Below are positions 1 to 64,000 of a stretch of DNA of 64,000 nucleotides, piece after piece; position 1 is the first letter of the stretch, and each line of letters opens with the position of its first letter. Source of the stretch: Sorex araneus (Eukaryota; Chordata; Mammalia; Eulipotyphla; Soricidae). Below the pieces are notes generated by a model. The model did not search any database and was not told where the DNA came from. It saw only the letters and a program-made list of their open reading frames with translations. Both the position numbers and the translations under genes were made by a program. The stretch lies in assembly GCF_027595985.1 (NCBI RefSeq), contig NC_073311.1:51251292-51315291 (forward strand), in the 5' to 3' direction.

Positions 1-51
1 AACACCTGGGCCATGCTGGTCAAAAATTTTCAGGGATTAAATTGATTTATG

Positions 52-283
52 AGGGTAGGGCTAGGGCGTTTGCCTTGCACAAGGCCGACTGGGGTTTGAT
101 TCCTCTGTCCCTCTTGGAGAGCCTGGCAAATTACTGAGAGTATCCCGTCCACACGGCAGAGCCTGGCAAGCTACCCGTGGCATATTCAGTATGCCAAAAA
201 CAGTAACATGTCTCACAATAGAGACGTTACTGGTATCCCGTTCGAGCAAATCGATGAACAACGGGATGATAGTGCTAAAGTGT
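52..283 (+). repeat. tRNA-derived SINE, long-body subfamily
   Basis: The copy starts at the tRNA-like box 'AGGGCGTTTGCCTTGCAC' and carries the long body with two 'GAGCCTGGCAA' blocks, 'ATGCCAAAAACAGTAACA' and the tail 'CAAATCGATGAACAACGGGATGA'. It reads in the + direction and is mildly diverged. Confidence 0.85.
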
Positions 284-304
284 TACTTCATTATCTTATT
301 CTCT

Positions 305-483
305 CTCTTTTTTTTTTTTTGCTTTTTGGGTCACACCCGGTGATGCACAGGGGTTGCTCCTGGCTCTGCACTCAGGAATTACCCCTGGCAGTGCTCAGGG
401 GACCATGTGGGATGCTGGGAATCGAACCCGGGTCGGCCGCGTGCAAGGCAAACGCCCTACCCGCTGTGCTATTGCTCCAGCCC
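305..483 (-). repeat. tRNA-derived SINE, short-body subfamily, full length
   Basis: The copy lies in reverse orientation: a T-run (its poly-A) first, then 'GGGTCACACC', and ending at the reversed head 'CTGTGCTATTGCTCCAGCC'. It is bounded by a perfect 16-bp target duplication (CATTATCTTATTCTCT at 289-304 and 484-499), so it is a complete L1-type insertion. It looks young. Confidence 0.92.
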
Positions 484-499
484 CATTATCTTATTCTCT

Positions 500-1587
500 A
501 ATATTCTGGTTTTAAAATGGAAATTTTAATTTTCAACTGATTACTGATATGTCTTTCTTTTTTTTTTTAACTTGAGCATTTAATCGTTACCTATTTGTTT
601 AAATGTGAAGAGAAGATAAAGGGCATTTAAAGAGATTTCTTCGACAGGACACACATAAAGGCATGTGAGAGCTCTATCTCATGAGGGCTCAATAAAAGAA
701 AATAAATAAATAAATAAATATTTTTAAAAAGGCATATGAGAAGTACAACCCTATGACCACACATCTCTAAAAGGAGAGGCCAAGGCTACCTGTACCAGTA
801 CCCCTTAATTCATAACACACATACAGCATAACACACCCCTTAATTCAGGCACAGCAGCGGCTTTTATAACTACAGTTTATTCTGCATTGGAATTGTGAAA
901 AAGGAATTTAGAATAAACTGTAGTTGTAAGAACGGATTGCTGGTGAGTTGCAGGATAGATCAGCAATGAGCTCCTTAAGTGATTATTACGCCTTAAGGAA
1001 AGGAGTCCTAAGAGGGCTGAGATGAATTTGATATTGCTGCTGCCCATATTTTGAAGAAAAAAGTCTTTTTTTCTGGGACCTCCATAAATATTGTTGCTGG
1101 GACCGAGGGATGTAGATTCAAGAAAAGTGTTTCCACGTCTCTGCTCGCCAACCCTGTTCTCCAACCCTGTTCTCCCCATAAACTCGCAGCACTGGGGGAG
1201 GACCTGACTGGTAAAGTGCCCTGGGAGCACCTAACCAGCACTGCTGCTCACGATCCTCTGGGCCCACGAGGAAGTTGTCCAGCTGGGCCGGAGTCCAGTG
1301 TTCTGCACAGATGGGAGATGACCCCTGCCACACACGTTCTCAGGGGCCATGAACTCAGGATAGAGTGAGGATTTGCTGTTTGCAGGAAAGGAAAGTCTCA
1401 TTAACCCCAGAACAGGGAATCTGGGTCTGTCACCTTTTCCTTTCTCTCCAGGAAAAAAAATTCAGGAGCTGAAGTAGTGAACAGGACAGTTTTGATGGAA
1501 ATGACTTAGAAAGACATGAGGAGAAATCAACTGGATTTTGCCTTTTTCCTGCTAACATATTTGTTTTATATGATGGAATTAGAAATG
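500..1587. other. Intergenic or 5' intronic DNA without recognised exons
   Basis: This stretch contains an (AAAT)n run near 700-722 and a palindrome at 868-925. No exon could be assigned. If the KLRE1-like gene downstream is active, its cytoplasmic first exon should lie here or left of the window. The open frames at 877-1368 have no family resemblance I can recognise. Confidence 0.5.
868..925. repeat. Perfect inverted repeat, 16-bp arms
   Basis: AACTACAGTTTATTCT at 868-883 is matched exactly by its reverse complement at 910-925, with a 26-bp loop. It could be the core of a small palindromic transposon remnant. No transposase is nearby. Confidence 0.75.
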
Positions 1588-1835
1588 TGCTATTCCCCAC
1601 TGTGCGATAGTAGGGCGTTTGCACACAGATGACCCAGGTTCGATTCCTCCATCCCTCTTGGCGAGCCCGGCAAGCTACTGAGAGTATCCTGCCCTCACAG
1701 CAGAGCCTGGCAAGCTACCGTTGGCATATTCCATATATAAAAAACAGTAACAAGTCTCACAATGGAGATGTTACTGGAGCCCACTCAAGCAAATCGATGA
1801 ACAACAGGACGACAGTGCTACGGTGCTACAGTGCT
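1588..1835 (+). repeat. tRNA-derived SINE, long-body subfamily
   Basis: The long-body pattern is present, with an 11-bp target duplication AATTAGAAATG at 1577-1587 and 1836-1846. It inserted just upstream of the transmembrane exon of the KLRE1-like gene. Confidence 0.88.
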
Positions 1836-2012
1836 AATTAGAAATGAGTAATAATTTTCTAGCTTGCATTGTTTTCCCCAAATTTTAGTTTAGGTTATCT
1901 CCTCTGCTACACCTAAAACAAAATCACAAGTCTGAATAAACATTTGGAAATGGATTTCACATTAGCTTCTGATATCTCCACTTAGCCTAACTTTATTTCT
2001 CTCTTTCTATAG

Positions 2013-2111
2013 GTCTTTGTGCTTCGCCTTCTCCATGGAAAGTTGTTGTGATAATTCTGGGCAGTATTTGCCTGGTCCTTCTTTTAACTGTTGGACTCTT
2101 AGCCAAAAAAT
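2013..2111 (+). CDS. KLRE1: KLRE1-like exon: transmembrane segment
   Basis: The acceptor is TTTCTATAG and the donor GTAAGT. The frame begins with the last two bases of a split codon and reads LCASPSPWKVVVIILGSICL, then further hydrophobic residues and a closing AKK. There is no charged residue inside the membrane span, so direct pairing with DAP12-type adaptors is not indicated. Confidence 0.75.
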
Positions 2112-5100
2112 GTAAGTCATTAATTTTCCAATATTTACATAAAGAAATGAGAACAGTATTTTTTAACAATTTAACAATTTGAGCAAATAAAGTATTGTCT
2201 TATAGTCAAGATTGTACAGGCAGAGCAAATTATTCCCCATGTTGAAGCATTTCAAGGATCTTACTAAGTGCCCTACTACAGACTTTTGTGTTTTCTTCAT
2301 CATAAATGACTTTCAAAAGTTCTTTCTTGGATCGGAGAAACAGTACAGCAGGTACGATGCTTACCTCACGTGGGTCCATCAAGGTTTGATATCAGCAGCA
2401 CATAAGCCTCCTTGGTCATTTCCAGGTGTAAACATATAGCCAAGGAGTTAGACCAGAGCACTGGGGGCAGGGGTGGGGGGCTCAAACAAAACAAACAACA
2501 GTAAAACTCTTTCCTCTCAGGCCAAAAGGATCATAAAGGGATTAAGACATGCTATGCTTACAGCCGACCCTATTCTTAGCTGGCACCAGATGGCCCTAGG
2601 AACATCCCCAGTGTGCAGCTCTGGAGACCCTAGAATACTGCCAGGTATAGCTCTGGAGTCTCCTAAGCTTCAATTGAGGTGGCACAGGTAAATCCCCAGG
2701 AACACAGGGCCCACACAGCCTTCCTTTCTGGGAAGCTTATGTTCACCCTAAGCCCTATTTCTGGGGATTCACTGTAACTGAGCTCTGGGACACAAAAAAA
2801 ACACTGAAAGCCCCTTTCCACCCACATAATTACTTCTCTGGGTAGGGAGAGAGTGCACAGGACTGGAACATTAACTGTGCAAGTGCTAGATCAGTTTGGC
2901 CCCAGGTAGCACATGGCCGCGCAAACACCACCAGGCAGAACTCTAGACACCATTTGCACCCAAAGCACTAGCAGATGTAGATGGCCTTGGGACCCCCAGA
3001 ACCCCACATCTCAAGCACTGATGCATTTCTAGTTCTAGCGTCGGACTGTCAATTACACAGAACCAACCAGTCATAGCCAAGAGGGTCTCTGTCCCTGAAG
3101 TAACACGTTAACGATCCCTTGTGTCCTTGAGACACTTTTTTCTCTGACTGTGAAAAACTTACCCACACTATTATCATATATAATTTTCTTCTTCAGAAAT
3201 CAATTGCATATAAACTTACGCTATAAGTAGCATAATTTGATGTTTAGTTCTTAACACTGTATTTTAAGTTATTTGAAATCAATGATGTTGCATTTTTTGT
3301 CTTACACCATTTATTAATGCTGTACGTGCAATTCATTCCAACTATTTTAATTTTAGAATTTAATACTGTCTTTGAAATTGTCTTTAGTAAACCAGAAGTC
3401 ACCTCTTCCACAAGGATATCCAAGAAATATTTCCATCTACAATAAAGAAAATAAAAGAGGTATTTTGGAAGAGTCTTTAAGTCATACTTTTATTTGCAGG
3501 AGAAAGAAAGACTATATGCATTTTTTTATACACATAATGGATGCAAGTAAACAGATTTAAGTCCAACCTACCTGTACATCCAAGAAAAGTAGTACATGCA
3601 TTAGTTCTGTGCCCAAAATGATAAGCTAGCTCATGACACCCTAAGGCACAATACAGTTTTTGACAAGACATAGTAAGTTTTTATTGAGTGGATACTCACA
3701 AAATATTTAAAAAACTTCCCATCAAAATTACCAGCTTTAAAAAATGAATGCTTGGGGACCAGAATATGGTGCAAGTAATAGACACATCCTAGTAGTCATA
3801 AAGCCTTATGCTCCATAGTCAGGGCAGCAGGCCCCTGACCATCATGTGCAGTGACTGGTGACCCCCAGCCAGCACCAGGTGATGCTTCTATAAAACATAA
3901 AATAGGGGTGGGGGTGGAGAGAGTTCACAGGGTGTGGGGCACTTGCCTTTCCTATAGCCCATCCAGGTTGATCCCCTATACTTCATAGGATCCCCCAGGC
4001 TTGCCAGGAGTGATGTCTAAGATCAAAGTTGGAATGAAGAATTAAGCAACACAGGGTGTGGCCCAAAAGGAAGAACAAAACCCCAAAACCATAAAAATAA
4101 GGGGTTGGGAGGTGACTCGATGGTCTGAAATCCATATAGGTGACCCTAGTTTGATTGTCAGAATCACATGGTTTCCCAAGCACCACTGGAATTGACCCCA
4201 GAGTACAGAGCCAAGAATAGACCCAGAGTGCCACCAAATGTGACACAAACACCAAATTCACTGATTAGTCAATATGTGAGGATTTCTTTTTTTATTTTGA
4301 ATATGAAATTGTCAATTTTGTTTGTAGCATATATTAGTGTCTCCTCATATAGGTTTTCAATCACTTGTATCGCTTGTAGATAATGAAGACCACATTAAGT
4401 TCAACAGGATGAATGACTAATTTAAGAAGTCTGACAGCAAGCTGAAGCACATACAGCTTATTTTGTAAACATCAAGTGATTTTTGGAGGCTAGATTTGCT
4501 ATGTGAATATAAACTTTTTGATATGGGCTTTTATTGATACAAAGAATTCTGTTGTTTTCCATTTTTCAATAGTTTGCAATTCTACTTGTTCAAAGAACTG
4601 GCATCAACATGGAGGAACATGCTACCATTTTTCAGAAATTATGCTTCCTCAGGATCAATGTGATAAATATTGCATAAGTTTATTTTCAAGATTTCTTAAA
4701 GTGATTACTGAAGAAGAAATGGTAAATTTTTCTGAAACAGCCATCTACTATGGAAATTCTTAGATGAATAAAAATCATATATTGAAAGTATTAAAATAAT
4801 AGAGATATCAAGCTATTATACCCCTCTTTGTTATAGAAGGTTGCATTTCTGATATATTTTCATCTCACTTTGCAGAATTTTGTAATGGATTTGTCAAAAA
4901 TATATTTTCGTAAGCAAAAAGCAAATTTTGTGACCAACTTATACTACAACAATGTACAACGAAAATGGGTTTGGGGAGATGGCACAGACTTTACCCTAGT
5001 CAAGTAAGTCTCTTTCTGATTTAAAATTTCAATTAAAAATGCTATTATTTTTCTCAAACATCAATATTAATGTGGATATGATTGCCAACATTATATGGCC

Positions 5101-7497
5101 AACAAAATGGCCATGACAAAACAATAAAGAAAACACCAGGGTAAATGGAAATAAGTTATATATTGACATGGTACTAGGCTAAAACACTCACTTTTATATT
5201 ATTTTATAACTTTCAGAGTCTACCATATCTATTATACAACTTATAAGTATAAAAGATATGGTAGACTAAGTATTCACTTTCATAACTAAACTAGATTATC
5301 AGTTTTATATTGATTATTCTGAAATTCATGAAGTGACGATTGAATAAATGTTAAACTTACACAAGAGCACATTACTAGTGCATAACAGAGTTGTCATGTT
5401 ATTGTAACAATGTTGATTTTGCTTCCAGACATGCACACACAAGCAAGTAATTCAAGAAACCGAATAGGAGAGGAGCAATTCACATTTACTTGAATGTTTC
5501 ACTCCTTGAGCCATCTCCCCAGCCTTAGGGGCATTCTTAATTCATTTTAATTAAATTCCTTAATTGAATTGTAATACCTTGATTTACAAAGTTGTTCATA
5601 GTACAACTGTGTCAGGCATAGAATGTTCCAACACGATACCATCAGCAGTGCCCTTAGTTCTCCTCCCAATCCCAATCCTGTCCTCTTAGGAAGAAGCACA
5701 TAACAATGGACTTAATATTGCTTCTCATGGCAAAATGGCAAATGGAATTTTCAGAAAATAAATTGATTAAAGCCTACTGGTGATAACTGATTGCTACATC
5801 TCACAACAGTGTTCCTAAGGTTACTATGTGAAGATTTCCTGAGCTGATTAATGCTGGTTGAGCCTTCTGTGTTACTCTTTTCACTCCCTGCACTTGGTGG
5901 GTTTCTACTTACCTTTCCCACCAAATTTGCTGTTACTGTTTCCACTGATTCAGCATCTATGCAACCTTCCAACAGACTAGCTGTGCTCTAGGTGGTTACT
6001 CACTTCAGGAGCTGTGAAGCCGGGCCCATTTAAATGGTGAAGGAGGTCTGGTGGGCCTAGCCAGAGGGAAGGGGACTCTGCCCACCTTCATTATGCAAAG
6101 GCCAGAGAGTTCAGCTCAGAGGCTGATCTACCCGTACAGTGTGACATCTCTGTCAACAAACCTTGGTGGTTTGTTTTCCAGAGATTTTCTTAATTCATGT
6201 TCTTCTTCTATCTTGGACTGCTGGTGTGTCTTCACTTTTGTGATGCTTTCTCTGATTTACTAAGCTGAGTGTCTTAAATCTATAGAATACATGTCTAACA
6301 ATTCAGAAGGCAGAAGACAGCTATCTGTTAGTTACTTCTGGAATTTTCTTTACCTTGGAGGAGTTAGCTGAAATTTTTTAACAATGAGAAAATTATGTGT
6401 TATTGTTGGTAATAGTATTCATATATAGACATGTACATATTTTATTTATGTCACTTTCTTTTCTCCTTTTGTGTTCATTTGTCTACTGCAAAAGTACTTA
6501 TATTAGATTAAGCTAGAAATATTCAGTATGATTTTCAATTTTACCTACGAAGAACTTACTCTGGCAGCAGAACAATTTCTTGGTTTGTTTTGGTTTTAGG
6601 ACCACACGTTGTAGCGGTTAAGGCATACTCCTGACTGACTATACGCTCAGAGTTTGCATCTGGCCTGCCAGGGAACCATACACTGAGCTGTGGGTAGAGC
6701 CGGGCTTGATCACATGCAAGTCAAGCACCGTACGTGCTCTGCTATTGCTCTGACCCCCTAGAGCAGATCACCTTTGAAAATACAATAAGTTGTTATTCCT
6801 CATTAAAAACAGCTACAGGTAGTACTTTAATGTACTGTCTTTTCAAATGAAATCCCATTGCTCATCGATTTGTTCGAGCGGGCACCAGTAATGTCTCTTA
6901 TTGAGAGACTTATTGTTACTGTTTTTGGCATATCCAATATGCCCCGGTAGCTTGCCAGGCTCTGCCGTGTGGGCTCGATACTCTCAGTAGCTTGCCCGGC
7001 TCTCCGAGAGGGGCGGAGGAATAGAACTCAGGTCAGCCTTGTGAAAGGCGAAAGCCCAACCACTGTTCTATATGCTCACAAAATGCTAATACATAAAGGA
7101 AAATTGGCTAAGCTCAGTGAATACGAACGAGGGTATGACATGCCAGAAGTCACAGCAGTCATAGTGAGAACTGAAAACATTCCGAATCCACAGTTAATAT
7201 TTAACTGAAAATAAAAAAAAAATATTTGGTAAAATATAAGTTAATTTTTATTTTAGAAAACTGGGGAAATGATCATTCTATTTTTTGTAAGAATCTGAAA
7301 GTATTATATACTAAAATTTTCATCTTATATGTAGTCAAATTAAACTTTTAATGAAAATTATTTTCTATTCTAGGCTTAAAATTTCAGAACCGGTGAATGC
7401 TAAAATGTGTGGATACGTAATTAATGGCACAATAATTAATGAAGACTGTCAAAGTAAAGGTTGTTGTATTTGTAAGAAATTGGTACATTTGTCTTAG
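2013..7497 (+). CDS. KLRE1: KLRE1-like killer-cell lectin-like receptor (partial; first exon not found)
   Basis: The product is a type II membrane receptor of NK cells with a C-type lectin-like domain. Five exons join in frame: 2013-2111 (transmembrane), 3388-3459 (stalk), 4573-4721, 4876-5003 and 7374-7497 (lectin domain). All have AG acceptors, all internal exons have GT donors, and the phases agree. They encode about 190 residues ending in TAG at 7495. The exon layout is that of KLRD1/KLRC-family genes. The symbol rests mainly on position: in rodents Klre1 lies beside Klrd1, and I could not align the protein. KLRI, KLRH or another NKC lectin remains possible. The first transmembrane-encoding exon starts mid-codon, so an upstream exon with the start codon and cytoplasmic tail is missing or outside the window. 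No disabling change is visible in these five exons. In rodents KLRE1 pairs with KLRI chains. Confidence 0.65.
3388..3459 (+). CDS. KLRE1: KLRE1-like exon: stalk
   Basis: The acceptor is TGTCTTTAG and the donor GTATTT; the phase is 1 on both sides, as in the KLRD1 stalk exon. It reads NQKSPLPQGYPRNISIYNKE and ends KRG across the junction. One N-glycosylation sequon (NIS) is visible. No cysteine is present here. Confidence 0.68.
3900..4265 (+). repeat. Two degenerate tRNA-derived SINE remnants
   Basis: The segments 3905-4035 and 4100-4262 retain phrases such as 'CACTTGCCTTTCC', 'AGGTTGATCCCC' and 'CCAAGCACCACTGGAATTGACCCC' that match older members of the SINE family. Neither has a clear target duplication. 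Both lie in the intron before the first lectin exon. Confidence 0.5.
4573..4721 (+). CDS. KLRE1: KLRE1-like exon: first lectin-domain exon
   Basis: The acceptor is TTTTTCAATAG and the donor ATG|GTAAAT. It opens with VCNSTCSKNW and continues HGGTCYHFSE, which matches the CxxxC...W...CYxFS signature of NK lectin-like domains, and ends VITEEEM. It has an NST sequon and two further cysteines (DQCDKYC). Confidence 0.78.
4876..5003 (+). CDS. KLRE1: KLRE1-like exon: second lectin-domain exon
   Basis: The acceptor is CACTTTGCAG and the donor GTAAGT. The protein starts NFVMDLSKIYF. The usual WIGL core is replaced by a VTNL-like string, but the family's W-x-W-x-DG element is kept as KWVWGDGTDF. The loss of WIGL is a real divergence from KLRD1 and KLRC. 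Confidence 0.72.
5217..5267. repeat. Perfect inverted repeat, 14-bp arms
   Basis: AGTCTACCATATCT at 5217-5230 is matched by its reverse complement at 5254-5267. It lies in the intron between the second and third lectin exons of the KLRE1-like gene. Confidence 0.65.
6593..6766 (-). repeat. Degenerate short-body SINE
   Basis: The reverse-oriented pattern 'GGACCACAC...CTCAGAGTT...CAAGCACCGTACGTGCTCTGCTATTGCTC' is kept, with heavy divergence. It is an old copy. Confidence 0.55.
6858..7072 (-). repeat. tRNA-derived SINE, long-body subfamily
   Basis: The reversed tail 'TTGCTCATCGATTTG', the reversed 'TTACTGTTTTTGGCATATC' block and a reversed tRNA-like head are present. It lies about 300 bp upstream of the last lectin exon of the KLRE1-like gene. 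Confidence 0.85.
7374..7497 (+). CDS. KLRE1: KLRE1-like exon: last lectin-domain exon with stop
   Basis: The acceptor is TTTTCTATTCTAG and the stop is TAG at 7495-7497. The cysteines expected for the domain end are present: KMCGYVINGT, then EDC and CCICKK. The C-terminus KLVHLS replaces the KQQLI seen in CD94. A 2.4-kb intron with two SINEs precedes it. Confidence 0.72.
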
Positions 7498-7757
7498 ATA
7501 AAATACAGTAAAAAAGAAAATCTGGGATTTCACAGTGTGATTCCATAAATAATGTGAAAAGTTAAATAAAGGAAATAGTTGACACAAAACATCAATGATC
7601 AGTGTATTATTTTTTAAATTTAATTCATAATTTGAAATGGCATTAATATAATAAACACATTTTAGTAGCAGATAATATAAGAGCAATAAAATGTTGAAGG
7701 AAAATTATAGTCATAAATTCATTGGAGTAGAATTTTCTTTAAAACTTTATAGTATTG

Positions 7758-7942
7758 GGGCCAAAGTGATAGCACAGCAGGTAGGGCGTTGGCCTTGCAT
7801 GCGGCCGACCCGGGTTCGATCCCCGGCATTCCATATGGTCCCCCAAGCACCGCCAGGAGTAATTCCTGAGTGCAAAGCCAGGAGTAACCCCTGAGCATCA
7901 CTGGGTGTAACCCAAAAAACAAAAAAAAAACAAAAAACAACC
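7758..7942 (+). repeat. tRNA-derived SINE, short-body subfamily, full length
   Basis: A near-consensus copy runs from 'GGGCCAAAGTGATAGCACAGCAGG' to 'GGGTGTAACCCAAAAAACAAAA', with a perfect 15-bp target duplication AACTTTATAGTATTG at 7743-7757 and 7943-7957. Such copies define the young SINE subfamily in this genome. Confidence 0.93.
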
Positions 7943-8039
7943 AACTTTATAGTATTGAGACTGAGGTATTAAACAAATTCCATTTCAGATGATCAGATTT
8001 CCAGGATTCTTTTTAGAGGTAATATTCTTTTATAAGCCT

Positions 8040-8580
8040 GTGTGTTTTATAGGTTCATTATATTATTCAATGACATGCTACCATGCTATCTTTACCACCA
8101 TAGTACACACATCCCACCATCACAATTCACAGGGCCTCTCCCCTTTTTAATGCCCTTCATGCTTCCTTTTTGATGGGCTCAGTTCTGAGGTCAGCATCCA
8201 AGGGTTTGTAATGTTTGGGTTTGTATGTTTCCTTAATTTGCTTCTCTTCACACTGCCTCTTAATGAGGTCATCCAGTATTTTTCCTTCTGAATTTGAAAT
8301 TAGCGTGAATGCCCCTACTGTTACCCATGTCACGAAAGGCAAGATTTTCTCTTGTCCCATCACTGAGTAGTATTCTATTGTGTGTTACACATCTTCACCT
8401 ACTCATTTAACATAAGGCATTTGAGATGTTTTCAAATGTTGTATATTATAAATAGATTTTCAGTGAACAGAGATGTGACTATGTATTTTTACTTCTTTTG
8501 TGTTCTTGGGAAGATACCAAATAATGAAATTGCAAGAAAAAAACCTATTTTATGATCCAGCAATTTCATTGTTTAATTTT
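8040..8580 (-). repeat. L1 3' end, antisense
   Basis: The text resembles mammalian L1 3' UTR read backwards ('CCCATCACTGAGTAGTATTCTATTGTG', then 'ATAATGAAATTGCAAG'). No intact frame is present. An antisense open frame at 8157-8363 is part of it. Confidence 0.5.
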
Positions 8581-8584
8581 TATT

Positions 8585-9155
8585 AGCAGAATCTCCTGCC
8601 CCCACTTAGGCTGTCTTCACCAGGGCCCCCTCAGAGGGGGGTGGGTTGAGTTTCCCTCCCTGCCCTAAGCTGAGCCCTGTCAGCTGAAAACCTCTAGAAC
8701 CCGGCCACAGCCATGGTCAAGGCCACTCTCCACATGCTCAGACTAACTTCATTCATGAAAGAACTGACAGAGGAACCCAGGTATGTGGGACCCATGGCTG
8801 AGATCTCCAAGCCTGCTCAGTTTGGGACTGGGCCTCCTCCACCCAGATCCCCAGTTTTCCAGTAGCTTGGCAGTCACACCCATAAACTACCCCCCAGCAC
8901 TATGTAATCTCAGCAACAGGCAAGATCCAGAGACTATAAAACAAAGCTCCTAGAAGAGAGCGACGCAGGATCTTGATGCAGAGCCTGGCAAGTTACCTGT
9001 GGTGTATTCAATATGCCAAAAACAGTAACAATAATGGGCCTCATTCCCCTGACACTGAATGTGACTAGGGCAAATGGAAACATTAATGGCACTTGCTCGA
9101 GCAAGTTAATGAGCAACGGGATGAGAGTGATATGGTGATACAGTGATTATTATTA
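8585..9155 (+). repeat. Chimeric SINE-like element, copy 1
   Basis: The left part is a GC-rich module ('GGCTGTCTTCACCAGGGCCCC', '...GAGGAACCCAGGTATGTGGG', 'AGCTTGGCAGTCACACCCA'). The right part is the end of the long-body SINE ('CAGAGCCTGGCAAGTTACC', 'ATGCCAAAAACAGTAACA', 'GCAAGTTAATGAGCAACGGGATGA'). Related copies lie at 15.6 kb (reverse) and 21.9 kb. Confidence 0.7.
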
Positions 9156-10085
9156 TTGTCGTCAAAGTGCCAGTGTTCAACCTGCTGTGTTGAGTCAACT
9201 TTTTATCTCTAATACTTTGATTCTTTTTTTATCACAGCACATTCTTATGATTCTTATAAATTATACCTCACACTTATGCATATTTCTTCTCTCCTAGTGG
9301 TTTTAAAATGTATCAACCATTATTATTTCAGAATATAACATATTGTATCCATACATGTTATATTCTGAAATAATGTCATATTATTTCAAGATATGTTATA
9401 AAAGACCCATTTCCAGTTATGGTTTTGAACGTCTGACTGTCTTTTAATGTTCTACTCAGTGAAATGCTTTGCTTTGTTGCCCAGGCAGCACATTTTCTGT
9501 CCCTTTCTTTGTGACCTCTGGGAAGTTGTGGGGCGTCTTGTTCAAGTCAGCTGTATTCTTCTGCTTTGCATTTACTCAAAATCTTGAACATGAATCATGA
9601 ACTGTTCTTTATCTAGAAATCAATGTTCTTTAACTATTTTCTCTGAAGGTCTAGGAGCAGGCAACATTTTCATCCTCCCCAAATTTTCCTAGATTGAATA
9701 TGGTGCTGTGATTTTCAGCCTTGATTGCTTCTCCATCTGTGGCCAAAAATAGGAATCCTGGCCTCTAGTTGATTTTGTGTTTGCTCCTCAGGATCAGCCA
9801 TTTGACACTTTATAACCAGAGCAAGGTTGGTCTCCACAATTAACCTCTAAAGCAAATGCGATGGCCGACACTGCAGACCTAGGAAACGGGTGTCTAAGGT
9901 CTTCTGAACAGCACTCCTATCTCTGTGAGTGTCCAGGATAGTTTTTCAGGCTTAGTGACAAGTTGAATTCTAACTGGTCAATAGATTCAAGGGATCTTAA
10001 CCCCATAAGAATAAGCCCTATGTTTGTTTGAAGATTTGATAATAATTTTATCTCCTTTATGGTTACTCTTTTCCTCCTCTCTCTC
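9156..10085. other. Intergenic DNA with one palindrome
   Basis: No exon or young repeat is recognised apart from the palindrome at 9322-9374. The text around 9420-9880 could be old retroelement sequence, but I cannot name it. Confidence 0.4.
9322..9374. repeat. Perfect inverted repeat, 20-bp arms
   Basis: ATTATTTCAGAATATAACAT at 9322-9341 is repeated as its exact reverse complement at 9355-9374 around a 13-bp loop. This is the most perfect of the small palindromes and may be a mini-transposon remnant. Confidence 0.75.
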
Positions 10086-10086
10086 T

Positions 10087-10260
10087 TTTTTTTTTTTTGT
10101 TTTTGAGTCACACCTGGAGATGCACAGGGGTTACTCCTGGCTCTACACCCAGGAATCACCCCTGTCGGTGCTCAGGGGACCATATGGGATGCTGGGAATC
10201 GAACCCGGGTTGGCAGCATGCAAGGCAAACACCCTACCCGCTGTGCTATTGCTCCAGCCT
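10087..10260 (-). repeat. tRNA-derived SINE, short-body subfamily
   Basis: A nearly consensus copy in reverse orientation: T-run, 'GAGTCACACCTGGAGATGCACAGG', ending 'GCTGTGCTATTGCTCCAGCC'. Confidence 0.9.
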
Positions 10261-10363
10261 TGTCTTTCCCTCCTCTCTTTTGACAACAGAGCATGTGTTC
10301 CATCTTCCTAAGAGGCAAGACTTAATTTCTCCACAGAATTCAGTTAGCATGATTTCTATTTAT

Positions 10364-10542
10364 TTTTTTTTTTTTTGCTTTTTTGGGTCTCACCCAGCAA
10401 TGCACAGGGGTCACTCCTGGCTCATGCACTCAGGAGTCACCCTTGGCGGTGCACAGGGGACCATATGGGATGCTGGGATTTGAACCCGGGTCGGCCGCGT
10501 GCAAGGCAAACGCCCTACCCGCTGTGCTATCACTCCAGCCCC
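10364..10542 (-). repeat. tRNA-derived SINE, short-body subfamily
   Basis: A second reverse copy lies 100 bp after the previous one. It ends 'GCTGTGCTATCACTCCAGCC'. A short duplication (TCTATTTA) flanks it. Confidence 0.9.
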
Positions 10543-11854
10543 TCTATTTAAATTTAAATTAGCAAAATTGATGGGGTGAGACTTAGAAGTGATTGGAAGC
10601 TGTTCAGACCCAAAACCCGACAGCTCTTGGGTCACTCCTGGCAGTGCTCTGAGATCACATAGGACAGGGATCAGGAACCTGAGCATGGAACATGCAAATT
10701 TTGCCCTCCAAGCCTTTGAGCTATTTTCCTTGCCCTATAAGGATATTTTAAACTTCTTAAATCCATGATTTTATACATATATGAATAATAAATGCGACAT
10801 TTTCTGAAATGATATAGAACAAACGCAAATCTGCCACCAACTTAAAGGAGCAGAACTGAAAACATGAACCACTGATGTGGTACTCCCTATTCTACCTTAT
10901 CTGTCCCAGATAGTCACTGTACTGAAGTACAGTATCATTCTATTACTTTGACAAACATAATAATCTTTCCATTTGTGATTAAAAATTAAGCTTAAAATGT
11001 TGTTAGAAATAGTAAAATCTGTAGAGCATTGTAAAGAATTGGATTGCATCCAGGTTTTTCTGCACTGTATGTCTCTGTTTGTGCTTTTTGCTTAAACTAT
11101 AAAAAAATTGATTAAAAGAATGTAAAAGTTTGTTCTTATCTGTATTTTGTATAACAGTTTTTCAAAGACTAAGTGATATAACATATCTAAAACATTCAAT
11201 GCAATGCCTAGAGCATACTATATGTTTTTAGCATTGCTGTTTATTGCTCAATGAAGTAACTTGGTTTACAAGACTGTATATTTTTAGGGATGCAATTTCT
11301 CACTTTTTTGAAGGTGTGTTACTCACATCTCCACCCACGTACCAATATCCCTCATCACCTTTACTGACCCTTCTCCACCCTCTTCCTGTAATAACCTCGG
11401 TTCTGTGGTCAGAGCAAAGATTTTCTTTGAACTAGTTTAGTCTGCTTCTGTCCTTTTCTTTCTTACACTTTATATGAGGGTAAGATTTCTGTTCTTTTCC
11501 TTTTTCCTACTGACTTAATTGACTGTACATGCTCTCACAGTAAAAACGAAGGATCGATTTTGTAGATACTTGCTTTCCCCTATTTTTAATTTGAAGACTA
11601 TGTTGTGTAGCTTATTACACCAAAACAGAAGCACAGTCTGGATAAATATTTATAAGCTGATGTCACAGTCTTACTTACCTCTTTCTTTAGGTCTCTGTGT
11701 TTTATCTTCATCATGGAAACTCATTGTGGTAACTCTGGGGACCATTTGCCTGGTCTTTCTTTAAGTCTTGGAGAGTTAATTAATGAGTCCATTAGTTATG
11801 CATGCAAAATGGCCAATAGCACAATATATTCTTGGATAATTATTGTAAATTTAT

Positions 11855-12090
11855 ATTGGATGGATAACACAGCGGGTAGGGCATTTGCTTTGTATGCGGC
11901 CGACCCAGTTTGATTCCTCTGCTCCTCTGAGTGCCCAGCAAGCTACTGAGAGTATCCTGCCTGCACAGCAGAGCCTGGCAAATTACCCATGGCGTATTTG
12001 ATATACCAAAAACAGTAACAACAATGGAGACGTTACTGGTGCCTACTCGAGCAAATTGATGAACAACTGGAGGACAGTGCTACAGTGCTA
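11855..12090 (+). repeat. tRNA-derived SINE, long-body subfamily
   Basis: It shows 'CACAGCGGGTAGGGCATTTGC', two 'AGCAAGCTACTGAGAG' type blocks and the tail 'GAGCAAATTGATGAACAA'. It is inserted in the pseudogene 90 bp after its broken transmembrane exon. Confidence 0.88.
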
Positions 12091-12114
12091 CCTATTTATA
12101 ACTTTACATGTGTC

Positions 12115-12354
12115 TTGGACTACAGCCATAGTACTGCGGGTAGGGCGTTTGTCTTGCATGCAGCTGATCCAGGTTTGATTTCTCCGTCCCTCTCAGAGAG
12201 CCGGCAAACTACTGAGAGTATCCCGCCTGCACAGCAGAGCTATCTGTGGCGTATTTGATATGCAAAAAACAGTAAAAGCAAGTCTCACAATGGAGACCTT
12301 ACTGGTGCCCACTCAAGCAAAATCAATGTGCAACAGGATGACAGGATACAGTGA
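12115..12354 (+). repeat. tRNA-derived SINE, long-body subfamily
   Basis: A second copy in direct tandem follows the previous one with about 25 bp between. It has a small internal deletion: the second GAGCCTGGCAAGC block is shortened to 'GCAGAGCTATCTGTGGCG'. Confidence 0.87.
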
Positions 12355-12389
12355 TACATGTGTCTCATTATTTAAGATTTTATTTATAT

Positions 12390-12760
12390 TTACATTTTAT
12401 TTTAGTTAGTTTTTATTGAGGTATCATAATTTATAATACTGATGATATTACTTGCAGGGCTATAACATTACGCCAACCACCAGATTGTCAATCTCCCTCT
12501 ACTGTTATTCTGAAGCCCCTCCCTCTCTTAGCATCTTCCATGAGCTTGTTTTTACTGAGGATTATCTAATTCTTTGTATGTTTTCTTATTTTTTGCATAT
12601 GATTAAGATCATCTGGGATTTGTGATTTACTTCCTGAATCAGGCCATGATATATAACATCCCCTTAATTCACCCAAGATGCTGCAAACTTTAAGATATTA
12701 GCTTTCTCATATTTGACTAGTATTTCATTATAGCTTAAAAGCATAAATATATGGACAGAT
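12390..12760 (-). repeat. L1 3' end, antisense
   Basis: The opening 'TTTTTATTGAGGTATCATAA' and the following CT-rich text are typical of reversed mammalian L1 3' UTR. No frame is intact. Confidence 0.5.
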
Positions 12761-13207
12761 GAGATTACTCAAATTGTAGAGCATGTTCTGGCACTGAGGT
12801 TATAAGTTATATATGTAGTCAGCATTTTGTGACCCACAAATATCTCAGTGCAATATGGTGGCCCCAACAATAGATGGCATAGATTCTATGAAATCCAATG
12901 TATGAATGTTTACTTTGCATTTTGAGCACAAAGAAGATGAGAATGACTAATCTAAAGTTTCATATAGTTGATGTGCCTCCTGATGGGGTCCTGATTTTGT
13001 TTCATAATATATGCCTTATGGATCATGGAGGACAAACTGTTTTCAACAAATGAATTGTTATCTTAAGACATGCAATGCAAAATTTAAATTTTAGGAACCT
13101 ATTATGTAAAGCTTAAGTGGTATTTTTTTTAAGATTTAGATTTTCTTGTGAATTTACTGTATATAACTTGAAATAATGGAACTAATTAAATTGTACTGAT
13201 TTTTTTA

Positions 13208-13462
13208 ATGGGCTAGAGCAATAGCACAGCTGTTGGGCATTCGCCTTTCACGCGGCTGAACCGAATTTGATTCCTCCGCCCCTCTTGGAGAGCCTGGCAA
13301 GCTACCGAGAGTATGAGCCCGCACGGCAGAGCCTGGCAAGCTACCCATGCATATTGGATATGCCAAAAACAGTAACAATAAGTCTCTCAATGAGAAATGT
13401 TACTGGTGCCTGCTCGAACAAATCGAAGAGCAATGGAATGACAGTGACAGTGACAGTGATTT
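13208..13462 (+). repeat. tRNA-derived SINE, long-body subfamily
   Basis: A complete copy ends in '(CAGTGA)n' directly before the acceptor of the pseudogene's first lectin exon. It has therefore replaced most of the polypyrimidine tract. Confidence 0.9.
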
Positions 13463-13702
13463 TTCAATAGTTTGATAATATCTCTTTATTTAAACAACTG
13501 GCACCAGCATAAAGAAAAATGCTGCTATTTTTCAGAGAAACTCATCTTTGGAAAGAGTGTGCACTGTATTGGTATAGATCCAAGATTTCTTAAAGTGATT
13601 ACTGAGGAATAGATGGTACATTTTAACCAAACAAAGAACTTTTAATTTCGGAAATGTTAGATTGGCACCCACTCAGTGTTGTATTCTTCTAAAACACATT
13701 CC

Positions 13703-13835
13703 AGGGCCAGAGAGATAATGCTGTGGGTAGGATGCCGGCCTTACTCTTCCAGGGGTTTGATCCTCAGCACCACATATGTTCCCTCAGGCACTGCCAGGAG
13801 TTATCCTTTCACAAAGATCCAGGGGTAACGCCCCC
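13703..13835 (+). repeat. Old SINE remnant
   Basis: It carries 'AGGGCCAGAGAGATAATGCTGTGGGTAGG...TTTGATCCTCAGCACCACATATG', an older relative of the short-body SINE. Confidence 0.6.
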
Positions 13836-14136
13836 AGAAAAACAAAATGAAATGTATTTCATACTGCAGCAATTGAAATCTTTTTACATTGGATTGCACT
13901 TTTGCAGTTCACAAACAAGCTCTCTCCTGCTTAATGTCATCCTGGGGCTTATTGTCAGTACCATGAGGCCAGAAACAAATGAAAGTTGTCCAAGCTGGAA
14001 TGGGAGAAGCAAACCCATCTTTAATTTCAGACTTCATGATCAGCTATGGAGAGTGAGTTGCAATCTACATCAAGGTCAGTGGATCAATTTTCTACGTATT
14101 GACAAAAACCATCAGCAAATTGGACTGAAGCGATAG
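13836..14136 (+). other. Unassigned open stretch
   Basis: An open frame continues from the SINE remnant through about 100 codons that no repeat explains. I recognise no family. Splice-like sites (TACTGCAG near 13868, TTTGCAG near 13908) are present, but no lectin motif follows. It could be decayed lectin-exon DNA or an unrelated retrocopy fragment. Confidence 0.2.
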
Positions 14137-14137
14137 C

Positions 14138-14383
14138 AGACTGGAGTGATAGCACAGTGGGGAGGGCGTTTGCCTTGCATGCAGCCGACCCATGTTCGAT
14201 TTCTCCGTCCCTCTTGGAGAGCCCGGCAAGCTACTGAGAGTATCCGACCCGCACAGCAGAGCCTGGCAAGCTCCCTGTGGCGTATTTGATATGCCAAAAA
14301 CAGTAACAACAAGTCTCACCATGGAGATACTGCTGGTGCCTGCTCAAGCAAATTGATGAACAACAGGACAACAGTGCTACAGT
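14138..14383 (+). repeat. tRNA-derived SINE, long-body subfamily
   Basis: It is close to consensus, from 'GACTGGAGTGATAGCACAGTGG' to 'CAAATTGATGAACAACAGGA'. Confidence 0.9.
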
Positions 14384-14384
14384 T

Positions 14385-14984
14385 CTTCATACATCATGCA
14401 ATTTAACCACCAATTGAATGAAATTGATGAATAAATAAAGGTCTGACCAGTGATGATGAGATTTATTTAAAATAAATTGTCCAAGTGAAACCAAAATTAC
14501 CCTTTTAATAAGTTTGTAAAAATGTCAAACACTTCCTTTAAGCTCTCTTTGAAAAGAACAATTGTCTACGTTAGTGGATTTTGCAATTAACAATCTTATT
14601 ATCACATTGTAGCTAAAGTATTGGCTGAAGATTTTTAAAACTCCAATAACTATAATAGAATAAATATCTCTATTTATTAAATATCTCTGCCCATATATAC
14701 ATATGTATACGTGTTCTATGTATTCTATGTTTTATTCCCAATTGTACAGCTAATTCATTTATGAAACAGTGACGATTGTGTTGTAGAAAACTATTGACTT
14801 GCAAATAATAAATGTTCTACTCTTTAGTGTATTTCATCCTTTAAACTTAATATGTAACTATACCCTGCACTCATACACTCACAACTGTAATGCAAAGCTA
14901 TAGTTGTCAATTTATAAAACATTTAAGTTTACATTTTTGTCAATTAAATGTGTGAATCACTGTCATTATGCATTTATTGTTTAT
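14385..14984. other. AT-rich intergenic DNA
   Basis: I see nothing beyond AT-rich text here. Confidence 0.4.
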
Positions 14985-15125
14985 ATTTTTTGTTGATCTT
15001 TGGGACACACCCAGGAGTGCTCAGGGCTTGCTCCTGGCTTTGTGCTCAGTGATTACTCCTGATGGGATATAGAAAGGTCATCGGAAAGCAAGGAAAGTGT
15101 CCTCCCTGCTATACAACCACTCGGT
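14985..15125 (-). repeat. Old short-body SINE
   Basis: Reverse orientation: 'TTTGGGACACACCCAGGAGTGCTCAGGGCTTGCTCCTGG' followed by a decayed head. It has no clear target duplication. Confidence 0.65.
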
Positions 15126-15599
15126 CCTTTATCTGCATGTTTAACACTTACATCCTATGATTTATATTTGATCTTTTAACCCAAGTTCCTACTTATTGAT
15201 CTTTTATTTCACTTACTTTAAACATTCCTATATGACTTCCAGGGTAATCAGAAGTTCATTGTGTGTCAATAAGTCGGTTTAACAAGACTCTGGGAAACAG
15301 TGAACACCTCCAGTTCATTCATTCAAAACAGGCATGATTATCTAACACAAGCCCGTTTTCAACTTAAGGTTTTAGACTTACCTAAAATTCAAAATGATTG
15401 CAAATTCATTTCTAATGGCTGCATGTTAATATACTAAGAAATGTTGTCATTCAGGAGAATACTATGGATCTCTTGAGGATTTTCCTGAATTTCTCTGTTC
15501 ATTTATCACGAATCATGAAAATCCTGATTTCATGATTTCTCAGGCAGGCTCAGTAACATCTCATTTTGTCCTTTCCCTGATGTCTTAGAAGTCTATCTC

Positions 15600-16045
15600 G
15601 ACTTGGCCCTCCTAACGATGTTGCACTGGGGGCTCTTCAGGGTCAGGGGAATGAGATCCAGCTTGTTACTGGATTTAGCATATGAATACACCATGGGAAG
15701 CTTGCAAGGCTGTCCCATGTGGGCAGGAAACTCTCAGAAGACTGCCAGTTTCTCCCAGAGGGAGAAGTAGGCTACAAGATATCTCCTGAGAGCTTGTTTT
15801 TAAGTCTCTCTCTGGATGTTGGCCATTGATAGGATTACACACACCTGGGTTCCTCTGCCGGTACCTTCATGCATGAGGCCTGTCTGAATGTGTGCAGAGG
15901 TGCCTTGAGCATGGCTGTAGCTAGGTTCTGGTGGTCTTTGGCCACCAGGAGCTCTGCTTAGGGCGGGGAGGGAAGCTGGAGCCCATCCCCTCCGAGGGGC
16001 CCCGGGGAAGACAGCCAGGCGTTCGGGCAAGAGACTCTCTGTTCA
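15600..16045 (-). repeat. Chimeric SINE-like element, copy 2 (reverse)
   Basis: Read on the minus strand it matches the GC-rich module of the copy at 21.9 kb ('CTGGCTGTCTTCCCCGGGG', 'GGATGGGCTCCAGCTTCCC', 'GAGGAACCCAGGTGTGTG') and then the start of the SINE-derived right half. It is shorter than copy 3. Confidence 0.68.
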
Positions 16046-16203
16046 TTTATATAGTCAGGTATTTAATCTTGGTGCTATTTTTGTGCTAACTAGTGTGTGA
16101 TATCTGATAGTTACTTTAGAAATTCAGAGAACTTTTTCAGAAGAAAATGAATTTCTCTCATTTATTGGTATATAGTGATATGTGTATCAAAAAGCTAACG
16201 TAA

Positions 16204-16395
16204 GGGCCAGAAAACATAGTGCTGACATTAAAGCACTTTTTTTACATGTAACTGACCACGGTTAGGTCCCTGGTACCACATATGGTACCTCAAGCTTTGA
16301 CAGCAATGGTCTCTGGTCACAGAACCTGGAGTAAGCCCTGAGCACAGCAGGATGTGGTACCAAAACGCACAAAAAAAGAATAGAACAAAAAAAAA
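16204..16395 (+). repeat. Old short-body SINE
   Basis: It keeps 'AGGGCCAGAAAACATAGTGC', 'ACCACATATGGTACCTCAAGC' and 'GTAAGCCCTGAGCACAGCAGG', ending in an A-rich tail. Confidence 0.6.
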
Positions 16396-16439
16396 ACAAT
16401 AAAAAAGATGTGACCCCTCCCCTGAAAAACCCCATTGCA

Positions 16440-16910
16440 GGATAACATTGGTTTGTCCTTTATGCCTTGCAACAGGGAGTTTAGGTTTATTGGGTTACTC
16501 CCATTTCTCCTTCTGACTTATTTAGTTTAACATGACCATTTACATTTTTATCCTTGTTACAAAAGGCAAGGTTACATCCTTACTTATAGCTGGGTTACTA
16601 TTTACCACATCTTTATTCACCCATTTGTCATGGAATAATTGAATTGTTTCCAGATCTTAACTATTTATGAAAAGGGATGCAATGAATGTAGGTGTGGATC
16701 AGTCTTCTGGAATTAGTAGTTTTGTTGTCTTGCTATTGGCATTATGAGTGGAATTTCCGTTTCACAGTGAAGATCATTTTATGTATATTGAGCCATCACC
16801 ATACTTCAGTCCTCCATAGAGATGGAAACAATTGATATTCCCATCAACAGTGTAAATTATCTTTTTGCCATACAACCACCACCTTCAATATCATAAACTT
16901 CAGAATTAGA
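16440..16910 (-). repeat. L1 3' end, antisense
   Basis: Reversed L1 3' sequence: 'CATCTTTATTCACCCATTTGTC', 'TTGAATTGTTTCCAG', 'ATGGAAACAATTGATATTCCC'. It holds no intact frame. Confidence 0.6.
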
Positions 16911-16939
16911 TATAACTGCATTTATACATATTGTAAAAG

Positions 16940-17100
16940 CTATGGGAGAAGTGTTATACAGAAGTTAAGGTCTTTGCCTTGTACGTAGCCAACCATAGTT
17001 TGATCCTTAGCACAGCAGTTGTTTCCTCAAGTAGTGCCAGGATCCAGAAGTTATCCTTGAACACTGCCAGGTGTGGCCTCAAAAGCAGAAGGAGAAAAGC
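16940..17100 (+). repeat. Old SINE remnant
   Basis: It carries 'AGGTCTTTGCCTTGTACGTAGCC' and 'TTTGATCCTTAGCACAGCAG', a diverged tRNA-like head and body. Confidence 0.55.
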
Positions 17101-18070
17101 AAAAACCTGAAACCTCAAAAAGCTTAAGTGACACTTCTTAGAAAACTAAAGACATGAAAACAAAGAAAAGAGGAAGTGTCAGTAGAAAATCAAAAGCTTT
17201 GTAATATTTTTAAATCATGCTCTTACAAAATAACAGTGTCACCTGGTTTAAACACCTGTCTTACCATGATACAGCAATCAGAGAATCCATAGTGTCAAAG
17301 TGTATGAATATATAAATGCATACACATTTACATAAGCAATCATATAAATATAATAAATATACATTGAAATCATTTCTGATAATTTATGTGTTTAGAATTA
17401 AGAACAAAAATCACGAGGATAATTGGTACAAAATAATATTTATTTTTCTTAAATATTGTTAATTGGTTCCCATGTTTTTACTTATTAGGGATAGACAAAC
17501 CATAAAGAAATTCAGCTCAGCTACTAATGGCGAGTTAGCATTCAGCATATTTTCTTGACAATCCTGTGTCTTTAACTATAAAACTAAAGGCATAATGCTA
17601 CAAATGATGTAGAGTTTATGTAAATTCAAGAAGATAAATTATGTATAAACTACCTAGAAGATAAATTATATATAAGATAAGATAAATTATGTATAAACTA
17701 CTCTATTCCACATAGTAAACCCCCAAACTTATTTGCTGTTATAGAGATAAATACCAAATCAACATGTATTTTAAATTTTCTCTATTAAAAATCAGGAAGA
17801 ATATAACAATAATAACTTATGTGATTTCTTCCCCCTCAGATTTATTTCACGATATTATAGTTTGAAATGCATAAGTTTACTGACTCTCAGTGAGTGAGAT
17901 TCAAGTACGAAAGTGGAAAGATGAGTTGTCTACAGTGATAAATGTTTACTGATCTGAATAACATCCTGTTCAGTTTGTGGGTGTCTGACTTTCTTAGGGA
18001 ATCCTTATTTTCTCAGCCTTTACTTTATTCCCAGTAAATCACCAACATTTATGACCCATAGATGTCTACC
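17101..18070. other. AT-rich intergenic DNA before the KLRD1 array
   Basis: A short imperfect direct repeat ('GATAAATTATGTATAAACTA', about 17634-17700) is present. I see no exon or young repeat. It is the last unique DNA left of the triplicated unit. Confidence 0.4.
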
Positions 18071-18082
18071 ATGCCAATATTT

Positions 18083-18249
18083 GTTTTGTTTTGTTTTGCT
18101 TTGCTTTGCGTTTTTGGTCACACTTGGCGATGCACAGGAATTACTCCTGGCGGTGCTCAGGGAACCATATGGGATGTTGGGAATCGAACCTGGGTCAGCC
18201 TCGTGCAAGGCAAATGCCCTATCTGCTGTGCTATTGCTCCAGCCCCAAC
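18083..18249 (-). repeat. tRNA-derived SINE, short-body subfamily
   Basis: A complete reverse copy with a 12-bp target duplication ATGCCAATATTT at 18071-18082 and 18250-18261. It sits just outside the left edge of unit A. Confidence 0.92.
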
Positions 18250-18991
18250 ATGCCAATATTTTTAACCTATGTGTCCAGACACAGGTCCAGACAGATTTTA
18301 ATATGTTTTAAGACACAGGATCTTTAGACTCAACAAGTGATCAATTTGTCACCTTTGTGTGTTGGGTCAGAGTGAGAACCCAGAGGTCCACCCCAGATGT
18401 CACCACAAGAGAAACAGTTTCCAGTTACGCAGTGTTCAAAAAGCCACAGCCGTCACTGACATGCCCTTTCAGAGTGTACGTGAGACTCTTACTCCTGCTA
18501 GTTTTCAGCCCTCCTGCATCAGACTTACTAGTTAGAAGAGCTGTACATTAAGGACTGAAATTGGGAAATTTTGAAACAATGTATCTCTTCTTTACACCAC
18601 ACCCTTTATTAACCTTCCTTTATTCTGTAGAGTCAGACTATACCAGCATTTTATTTAAGTTTTGCTACCCATAGGGCATCACCATGGATATGTTTTGTGT
18701 GTGTGTGTATGTATCAGTGTGTATGTGTATGTGCACGTGCATATATACATGCCATCTTATAAAATACCACAAGGTAAAGCCAATGGGCAAGAACCTTCTG
18801 TACATATCCAAATATTTAAAATTTTCAATTTCTTTCAAGTAGCCTAAGTAAATATTTCAATTCAATATTTTTGAATTAAAGTAAAATGTATTTACCACTT
18901 AGTTTGAAAATGGTCTAATAACTGAAGGAAAGCTGTCCTTTTGATGTTTTAATGTCATGCAACAACAAAATCAAGCATAGCTTTCTTAAAT

Positions 18992-19108
18992 TTTTCCTTC
19001 CTTCCTTCCTTCCTTCCTTCCTTCCTTCCTTCCTTCCTTCCTTCCTTCCTTCCTTCCTTCCTTCCTTCCTTCCTTCCTTCCTTCCTTCCTTCCTTCCTTC
19101 CTTCCTCC
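18992..19108 (+). repeat. (CTTC)n microsatellite
   Basis: Nearly 30 perfect tandem TTCC units are followed by impure pyrimidine tract to about 19270. The same site in unit B (36745-36870) and unit C (57995-58115) is pyrimidine-rich but not a pure tetranucleotide array. Confidence 0.95.
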
Positions 19109-19289
19109 CTTTTGTATTTCCCTCTCTCTCTCTCACTTGCTCTTTTTCTCTCTTTCTTTCTTTATGTTGCTTTCTTGCATTCTTTCTTCCTTGTTTTCCA
19201 CTTACTTGCTTGCTTCCTTTATTTCCTTCCTTTTGCTTTCTTTTCTTTTTTAGCTTGCTTGCTTACTTGCTTGTTTGCTTTCATTTTTG

Positions 19290-19405
19290 AACAGGAGGGA
19301 GATTGGACTACACTCAGCAGTGTTCAATGGCTATTTCTGCCTCTGTTCATTTGGGGTTGGCTGCAAGTGAGACAAGTGCTCTTCCTTCCATTTCTCTGGT
19401 CCTAA
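19290..19405 (-). repeat. Old SINE remnant shared by all three units
   Basis: 'ACTCAGCAGTGTTCAATGGC...TTTGGGGTTGGCTGCAAGTGAG' recurs at about 36895-37010 and 58148-58260, so this insertion predates the triplication. Confidence 0.6.
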
Positions 19406-19458
19406 TCTTGATTTTTCTGTCAACGTACTTCAAAGTAAATAATTTCTTGCATGTACTT

Positions 19459-19630
19459 TTTTTTTTTTTTTGCTGTTTGGGTCACACTAGGCGATGCACA
19501 GGGGTTACTCCTGGCACTCAGGAATTACCTCTGGCAGTGCTCAGGGGACCACATGGGATGCTGGAAATCAAACCCGGGTCGGCCGCATGCAAGGCAAACG
19601 CCCTACCCGCTGTACTATTGCTCCAGCCCC
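19459..19630 (-). repeat. tRNA-derived SINE, short-body subfamily (unit A only)
   Basis: A reverse copy with the 10-bp duplication GCATGTACTT at 19449-19458 and 19631-19640. The matching position in unit B (about 37050) is empty, so it inserted after the units separated. Confidence 0.9.
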
Positions 19631-21168
19631 GCATGTACTTATTTTTAAGAATAACAAAAATATACTGAGATTATGGTTGTGGTTATACAAACTTTTGCAT
19701 GTGGTAAGTTTGTGTAAAATTATGTATTTCAAGCACATACTGAAAAGATTCAAATTGGCGGGTTCAAAATAAGGTCTATGGGTTATGCTACTGTGAATAT
19801 TTATGTTTAGGTTTTATGCTATAGTTGTGTGATATTTTGCAGATAATAAAAACTGAGTGTACATTAGAGCATCCTGCATCATATTACTTTTGCAACTTTC
19901 TGTGAATCTAAATTTATTTCAAAGTAAAACATTGAAAAAGCAGAAGTTCCAGGATGCAGTCTCTTTAATTCTGTATGTATTAGCAGAGTACAAAATATTA
20001 CTGAAAAGGATCGACAATTTCCCAAAGATTATCCTCCTAGAAGTTCAATGCCTCAACTTTTCAAAGTCCAAAGAGATTTAAACTTGTGCTTATTTGTATG
20101 CTGGTAAGTTCTTTCTCTCTCACACTCTCTATGCATTATATATTCTACATACAAAACGTGGATTACATTCATATATAATTTTTGGATATATAATGTGTTA
20201 TATACATAGAAATACTTTATATCTATATATTATATTTATAAGGGTATTTTTAATTTGTATATCATATTTTATATATTTGCATAGCACTACCTCATTTGTA
20301 TCCACAACAAACAGCTTACTTAACAGGTTTCTTAGGAAAACCTTACTCTGACAAAAAATAGAATCACTTGCATTTTTAACAAATCATGCTCATTTCCCTA
20401 ACTTTAGGAAATAAAAGTTACAGTGTACATTTTATATGACGGTAATTAATTTAAACTATTTATGTTGCTTCTTATTAAATATACAGCTACTTAAAATATC
20501 AATATTTATATAAAGAACATTTAAAATACCTAATTTTAATAATAGCTGTGTTTTATTAAATTTAACTTTAGCTTCTTGTTTCAATGATAATGATTCACAT
20601 AATGATTGTTTTCAAATTTTTCCAAATGAAAAATTACCTTTGCTGTGGTTACTTGAATTCTTTACATTTTACTTTATGTCTTAAGTATTTTTGCTATTCT
20701 CTGTCATTTGTAGTTTTATTCTGATGAATCCAGAAAACACTTTTAATAAATATAATGGCTGATACTGTAAAATCAGTTTTTCTGATACTGGGACACATAT
20801 ATCTCAGCAATGCTATATTAACAACATTATTATTTTTATTCTAACTGTTCATTTTAAACACTAATCAGTTGAATTCACAACCTGATGTCATTATTTCACC
20901 ACAGAATGTGCCAAAACAAAGCAATCCCTTCATTTCTTTTGTAATGTAAAACATATATCCAACCTAATACTATTTCTTTCTTCAATAAAGTGGTGCTTTA
21001 AATTATGTAGAGAAAGATGAAAATTATAAATAATACACTTGAAAACATTTGAAGTAAAATAAGTTCTGAATTATGTTTTTTGAGAATTTAATTTTGTTTA
21101 CTTTTGCTAAAGAACATGGACATTCTTAAAAGTAATAGCTTAGAAGCTCTTACAAAAATCAGCAATTT

Positions 21169-21352
21169 GGGGCTGGAGCAATAGCACAGCAGGTAGGGCT
21201 TTTGCCTTGCAAGTGGCGGACCCGGGTTTGATTCCCAGCATCCGATATGGTCCCTAGAGCACCTCTGAGAGTAATTCTTGAATACATGAGTGCATGCCAG
21301 GAGTAACCCCTGTACATCACTGGGTGTGACCCAAAAAGCCAAAAAAAAAAAA
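21169..21352 (+). repeat. tRNA-derived SINE, short-body subfamily
   Basis: It runs from 'GGGGCTGGAGCAATAGCACAGCAGG' to 'GGGTGTGACCCAAAAAGCC'. The matching site in unit B (about 38580) is empty. Confidence 0.92.
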
Positions 21353-21429
21353 TCAGATATTTATTTCATAGTTGTCCTCATGTTGGTCCTGGCCTGAGGA
21401 GAACCTGAAACTCTCTCATTTGGGTCACT

Positions 21430-21650
21430 GTCATCCTGTTGCTCATCTATTTGCTCGAGCGGACACCAGTAATGTCTCTATTGTGAGACTTGTTGTTATT
21501 GTTTTTAGAATATGGAATACACCATGGGGAGCTTGCCAGGCTCTGCCGTGTGGGCGAGATACTCTCCATAGCTTGCCCGAGAGGAATTGAACCCAGGTTG
21601 GCTGCATGCAAGGCAAACGCCCTAGCCACGAGGCTATCGCTCCAGCCCAA
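21430..21650 (-). repeat. tRNA-derived SINE, long-body subfamily
   Basis: A reverse copy that starts with the reversed tail 'TTGCTCATCTATTTGCTCGAGC' and ends at the reversed head 'GGCTATCGCTCCAGCCC'. A small deletion removes part of the body. Confidence 0.88.
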
Positions 21651-21911
21651 TGGGTATTTTTTAATATTTTTATTGACTTGCTCTATAAGTGTGTAGAATG
21701 TTTTTTGATTATTTTCAAAGCCAGGATTTGTCTTGAACGTGTTTTGTCTCAACAAAAAGGTTCACAGTGTGTTTTTGCACCTCCCCAACAGAGTTCTATT
21801 CTATTACATAATTAATTTATGTTATTATTATTTTTTTCATTTTGAGGGATCATTGTGTTACAAGAAGCATACAAGATATTTGAGGGTTTTTCAGCAAGCT
21901 CCTGAAACAAA

Positions 21912-22585
21912 GTGACAGAGAGAGTCTCTTGCCAGCACTCCTGGCTGTCTTCTCCGGGGGCCCCTTGGAAGGGATGGGCTCCAGCTTCCCTCCCTGGCCT
22001 GAGCAGGGCTCCTGGCGGCCTCGCCACAGTTATGCTCAAGGCCCCTCTCCACACATTGGGATGAGCCTCAAGCACGAAGTTACCGGCAGAGGAACCCAGG
22101 TATGTGGGACCCGGGGCTGAGACCTCAAAGCCTGCTCGGATCGGGACTGGACCTCCCCCGCCCCTTTCCCATTTCCCAGTAGCTAGGCGGTCACACCCAG
22201 GTACTGCACCCCCCACGCCACGTTGTAATCCCATCAATGGCCAGAATCCAGAGACTTAAAAGCAAGCTCCCAGAAGTGCGTGGCAGAAGTGGCCACATGA
22301 TATCTTATAGCCTACTTCTTTCTCTGGGAGCACCTGGCAAGCTACCTAGAGTTCCCTGCCCACATGGGAGAGCCTCGCAAACTCCCCATGGTGTATTGAT
22401 ATGCCAAAACCAGTAACAAGCTGGGTCTTATTCCCCTGACCTGGAAAGAGCCTCCAATGCGGCATCGTTGGAAAGGACGAGTAGAGTAGAGAGAGGCTTC
22501 TAAAATCTCAGGGCTAGGACGAATGGAGACGTTACTGAGACCGCTTGAGAAATTTGACGATCAATGGATGATGATGATGATGAAG
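21912..22585 (+). repeat. Chimeric SINE-like element, copy 3 (longest)
   Basis: About 670 bp. The left GC-rich module (21912-22300) includes 'GGCTGTCTTCTCCGGGGGCC', 'GAGGAACCCAGGTATGTGGG' and 'AGCTAGGCGGTCACACCCAGG'. The right half repeats long-body SINE blocks ('GGCAAGCTACC', 'ATGCCAAAACCAGTAACA', 'GGAGACGTTACTG') with an extra insert, and ends in a (GAT)n run. It is absent from unit B at the same place. Confidence 0.75.
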
Positions 22586-23041
22586 TATCATAAAAATTAA
22601 TACAGCATGTTTTTCCATTTATATCATAGAAAGAAAAGAATAACTAGAATATTTACTGGAGTAGCAAATACACAATACTTTTCTGCAGAGGGGTTGGGTT
22701 GTTACAGAAGGTGACCCATTTCCAAAGTTAGTCAAGACATGATTAGGAATTGAAATATCAACATATTATCTAAACAAGACAACACAGAACACAGTTACAA
22801 TCAAAATATAATTTAAATGGATAACTGAGCAGATACAGTCAAGTGTAAAGCAATAGACGGACTGTAATTCAGAAGACAACCAATCTCAACTAACAAAATA
22901 TTAGCACAGAAGGTTTGACTTGTAACAGCATTTTAGCAGCCCTTCATACAAGGACTTCATAACCATGATGAGATGCAACAATTTACATTAGTTTTCTTCT
23001 AAGAAAATATTTTTTGATTACTTCATTGGCATTGATAACAG

Positions 23042-23275
23042 CACTGTAGCACTGTCATCCAATTGTTCATCGATTTGCTCGAGCAGACACCAGTAATGTC
23101 TCCATTGTGAGACTTGTTGTTACTGTTTTTGGCATATCGAATACACCACAGGTAGCTTGCCAGGCTCTGCCTTGCGGGCGGGATACTCTCGGTAGATTGC
23201 CAGGCTCTCCGACAGGGACGAAGGAATTGAACCCAGGTTGGCCACGTGCAAGGCAAATGCCCTACCCACTGTGCT
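23042..23275 (-). repeat. tRNA-derived SINE, long-body subfamily
   Basis: A reverse copy with the 11-bp duplication ATTGATAACAG at 23031-23041 and 23276-23286. Confidence 0.9.
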
Positions 23276-23304
23276 ATTGATAACAGGCAATATAAAATAA
23301 ATTA

Positions 23305-23470
23305 TTGAGGGCTAGCTATGGGGACAGGCTTAAGGATTGGTTGGGAAAGCGGGAGACAATAGTGGAGGGAAGGTGACAGTGGTGGCGGGATTGGTGTTGG
23401 AATATTGTATGCCTGTAACAAACTGTCATGAGCAACTTTGTAAACCACAGTGTTTAAATAAAGGGTAGGG
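23305..23470 (+). repeat. Short 3' tail of an L1-type retroelement
   Basis: 'GGTGACAGTGGTGGCGGGATTGG...GGAATATTGTATGCCTGTAACA...TTTAAATAAAGGG' looks like the last 150 bp of a non-LTR element with an AATAAA signal. It is related in layout to the end of the composite element at 52.6 kb. Confidence 0.55.
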
Positions 23471-23599
23471 TGAAAATTATATATGTAGACCTTATCTATT
23501 TAATTAAACTCCAAAATATATTGGCACAGAAATTTTTGAGTTTTATTAATGACTGGCTCCTCTGATATCTTCCTTCTGTAGTTTAGAAAATGGAACAGG

Positions 23600-23774
23600 G
23601 GGCCGGAGCGATAGCACAGCGGGTTGGGCGTTTGCCTTGCACGCAGCCGACCCAGGTTCGATCCCCGGCATCCCATATGGTCCCCCAAGCACTGCCAGGA
23701 GTAATTCCTGAGTGCAAAGCCAGGAGTAACCCCTGAGCATCGCTGGGTGTGACCCAAAAAGCAAAAAAAAAAAA
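23600..23774 (+). repeat. tRNA-derived SINE, short-body subfamily, near consensus
   Basis: It starts 'GGGCCGGAGCGATAGCACAG' and ends in poly-A, with the duplication AAAATGGAACAGG on both sides (23587-23599 and about 23773-23785). The site is empty in unit B near 40640, so this is a recent insertion 600 bp upstream of the copy A promoter block. Confidence 0.94.
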
Positions 23775-24231
23775 ATGGAACAGGAATCAGAAATTCATAA
23801 TGAAAATTAGAGATACTAACGACTCTATACCAAGGAGATAGATGAAAAATCCACACAATACATTACCCGAGAGTCAAGGGCTGGATTAAAAGATATTGTT
23901 TGTGTGCTGTGGAGACTGCCTATGTTTCAAATGCAGAGACGGTGGAAAACTATTTAGATCTAATAACCCTTAGCTTTCTCACTGGTAAAATATCTTTGCT
24001 TATGTATCTTCATTAGTAAGAATTTTCTAGAAATAAATGAATTACTTGTAAGCTAAGTGCTTTAAGTTGTATTTTAGCATAGGATCAATAAAGTGCATTT
24101 ATTGTTATTAAAAGAGGAAAGTGTTATGTGTATTTACCTTTGGTTTGTCCATTTTCACGATAATTCTAAAATGATTTTGATGTTCAAACATTAAGAAAAA
24201 AAAGCATACTCCGCTTATATGACAGTGAAAA

Positions 24232-24382
24232 TATTGACATGACGCAAGCGCAGTGAGAATTTCCTGTATTGTGGTTCTAGAACATTTTAGAAGTTAGTGA
24301 TTTTGCTGCCTCTTGCTTGCACAACAGTGCCTCGCTGATGACCCAAGAACTTTAGTTAAATAAACATTTTTTTTTCCTTTAG
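24232..24382 (+). promoter_or_regulatory. Putative promoter block of KLRD1 copy A
   Basis: The string TGACGCAAGC followed by GAGAATTTCCTG and TATTGTGGTTCTAG is kept almost unchanged at matching places in front of all three KLRD1 copies, although surrounding DNA has drifted. It contains a CRE/C-EBP-like TGACGCAA, an ETS or STAT-type TTTCCTG and a RUNX core TGTGGTT. CD94 in human and mouse is driven by two promoters; this block could be the proximal one. A TTTTTTTTTCCTTTAG tract also allows the next segment to be used as a spliced exon. Confidence 0.55.
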
Positions 24383-24507
24383 GCATCTTTCAACACTGCT
24401 TTTGGATTCCTTCACCTTGAACTGAACTCTGGAATTGGCACCAACACTTTGAAAGAGCTGCTTCATCCTTGTCTATTTCACCTATGAGACATCGTTTCTG
24501 ATGGCAG
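24383..24507 (+). CDS. KLRD1: KLRD1 copy A exon 1: 5' UTR and first two codons
   Basis: Only ATGGCAG (24501-24507) is coding before the donor GTATGT. A six-codon upstream frame ATGAGACATCGTTTCTGA ends on the start codon (TGATGG). Copies B and C lack that upstream ATG. The left edge assumes the acceptor at 24381; transcripts starting inside the exon would be shorter. Confidence 0.75.
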
Positions 24508-27500
24508 GTATGTGCCAACAAACTTACAAATTAAAAATAGTCAAAGTATATCCATGAATATTGCAAAATTAAGAGTAGGGCTTTCAGAAACAGCGGCATC
24601 TTTTTTAAAATGTTTTTTCCTAGTATCGCTATTTTCCACTTTTTCTTTTTCTGAGTCTCCATTCTGTAGCCTAGAAATTATTTTTATTTTGCAAAATTTC
24701 TAGGACAGTTTTAAAAAGTGGTTTTTCAAATAAGGGCAGCTTTGCATCCTGAATAGAAACTTATTTACCAGGTTCAGCTTTGAGAAACATTAGAGCATAG
24801 AAATACAGAACTATTAATGACAGTGATTGAAAGCGTACTTAATATTTTTATTAAATATTTGTTGTGACTTCCCAAAACCACTTAGGTTTACATTTACCTA
24901 GTGAGTTAATGAAATACTTTCTGGGAGTGCACTGCATTTTTAATGCAGAGTACTCTGTCTTTCAGTTTTAGAGGGAGCTCTGATAGCCGTGCCTGTAGGA
25001 CACTGGGCCCCTCCAGAGACACTGGACCTGGAAGAGCAGCCTGGACTGTTCAATAGCCTGATCCAGCCATGTGGAGCTGCCCGGCCCTGCAGTGCTGGAG
25101 CACCCAGACCCAGTGTTGCTGGGAGAAGGGGATCTGCTACTAGTGGTCAAACCAGAGGCCTCACACTTGCTTGCAACCAGGCAATATCTGTGAGCAATTA
25201 ATCTTGGATATGAGAAAATGGGATGCTCTTATGAAAAGAATAGTTGCTTAGTGTGCAGAGATGTGGCTCAAGGGACTTGTTTGTGCAATGTCCTTATTCA
25301 GGCTCAGCCCTGCAGAGGAAACGCAGTCAAGCCCGTGCATTGGAGTGTTAGATCCACATGCTGGACGTGGTTTTGGGTCCCTGGCACATTTGTGTGGCCT
25401 CTATAAAAACGGTTGCCTATGGGTCAGAAGTCATTTTGATATTAAAATATTATAGATCCTGAGGCTGGAGTGATAGCATAGCGGTTGGGCATTCGCCTTT
25501 CACGCGGCCGAACCGGAGTTCGATTCCTCCGCCCCTCTCGAGAGCCCTGCAAGCTACTGAGAGTATAGAGCCGAGCCTGCGGGGCAGAGCCTGGCAGCTA
25601 CCCGTGCGTATTGGATATGCCAAAAACAGTAACAATAAGTCTCTCAATGAGAGACGTTACTGGTGCCCACTCGAACAAATCGATGAGCAACGGGATGACA
25701 GTGACAGTGAGATACTACATGGGGAACCTCTCACCACACCAAGCCCAGGGTGTCCCAACTCTTCCCATTCCCATGTGACCTCAGGATGGTAAGACCAGCC
25801 AAGCTGGTCAAACACAGGGTGCCTTAAAATTAGGAGAAGGGAACATCTCCGGAAGTATTATTTTGACAATGAGAATGTATGGTAAATCAAAGACTCAGTC
25901 TAGTAAACTCACTCTATTTCTCATTTGAATCTTTATAAGCATTACTACTTTGAAAAATAAGTTTCAGTGGATCCTTAGTTTTCATATATAGGGGTCTCAT
26001 GCACTCTTCTTGTGACTTTTTAGATGTCTTAAAAAAGCCATCTAAATTAATTTAATTTAATTTAATTATCTAAGTGCATCAACAGAATCTTTGGATATTT
26101 TCCTACCCGAGATACTTAAGTTTCTTTGACAAAAATTAAAAGAAATTATATAGCAAAACAATGGTACTTATGTGATGGTAAGGAAGTATAAGTATAGATG
26201 ATCTCCCTGAAGAATAAATATGTTATGTAATACATTGGCATTTGGGGCTAGAGGGAGTAGAGTCAGTATGAGGTTTGCCTTAAACTGGCTAAGTAGGGTT
26301 TGAATCCTGGCACCACACATGATCCCTGGGGAACCATTTCTGAGCTCATCTAAGAGTGCCCCCAAAAGTGAAAAATTTCATTAAAGAAAGCTATGAATAT
26401 GATATCTTAACGTTCCATTTTTTTTCATTGTAAAGATGATTGGACGATAACTCTATAATATGGAATGATTCTTTTTCCATTGCTTGTGATTTTCAGAACT
26501 TCAGCTCTTGGGCTTTTCTTTTAAATTATTTCTTTTCTTTTCTTTCTTTCCAGCTTCTCGGACAACTCCGTGGACATGGATCTCTGGAATCTTAGGAGTA
26601 TTGTGCCTTTTACTAATGATACTTTTGGGAATTTTGTTGAATCGGTGTAAGGTTTTCTTGGATATGTATAAAAATTAAAATTCTGATATAGATATTTAAT
26701 TTTAAAGATTTAATTTTGATAATATATAATATTTTATGACCTTTTTATAATTGATTTTCTAAACTATTTTGTGCAGTCTATCAGAATCAAAGTAAGGAGA
26801 TAAGCATCTCACCAGGATCCGCTCTAGAACACCAGGAAGGTAGGATTCATGCTTTGGATAATATTGATAGAAAAGAAACAGACAGTTCCACATTATCATC
26901 ATACAGAATCATGATTTCACATAGCAATACAAACACATCTGCCAACTGCAGGGTTAACTATTCTCTAATGAAAAATATTAAAGTATATTAAATAAGAACA
27001 TTTATTTGTATTTTATATATATAGTAAATATGTTAAGTTAGAGTTCAATGACATCTTTTTTTACATTATAGGTGCTTGTGTTCAAACTACTGTCCCAAAC
27101 CAAATTACATTAAACTTTAGTTAATTCAAGTTAACTCTGGTTTCCGTTTGGTTGCTCAGAACATACATATATGTATATATACACACATATATCTGTGTAT
27201 ACATATCTGTGTATGCCTCCTTTTAATTCTACATCTTTTATGACTCAAAATGTGGTGTAAAGATTTCTGATATATTGATTCAGTGAGATCAAGATCAAAC
27301 CTTCATTTTTTTGCGTGTTTTTCTAAATAGCTTTTACGTTGTCTTACTGTCTTTTGTGATCATATGGTGCTTCATTTAAGACTCTTTCTTTTGGCATTAT
27401 CCCTAGCTTTCATGGAACATAGTAGACATATGTAACTGTATAAGATTAAACATGAGATATCTTTGCATGATAAACTTTTTGTAATATGAGTCATTGTAGT

Positions 27501-30500
27501 AATAGCTTCCTACATGTCATTCAATTTTCATTTATTTGTAAAGTGAAAAATATAAGATCTATGGTGCAAATAAGAATGTCATGACTTAAGTGACTAAGTA
27601 AATGTTCACAGCTTTATTAGTAACAAAATAATGAGAATTCTGTCTAAGATTCTTTCAATTTATTTTGAAAATAAACTTTCATATGTATAGTACCAGAATT
27701 ATCACTATACGCCTTGCTTTTTACGTTTTGGGAAATATGCTTAAATACATTTTTTAAAAATATCCCTTGCATAATATTTACTATTTAAACAACAAGGCTG
27801 AACTTTGGGTCACTTCCAGAAAAAAAGATATTTCTAGGTAATTTTCTCTTAATCTTACAATTAAGGTGTCCCTATAGTACATTCTATCAAATACTATTTT
27901 AATCTACTCCATTTTTTGAAATCCCAGTGTCATCATATCTGATTAACAAATGATTGGATATTAGATAATTTAGACAATGTTGCTAGACTATGATTTATCT
28001 ATATGAATATATTTAATAAATATGTGTTAATAATTAATTATCAGTCAATGAATTTTGAATGAGTAGATAGCCCTGAAAAAGCGAATCTCTAAATTCATTG
28101 GTGATGTCTTTTCCTAGATTATTCGAGCTGCTGTTCTTGTCTAGAAGGGTGGATTGGATACCAATGCAGCTGTTACTTCATCTCTAATGAGCAAAAAAGT
28201 TGGGAAGCAAGTAGGAATTTCTGTAAATCTAAGAATTCCAGTCTCTTTCAGATGCACAACAAAGAAGAACTGGTATGTATTTCATTCTACTTTTCTACAT
28301 GTTTTGAATGAGGAAAATATACTATCTATATAAGCTGAATTAAGAAATTCACGTTTTTTGAAGTAAATAGATTTTATTTAGAGGTTTCTGAGGGAAGGAG
28401 GAAGGGATAAGTGGGAGAGAGGATAGTGAAAATAATGCGCTCAAGAGAGAACTCGGGCTTCTCCAAGGGTGGAGGAAGCCCCTACACATAACAGAGCTTT
28501 ACACACAGAAGTATGAAAGCATGAAAGTACACATCTCAAGAGGGGAGATGCGGGCAACACTTGTGCTCGGGTGACACATGTGCTTGGCCATGTGAACACA
28601 AGCAGCACATGGGCTCAGGCAGCATGTGCGCCAGAAATTCACTTTTCATATGGATGGTCATTTTGAATAATGTCTCACAATTTTTCTTTGCCAGGAAACA
28701 ATATTTATAAAACCTAAATAGTATTTACTCAAAGATGTATACTATAGGGGAAAATTAAAGCTATATTCAATACAATATGAGAAAATTTTCAGAGAATTCA
28801 AGATCTATAATACATAGGTTGTTATTTTTATTCACTTATTAACTAAAAAACGTTGTAATTCTAGTTTTAAAAGTTGAGTGTATAGCTAATTTTAAAACTT
28901 TGTGTCCTTTGATTATATTTTAGAAAAGATATGAAAACTGTGTTCGTTAAAATCCCACTTCCTTATGTTGTAGTGCTTACCAACCAGTGCTCACAAGAGC
29001 TGGGTCATTATCCGTGACACTCAGCCCTGCTGTGGGGGCATTAACCCTGCCGTGAGGGCTGGTGGGTTCAGTGCTCGGGCTGGCTGAACAGTGCTGAGGG
29101 TCACCAGGTCCACTCCAGCAGTACTTGGGGGAACCCGGGTTGCCTGAAATTGAACTCTGAGATAAGTGTATCTAAGGCATGTGCTTCAGTCACTTCTAAT
29201 TAAAGAATCAATATGATTATTTTATACTTGAAATGCAACTATACCATGTCAGACTTTGAGTTATCTCTGCAACTCCCAAAACGCAATTCTTAAGATAAGT
29301 GAAAATTCTACTAGCTGCGGGAGAATTCAGGATGCTATTGATTTGGGATCCAGTTTACTGATCTGTGAAATGTGTCCCATAAAAAACCCCTTTTAAATAT
29401 TTTTGATTGCTCAAGAAATGAGATTTTGTGATCCATTTTTCCCCTCTAAATCAGTGGGTTGCTGAAAAAAATAGGAGATTCAGTGAGTGATGCTTTCTAA
29501 TGTGGACACTACAAATGATTTGTTTGTGGATTAAAATGCAGAATCTAATGCAGAGTGATAACTTTCTTAGCTGCACATTACTCTCTGCGTTCATCGAGTT
29601 TAGGTTCATGTGTCTGACTGTGTTTCTAAGCAGCGTTTTTTGAGGTCCAGTAAGAGGCTTTTCTGGATTGGAGTTTCTTACAATAAGGAACAAGGCGCCT
29701 GGTTGTGGCTGAACGGCTCTGAAGTCTCCCTCGATCTGTAAGTTTCTGGCAGCTCTCGCCTTTTCTACTTTTGTTCTACTTTTGATGAGTCTGTCCTTTG
29801 AGCTCCACACAGAACATAAAGCTACAGAATATTAACTCCAATAACCTGTCCAGGGCTGAGAGTACAGAAAAGAGTCTCAGCAAAATAGCAATTTTACCCA
29901 CACACCGGAAAAAATGCAAGCTTATTCTTAGGTGACTTTATATGTATGCAACGGTGGCCGTAAAATCTCTTTGTCATCAGATATTACCTAGTACAAACAC
30001 TGGTGCACGCCCTTACACAGCTGTAGCCTTCACAGATGCTGTCTAATAGGAGCCATTAATTTATTTACTCTGGTGGATCCACATTCTCTTAACAATCTTT
30101 CCATGTTCGAATATTCTGGGTTAACTTCTTATTTACAATCAATGAACCTTATTTGCATTCACTGTTCTGGGATTTGCAACACAATCACGAACTTGACTTT
30201 TTGGACTAGATTTTCTAGATTAGTTCATGTAACTTTAAACAAAATGGAAGCTAATATAAGCATATTATGTATTTAAATGCAAAATAAATTCTCTGACTTT
30301 GGTGCTATTGATTATGAAGGCAATTGTTAAGCTTTTATAAATTGCATTAGGAAACTGAAAAATATTGCTGTACAATGAAAAAGTTACAAAATCAATGCAT
30401 TAATATTATTAATACCCTGTGTCAAGTCTTTAATGTACTAAAATCACCATTATCATGCTTTTTTTTTCTTTTATCATCCATTAACATTGTTTTTTATTAC

Positions 30501-30614
30501 AGATTTAGAGATTTTCAAACTTTTGACACAACAAAGTGCATATGGTTTACCACGAGTAAGAAGTTTTATGATGATAACTGTGAAGAAGAATTTAATTATA
30601 TCTGCAAACAATAG
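24383..30614 (+). CDS. KLRD1: KLRD1 (CD94) copy A, complete, short C-terminus
   Basis: This encodes the CD94 chain, which in other mammals links by a disulfide to NKG2 (KLRC) chains on NK and some CD8 T cells and reads peptide-loaded non-classical MHC class I. The exons are 24383-24507 (ATG at 24501), 26554-26646, 26777-26839, 28118-28272, 29634-29737 and 30503-30614. The splice sites are GT-AG, phases are 1,1,1,0,2, and the joined frame is 177 codons (human CD94 has 179). Residues 1-10 are cytoplasmic, about 11-31 are the membrane span, 34-54 the stalk and 55-177 the lectin domain, which keeps C59, C60, C62, C71, C73, C90, C153, C167 and C175. C59 matches the human position that bonds NKG2A. 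There are sequons at N37, N94 and N133. The frame stops at CKQ, where copy B continues with QLI. No charged membrane residue or cytoplasmic motif is present, as usual for CD94. Confidence 0.9.
25462..25712 (+). repeat. tRNA-derived SINE, long-body subfamily, in intron 1 of copy A
   Basis: It runs from 'GGCTGGAGTGATAGCATAGCGG' to '(CAGTGA)n'. Copies B and C are empty here. Confidence 0.92.
26554..26646 (+). CDS. KLRD1: KLRD1 copy A exon 2: membrane span
   Basis: It reads ASRTTPWTWISGILGVLCLL followed by LMILLGILLNR, closely matching the start of human CD94. The acceptor is CTTTCTTTCCAG and the donor CGGT|GTAAGG. Confidence 0.93.
26777..26839 (+). CDS. KLRD1: KLRD1 copy A exon 3: stalk
   Basis: Its 63 bases read YQNQSKEISISPGSALEHQE with one sequon (NQS). 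Roughly 30% of bases differ from the copy B stalk exon, against about 8% in exon 4. Confidence 0.9.
28118..28272 (+). CDS. KLRD1: KLRD1 copy A exon 4: first lectin exon
   Basis: It begins DYSSCCSCLEGWIGYQCSCY and continues FISNEQKSW, the CD94 signature, and ends NKEEL before GTATGT. The paired cysteines needed for the interchain and first intrachain bonds are kept. Confidence 0.95.
28358..28635 (-). mobile_element. Unclassified 0.28-kb insertion in intron 4 of copy A
   Basis: Copy B lacks this segment. AGAAATTCACGTTTT on the left (about 28343) and AGAAATTCACTTTT on the right (about 28633) look like its target duplication. Read on the minus strand it has an AATAAA close to its end ('CTCTAAATAAAATCTATTTAC'), so it is probably a retroelement 3' end or LTR-derived piece. 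I cannot name the family. Confidence 0.55.
28975..29195 (+). repeat. Old repeat shared by intron 4 of copies A and B
   Basis: 'CACTCAGCCCTGCTG' and 'GGTCACCAGGTCCACTCCAG' recur at 45670-45900, so the insertion predates the A/B split. Its 3' part has SINE-like wording. Confidence 0.5.
29634..29737 (+). CDS. KLRD1: KLRD1 copy A exon 5: second lectin exon
   Basis: It opens RFLRSSKRLF and contains WIGVSYN and AWLWLNGSEV, matching the human FMSSSQQFYWIGLSY region. The acceptor is GTTTCTAAGCAG; GATCT|GTAAGT is the donor. The first residue is R where copy B has H and human has D. Confidence 0.92.
30503..30614 (+). CDS. KLRD1: KLRD1 copy A exon 6: last lectin exon, early stop
   Basis: It reads FRDFQTFDTTKCIWFTTSKK and ends NYICKQ then TAG at 30612. 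Copy B has CAG at the same codon and continues QLI. The change is one base (C to T) and removes three residues. Confidence 0.93.
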
Positions 30615-30868
30615 CTTATTTAGATATTTATTCTTTTGTTGTGATGGGACATATAAGTGTACTATACTAAAAAATGTTACCTTACATTTTATATTAACAT
30701 TATTTGCCTATTTCTTGACTATCTGTTAAATGTTTCAAAAGGTGTCTCATGAACATTTTTCTCTATGTAAAGCCATGTACTTTAAAATTTATAAAATTTG
30801 TACAACTATGCCTGGGATTATGTAGCTTCAAGATAAGTTTATGAATGTTTTGTTGTAACATAAACTTG

Positions 30869-30874
30869 AATAAA
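30869..30874 (+). terminator. Poly(A) signal of KLRD1 copy A
   Basis: AATAAA lies 255 bp after the stop codon, followed at once by ATTAAA. In copy B the AATAAA is lost. Confidence 0.65.
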
Positions 30875-32189
30875 AATTAAATGCTTTAAGCTCATATTTT
30901 ATAAATTTTCTTTGCAGAAATTAAAATAACAATTTCATGGAATAGTGAACACATATCTCATTTAGTGCTTAGGATGGCATATTCAGTTGGGAAGTCCATC
31001 TCATCTACCCTTCTGGATGTCAGTTATTCTTGAATAGTTATATGTGAATATATTTTCATTTGGATAAGGATCAGAACTCTCAGGCAGCACAATGGACATA
31101 AGGAATGTACATAGGAGTCCTCCAGGGTTAATTGATGAGGGTAGTAGTCTGAAGGTTTGCCCAGCACTAACCAGTTCTGTTAGTTCTCAGATGATGACTT
31201 CTGAGCACCCTGGTAGATATTTTATTAACAGTTTATAGAAATTATAGCATAAACCACCAATAAAGAAAAAGTATGAGAATAGAAATGAAAAAAACATTCA
31301 GAAGTTGTAGGATACAATAAAATAGGTAAAATAGAAACTTATCGAAAGGACTGAGTATCAAAATAAATAAATTATAAAATTACTCAATGAGTTTGAAGAT
31401 GTGGTGCAAAAACATTAAAAAAAACTCAGAAGATTTAAATAGTGTGAAATGAAAGGAACATATCAGAAATTTTAAAGAAGTTTTCAAGAACACGAGGCTG
31501 AAGCAATATTATAGTGGGTAAAGTACTGGCCTTTCATGTAGCCAACCTCGTTCGATCCCCAGCTCCTATGAAGAATTCAAGAGCAACCAAAGAATAAAAG
31601 TACGTAGGAGACTCTGGAGAAACTGGACTATGAGATCAACAAAGAACTACTGATCAGAGAGATTATAAGTAAGAATTTTTCAAAGTCAAAGATCAAATGC
31701 ACCCAGATTCAAAAATTTCAGAGTCTCAGGTAAAATGAACCCAAGCAGAAAGACTCCAAGATGCATGTAATCAAAAAGACAAAGACAGAATTCTGAAAGT
31801 ACAAAGATTAAAGAAGGAAATTATACATAAAGAATTTCCATAAGCTTCACAGTGGATCTATTAAATATAACTTTCTGGGGCAGAATAGAATAGTACTAAA
31901 TAAGAAGTAAGTCTAATTAAATAAACATATTAACAAGAACATTCAGCTTAGTCATTATTTAAATTATTATTCTAGAAAGCTTCCTAGAAAAATTTAAAAA
32001 GTGCATAGACTTGAAACCAGCTCTGTAAGAAGTATTATACTGTCTTTAAAATACAAAACAAACTTTAAAACACTATTATTTTCTTAAAAATTATGGCAAT
32101 AGATTCATAGCAGTTCCTATGAACTATAAAACATGGATATGAAATTACCTGTGTTTATTGCATTTTAAGTACCATATTTAGTTTTTTAT

Positions 32190-32580
32190 ATCGAGGTTGC
32201 TGAAAGTCTTATTTTCTTCTCATAAATGGATGTTGAATCTGATCAAAAGCTTTATCCTCATCTAGTGATACGTTCAGATGATTTTCATCTTATATTTGTG
32301 GATATGGTGCATAACATTCAGTGAGTTAGATAAATGGAACCATTTAAGTCCCTGGACAAATTCCACTTAGTCTTGTATGTAACCTTGTTTTAAGCACTAT
32401 GTTCAGTCAAGTGAGAATTTTATTTGAAGATCTTTTGCATCCATGTTCCTTGGGGATTGTGATGATAATTTTCTTTTGGGTGTACTCTGTTTTGGTATTA
32501 GAGTAATGCTGGTTTCATAAAACAAATGCTTCTGAAGATTGCATGGAATCACAAAACCTACTCAACGTTTATGAAAAAGA
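32190..32580 (-). repeat. L1 ORF2 fragment, antisense
   Basis: 'TTTTGCATCCATGTTCCTTGG...TTTTCTTTTGGGTGTACTCTG...GGTATTAGAGTAATGCTGGT' is the reversed reverse-transcriptase region of mammalian L1. It is heavily mutated. The unit B counterpart is not obvious. Confidence 0.7.
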
Positions 32581-32989
32581 AGGTTTGCTGTGTTACTCCA
32601 TCTTACTATAGTATTGAGGTAGACTAATGAAAATAGTGAGTCATTTGGAAAAACTTGAAATGAAATGAAATGTTGATGAACAAGTCAAAAATATAAAATA
32701 GGAAAAGGCTTATTTCAAGACTATGTTCTCTCTTGAACATGTATTTTCCTTATTCTCCTATCTGATTTTTTCACTCTGGTGAAACCTATGTTCTCTCTTG
32801 AATATTTATTCCTCTTTTTATGTCTTCTCATGTTTCTCTAATATGGTTCTTTCAAAATATTATTTCTTTGCTAAAATTATGGTAAAATAAAATCCTTTTT
32901 GATAAATGGTGATGAGAAAGCTGGCTAGATACATAAAAAAATAATGTGTCCAATACCTTACTCTAATACAGAAAACAACTCAAAAATTA

Positions 32990-33900
32990 AAAATATAAGC
33001 ATTTGGCCTGGAACCTAAAATGTTTGGGAAAATATAAGTGAAATACTCCATGGTGTTCACATCATAGGTATCTTCAGTGATTTAACTCCATTGGCAAATG
33101 AAATAAAATTTAAAGAAATAAATGAAACTATGGAAAAAAAACCCTTCTTCACCATGAAAGAAAATTTTATAAAAAAAAAAAAATCTTGTGTGAAAAAACA
33201 TTCTCATGTATGACTATCAAAGACTAATATCCAGTGCAAAAAAAGAACAAATCTCATAAAATAAATACAAATTGTCACAAAAAAATACCCCTATCAAAAG
33301 ATAGGGAGAAGAAATTTCTATAGATATCTGTACAAATATCTGGTCAACACATACATATAAAATTGCCTCAATTACTGTAAGTAAATGCAATCAAAACAAT
33401 AAAGAGACATAACTCCTCATAAATATGAATGGCCAATGACAAAAGACCAGATATAAGAAGTTTTGGGTGGATATGAATCAACTGGAACCCTCAATCATTG
33501 CTAGTTGGAAAATTAATTCCAATGTTTTGGAAAACAGTATGGAATTATCTAAAAAAAATTAAAAACAGAACTAACAAATTATCCAAAAATACCCCTCTTA
33601 ATCTGCATCCTCAGAACACCAAAACACTCATTCAAAAATGTTTACACAAGGGATGGAAATAGAGTGCAGAGGTGAAAGCTCTTGCCTTGCACTTGCATAC
33701 CCCTGGTTGGATCTCCAGGGCCCCATGTCGTCCCCTAAGTACTGCCAGGAGTGAATCCTGAGCACTTCTCATTCATTCATATATTTATTCTAATTTATTA
33801 TTATTGCCAAGTATGAAAACAACCTAGCTCTATGAAATGAGTGGATAAAGAAGTGTTGGTATACGTATAAAAATAAAGAATATACATAAATTTTTTGACA
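32990..33900 (+). repeat. L1 ORF2 end, sense, decayed
   Basis: 'AATGGCCAATGACAAAAGACC', 'CCAATGTTTTGGAAAACAGTA' and 'CTGCATCCTCAGAACACC' are the recognisable end of L1 ORF2. It contains a nested SINE remnant at about 33645-33770. The same L1 lies in unit B (about 53040-55080), where it is interrupted by further insertions. Confidence 0.75.
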
Positions 33901-33904
33901 TTTT

Positions 33905-34075
33905 TTTTGTTGTTTTGGGCCCCATCCAGCAGTGCTCTGGACTTATCCCTGGCTTGTGCTCAAAGATAACTTCTGGAAATGCTTAGGGGAGCATATGTAG
34001 TTCCTAGGTCAGCTTTGTGAATGGCATGCACCCTGTTAGATGTAATACCTCTCCAGTGCATTGACATCTTGACTT
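33905..34075 (-). repeat. Old short-body SINE shared by units A and B
   Basis: 'TTTGGGCCCCATCCAGCAGTG' and 'TATCCCTGGCTTGTGCTC' are reversed SINE text, matched at 55105-55300 in unit B. Confidence 0.6.
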
Positions 34076-34799
34076 AATTGTTTTGCTAAATACGGTTTTT
34101 ACCTCCATAAGGATGAAGCATAACACAGGGTTTAACCCAAATTAAAGGCTAAGCTGTGCATGATGTCTACCACAAATTATAATATGAGAACTTCCAAAAT
34201 TGCCTTACCATTTTAGAATTCCTGTCAAATATCATAATTATTGAGTTTTTTCTGTGAATTAGGAGAAATAAAAACATCTTGATCTCATTTATTTTCTTAT
34301 TGTCAAAAATAAGAAAGTAGAGAAATTTTCAGAATTTCAACAATAGTCGTTTATACAATTTTTCAACTTTTTTTCTCTCAGAATTTTTAATGGTACTGGA
34401 AACTATAAATGTAAAATTGACTTGAGCAAATAAGAGTTTAGTACAATGATGAAAGCATGAATTTCTAGACTAACAAGTTCAAACTGCTCTGAGGTCATTC
34501 TGTTTGATTTTCAGTGCATTTGACTTTTTCTGGGGAATCATGTCATTTCCAGTCTTTTCTGTATATCAAGATTGATGAACAGATATGGACCGTTGAGTTT
34601 TACAATGTAATATCTTTTTGTTCATAGGTCGACATAGGTTTAGGGTAATTTTATTGCTACTTTGGCAATAAATACATAAGCTTTAGACTTTCAGAAGTAA
34701 CTGATTTTTTTATTTGATATATAGATATACATATATATCAGTTCTTACAATTTCATTTAGGGTTCTTACCTCCTTGTTGCTATTTATCCAGTAATGAAA

Positions 34800-35190
34800 G
34801 TGGGGTGTTAAATACTTCTATTACTATTGTGCTATCATTGACGTATTTCTTCAGACTGTACTAGCTGTCAAACTCTTGCTGCCCCTTCATGTGGTGCATA
34901 TATTTGTTGATAAGGGTTAAGTCCTCTTGGTCTATTGATCCTCTAACCAACATATAATCTCCATTCATGTCTTCTGTTGCTTTATTTTATGTTGAATGCT
35001 ATTTAGTCCATTATAAGCACAGGTATGCTTTCTTTCTGCAACATCCATCGGTTTATATGTTGTTTTCTATCCATTTCCTCTAAATCCATCTTTATCATGT
35101 GAATTCAATGAATTTTATAGAAGAAGCAGAGTGTTGGAATTTTTTATTTAGTCACCCTGTGCCCTTTGATTGAGAATTCAGTGACTTGAC
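34800..35190 (-). repeat. L1 ORF2 fragment, antisense
   Basis: 'CATATATTTGTTGATAAGGG' with 'AAGTCCTCTTGGTCTATTGAT' is the reversed L1 reverse-transcriptase text. It is matched at about 56640-57000 in unit B. Confidence 0.7.
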
Positions 35191-36440
35191 ACTTAGATTA
35201 TTGATGTGAGGAATTTGTTGTCACTTTCCTATCAAGATGTAGGACATTTTTAGAAGATAATGAAAGAACAAAGTGCTTTCCTGAACTCAGCCTACCCGTT
35301 TGATCACAGCACCCACAATGTTCTCCCCAAGTTATCCAGGACCCCTCCCTGGACACAGACAGTTGTGGTCTCCAAAAATAATGAATAAAAGTGTTCTGTC
35401 CCAGAGCTAACTCAGAGGTTTATTCTATTTGTTTCTGTCTATGCAGCATTTTATGAGCTACTACAGAATTTTTTTTCTACAATTAAAACCACATTGTCTG
35501 CTGTTGACAGAATTTCTCTGTCTTCTTAATCGTGTGACCTTTATGAAAGTCAAGGCCTTTTTAGTTCATTATGTGCTTATTTTTATACTTTTGCAGACAC
35601 ATGAGCTTTAGACTTCAACAAGGGACCAATCTGTCACCTTAATGTGTTGGTTCAGAGTGAGAAGCCAATGTCCACCCCAGATGTCACCACAGAGAGACAG
35701 TTTCCAGCTACCTAGGTTTCCAAAGCCACAGAAGCTTCTAGCACGCTCTTTCAGAGTGTACAGGAAGCTTTTCACCCGCCTACTTTCAGTTTTGCGTCAT
35801 CAGTCTTACTAATAAGAAGAGATGTACATTAGGAACTGAAGTTCAGAAAATTTGAAATAATGTATCTCTTCTTTACAATATGCCCTTTATCGACCTGTCC
35901 TTTTTCTATAAATTCAGAGCATGTCAGTGTTTTATCTAGGCTTTGTTACCCATAAGGCAACACTATTGTTAGAGTTTTGTGCGTGTTTATGTGTGTGTTT
36001 GTGTTTGTATGTATGTACAGATATGTCATTGTCTAAAATATCCATAAGATAAAGTTGAGGAAGAGTAACACTCTGAATATATCCCTAATTTTACACTCTT
36101 CAATTTTTTTTCAATTAGTATAAAAAAAACTATATTTGAACAAAAGCCAATTTGTTTTTGCCACTGGGTTTTAGTATTTTCTAGTAATTGAAGAAAAGTC
36201 ACTCTTTTGATGCCCTTAACTTCATGCAAAAATAATAACAAAAAGCAAAACTTTCTTATAATATATTCCTGGTCAATATTCATGATTGAATTTACAATCA
36301 CTAGAATTGCAACTGTAAAATGATAGCTTTTAAAATATATAATAAATATGCTATTTTTTAAAAAACTAACTTTAACACAAGAATATTTAGAAGTAGATCA
36401 AATTCAAATGATTTCTTGTGGCTATTAATTACTTTGTGTA

Positions 36441-36675
36441 GCGACAGCAGAGCGAGTAGGGCATTTGCCTTGCATGCAGCTGACCGGGGTTCGATTTCTC
36501 TGTCCCTCTCGGAGAACCCAGCAAGCTACCAAGAGTATCCCGCCCGCTTGGCAGAGCCTGGCAAGCTACCTGTGGCTATTCGATATGCCAAAAACAATAA
36601 CAAGTCTCACAATGGAGACGTTACTGGTGCCCTCTCCAGCAAATTGATGAACAATGGGATGACAGTGCTACAGTG
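36441..36675 (+). repeat. tRNA-derived SINE, long-body subfamily (unit B only)
   Basis: A perfect 19-bp target duplication CTATTAATTACTTTGTGTA flanks it (36422-36440 and 36676-36694). In unit C the matching text near 57925 ('TTTTAATTACTTTGTGTGATC') is uninterrupted, so it is a recent insertion. Confidence 0.95.
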
Positions 36676-39059
36676 CTATTAATTACTTTGTGTAATCTTC
36701 AGAACCATGTAATTCAAATAAATACTTGTAACCAAAGAGACATTTTTGGTCTCCTTCATTTCTTCCTTTTATTCTTCCTTCTTTTCTCTCCCTTTTTTCC
36801 TCTTCCTTTTTTGGTTTATTTCTTGCTTTTTCTCTTTCTTTCTCCTTTCCTTTCTTTTCAATTGCTTTATTGCTTCTTTTATTTTTGCACCGGAAGAACA
36901 CTGGCTACACCCAGCAGTGCTCCGTGGCTATTTCTGGCTATGCACACTTGGGGTTGGCTGGATGTGAAGCAAGTGCTCTGCCTCCTGACCTCTCTGGTCA
37001 GAATCTTGCTTTTACTTGAACTGTACTTCAAAGTAATTAATTTCTTTCCTGCATTAATTTTCAAGTGTGATAAAAATAAATGAAACCTGAGATCGTGTGA
37101 TTGTGGTCATACAAATTTTTGCATGTGGTAAGATTGTGTAAAGTTATGGTCTTCCAAACCCATACTGAAAAGTTGGGTTGCAAATGAAACTCTTGATTCA
37201 AAATAAGGCCTATGGATTATGCTACTGACAATATCTGTGTTGTGCTGTATTTGTGTAGTACTTTGAAAATGAGAAAAATGGAGTGTACAAGATAGCATCC
37301 TACAACGTATTATTTAAGCAGCTTTCTGTTAATCTATATTTATTTTAAAGTAAAAAGTCGAGAAAGAAGAGGTTAACAGAATACAGTCTGTTTATTCTGT
37401 GAGTACCAGGAGGGGAAAGAGCATTATTGAAAGGGCCAACAGCTTCCCAAATTTCTTCCTGTTGGAAGTTCAATGTCACAGGTTTTCTAGGCCCAAAGAA
37501 ATTTTCACTTACATTCATTTGTGTATTGTATATTGGTAAGTTATTTTTCCCTGTCACTCTTTGTTTATGTTTATATATATGTACATATATCCCACATTTG
37601 TCACATATATGTATGTTATTTCCATATATAATAAATTAACATATAATAAATACATATCTTTATATTTGTATATTATATGCATAAGGTATATTTTAATTTG
37701 TATATGTCATTGTATATCATTGTAAAGTATTATCTCACTAATATTTATAACATCTTACTCAGCAATTTCCTTAGGAAATGTTTAGTTTACCCTGACAAAA
37801 ATGGAATCCATTGCATTTTAACAAATCATGCTCACTTAACTACCTTTATAATTGAAAAGTAACAGTGTACATTTAATGTGATGTGATTAATTTAAACCAT
37901 TTATATTGTTTCTTATTAAATATATAACTGCGTAAAATACCAATATTGAGATACTGTCCTGATTTTAATAAAATTCGTATTGTATGAAATTAAATTGAGC
38001 TTCTTGCTTTGAAGATCATTATTCACACAAACATTGCTTTCAAATTTTTCCCAAATAAAAATTACCTTTACTGTGATGACTTTAATTCTTTACATTTTAC
38101 TTTATGTCTTTTGTGCACTTGCTATATTCTTTGCCATTTATCTTTTTATTCTGATCAATCCAGAAAGGACTTTCAATATTATAATGTTTTTATTGCAAAA
38201 TCATGTTTTATGATACTATAACATATATTTTAATAGTCTTGTATTCAGAACATTATTTTTATTTTAATAGTGTACTTTAAACACTAAGTTCAATGTACAA
38301 TCAAGTATAATTTCATCACATGACATGCCAAGGCAGAGTAGAGCAATTTCTTCATTTTTTAATGGGCAACATATATCAAACTAAAAGTACTTTTCTTTTC
38401 AACAAGGTAAATTCTAGTGATATAGAGAAAGATGTATATTATAAATAATACATTGAAAACGTTTGAAGATAAAAATAAGTTATGAATTATGCTTCTTGAG
38501 AACTTAATTTTTGCTTATGGTTTGCTGAAAAACATGGATATTTTTCAAATTTGTAGCATGGAAGTTCTTATTATAAAAATCAACTATTTATTTTATATTT
38601 GTACTCCACAAATTCTCTTTTGAACAAATTTTATCAGTTTTCTCTATGAATATGTACACAGGTTTTGGATTATTTCCCAGCCCTGGGTGAATCTTGATAA
38701 TTTTCTCTCACCAAACCAAGGTTCAGAATGTGTTTTGTACCTCCCCAATAGACTTCTATAATTTTTGATAATTATAATTGTTTTTATGATTAATGAAAAA
38801 TTGTAGTTATTTTAATACTATTATTTTTTTAATATTGAAGGAATAGTAGTATGTTACAAGCAATGGGTATTTCAGGATCTTATGTGTCATAAACAGTAAT
38901 ACTAGCATGTTCTTTTCCAATTATCTCAGACAGCAGGATAACTAGGATATCTACTGGAGCAGCAAATATATAAATACTTTTCCACAGAGAAGAGGTTTTG
39001 TGGGTTTTTTTTTTTTGCTTAAATGTTGATGGATTACAAAGTGATTCAAGACACTGGTT

Positions 39060-39990
39060 AGTAAAGAGCCGATTTAAGTGACAGGTGAATGCCATCTCTT
39101 CCCAGCCTGGACCCTCTGATCAATAAGACCAGCTGATACTCTGACTTCTCTCTTGTCTCCCCACCATTCCCTTCCTCTTGGCACCACAAACTCGTTCTTC
39201 TTTCCCTCATCTCATGGGTGTTTTTCTTAATCTTGGGGACAGGAATCACTTTGTACATATAGTTCTTAAGTTTGCTTTGTAACCTGGGACTCCCAATAGC
39301 CCCACACATGAGAGAAGGGGAGCTGGTGATTTATATGACAAATCCTGGGGCACATTGTCGGTAATTCTCAAATCTTTCAGTAGATGGAAGTGGAAACATG
39401 ACCTCCTGCATAGAGAGGCAAAAATCTGTTTGGTTATCACAAAAGTTCATGGGGAGAAGTTCATTGAAAACTTTAATTTTATAGACACTTAGAAATCAAA
39501 TTTTAGTCAAATCACTTTGTTTTGTGTCAATAGGAGCAGCTTTTGTAATTTTATTAGATTTAGAAATAAGAAACAACTAAAAACTCATTTAATAGTTTGT
39601 TTTATGCTAGGAAATTGTCATAAGCAAGGCGAAGGAATCTGGGGTTCACTGCCAGCCAGTCTCAGCCAATCAGACCGGAAGTTTCATGCGAGAACTCGAC
39701 AGTACCCAGCATCTCTGGGGCCACTCTGGCAAGGCTCAGGGGACCATAGAGTGCAGGGTCTAAGGACAGTCAGGAATATGCACTGCGTGTACCTTAATCT
39801 CTTTGTTAATTGCCCAACTCCGGGGCAACGTGCTTTTAAATGGGGTTTGGTGGTGAATTTTTATTTACAGGTTCTTAATTATGGATCAAGATCCCTGCTC
39901 TCAAAACTCATTTTGCCTACCTAGCTTGCATTTGAAATTTCCACTAGGAAAGATACTTATAAGAAAGTAAGTGTAAATATGTAAAAGTGT
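39060..39990. other. Block shared by units B and C but missing from A
   Basis: Sequence from 'GAGCCGATTTAAGTGACAGG' to the AT-rich text near 39990 matches about 59190-60130 in unit C. In unit A the flanks meet near 22740. It includes 'CAGCCAATCAGACCGGAAG' (CCAAT box and ETS-like core) near 39663. The open frame at 39517-39924 is not kept in unit C, so it is not called a gene. Confidence 0.6.
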
Positions 39991-40139
39991 GTAAATTGAA
40001 TTGTCTATATTATCTAAGACAACTCAGTTCACAATTATAATAACTAAAAAAATATTAAAATAGAAAATTGAGCAATTAGAGTCAAGTTAAAAGGGATGGA
40101 ACATTGGGAACTCATGTGTCAAAGACTTTTCAAGGTATT

Positions 40140-40300
40140 TGGAGAGATGCTTCAGTGGGTAGAGAACTTGCCTTGCACAAGTGGGATCGATTCCCAGTGC
40201 CACAGAGGTCTCCTGAGCTCCAAGAAGTAACCCCTGATTGTACAGCCAGGAGTAAATCTTCAGGACCCTGAATGTGACCCCAAAACAAGAAGCACTTTAT
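40140..40300 (+). repeat. Old SINE shared by units B and C
   Basis: 'GAACTTGCCTTGCACAAG' and 'GGGATCGATTCCCAGTGCC' is a diverged SINE, matched at about 61034-61190. Confidence 0.65.
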
Positions 40301-40337
40301 AAAGCCAGTGACAATGAGGCATTAAAGTGTGCCTTAG

Positions 40338-40520
40338 GGACTGGAGCTACAGTACAGCGGGTAGGGCATTTGCCCTGCACGCGGCTGACCCGGGCGGGTT
40401 CAATTCACAGCATCCCACATGGTCCGCTGAGCACCGCCAGGAGTAATTTCTGAGTGCAGAACCAGGAGTAACTCCTGTGCATCGCCAGGTGTGACCCAAA
40501 AGCAAAAATAAATATGTAAA
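40338..40520 (+). repeat. tRNA-derived SINE, short-body subfamily (unit B only)
   Basis: It runs from 'GGGACTGGAGCTACAGTACAGC' to 'GGTGTGACCCAAAAGC', and has a small insertion in the B box ('GACCCGGGCGGGTTCAATTC'). Unit C lacks it at 61200. Confidence 0.92.
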
Positions 40521-41094
40521 TAAAGTGTGCTTTAGATGTCCTGAGACAGTTGAAAAGTACAAGTGTGTGTTCAGGAAACAGTGGAACAATGATGGGATGT
40601 CAGTACGGCTCTCTCTTTTGATATCCTCATCTGCAGATGAGATAAGGAAATAGAAATCAGAAACTCAGAATGAGAAATAGACATACTAAGGACTCGATGC
40701 CAAGGAAGAGAGATGAAAAATCTACACAACATGTAACCCAGGAGTCAGAGCTGGATTAGAATACATTGCCTGTGTGCTGTGGAGAGAGACTGCCTGTGTG
40801 TCAAACGCAGTGACTGTGGAAAACTACCTAGATAAATCTATCCTTAATTTTCTCACTGGTAAAGTATCTATACTTATATAACTTAATTAATTAACTTTTT
40901 TCCTCCTAGAAATAAACTACTTGTAGGCTGAGTGTTTTAATTTGCATTTGAGCATGGAGTAAATAAATTGCAAAGAGGAAAATACTATGTGGACTTACCT
41001 TCAGTTCGTTCATTTTCCAGATAATTTTTAAATAATTTTGATGTTCAAACATTAAGAAAAACCATCATACTCCCCGTTTATGAGAGTGAACGTA

Positions 41095-41243
41095 TTGACA
41101 TGACGCAAGCAGTGAGAATTTCCTGTATTGTGGTTCTAGAGCATTTTAGAAGTCAGTGATTTCACTGCTTCTTGCTTGCACAACAGTGCCTTGCTGATAG
41201 ATGATCCAATAACTTTAGTTAAATAACATTTTTTTTCTTTTAG
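41095..41243 (+). promoter_or_regulatory. Putative promoter block of KLRD1 copy B
   Basis: It has the same motif series as copy A (TGACGCAAGC, GAGAATTTCCTG, TATTGTGGTTC), with two bases fewer between the first two motifs. It lies 120 bp upstream of the exon 1 acceptor. Confidence 0.55.
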
Positions 41244-41364
41244 ACATCTTTCGACACTGCTTTTGGATTACTTCACCTCTGAATTCCAGAACTGGCATCA
41301 GCACTTTGAAAGAGGAACTTCATCCTTGTCTATTTCACCTTTGCAACATCGTTTCTGATGGCAG
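41244..41364 (+). CDS. KLRD1: KLRD1 copy B exon 1: 5' UTR and first two codons
   Basis: ATGGCAG at 41358-41364 precedes GTATGT. There is no upstream ATG near the start (copy A's ATG is TTG here). Confidence 0.75.
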
Positions 41365-44300
41365 GTATGTTCCGACCAACTTATAAAATTAAAATAGTGA
41401 AAGCATATCTATGAATATTGCAAATTTAAGAGCAGGACTTCTGGAAACAGTGGTATTTTTTTTTAAAAAAAAAAACCTTTTCCTATCAGATAAAAACTTT
41501 TTTATCAGTACTTTTCAGCTTTTACTTTTCTGATTCTTCATTCTGTAGCATAGAAATTATTTTGAGAAGTTTCTCCAAAAATTTTAAAAAGTGATTTCTC
41601 AAGGGACATCTTTACATCCTAAATAGAAATGTAATTCACCAGGTTCAGCTCTGAGAAACATCAGAGCACATAAATACAGACCCATTAATGGCAGGGATCA
41701 AAATTGCTGTGACTTACTATTTTTTGTGACTATTTCTTGTGACTTCCCAAAGTCACTAGTGAGCTGTTTGTTAATAAAAATAGTTTCTGGGAGTGAGCTT
41801 CAATTACTTAATACAATTAATTAGTAATTAATTAATTGATAAAAATGATATTATTCTTTTTGAGGGGCCCAGGGGAGCCCCAATAATACTGCTTGTGTCC
41901 CCTTATCCCCCAACTTTCAACAACCACTCCAGAAATACTGAACCTGGAAGACTGACTCAGTAAAGTCCTCAGGCCCTGCAATGGCAGAGGTCCCCACACC
42001 CAGTATTGCTGAAGAAGGGGTTATAAAACTGGGGATCAATCTTGGGGGTTCACACTTGCATGTTTGGGGGGCAATATCTATAAGCAGTTAATTTTGGATA
42101 TGAGAAGATGTGATGCTCTTATAAAAATAATAGTTGCTTAGTAGGCAGAGATATGGCTCAAGGTGATAGACACATACTTAGTGCAATGTCCTAAATTCAA
42201 TCCCAGCTCTGCAGGGTAAAGCCAGTCAACCCCATGCACTGTAGTATTAGATCTACATGTCTGCTGCGAATGTTTTAGATCCTCAATTGGTGTGACCTCT
42301 ATAAAAATGGTTGCAGATAGGTCAGAAGTCATTTTAATGTTAAAATACTATAAATCCCCAAGATACTACATTTCTTGGGGAATGTCTCACCAGACCAGGG
42401 TGCCCAAAATCTTTTCATCCCCATGTGACGTCCACAGAGTTAAAAGCAGTTCGATATCTCTCAGACAGGGAATGCGTCGCAATTAGGAGAAAGGTATATC
42501 TCTAGACGTATTATTTTGACAATGAGAATGTATGGTAAATCAAAGATTCTGAGCTGAGCAAACTCATTTAATTTCTCATTGGAATCTTTCTAAGCATTAA
42601 CACATTGAAGGAATAACATTTTCAATGGATCTTTGGTTTTCTTATATACCTAGGGGACTTAAATACTCTTCTTGTGACTTTTGTACAAAATATAAAAGTC
42701 AGTCTCAATGATGTAAGTGCATATACAAATTTGTTGATCTTTCCTATAGAAGATCTCTAATTTTCTTTGAGAAAATTAAATAAAAATAATATAGCAAAAC
42801 AATTGTAGTTAGATGGTGATAAAGAAGTAAAAGTATTGATGATCCCCCCTGAAGAATAAGAACAATGCCATGTAAAAATGTTGGCATTTGGGGTTAGAAA
42901 GAGTACAGCAAGTATGAGGTCTGCCTTACACTGGCCAGGTTGGATTTGATTCCTGGTATCACAAATGATCCCTGGAGAGACATTTCTGAGTACGTCTAAG
43001 AGTGGCCCCCAAAGGAGGGAAATTTGGGAAATCTATGGATGTGATATCTTCACTTTACATTTCTTCATTGTAAAGATGATTGTGATATAAATTCTCAATA
43101 TGCATTGGTTCTTGTTCCATTATTTGTGATTTTCAGAACTGCAACTTCTGTGCTTTTCTTTTCAACTATTTCTTTTCTTTTCTTTCTCTCCAGCTTCTCG
43201 GACCACTCAGTGGAGGTGGATTTCTGGAATCTTAGGAATACTGTGCCTTTTACTGTTGACGCTTTTGGGAGTTCTGTTGAGTAAGGGTAAGGCTTTCTTG
43301 GAAATGTATAAAATTAAAATACTGATAAAACTTTTTAACTTTAAATATTTTGTTCTGATAATATATATTTTTCATAAACTTTTTCTAATTTACTAATTTT
43401 CTAAATTATTTTATGCAGCATATTTGAGCCAAAGTAGTAAGTCAACCAACTCAACAGGAATCACTGCAGATTCCCAGGAAGGTAGGATTCATGCTTTGTA
43501 AAATATTGGTGGAAAAGAAACAGGTAGTTCTATGTTTTTCCTCTTATGTGGATGATTCTGCTCTTATCTATGTGATTTTGCTATCATATAACCATAAATT
43601 GCTATAATTTCACATAGCAATACAAAAATATTTTTAAACTGCAGGATTAACCACTTTCTAATAAAAAATCAAATTATACTGAATGTGCATATTCACGTAT
43701 TTTTATATATATGGCAAATATGCTAAATTAGAATCCAATGACATAATTTTTCTTAATAGGTTTTCATGTTTAAATAACTGATCAAAACCAAATTACACTA
43801 AATACCAGTTAATGCTAATTACTGCCATATGGTTGCTTAGAACCTATATATATACATACATATATATTTGCTTTTTTTGGATTTCTGGTACCTTTTGATT
43901 CATAACTCACAATGTAATGCAAAGATTTCTGATAAATTTACTCAGTGAAATCAAGCTCAAAACCCAAATTTTTAATGTACTTTTTCTAAATAGCACTAAG
44001 TTGTCATACCATCTTTTGAAATCATCACGGTCTCTGTCACTGTCATCACGTTGCTCATCCATTTGCTCAAGCGAGCACCAGTAACTTCTCCATTTTGAGA
44101 CTTGTTGTTACTGTTTTTGGCATATCAAATCTGTGATCATATGATACTTTATTTAAAACTCTCTCCGTTAGTATATTTTCTAGCTTTCTTGGAACATAAT
44201 AGGCATATATAACTATATGTATATATTATTTGTCTTGCATGCGGCTGATCAGAGTTCGATTCCTCCACCCATCTGGGAGAGCCCAGCAAGCTACCGAGAG

Positions 44301-47300
44301 TATCTTGCCCACACAGGAGAGCCTGGCAAGCTCCCCATGGCATATTCAGTATGCCAAAAACAGTAACAACAAGTCTCACAATGGAGACCTTACTGGTGCC
44401 TGCTCAAGCAAATTGATGAACAACGGGATGACAGTGACAGTGATTCTATATAGTTGAAACATGTGATATATTGACATGATAAACTTTAATAATATGAATC
44501 ACTGTAATAACTTTCATCGTGCGATTTATGATGTATTCACATAGTGAGAAATTTAAGATCTATGATAGAGATTAGAGTGTTATGAGAAATGGCTAAGTAA
44601 ATGTTCTAAGCTCTATCAGTAATAATATTATAGAATTTTGCCTATGTTTCATTCCACTTTGTTTTGAAAATAAACTATCACATGCATGATATCAAAATTA
44701 TCCCTATGTATCTTGCTCTTTTTGTTCAGGAAATATGCTGAAATACTTTTCTCCTAAAAATATCCCTTTCATAGAATTTGCTACTTAAAAAGCAAAACCT
44801 AATTATGGGTCACTTCCTGAAAACAAAAGTATTTCTAGATAATTCTCTCCTTATCTTGTACCTGTGCTCTCATTCTGTTAAACCATGTACACATATTTTA
44901 ATATACTCTATTTTTGTGACCCAATGTCATCAGATGTGATTAATTAATGATTGAATATTAGATAGCAGCATATGATTAATTTCTATGAAGATTTTTAATA
45001 AATATTTGTTAAAAATTATCAGTAAATGATTTGTGTATGAGTAAACAGCCCTGGAAAAAGCAGAATCTCTCAACTCACTGGCGATGTTTCTTCTTAGGTT
45101 ATCCCAGCTGCTGTTCCTGTCCAGAAGGGTGGATTGGATACCAATGCAGCTGTTACTTCATTTCTAAGGAGCAAAAAAGTTGGGAAGCGAGTAGGAATTT
45201 CTGTGAATCTAAGAATTCCAGTCTCCTTCAGATGTATAGCAAAGAAGAACTGGTATGTATATCATTCTATTTTTTGTACATATTTTGATATGCTATCTAT
45301 GTACACAAAATAATATGATTTACTTTTCATAATAGCTGGTTTTGTTTTGAATAATGACTTACAAATGTTCTCTGCCCAGGAACAATATTTATCAAATCTA
45401 CATGGTGTTTAATCAAATATGTATGTATAGGAAAAAATTTAAGATATGTTCAACATAATATGAGAAAATTGTCTCAAAGAATTTAAGATTGATTCCCTTT
45501 ATTCAAAGAGGTCACTACTTTTATTCAAATGCTAACCAAACAAATTTGTAATTCTAGTTTTAAAAGTGGAGTGCGTAGCTAATTTTTAAACTTTGTGTCC
45601 TTTGGTTATATTTTAGAAAAGGTATGAAAACAGTGTTCATTAAAATCCCAATTCCTTATGCTCTAGTGTAGTGCTCACAAGAGCTGGGCCATTATCTGTG
45701 ACACTCAGCCCTGCTGCTCGGGCATCAACCCTGCTGTTGAGGGCCGGTGGGTTCAGTGTTTGGGTTGGTCATGTGGTGTCGCCTGGCTGAACAGTACTGA
45801 GGGTCACCAGGTCCACTCCAGCAGTACTTGGGAGGGGCATGTGGTGCTTGAGATTAAACTTGCATCTAAGGTAATTGCATCTAAGGCATGTGCTTCAGTC
45901 ACTTCTAATTAAAGATATCAGTATGATTATTCTATACTTGAAATGCAGCTATACCATGTCCGACTTTGGGTTATCTCTCCTACTCCCTAAACACAATTCT
46001 TAAGTGAAAATTCCCCTACCTGCACGAGAATTCAGGACACTATTAATTAGGATCCCTCTGATTGATCTGTGAAAGAAACGACCCATGAAAATTATCACTC
46101 TCTCTTAAATATTTTTATTCCTCAAGAAGTAAGATTTTGTGACATATTTTCTCTATACATTAATGCCTTGCTGAGAAAAGAAGAGATTCCGTGAATGATA
46201 CTTCTAATGTAGATGCTAAAAATGATTTTAGTTTGTGACATTGAAAGGCAGAATCTAACGCAGAGTGATAACTTTCTTAGATGCACGTACTCTCTGCGTC
46301 CATTGAGTTTAGGTTCACGTGTCTGACTCTGTTTCCAAGCAGCATTTTTTGAGGTACAGTAGGAACATTTACTGGATTGGAGTTTCTTACAATAAGGATC
46401 TCGGCGCCTGGTTGTGGCTGAACGGCTCTGCAGTCTCCCTCGATCTGTAAGTTTCTGGCAGCTCTCGCCTTTTCTATTTTTGATGAGTTTGTCCTTCGAG
46501 TTCCACACAGAATATAAAACTGAGGAATATTAAGTCCAATAACCTGCACAGGCCTGAGAGTACAAAGAGAGTGAAGAGTTCACAAAATAGCAATTTTACC
46601 TCATACACATAAAATGCAAGCTTATGCTCACGTGACATTACATGAGTATAGATGTGGTCATAAAATCTCTTTGTACACCCGCTCTCATACCTTGCCTTCA
46701 TACAAGCCCTGGTTGTGTACACCCATGTCCAACTGTCACCGTCACAGATGCTGCCTAATAGGAGCCATCATTTTATTTATGGCGGTGGATCCAAATATTT
46801 TTTGAAAATTTTTTTACATTGGAATCTTTTCTTTTCTGTCTTTTAAAAATTATTATTATTGAATCACCATAAAAAAATCACAAAGCTTTCAGGTTTAAGT
46901 CTCAGTCATATAATGATCAAACCCCCATCCCTTCACTAGTGCACTTGTTCCACCACCAAGAACCCCGGTATTATACCTCCCATCCCACCCCCCACACACA
47001 CACCTGTGTGGCTAATTATCTTCACTTTACTCTCTCTATACTTTGATTACATTCAATATTTCAACAGAAAACTCACTATTATTTGGATCCAAATATTCTT
47101 AGCACATTCTCTATATTCAAATATTTTGGGTTAACTTCTTATTTGCCACCATTGAATTTCATTTGCATTCATTGTCCTGGGATTTGCAATACAATAACAA
47201 ACTGGACTTTTTTGAATTGGATTGTCTAGATTAGATTAGTTAATGTAACTTTAAATAAAATAAAAGCATAATATGTATATATTATGTATTTAAATGCAAA

Positions 47301-47638
47301 ATAAATTCTCTGACCTCTGTGATATTGATTATGAAGGCAATTACTAAAGTCTTTGCAAATTGCATTTTGAAGCTGAAAAATTTTGCTATAGAATGAAAAA
47401 ATTACAAAAATCAGTATATCAATATTATTAATAGCCTTGTCAAGTCTTTAATGTAATAAAATCACTGTCAGCATACTTTTTATTCCATTTTCATTTTTTA
47501 ACATTTTTTTATTACAGATTTAGAGATTTCCAAGCTTTTGACACAACAAAATGCATATGGTATAGCACAAGTAAAACGTTTTTTGACAATAGCTGTGAAA
47601 ATGAAAATTATTATATCTGCAAGCAACAGCTTATTTAG
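41244..47638 (+). CDS. KLRD1: KLRD1 (CD94) copy B, complete
   Basis: This is a second CD94 chain. The exons are 41244-41364 (ATG at 41358), 43194-43286, 43419-43481, 45098-45252, 46343-46446 and 47518-47638. The splice sites and phases equal those of copy A, and the joined frame has 180 codons ending CKQQLI, the ending of human CD94. The membrane exon reads ASRTTQWRWISGILGILCLL. The stalk (residues 34-54) shares little with copy A and has its own sequon at N44. The lectin domain keeps the same cysteines as A, including C59. Sequons N94 and N133 are shared with A; N165 (NSC) is a weak extra one. Many A/B differences change the protein, for example P57 for S, E91 for K, Y101 for H, and DL for EQ at 125-126. 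It has no stop or frameshift, so both A and B look able to make protein. Which NKG2 partners it binds cannot be read from sequence. Confidence 0.92.
42887..43022 (+). repeat. Old SINE in intron 1, shared by all three copies
   Basis: 'GAGGTCTGCCTTACACTGGCC' and 'GATTCCTGGTATCACAAATGATCC' recur at 26246-26372 (A) and 63528-63672 (C). It predates the triplication. Confidence 0.65.
43194..43286 (+). CDS. KLRD1: KLRD1 copy B exon 2: membrane span
   Basis: The end of the span reads LLTLLGVLLSK, against LMILLGILLNR in copy A. The RW after TTQ matches copy C and not A. Confidence 0.93.
43419..43481 (+). CDS. KLRD1: KLRD1 copy B exon 3: stalk
   Basis: It reads YLSQSSKSTNSTGITADSQE after a split alanine codon. 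It is serine- and threonine-rich, and the length is identical to copy A. Confidence 0.9.
44033..44452. repeat. Two opposed SINE pieces in intron 3 of copy B
   Basis: A truncated reverse long-body SINE (44033-44131) faces a forward one (44228-44452). Their shared tail blocks can pair over about 95 bases, so the intron transcript could fold back. Copy A has neither. Confidence 0.85.
45098..45252 (+). CDS. KLRD1: KLRD1 copy B exon 4: first lectin exon
   Basis: It begins GYPSCCSCPEGWIGYQCSCY, then FISKEQKSW, ending SKEEL. About 13 of 155 bases differ from copy A. Confidence 0.95.
46343..46446 (+). CDS. KLRD1: KLRD1 copy B exon 5: second lectin exon
   Basis: It reads HFLRYSRNIYWIGVSYNKDL and then GAWLWLNGSAV. 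The IYW is closer to human FYW than copy A's LFW. Confidence 0.93.
46800..47084 (-). mobile_element. L1-type insertion in intron 5 of copy B
   Basis: A 13-bp duplication GGATCCAAATATT bounds it (46787-46799 and 47085-47097). Copy A has one uninterrupted site (near 30072). The insert begins with a T/AT-rich run and carries 'CCCCCATCCCTTCACTAGTG' and 'TTGTTCCACCACCAAG', resembling the reversed 3' tail of the family seen at 52.5 kb. Confidence 0.75.
47518..47638 (+). CDS. KLRD1: KLRD1 copy B exon 6: last lectin exon
   Basis: It reads FRDFQAFDTTKCIWYSTSKT and ends YYICKQQLI with TAG at 47636, the full-length CD94 C-terminus. Confidence 0.95.
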
Positions 47639-47890
47639 ATATTCATTCTTTTGTTGTGATGGGGTATATAGGTATACCAATATTAAAAATGTTACTTTGC
47701 ATTTTATATTAACATTAATTGCCTATTTCTGGAATGTCTGTTGAATGTTTCAAAAGGTGTCTCATGAATTTTTTCTCTATGTAAAGCCATGCACTTTAAA
47801 ATTTATAAAATTTGTTCAACCATGCTTGGGGTTATGTAGCTTTAATATGATTTTATGAATGTTTTGGTACAACATAGACATCGATACCAA

Positions 47891-47896
47891 ATTAAA
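47891..47896 (+). terminator. Poly(A) signal of KLRD1 copy B
   Basis: ATTAAA is the remaining signal; the AATAAA of copy A has become ATACCA here. Confidence 0.5.
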
Positions 47897-48099
47897 TGTT
47901 TATGTTTATGTTTTATAAATTATCTTTGCAGAAATTAAAATAAAAGCAATTCATACAGTATATGTATATATATTTATATATACACCTCTCTCATTTAGTG
48001 CGTAGGATGGCATATTCAATTTGGAAGTCCATCTCATCTACCTTTTTGGATGTCAGTTGTTCTTGAATATTTATATGTGAATATACTTTCATTTGGATA

Positions 48100-49142
48100 A
48101 TTTCACTCATCTGTGCCTTGGCATGACTTTTGCATTTAGATTAGGTGCCCCCTGGACTTCTTAAACAGTATAGGTAGGTTTCTTCCCAGTTTGGAAAGCT
48201 CTCAGCATTATTTCTAGAAATAAACTCTCTACTCCCTTCTGCTCTTCAGCTTCTGGAGCTTTAATGATCGCTCTGTTTAATTTTCTTCTGGATATATATA
48301 TAGCTCTTTTTGAGCACCTGCATATTTTCTAAATCTCTTTTTTATCTTCCACTTCTCATCACATATATCTCTAACTTTAGCCTCACTAATTCTTTTCTCC
48401 ACAACATCTATACTATTTCTAATTATAAGAGCAATTTTTACCTAATTTATTTATATATGAGGTAATTTTTTTGTGGTAGCCACTCTTGGCAGTGCTTAGA
48501 ACTTATGCCTGGCTCTACACTCAGGGATCACTCCTGAGGGCTCAGAGGACCATATAGAATACAAGGGTTTAAACCTAGGTCAACTGCATGGGACACAAGT
48601 TGTTTATCTTGTACTGTCATTAGTACTATTTCTCATGCCCTGATCCAAGATAATTTTATTTATTATATATCTTAATTATTCCCTTTACTACTTAATTTTC
48701 TTCCTGATTCATGAGCTTTCTTTATGTGCTTAACTATGACAGTTATTTTTAATTCTAAGTTAGATCACAAATTTTGTGTTTGTTTAATTGTTGTTTGATT
48801 GTTTATATTTCCATTCTAAAATGCTCTGCTACTCTGCTATTCCGTATCCTTAGTATGCTTCCCTGTGTGATTTTGTATCTATAAATAATTAGATAGCTTT
48901 CTTATATCCAGTGGGTAGTGGTGTGGTGTTAGATTTAGATCTCTATCAGGACAATGAGTGAGGTAAGAATAGTCAGTGTCTAGGTATGAAAGATAAATGC
49001 AAGTCAAGGGAACCCAATTAGAATATGTTGTCACTGTTTCTCCACACCCTTCCATTAACCTTGTCCAAGTCTAAGCCTATTTGCAAAACCTTTGTTGGTG
49101 ATATCTTTCTGTCTCTGTGTCCTCTCTCTCCATCTCTTTCTG

Positions 49143-49173
<31 letters not shown>

Positions 49174-50195
49174 GAGCTACAGGCCTGTCTAATAAAAATT
49201 CACTTGTAGTGATTTCAGCTTTGTCTCCCCTGTTTTATAAGAACTTTTTCATGAAGAGAAGAGCCAAGTTGAGTTATAATTGTTTTGTCAATTACAACTT
49301 AAAAGGAAGAATTGCTGACAGTGACTCACTGTGTTGTAGTGTTTACATCATGCCTCAAATCTTCATATTATTACTGCAGTATCATTGAGGTTTAACATTT
49401 TATAAGTTTTAGGCATATAGTGATATAATTTGATATCTGTACCTATCATATAATGATTGCCACAAAAACTATAGCTTTAGTTGTCATACTAGTGACCCTA
49501 AAACCAATTTATCAATTCTCTTTTTTCTCATTCCATCTAGTAACCTCTATTAATTCGGTCCCAAAATTTCAATGTTGGGGTTTTACTCCTGTTGTTTTTG
49601 TTGTTCATTTGTCTATTTTCCAGTGGGAGTTGGTGCTTGCAGACCACATCCAGGGAATCTTGGGGCCGTTCCCATTGAATGACTGCCTTGTGGGCAAGCC
49701 TGATAGATTGGTACTCAGTATGGTGATGATGTTTCTCAGGCCCAGTGATGCTTGGGACAGACAACTGCAACACACTGGGTGGTTCTCAGGTGCTATGTGC
49801 TGTCAGGATGGAATCAATGGTTCTACCTGTGTGTTCCAGTCCTTTGACCTATGTGTCTGGCTCTAGTTTTGTTCTTGACCTTCCATATATGAGTGGGGTT
49901 ACACTCATTTATATTTTTCTATTTATCTGAATTAACATAGCACTTTAAAGATCCAGAAATATTGTTTTACCTGAAAAAATTTATTCACATTAGAGCAAGA
50001 AATTTTGTTTCATAAGATATATAACTTTATTGATGGGATAATTATCTCTCACCTTCTTTATATATTCATTTGTCAGTGGGCATTTAGAATTCTTACTACA
50101 TTTTAAATAATGCTGTAATGAAAATGTGATTCATTTCAATTTCAATTTTTGACATGGAAAATGAAAGTTTAATGAAAATCAACAACCACGTAAGA
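48100..50195. repeat. 2.1-kb block of old repeats present in unit B, absent in A
   Basis: It contains an old reversed SINE (48460-48640), a (TCTG/TC)n run (49130-49175) and an antisense L1 end (about 49370-50100). In unit A the flanks 'TTTTCATTTGGATA' and 'GGATCAGAACTC' touch at 31072. Because the repeats are old, deletion in A is likelier than insertion in B. The 137-codon open frame at 49453-49866 lies inside repeat text and is not called a gene. Confidence 0.55.
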
Positions 50196-50639
50196 ATAAA
50201 ACTAGGATCAAAACTCCACGGCATTACAGTGGGCATAAGGAATGCACATCGAAGTCCGTCAGGTTTAATGGATGAGGGTAACAGTTTGAAGGTTTCCCCA
50301 GCACTGACCAACTCTTTAACATTTCAGAAGATATCTTCTGAGCATCCTTGGTGTAATTTATTAATGGTTTACAGAAGCCGTAGCCCAAGCTGCCCATAAA
50401 GAAAGAGAAAGTGTGAGACTAGACATGAGAAAGCCAATTAGAAGTTATAGAACTAAAAATAGAAATAGAAATGTACTGAAAGGCCTAAGTAGCAAAATAA
50501 CCACATCTGGAGAATTGAGTAAATGAGTTTGAAGACAAGATACAAAAATACTAAATAAAACACAGAAGATAAAAAAGTGTGAAATGAAAGGAACATATCA
50601 AAAACTTATAAGAACGGTTCAAAAAACAGACAAAAACAT

Positions 50640-50810
50640 GAGGCTGAAAAAAGGGTATTGCTGGTAGGGCACCTCCTTACATGTGACCAACATGGTCTTG
50701 ATTCTCAGCTCCTATTGGTCTCCTGAGCTTTTCCAGGAAAGATCTCTGAGTGCAAATCCAGGAGTAAGCATGAGCACAGAGTATGGACACAAGCAAAAAG
50801 ACAAAACAAG
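50640..50810 (+). repeat. Old SINE in unit B, truncated in A
   Basis: 'GGCTGAAAAAAGGGTATTGC...CATGTGACCAACATGG...CTCAGCTCCTATTGG' is a diverged SINE. In unit A only the first half survives (31493-31570). Confidence 0.6.
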
Positions 50811-51260
50811 ACAAAAAAGAATTCAAGAACAAAGAATAAAAGTGCCATAGAAGCTTCTGGAGAAGCTAGACCATGAGATCAGTAAAGAACAACTGACCAG
50901 AGAGGTTATAAATAGGAATTTTCCAGAGTCAAAGATAAATGCATCCAGATTCAAGAAGTTCAGAGTCTTAGTTAAAATGAACCCAAATAAAAAGATTTCA
51001 AGATGTATTGTAATCACAAAGATAGAATTCTGAAGGCAGAAAGATTAAAGAAGGAAATGATGTACAAATAATTTCCATAATCTTCACAGTGGATCTATGA
51101 AATATAACTTTATAGGGCAGAACAGAATAGTACTATATAGGCAATAAGTCTAATTAAATAAATATATCAACAAGAATAGTCAGCTTAGTCATTATTCAAG
51201 TTCAAAGGAATGATAGAAAAATTCCTTGAAAACCAGTAGTTTAAAAACTACACAAACTTG

Positions 51261-52622
51261 CCACTTCGCCGCGCCTGCAGCCCCAATATGACCGAGGAAG
51301 ACAAGGGAGCTGCTTTGGACACCAGCAGCCCGCCAGCAACCTGCAGTATGTGATTTGAGCATTTCTGCCAGCCCCCCCCGTGCGGGGGCCCGGCGTTTCT
51401 CTCTCTCTTTTTTTTTAATCTCTCTCTCTCTCCCTCAACCTCTCCTGGGCACAGCACAGCCTCCACCCCACTTCTCTGAGCACAAAATGGAGAGACGCAC
51501 CCAAATGCGCGGCGCAGCTGGCGGGGGATCGAGGGCGGGGAAGTACCGGTCTCCGCCCACATCGGACACTTAAAGAGAGTGCAGCCACGTGGGCTTCCCC
51601 ACTTCGCCGCGCCCGCAGCCCCAGTATGACTGAGGAGGACAAGGGAGCTTTCCCACTTCCGCCCGTGCGGGGGCCCGGTATTTCTCTAGGTTTTCCCATC
51701 TTATGAGCTCCATAAAAGGGTAAAAGATTGTAGTGATAGAATTTCAGGCAGAATTTTCCCTGGACTTTATACAGAAACACAAAACCGTGCGGCCGCTGCC
51801 GTGGCCGCACGACCTAATGTCATCTAATCATGAGCAATATGAAATGGTTCCCTTTTAACGGGTCGGACTTTGGTGGGAAACCCTAACAAGAATAGTAAGT
51901 TTTTTGTTGAAATATTGAAGGCAACCAAAGTGGTAGCCATCTCTCTAGATTGAACTAAGCCATATCCCCACGCCAGCTGAGAAGAAATATCCTTCTTTCT
52001 CAGGAAGAAACGCGGCGTGGCGTTGACCATAGTATGATGTCCATTAAGTTGACACGGACCTGGTGGCATGGGAATGGGTTACAAGGGAATAAAGAATTAT
52101 GTACATGGAACAGCGGGATGCTGGTGGAATCTCAAGCCGGGGCCGATACCAGCACACTACTTTTGGTTCCAGAAACTGCAGACTTTCTACCAGAGTATCA
52201 ACTAAGCCAGAGCCCCACGCCTGCTGATGACAGGAAATAACCATCTTTTCCGCTTTTTATCCCTTTGTCAGGCAGCGTGGTGAATACTAAACAGGTGTGA
52301 ACTCGGTGGCGTGGGTCGAGGGGGGAAAAAAAATAGAAAAGTTATGTAACAAACAATGGGACTTGCTTGAAACCCTAGCAATAATAGCGAGTAATGTGTT
52401 GAAACAGAATGTAACCAAGATAAAGTGTAAACTAAGTGAAACTTATCAATTACAAGGGCGGGGACGGGGGGGGGGGGGACGAGGTATACTGGGGTGGTTG
52501 GTGATGGAATAGGGGCACTGGTCAAGGGAAGGGTGTTTGAGTATTGTATAATTGACATAATCCTGAGAACTATGTAACCCTCCACATGGCAATTCAATAA
52601 AATTTAATTAAAAAGTTAAAAA
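51261..52622 (+). mobile_element. 1.36-kb composite non-autonomous retroelement (unit B only)
   Basis: An 18-bp duplication with one mismatch (AAAAACTACACAAACTTG at 51243-51260, AAAAACTGCACAAACTTG at 52623-52640) and an A-rich end after AATAAA show L1-type retrotransposition. Unit A has the uninterrupted site near 31995. The 5' third is CpG-rich and contains two tandem monomers starting 'CCACTTCGCCGCGCC' (51261 and 51599). The body (51880-52420) contains a diverged internal repeat ('ACTAAGCCATATCCCCACGCC' near 51955 and 'ACTAAGCCAGAGCCCCACGCC' near 52202). No long sense frame exists. It could be a deleted L1 with a monomer-type 5' UTR, or an SVA-like composite. Confidence 0.8.
51781..51812. 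repeat. GC-rich hairpin inside the composite element
   Basis: GTGCGGCC and GGCCGCAC arms (about 51787-51794 and 51803-51810) enclose an 8-base loop at the junction between the CpG-rich part and the body. Confidence 0.6.
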
Positions 52623-53194
52623 AAAAACTGCACAAACTTGAAACCAGCTTTGTAGGAAACATTAAACAGTCTTTAAAATACTAGACACACTTCACAAACA
52701 CAAACACTAGACAAACTTCACAAAAAATTGAAACTCAGATCAATGGAATAAAATTTTTATAGATAAGTCAAAAATATAAAATGGAAAAAGGAGGCTTATT
52801 TCAAGACCATGTTCTCTCTTGAACACATATTTTCCTTGGTTTCCTCTCTGATCTTCTCACTCTGGTGAAAACATTCTCTCTTGAATGTGTATTCCTCTCT
52901 TTATCTACTCTCATGTTCTGTTAATAAAGTTCTTTCAATAAAATTATTTTGCTTCACTAAAAAATATGGTAAAATAAAATGCCTTTTGATAAATGGTAGT
53001 AGGAAAACAGGCTAGGCACATGGGAAAAATATCTCACTCTACTCCACAATTAAAGATTTATGCATTGGGCCTGGATACATAAAATATGTTGGATAAAATG
53101 TAAATGAAACACTCCATGGTGTTCACATCAGACGTATCTTCAGTGATTTATCTCCATTGGCAGGTAAAATAAAATTAAAATAAATAAGTAAAAC

Positions 53195-53445
53195 TGCACC
53201 ATAGCACTGTCCTCCCGTTGTTCATCAATTTGCTCAAGCAGGCACCAGTAACGTCTCCATTGTGAGACTTGTTGTTACTGTTTTTGGCATATCAAATATG
53301 CCATGGGTATATTGCTAGGCTCTGCCATGTGGGCAGGATAATTTCAGTAGCTTTCTGGGCTCTTGAGAGGAGCGGAGGAATCGAACCTGGGTTGGCCTCG
53401 TGCAAAGCAAATGCCCTACCTGATGTGCTATCCCTCCAGCCCAAA
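53195..53445 (-). repeat. tRNA-derived SINE, long-body subfamily (unit B only)
   Basis: A reverse copy from 'GCACTGTCCTCCCGTTGTTCA' to 'TGTGCTATCCCTCCAGCCC', inserted in the L1 copy. Unit A is empty here. Confidence 0.9.
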
Positions 53446-53508
53446 TAAAACTATCTCAAAACAAAAACCTTCTTCACTGGAAAAGATATCACCGAAACAA
53501 AAGACATC

Positions 53509-54090
53509 TTACATATGTGAAAAGGCATCTGTTTGTGGCTTTTCAACTCTCAGCATTCTTTGCTCAGTCATGGAAGTGCTGAACCAGCCATTGTATTGCT
53601 CATCGATGCTGTCGATGTTGTCAATGATGGCATCTTCCCACGTTGCCTCAATAGTGCCAAAGAGTGCCCAGTTTTTGGTCATTCTGGGAGTTCTCTTCTG
53701 AAATTTAAACTTTGCAGTCCTTTCTCCCTGCTCTGCGAAGTAGAATTTTGCACGAAGGAGACGGTGGTCCAATCTCATTTGGAATTTTGGGACAATAGCG
53801 ATATTGGTCAGGCAAAACTCTCAATTGAATGTGTTGTGGTCAAATTCATTGTGGAACTGTCTACCAGGAGACTCCCAAGTCCAATGTTTAGATTTGGCCT
53901 TCTGGAACTGTGAGTTACCATGGATGGTCTTGGTCAACATGATGAACTCAGACAATCTCTCACCCTGTTCATTCCATTCTAGGCCATGGGTCCTGATGTG
54001 GAATTCTTCAGGCGACCGTTTCAGTCCTATCTTGACATTGAAATCACCACTTTTAGGGCGGCCTCCAATTGCCCCTACAGCCGTCCCCAT
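53509..54090 (-). pseudogene. RTE-clade retrotransposon endonuclease fragment
   Basis: Two minus-strand frames (54090-53821 and 53778-53509) join across a small indel into one degraded apurinic-type endonuclease end. Visible motifs are GDFNVKIG (catalytic GDFN), the stretch HGLEWNEQGERLSEFI, KHWTWESPGRQFHNEFDH, then LDHRLLRAKF (catalytic DH), KKR-like KFQKRTPRMT, and WEDAIIDNID. These are, from memory, the hallmarks of RTE-1-type elements (often annotated as craniofacial development protein 2-like). The 5' endonuclease start and the whole reverse transcriptase are missing. It lies inside an L1 copy present in both A and B, and only B has it. Confidence 0.75.
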
Positions 54091-54162
54091 GGTTCACACC
54101 ATATTTGAACCCCATCAAATATGGTGCGGAAATGATGGAAAATAGGTATGGCCACGCAGTCC

Positions 54163-54276
54163 GGAAAGCAGCCTGGAGCGTGGCAGTGGCTGGGTAGTAG
54201 AGGTAGTGGAGGTTGGCCAATGAGGTATTTATCTGGCTCCACTACCCAGCCACTGCCACGCTCCAGGCCGCTTTCC
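54163..54276. repeat. Near-perfect hairpin, 40-bp arms
   Basis: The arms 54163-54202 and 54237-54276 are reverse complements with two mismatches around a 34-bp loop. The GC-rich arm contains GGAGCGTGGCAGTGGCTGGG. It lies 70 bp beyond the 5' end of the RTE fragment and is not found elsewhere in the window. Confidence 0.88.
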
Positions 54277-54440
54277 TGACACTCAGGCTAAACCTCACAC
54301 ATGAGGGAAGCCCCACAGAACCAGGAAAAGCAGAATTTTGTGACCTTGGACTCCAGGCTTAATGAGACCCGGAAACAAGATCCTCTGTCTGCCTCCTCCA
54401 ATCTCCTGCACCCAGGGATCAAGCCCAGATGACCCAATCA
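54277..54440. other. Unassigned GC-richer segment within the unit B insertion
   Basis: The text from 'TGACACTCAGGC' to 'CAAGCCCAGATGACC' is absent from unit A, where L1 sequence is continuous. It was probably inserted together with the RTE fragment. Confidence 0.45.
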
Positions 54441-56194
54441 ATAAATAGGGAGAAGAAATGAACAGATATCTCTACAAATATGAAATACAGGTGATTAACA
54501 ATACATAAAAAATTACTGGCACTAATTATAAGTAAATGCAATCAAAACAATTAAGAGATATAACTACCCATAAGTGTCAATGGCCAATGACAAAAGACCA
54601 GAAACAAGAATTGTTGGTGGGAATATGAGGAAATTGGAACCCTCATTCACTGCTACTTGGAATGTGAATTAATTCAGATGTTTTGGAAAACAGTATGGAG
54701 AGATATAAAAGAATTAAAAACAAAGCTCATGTATTATCTGAAACACTCCTAAGCATCTATCCTCAGAGCACCAAAACACTCATTCAAAAATATTTATACT
54801 GGGGATGGAAAGAGAGTACAGAGGTGAAGGCGTTTGCCTTGCACTTGTACAAGCCTGGTTGGATCTCCAGGACCCCATGTTGTCCCTAAAGCTCTGCCAG
54901 GAGTGATTCCTGAGCACGTCCTTGTGTGGCCCCATATAAGATATGAGCCAAAAGAGAAGCCATGCAGATATTCATTCCAAATTCATTATGATGTCCAAGA
55001 TATGAAAACATCCTAAGTACATGAAATGAGTGGATAAAGAAGTTTGGCTATACATGCAAACAAAACAAAGACAAAGAGTTTACACAAAGTTTTTGACATA
55101 TTGGTTGTTTGGGGGTCACACCCAGCAATGCTCAGGACTTATTCCTGGGTCCATGCTCAGGGGTCACTTCTGAGATTGAGTTTATCTTTTGGTAGCAATA
55201 CAATATTTAGCTTCTTGATAATTTTCTTAAGGTACCATATGTGGTTCTCAGGTCAGCTTTGTGAAAGGCACACACCTTGTCTAATGTAATATCTCTCCAT
55301 TTCATTGACAGTCTAACTTAATTGTTTTGCAAGTTCCTTATTCCCTCTACTGTCACTAAGGCCTTGTATCTACCCTTTTATCTATTGGAAGTAGAAAAAG
55401 CTTATGATATTAACTTTTACTCGTGGTGGTAGCAATACAATATTTAGCTTCTTGATAATTTTCACTATCTTCAAATATGAAATTTAAGCATGGGTATTGT
55501 TCAGATCATAGGGTTTAACCCAAATTAAAAGATAAACCATGTATGATTTCCACCACAAATTATAATATGCTAAACTCCAAAATTGCCTTCCCATTTTAGA
55601 ATTGTTGTCAAATATCATAATTATTGAATTTTCCCTATGAATTGGGAGAAATAAAAACATCTTGATGTCATATATTTTCTTATTGTCAAAAACAAGAGAG
55701 TAGAGAAATTTTCAGAATTTTAATAGTCCTTTATACAAATTTTCAACGTCTTTTCTCTCAGACTTTTTTTTTACAGTACTAGAAATTATAGATGTAAAAT
55801 TGACTTGAGCAGATGAAAGTTTAGTGGAACAGTGAAAGCATGAGTTTCTAGACTAAAAAGTTCAAACTGCTCTAAAAACATCCTGTTTGGTTTTGGTTTT
55901 CAGTGGGGACTTTCTCTGGGGAATCATGTCATTTCCAGTGTTTTCTTTATATCCAAGATTGATCAACAGATATGGACCATTGAGTTTTACAGTGTAATTT
56001 TTTTGGTATATAGGTTAAGACATAGGTATAGGGTAATTTTATTGCTACTTTGTAAAGATGCATAGGCTTTAGACTTTCAGAAATAACTGATATGTTACCT
56101 TTAGAGTGCTTAGAGTGAAAACCCAAGGCTCACCTAACAGGTTACCATAGAGAGACAGGTACTGGGTATGGAGGTCTTTGTTATATATAACAAT

Positions 56195-56545
56195 CAAATA
56201 TAGCAGCAGACATACACACACATACACACATATATGAATACATAAATGAATATATATGAAATTGGAAGGACTGATATATATACATATATACATAGGAATT
56301 AATATATGTATATATATATCAGTGCTTCCAACTTCATATATATATTCATAGGTATTCATATATGCCTTCATATATACATATACTTATATATGTATATATA
56401 CATGTATATATGTCAGTTGCACTACTTTTACATATATATTCATATATATTGGAAGCATTGATAATACATATTATCAGTTCTTCCAATTTCATATATTCAT
56501 ATATGTATTTATATATTCATATTTATGTATATCAGTACTTCCAAT
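56195..56545. repeat. AT-rich tract of repeated 'TATATATACATA' and 'CCAATTTCATATA' phrases
   Basis: The phrase 'TCAGT(G/A/T)CTTCCAA(C/T)TTCATATA' or its reverse recurs about four times with (TATG/TACA)n between. Unit A has only one short version ('ATATATCAGTTCTTACAATTTCAT' near 34733), so the tract expanded in unit B. Confidence 0.7.
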
Positions 56546-57994
56546 TTCATATAAGGTTCTTATTTCCTTGCTGATACTCTGTTTGAATATCTATCCAAAG
56601 TGAAAGTGGGGTGTTATCATGTTGTCCTTGAATTATTTCTTCAGTTTTATTAGCAGTAGCTGTCCAACTCTTGCTGTCCCTTCATTTGGTGCATGTATTT
56701 GTTGATAGGGGTTAAGTCCTCTTGGTGTATTGATCCTCTAACCAACGTATAATCTCCATCCACGTCTTCTATTGCTTTATTTTAGATTGAATGCTATTTA
56801 GTCTAATAAGAATAGGTACATTTTCTGTCTGCAATATACATCAGTTTACATGTTGTTTTCATCCTTTTGTTCGAAATCCATATTTATCATGTGAATTCAG
56901 TGCATTTTACATAAGTGGCAGAATGATGATTTTTCATTAATCACTCTGTGCCATTTCGCAGGGGTCTATATCAGTTTTTGGCACTTATAGTATTGATGTG
57001 AGGAATTTGTTGTCACTTTCCTATGAAGATTTAGGTCATTCTTAGAAAATAATGAAAGAACAGTGCTTTTCTCAACTCATTCATGTCATTTCCATCTTTT
57101 CTTTATATCCAAGAGTGATCAACAGTATGGACCATTGAGTTTTATAGTGTAAATTTTCAGATTTATTCTGCTTGTTTCTATCCATGCAGCATTTTATCAG
57201 CTACTACAGGAATTTTTCCTGCACTTAAAACTGTTTTAAGTTTTTGGTTCTGACAGAAATTCTCTGTCTTCCTAAATGTGTGCCTTTCTGGAAATCAAGG
57301 ACTTTTGGGTTCATTGTGTGCTTATTTTTATACTTATTAAGACACGCGAGCTTTTGATATCAACAAGTGAGCAGTCTGTCATCTTAAGTGTGTTATTGGT
57401 TCAGAGTAAGAACCCAGTGTCCACCCCAATGTCACCGCAGAGACAGTTTCCAGCTACACAGGGTTCCAAAGCCACAATGCTGCCGTCACACTCTTTGAAG
57501 AGTATACACTAGACTCTTACCCCTGCCTGCTTTCAGTCTTGCATCAGCGGACCCACTGATCAGAAGAGATGTACATTACAAACAGAAATTCAGAAATTTT
57601 GAAACAATATGTCTTTTCTTTACACCGTGTCCTTTATTAACCTGTCCTTGTTCTATAAAATCACAGTATACCAGTGTATGCAAGAACGATGAGTCATTCT
57701 CTTTTTTTTTTTTTTTGGTGCATTTAAATTCATGCACTAACAAAAAAGCAAAACTTTCTTATACAATCTCTGTGGTCAGTATTCATGGTTGAATTTTCAA
57801 TTGCTAAACTTGCCAGAGTAAAATGATAGCTTTACTTAAAATTAAAAAATGCTATATTTAAAAAACTAACTTTAACACAAGAATATTCAGAGGCAGAGCA
57901 AATTTAAATGAGTTCCCTTGGTTTTAATTACTTTGTGTGATCTTCACAGCCAAGTAATTTAAGCAAATATTTGTAACCAAAGGGAAACTTTTGG

Positions 57995-57998
57995 TCCT

Positions 57999-58034
<36 letters not shown>

Positions 58035-58115
58035 CTCTCTCCTTCTCTCTCTTTCTCTCCTTCTCTTTCTCTCTCATTATTTCTCTTTCTCTTTTACTTT
58101 CTTCTTTCCTTTCTT
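57995..58115 (+). repeat. (TC)n-rich tract in unit C
   Basis: TC repeats with TTTC interruptions, in the same place as unit A's pure (CTTC)n array. Confidence 0.9.
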
Positions 58116-60249
58116 TTTGATGCTTTCTTGTTTCTCTCATTTTTGGATAGGATGGAGACTGGGCTATACCCAGCAGTGCTGAGTGACTATTTCTGGCACT
58201 GTACATTTGGGGCTGGCTGCATGTGAAGCAAGTGCTTTTCATCCTATACTATTTTTCTTGTCCTCATCTTGCTTCTTCTGAACCATACTTCAGAGTAACT
58301 AATTTGTTGCATTTAGTAATTTTCAAGAATAATAATTTTGAAAAACCTGAGATCATGTAATTACAGTTATCATGCAATAACAAAAAAGCAAAACTTTCTT
58401 ATATAATCGCTGTGGTCAGAGATACAAATATTTGCAAGTAGCAGAATTGAGTAAAATTATGGTCTTTAGAACACATACTGAAAAATTGCAAATTAAACTT
58501 GTAAGATAAAAATAAGGTCAATGAATTATGATATTGTCAATGTCTATGTTTTGGTTTTATGCTTTAGTTGTGTAATATTTTGAAAATGGGAAAAACTAAG
58601 TGTACAATATAGCACATGACAACATATTATCTTAGCAAATCTCTGTCAATCTATACTTATTTCAAAGCAAAAAAAGTTGAAAAAAACAGAAGTTTACAAG
58701 ATATAGCCTATTTTATTCTATAGGTACTAGCAGAGCAGGAAGTACTATTAAAAAGGGGTCAACAATTTCCCAAAGTTCATAATCCTAGAATTTCAGTGCC
58801 ACATATTTTCTAGGCCCAAAGACATTTTTACTTATGCTCATCTGATATTGTATATTGGCAAGTTCTTTCTCTCCTTCACTCTCTACTTGTGTTTACATAT
58901 CCCATATATAAAAGTGTGAATTATTTTCATACAAAATTTATGGATATATAATATATTCTATACATGGATATAAATTATATTTATATGTTATATGCATAAT
59001 GTCATATTTAATTTGTATATCTCGTATATATTGTAAAGACTATCTCACTAATATTTATGACAAATATCTTAACAATTTTTTTAGGAAATGTTTAGTTTAC
59101 TCTGACAAAAAAAGGAATCTCACACAATTCCACAGAGAGGAGGGGATCATCTTCAGATGTTGACCCAATTCCAAAGTGATTCAAGATGTTGGTTAGGAAA
59201 GAGCCGATTTAAGTGACAGGTGAATGTCACCAACCAGCTTCTGACCAGCCTGGACCCTTCTGGTTAACAAACCAGCTGGTGTTCTCACTTCTCCCTTGTC
59301 TCTCCGCCCACCCCTTCCTCATTGCACCATAATCTCATTCTTCCTTCCCTCATCTCAAGGGGCTTTATCTTAATCTCGGGGACAGGAAACACCTTGTACA
59401 TTCAGTGTTTTAGTTTGTTTTGAAACCTGAGGCCAACATTAGTTCTGCACCTGAGAGAAGGGGAGCAGGTGATTTATATATCAAATCCTGGGCTACATTG
59501 TCTGGTAGGCCTCAAATCTTTCAGTAGGCCTAAGCAGAAACATGGCTCCCGGCACAGACATCTGCTTGCTTACCACAAAAGTTCATGGGGGAAAAAATAA
59601 AAGTATAGCAAATTTTTAATTTATGAACATGAAGAAAACAAATTTGAGTTCAAACACTTTGTTTTGTGTCTATAGGAGCAGCTTTTGTAATTTTATTAGG
59701 CTTACAAATTAAAAACAGTTAAAAATTATTTGATTGTTTGTTTTGTGCTAGGAAACCATCCTAAGGAGGGTTTAGGGAAGCTGGGTCCACTGCCAGCCGG
59801 TCTCAGCCAATTGGACTGGAAGTTTCATGTAAGAGCCCAGTAGTGCCCAGCTATAGTGCCCTGGGGTCACCCTGGCAAGGCTCAGGGGACCATAGAGTGC
59901 AGACTCTGAGGAGGGTCAGGAATACGCACTGCATGTACCTTAACCTCTGTGTTAATGCCCAACCCCGAGGCTGTCTGCTTTTAAATGGGACTGGGTAGTA
60001 AATTTTTATTTATAGTTTCTTAATTATGGATCAAGGTCTCTGATCTCCAGACTCATTTTATGTTCCTGGTTTGCATTTGAAGTTTCCACTAAGAAAGAAA
60101 GTTACAAGAAAACAATATGTAAATTGATATATCAATGTATCATCTAAATTAGACAACCCAGGTCACAATTAGAATAACTAAATCTATTTTTAAAATGGAA
60201 AATTGAGCAGCTAGAGTCAAGTTGAAAGAAAAGGAACATTGAGGAATGT

Positions 60250-61030
60250 GTCAAGACATTTTTAATTAGTTAATTATTTAATTTTTTTTACAAAGCTCAT
60301 CATTATTGGGTTTCAGCCGTATGATGTTCTGACACCCATCCCTCCATCAGTGTAATTTCCCAGCATCACTGCCTCAGTTTCCCTCCCACTCCCCAGCCCC
60401 CTCCATATTTGCCTGCTTCTATGGCAGGCACTTTTCTCTCTCTCTGTCTCTGTCTGTCTGTCTTTCTGTCTGTCTGTCTGTCTTTCTATCTATCTCTCAT
60501 TTTAGGCATTCTGTTTTGTAATACAGATGCTGAAAGGTTATCATTAATATCTTTTTACCTACTTTCAAAACTCAGTTCCTGTCCAGAGTGTTTCATTTCC
60601 AACTAATGTTGTCAAAACAGATCCTCCTCTATCTTAACTACCCTCCACCCCAGCCCCCACATCCTTGTGGTGCTTTTCAGTCAACCAGTGCTCCTGAGCC
60701 ACTTTCCTTGGCCTTGGATATTAGTTTAATATTGCCTTTCTTTAAGCCCACAAATACATGTAGTCATTCCATATCTGACCCTCTCTTCTGACTCATTTCA
60801 CTCAGCATGATACTCCCCAGTTCCATCCACTTATAGGCAAATTTCATAACCTCATTTATCCTAACAGCTGCATCATATTCCATTCTTTAAATGTACCATA
60901 GTTTCTTTATTCAGTCATCTGTCCTCAGGCACTCACGTTGTTTCTGGATTCTGGCAATTTACAAAGAATGGAATACAATGCAGGGAGAAAGGAACATTCA
61001 TTCATTGCTGGACGGAATATCAAAGACTTT
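60250..61030 (-). repeat. L1 3' end, antisense (unit C only)
   Basis: The reversed 3' UTR is clear ('CTTTAAATGTACCATAGTTTC', then 'TTTATTCAGTCATCTGTC') and contains a (CTGT)n run at 60438-60482. Unit B lacks it at 40120, so it inserted after the B/C split. Confidence 0.75.
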
Positions 61031-61769
61031 TTAGGGTGCTTGGAGAGACAGTGCAGCAGGCAAGGCATTTGCTTTGCTGTAGCCAACGCAGATTCAATCC
61101 CCACTGCCAGAGTTGTCTGCTAAGCCCAAGAAATGATCCCAAGAGTAAATCCTGAAGCACAGTGGGTGTGGCCCCAAAACAAATGAAAGAAAGACTTTTA
61201 AAAGGATGAGGCACTACAGTGTGCTTTAGATGTCCTGAGACAGTTGGAGAGCACAGAGATGTGTGTTATGGAACAGTGGAACAGTGTTGGGATGCCACTC
61301 TGGCTCTCTCTTTTGATGTAGATGAGATAATGAAGCAGAAATCAGAAATTCAGAATGAGAAATAGAGATATTAATAACTTTGACAAGGAGAGAGATGAAA
61401 TCTACACAATATATAATCCAAGAGTCAGGGCTGAATTAGAATATATTGCGTGGATAGAGACTGCCTGTGTTTCAAACTCAGTGACTGTGGAAAACTCCCA
61501 AGATCTACTAATACTTAGCATTCTCACTAGTAAATTATCTTTATTTAAGTAACTTCGTGAATAAGCTTTCTCTAGAAATCAGCTGCTTGTAGACTATGTC
61601 CATTAATTTATCTTTTAAGACAAGTAACATGTGTCTATCATTATTAAAAGTAGAAAATGCTATGTGCACTTACCTTTGATTTGCCCATGTTCCAAATAAT
61701 TTTTAGACAATTTTGATGTTCACACATTAAGAAAAAAACATTACTCCGCCTTTTATGACTGAAAATATC

Positions 61770-61929
61770 GACATGACGCAAGCACAGTGAGAATTTCCTG
61801 TATTGTGGTTCTAGAACATTTTAGAAGTTAGTGATTTTAGTGCTTTTTGCTGGTACTATAAACAATGTCTTACTGGTAGACTATTTAAGAATTTTATTTA
61901 AATACACATTTTTTTTCTTTTTCTTTTAG
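61770..61929 (+). promoter_or_regulatory. Putative promoter block of KLRD1 copy C
   Basis: The series TGACGCAAGC, GAGAATTTCCTG and TATTGTGGTTC is repeated. The spacer matches copy A's length with one base changed (CACAG for CGCAG). Confidence 0.55.
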
Positions 61930-62048
61930 GTATCTTTCAATGCTGCTTTTGGATTCCTTCACCTCTAGCTGAACTTCAGAATCAACATTTGGAAAAAGTT
62001 ATTTCATCCTTATCTATTTCACCTTTGAGAGATTGTCTCCCATGGCAG
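61930..62048 (+). CDS. KLRD1: KLRD1 copy C exon 1: 5' UTR and first two codons
   Basis: ATGGCAG at 62042-62048 precedes GTATGT. The context is CTCCCATGG, a better Kozak match (C at -1 to -3, G at +4) than the TTCTGATGG of copies A and B. There is no upstream ATG close by. Confidence 0.75.
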
Positions 62049-63924
62049 GTATGTGTGGATCAAGCTATAAAATTAAAAAATTGAATAGTGAGTAATATAA
62101 CCACTAATTTGATTAACTTTGGAGCAGGGATTTTGGAAATAAGTGGTCTTTATTATTTTTTAAAAGAATTTTACCTGATATCAGAATTTTCCACTTTTTA
62201 TCTTTCTGATACTCTATAGATATTATTTTGTGAAGTTTTCCCAACAGTTTTAAAATATGGTTTCTGATAGGCACAGTCCTATATCCTGACTAGAAACGTA
62301 TTTACCAGGTTCAGCTTTGAGAAACATTAGAGCATAAAAATACAGAACTATTATAACAATGATTCAAAGTGTACTTCATATTTTCATTTACAGTTTGTTG
62401 CGACTTCCCAAAGTCACTCAGGTTCACTTTTGACATAGTGAGCTGTTGTTAATGAAATACTTTCTGGGAGTGCGCTGCGTTTTAATGCAGAGTACTCTGT
62501 CTTTCGGGATTAGAGGGAGCTCTGATAGCTGTGCCTGTAGGACACAGGCCCCTCCAGAGACACTCGACCTGGAAGAGTAGACTGGACTGTTCAATATTCT
62601 GACCCAGCCATGTGGAGCTGCCCGGGTCCCGCAGTGTTGGAGCCCCCAGACCCAGTGTTGCTGGGAGAAGGGAATCTGCTACTAGTGGTCAAACCTGGGG
62701 CCTCACACTTGCTTGCAATAAGCAGTATCTGTGAGCAATCAATCTTGGATATGAGAAAATGTGATGCTCTTATGAAAACAATAGTTGCTTAATGGGTAGA
62801 GATGTGGCTCAAGGGTGGAGGGCAAGACTTGTCTGCGCAACGTTCTTATTCAAACTCAGTCCTTCAGGGGAAAGCCAGCCAACACCACTCACTGAGTGTT
62901 AGATCCACACGCTAGGAGTGGTTTTGGGTCCCGGGAACATTTGGTGTGTTTTCTATAAAAATGGTCCCGTATGGGTCAAAAGTCATTTTAATATTAAAAT
63001 ATTATAGATCACGAGATGCGACATTCTTGGGGAACTTCTTATCACACCAAGCCCAGGGTGTCCCAAGTCTACTCATTTCCATGTGACCTCCAGGTTGTTG
63101 AGAGGAGCCAGAGCTCTCTCAGATAGGGAATGCATTACAGTTAGGAGAAGGGAAATCTCCGGAAGTATTATTTTGACAATGAGAAATCATAGTAAATCAA
63201 AGACTCTGAGTCTAAAAAACTTACTTCATTTCTCACTGGAATCTTTATAAGCATTAATATTTTGAAGAAACAATATTTGTAATGGATCCTTAGTTTTCTT
63301 ATGTACATTCTTCCTGTGACTTTTGTATAAAATTGAAAAAAATCAACCTCAGTTATGTAAGGGCATAAATAAAATTTGTTGACCTTTCTACCCAAGATCT
63401 AATTTTCTTTTCCAAAATTTAAATAAATAGTATAGCCAAGAAATTGTACCTGGATGATAGTAAAGAAGTAAAAGTATAGATGATCTCCCTGAAGAATAAG
63501 AAGTATGTCATGTAGATATATTGGCATTTGTGATCAGAGAAAGCACAGCACTACTTGTACATTATATGAGATTTGCCTTACACTGGCCGTGTTGGGATTG
63601 ATTCCTGGCACCACATGTGATCCTCAGAGAAGCATCTCTGCGCAATCTATACGTGGTCCCCAAAGGGGAAGATTGGAATTAGGGAAAGTTACTAAGTCGA
63701 TAGCTGTTCATCTGGGTGGGTCTATAAATCCACAAAATGATTGATTCGTTTTTCATTTTTTTGTGATTTTTAAGAACTACAACTCCCATGCTTTACTTTT
63801 AAAGTGTTTCCTTTCTTTTCTTTCTCTCCAGCCTTTCGGACCACTCAGTGGAGGTGGATCTCTGGAATCTTAGGAATATTGTGCCTTTTCCTGATGATAC
63901 TTTTAGGAATTTTGTTGAATAAGC
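61930..63924 (+). CDS. KLRD1: KLRD1 (CD94) copy C, first two exons (continues past window)
   Basis: Exon 1 is 61930-62048 with ATG at 62042 (ATGGCAG before GTATGT). Exon 2 is 63832-63924 and reads AFRTTQWRWISGILGILCLF then LMILLGILLNK, the closest of the three copies to human CD94 in having F at residue 4 (human MAVFKTT). Both splice sites are intact and the phase is the same as in A and B. The stalk and lectin exons lie beyond the right edge, so whether copy C is functional cannot be judged. Its first 33 residues combine the copy B start (TTQWRW, GILC) with the copy A end (LMILLGILLN). Confidence 0.85.
63832..63924 (+). CDS. KLRD1: KLRD1 copy C exon 2: membrane span
   Basis: 93 bases, the same length as in A and B; the acceptor is TTTCTCTCCAG and the donor AAGC|GTAAGG. 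It encodes a single uncharged hydrophobic span. Confidence 0.93.
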
Positions 63925-64000
63925 GTAAGGATTTTTAATTTTGAAATGTATAAAATTCTGATAAAGTCATTTAATTTTAGATTTTATTTTATTGATGTGT

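Follow-up and report, generated by a model that had tools for sequence, protein, structure and literature searches.

A tandem array of three KLRD1 (CD94) genes and an older fourth copy in the shrew Sorex araneus

In 'higher' primates, CD94 is a single-copy and non-polymorphic partner chain, according to PMC2757895. The same source describes duplicated CD94 in potto and tarsier, and three CD94 genes in the mouse lemur, differing by 23–24% in protein sequence, which pair in every combination with five NKG2 chains. Duplicated CD94 has also been reported in cattle and goats (KLRD1 and KLRD2; PMC5350243), and more than one CD94 gene or an enlarged CD94/NKG2 set in the bats Pteropus alecto (PMC3436859) and Rousettus aegyptiacus (cited in PMC11376593). 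The original prediction had named lemurs as the animals with multiple CD94 genes, which is correct but too narrow in view of these reports. A literature search of open-licence full text found no paper dealing with CD94 copy number in shrews. The shrew array described here adds a further lineage to those already known to have several CD94 genes.

Self-blastn of the 64-kb window (the whole stretch of DNA analysed) revealed three head-to-tail units that align as collinear blocks at 70–84% DNA identity, each carrying one KLRD1 copy, named A, B and C (Table 1). The homology of unit 3 to unit 2 runs on to ~72.1 kb in window-plus-downstream coordinates. Copies A and B both have six exons with GT–AG sites, matching phases and open frames, and encode proteins of 177 and 180 aa respectively, A stopping three residues earlier; 128/177 residues are identical and 49/177 differ. 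Copy C, only the beginning of which lies within the window, is complete in the genome, with its last four exons no more than 4.3 kb downstream, and encodes 177 aa with one GC donor. The self-alignment units and the complete exon sets of A, B and (in the genome) C show that the tandem array is real, with A and B complete and open as proposed, and C not merely beginning normally but present as a whole gene. The proposed number of three genes holds for the array; the genome contains at least four KLRD1-like genes, the fourth (D0) lying ~53 kb from GABARAPL1 and ~244 kb from the array. D0 has an open frame, a GC donor after exon 4 and a glycine in place of cysteine 70. Elsewhere in the window, an Rfam scan gave no matches at gathering thresholds, and none of ten selected ORFs of 111–160 aa (from 263 ORFs of at least 60 aa) scored above the Pfam cut-off. 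A window-wise comparison of the three copies gave, at ~24849–25262, 0.89–0.905 for A–C against 0.565–0.73 for A–B, a hint of exchange between A and C; gene conversion is not claimed, because B aligns poorly around this segment.

Table 1. Duplication units and KLRD1 exons. Copy C exons 3–6 lie beyond the window and are given in window-plus-downstream coordinates.
Feature	Position	Strand	Remarks
Unit 1, carries copy A	18295..35415	+	~17.1 kb; self-blastn blocks against units 2 and 3; left edge 18295
Unit 2, carries copy B	35416..57158	+	~21.7 kb; self-blastn collinear blocks; start ~35416
Unit 3, carries copy C	57159..64000	+	cut by window end; whole unit ~15 kb; start ~57159
Copy A exon 1	24501..24507	+	ATGGCAG then GTATGT; encodes M-A
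Copy A exon 2, transmembrane	26554..26646	+	gene model
Copy A exon 3, stalk	26777..26839	+	gene model
Copy A exon 4, CTLD part 1	28118..28272	+	gene model
Copy A exon 5, CTLD part 2	29634..29737	+	gene model
Copy A exon 6, CTLD part 3 and stop	30503..30614	+	gene model, 177 aa
Copy B exon 1	41358..41364	+	gene model
Copy B exon 2, transmembrane	43194..43286	+	gene model
Copy B exon 3, stalk	43419..43481	+	gene model
Copy B exon 4, CTLD part 1	45098..45252	+	gene model
Copy B exon 5, CTLD part 2	46343..46446	+	gene model
Copy B exon 6, CTLD part 3 and stop	47518..47638	+	gene model, 180 aa
Copy C exon 1	62042..62048	+	within window
Copy C exon 2, transmembrane	63832..63924	+	within window
Copy C exon 3	64044-64094		beyond window
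Copy C exon 4	65855-66012		beyond window; GC donor
Copy C exon 5	67284-67387		beyond window
Copy C exon 6	68154-68274		beyond window

All four genes resemble human KLRD1, a single-copy gene whose first exon codes for Met-Ala, in exon structure and phases: A, B, C and D0 each have six coding exons, an exon 1 encoding M-A only and kept phases. As read by eye, the four translations have a short cytoplasmic tail without an ITIM and a transmembrane helix without a charged residue. Their full-length identity to human CD94 is ~50% (89/179 to 96/177). The nine CD94 cysteines, including Cys59, the residue that bonds NKG2, were scored as 9/9 in A, B and C and 8/9 in D0. Pteropus contigs (PMC3436859) are likewise described without conserved cysteines, as in D0, whereas the full set is retained in A, B and C. 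In a scan of A and B, the C-type lectin-like domain (PF00059) was recognized at 62 and 56 bits respectively (cut-off 22.6). The best match of both among solved structures was CD94 (1b6e; 141 bits for A and 147 bits for B), compared with 64–77 bits for single NKG2D or NKG2A domains and summed scores of 123 and 140 bits for the two-domain NKG2D construct 8tm0; on such scores, chance similarity to CD94 is excluded. An 11-row tree joined all four copies to the CD94 of human and mouse, away from NKG2A/NKG2D (support 98/97), in agreement with their proposed identity as CD94. Within this clade A and B were sisters with moderate support (87/94), and the branching among C, D0, human CD94 and mouse CD94 was not settled.

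Synonymous distances were 0.80–0.96 for D0, 0.43–0.49 for C and 0.24 for A/B, and, read from these values, the order of duplications is D0, then C, then A/B. The suggested expansion of CD94 in a shrew lineage is moderately supported by the tree for the A/B pair; for C, it is the homology within the array and the synonymous distance, rather than the tree, that indicate a lineage-specific duplication.

We then compared the copies at 12 residues named in three papers as touching HLA-E or peptide in human CD94; this set was taken from those papers and not derived from structures, and its position 110 touches NKG2 as well. Copies A and B differed at 10/12 of these contacts against 15/107 other sites (p=1.6e-6), and none of 118 circular shifts was as extreme. 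The hydrophobic dimer-facing positions 66, 75, 107 and 108 were the same in A and B, and in C positions 66, 75 and 108 were changed but still hydrophobic. Of the two residues whose human CD94 counterparts form hydrogen bonds with Lys135 of NKG2A, 109 was altered in A, B and C, and 106 in all four copies. Human CD94 contact residues are largely changed in the copies (10/12 in A against 47/107 other sites, and 11/12 in B against 44/107); binding of an MHC-E/Qa-1-like ligand is putative. Against D0 the contact enrichment was weak (p=0.052 for A and 0.040 for B).

This divergence could reflect drift on a loosely constrained surface rather than adaptation, an explanation that we consider possible though doubtful. 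In a control comparison of human with mouse CD94, the contacts showed the same direction (8/12 vs 45/106, p=0.098), and of four site sets compared, two differed significantly: positions under selection in 'lower' primates (10/14 vs 43/104, p=0.033), and these combined with the contacts (15/22 vs 38/96, p=0.014). Because the human–mouse comparison and those of A and B with human are also enriched, part of the excess is due to a surface that is generally variable in CD94. However, between A and B the contact codons had a dN of 0.567, nearly three times the dS of 0.195, although these are 12 codons holding a single synonymous change, whereas the remaining CTLD appeared constrained (dN 0.065, dS 0.190).

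Taken together, we favour, with a probability of roughly 0.8, a real three-gene KLRD1 array with an older fourth copy, which arose by stepwise segmental duplication and supplies alternative ligand-reading halves to NKG2 chains. The sequences show the gene structures, the number of copies, their relationship and constraint, where the differences lie, and that many NKG2-like and MHC-I exons are present; pairing, expression and altered ligand specificity of the copies are what we infer. Segmental duplication within the natural killer complex would have built the array and D0 step by step. Each copy would encode a type II membrane protein whose cytoplasmic tail is a mere stub lacking any signalling motif and whose transmembrane helix carries no charge, and is therefore predicted to provide a non-signalling partner in disulfide-linked CD94/NKG2 heterodimers. 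With the nine cysteines and the hydrophobic dimer face kept in A, B and C, and the copies diverging at MHC-E/peptide contact residues, their likeliest function would be as alternative ligand-reading halves for a multiplied set of NKG2 chains, both inhibitory and activating, in an animal whose MHC class I genes are very numerous.

It is unlikely that the duplicates are real but that just one of them, possibly C or D0, functions as CD94 while the rest are decaying or unexpressed. Signs of decay might be seen in the GC donor after exon 4 of C and D0, the loss of cysteine 70 in D0, the shortened end of copy A, and weak stop-bearing KLRD1-like matches, possibly relics, at C10:51179601 (E 0.099) and 51180971 (E 0.093). 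However, the frames of all four genes are open with usable splice sites, and the GC donor seems tolerated, since the KLRC-like genes a and b share it with C and D0. No coding indel separates A from B in 531 aligned bases, whereas five intron segments hold 54 in 2480 aligned bases, a rate that predicts 11.6; and under simulated neutral drift (0.12, from the present sequences) the frame stayed free of stops in 4.9% of the runs for A and 4.4% of those for B. The dN/dS of A–B was 0.64 with a bootstrap interval of 0.40–1.18, which spans 1.

KLRE1 has a longer cytoplasmic region than CD94. On this feature, as judged from the exon 1 structure, we rejected a KLRE1 identity for the CD94 copies. That some copies belong to KLRE1 or another adjoining KLR family is very improbable: other mammals do have KLRE next to KLRD where the complex ends (PMC5350243), but the four genes have the CD94-type exon 1, the identity to human CD94 and the clade position given above, and the separate lectin-like genes of the locus, E1–E3, are far more distant. 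Allelic haplotypes or a false assembly duplication are very unlikely, as the original prediction had anticipated, since A–B introns and flanks are 0.15–0.35 substitutions per site apart (coding divergence 81/531 bases), synonymous distances of 0.24–0.96 far exceed allelic difference, the units are unequal in length and SINE insertions, and no N occurs in the window or the next 200 kb downstream, 264 kb in all.

NKG2-like genes have multiplied in the KLRD1 locus: counted by exons, 18 NKG2/KLRC-like CTLD1 exons lie downstream, and at 12 of these loci the other two CTLD exons are present as well. Eight exons downstream resemble a two-ITIM cytoplasmic exon, and the genome has 166 matches to MHC class I exons. 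CD94-1/2/3 of the mouse lemur and CD94 of the ruffed lemur (Averdam 2009, PMC2757895) show the same pattern of multiplied NKG2 and diversified ligand-contact residues, and cattle and goats (PMC5350243), where two KLRD are described, a similar laurasiatherian KLRD duplication with KLRC expansion. Unlike the lemurs, the shrew represents a separate lineage with an extra, distant fourth copy, and pairing, demonstrated in the mouse lemur, is putative here. By analogy with lemurs, the shrew may combine its receptor chains freely. More tentatively, CD94 itself might be a main variable NK arm, with at least four CD94 surfaces and a dozen or more inhibitory and activating NKG2 chains (4 x 12 = 48 pairs by arithmetic) co-evolving with a very large MHC class I family; such a system would have arisen independently of KIR, Ly49 and the lemur receptors, as their counterpart. 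If the preferred reading is true, another lineage has multiplied CD94, with A–B divergence on the ligand face, and combinatorial CD94/NKG2 recognition would have evolved repeatedly.

Self-comparison of the window revealed three head-to-tail units, which align as collinear blocks of 70-84% identity with no N anywhere in the window and its downstream sequence (264 kb in all), as expected for the tandem KLRD1 (CD94) array of the original prediction. The window lies at C10:51251292-51315291 (C10 is contig NC_073311.1; the genome comprises 2,405,902,106 bases in 65 contigs and carries an abundant SINE resembling a shrew family). GABARAPL1 is located at C10:50963071-50970526, followed after ~53 kb by D0, a fourth KLRD1-like gene outside the window, and ~244 kb further by copy A, and a minus-strand NKG2D-like gene occupies C10:51.3728-51.3751 Mb. 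With the human natural killer complex used as the comparison, this order fits that of the mammalian complex; the order in other species has been described (PMC5350243).

Positions of the tandem units and of the lectin-like genes E1-E3 (window-plus-downstream coordinates continue the window numbering into 200 kb of downstream sequence)
Feature	Position	Strand or orientation	Description
Unit 1 (copy A)	18295-35415	head-to-tail	window self-comparison
Unit 2 (copy B)	35416-57158	head-to-tail	window self-comparison
Unit 3 (copy C)	57159 onward	head-to-tail	traceable to ~72.1 kb, window-plus-downstream coordinates
E1	2015-2111, 4573-4721, ~4876-5003, 7375-7497	+	lectin-like receptor gene upstream of copy A
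E2	94.6-96.2 kb		relative of E1 between copy C and KLRK1, window-plus-downstream coordinates
E3	110.8-112.7 kb		relative of E1 between copy C and KLRK1, window-plus-downstream coordinates

Within the stretch searched ahead of exon 2, each unit has a single ATGGCAG followed by GTATG, at 24501, 41358 and 62042. At the chosen thresholds A and B each gave one stalk exon candidate, and the two align together; C gave one and D0 six, two nested ones of which fit by homology. The joined exons encode 177 aa in A and 180 aa in B, with zero internal stops and GT-AG at every site. Copy C, with exon 1 at 62042, gave a full 177-aa model once four downstream exons were added, a GC donor ending its exon 4. 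Thus A and B are complete and open and C begins normally, as predicted. The predicted count of three KLRD1 genes holds for the array and is too low for the genome: when protein B was searched against the whole genome, one exon set besides those of A, B and C (D0) was recovered at C10:51.026-51.032 Mb, with its exon 1 at C10:51023486. The D0 protein has a length of 179 or 183 aa according to which stalk acceptor is used, is without the cysteine at human position 70 and also has a GC donor after exon 4. GC for GT was seen at the same lectin exon in a and b, two of the five KLRC-like (NKG2-like) genes nearest KLRK1 (genes a-e), and is recurrent across KLR genes, so the GC donors of C and D0 were not read as defects. 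Weak, stop-bearing matches to protein B near C10:51.18 Mb (E about 0.09) may be relics.

The predicted identity as CD94 was supported by both similarity and phylogeny. Full-length identity to human CD94 was 89/176 for A, 89/179 for B, 96/177 for C and 91/179 for D0, and the best PDB scores of A and B were to human CD94 (141 and 147 bits respectively), with single NKG2D and NKG2A domains well below. When 11 lectin domains were placed in a tree, all four copies clustered with human and mouse CD94 (98/97), and NKG2D and NKG2A fell outside this clade. Within it, A and B paired (87/94), and the branching among C, D0, human CD94 and mouse CD94 was not resolved.

Synonymous distance was 0.24 between A and B, 0.43-0.49 from C to either and 0.80-0.96 from D0 to the rest, indicating that the CD94 family grew stepwise. 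That A and B are alleles is ruled out by their distances of 0.15 to 0.35 in nine non-coding segments, in agreement with the predicted non-allelic copies. Zero indels separate A from B across 531 aligned coding bases, where 11.6 were expected from the 54 in 2480 aligned bases of five A-B intron segments. The A-B dN/dS was 0.64 overall (bootstrap interval 0.40-1.18) and 1.84 for the stalk alone. At window 24849-25262 (intron 1), A-C identity was 89-90% compared with 70-88% in other 200-column windows, and exchange between the units of A and C is possible there.

We located the differences relative to 12 CD94 residues reported to touch HLA-E or peptide (110, 112, 113, 114, 156, 158, 160, 162, 163, 164, 168 and 171, human numbering; PMC8389527, PMC11698700, PMC8268078). 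A and B differ at 10/12 contacts compared with 15/107 other positions (Fisher one-sided p=1.6e-6), an excess matched by 0/118 circular shifts of the contact set. At the contact codons dN was 0.567 against a dS of 0.195 (one synonymous change), whereas the rest of the domain had a dN of 0.065 and a dS of 0.190. The six pairwise comparisons among the copies are non-independent; the other five gave 10/12 against 26/107 (B-C), 10/12 against 36/107 (A-C), 11/12 against 49/107 (C-D0), 9/12 against 49/107 (A-D0, p=0.052) and 9/12 against 47/107 (B-D0, p=0.040).

As a control, human and mouse CD94 differ at 8/12 contacts and 45/106 other positions (p=0.098; 17/117 shifts as extreme). For six peptide-contacting residues the A-B counts were 5/6 and 20/113 (p=0.0015), and the control counts 5/6 and 48/112 (p=0.064). 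At the 15 CD94 sites under selection in 'lower' primates according to Averdam and colleagues (PMC2757895), the A-B contrast (7/14 against 18/105, p=0.01) was accompanied by a raised control (10/14 against 43/104, p=0.033), and the union of site sets gave 13/22 against 12/97 for A-B and 15/22 against 38/96 (p=0.014) for the control. Contacts were also enriched when compared with human CD94 (A, 10/12 against 47/107; B, 11/12 against 44/107). Thus part of the contact excess reflects a surface that is generally variable in CD94, with the sharpest contrast seen between A and B.

In human and mouse, CD94 is a partner chain of NKG2 without a signalling motif, and judging from the sequences this design is retained in all four copies. 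Hydrophobic dimer-facing residues 66, 75, 107 and 108 (PMC8268078) are identical in A and B, and in C 3/4 are changed and still hydrophobic. Residues 106 and 109, which in human CD94 hydrogen-bond NKG2A, are altered in A, B and C, which counts against conserved pairing.

An NKG2-like exon query gave 76 genome matches. Counting CTLD1 exons of at least 51% identity in C10:51.40-52.03 Mb, with nearby lectin exons of 36-44% excluded, gave 18 KLRC-like exons (14 minus strand, 4 plus strand); all three CTLD exons were in order at 12/18 loci and CTLD1 stood alone at six, and one additional place had the last two CTLD exons only. Similarity to the two-ITIM cytoplasmic exon of gene d was seen in eight exons. 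Among seven KLRC-like genes examined, three had ITIM-type cytoplasmic exons and four a transmembrane lysine (activating type). Genes a-e (C10:51.40-51.47 Mb; 148.9-221 kb on the window-plus-downstream scale) retain cytoplasmic or transmembrane exons together with the first lectin exon but have no recognisable last two lectin exons, in which they resemble the KLRC2 pseudogenes of cattle and goats (PMC5350243). KLRC-like exons at C10:51.598-51.635 and 51.990-52.025 Mb mirror each other about a point near 51.812 Mb and have the same or almost the same scores, which would mean either an extensive inverted duplication or an artefact of assembly. The MHC class I domain gave at least 166 exon matches in the genome (150/174 candidates scored), nearly all of those listed being on contig C2 (31.6-32.8 and 36.3-37.9 Mb); at two exons per gene, this very large family would comprise roughly 80 genes and pseudogenes. 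E1-E3 are possibly KLRE-like, and a stop-broken relic transmembrane exon resembling that of E1 lies at window ~11690-11765. Many weak protein B matches to C-type-lectin-like exons at C10:49.5-50.9 Mb and C6:89.2-89.6 Mb suggest other multiplied lectin receptor clusters.

In the mouse lemur, three CD94 and five NKG2 chains give 15 receptors (PMC2757895), and by analogy A, B, C and D0 may pair with NKG2 chains. If they do, a swap of CD94 would alter the MHC- and peptide-reading half and leave the signal unchanged. The gene structures, the number of copies, their constraint and the sites at which they differ were observed; from these we infer pairing, expression and changed specificity of the copies. 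Multiple CD94 genes, for which the original prediction cited lemurs, extend beyond them: more than one gene or sequence has been described in lemurs, the potto and the tarsier (PMC2757895), in cattle and goats (PMC5350243) and in the bats Pteropus (PMC3436859) and Rousettus (cited in PMC11376593), so the array belongs to an already known kind. No report of CD94 copies in shrews was found among the open-licence papers surveyed. The array adds a further lineage with stepwise-aged CD94 copies, an A-B divergence strongly focused on the ligand face, and CD94 multiplication accompanied by numerous NKG2-like and MHC class I genes.
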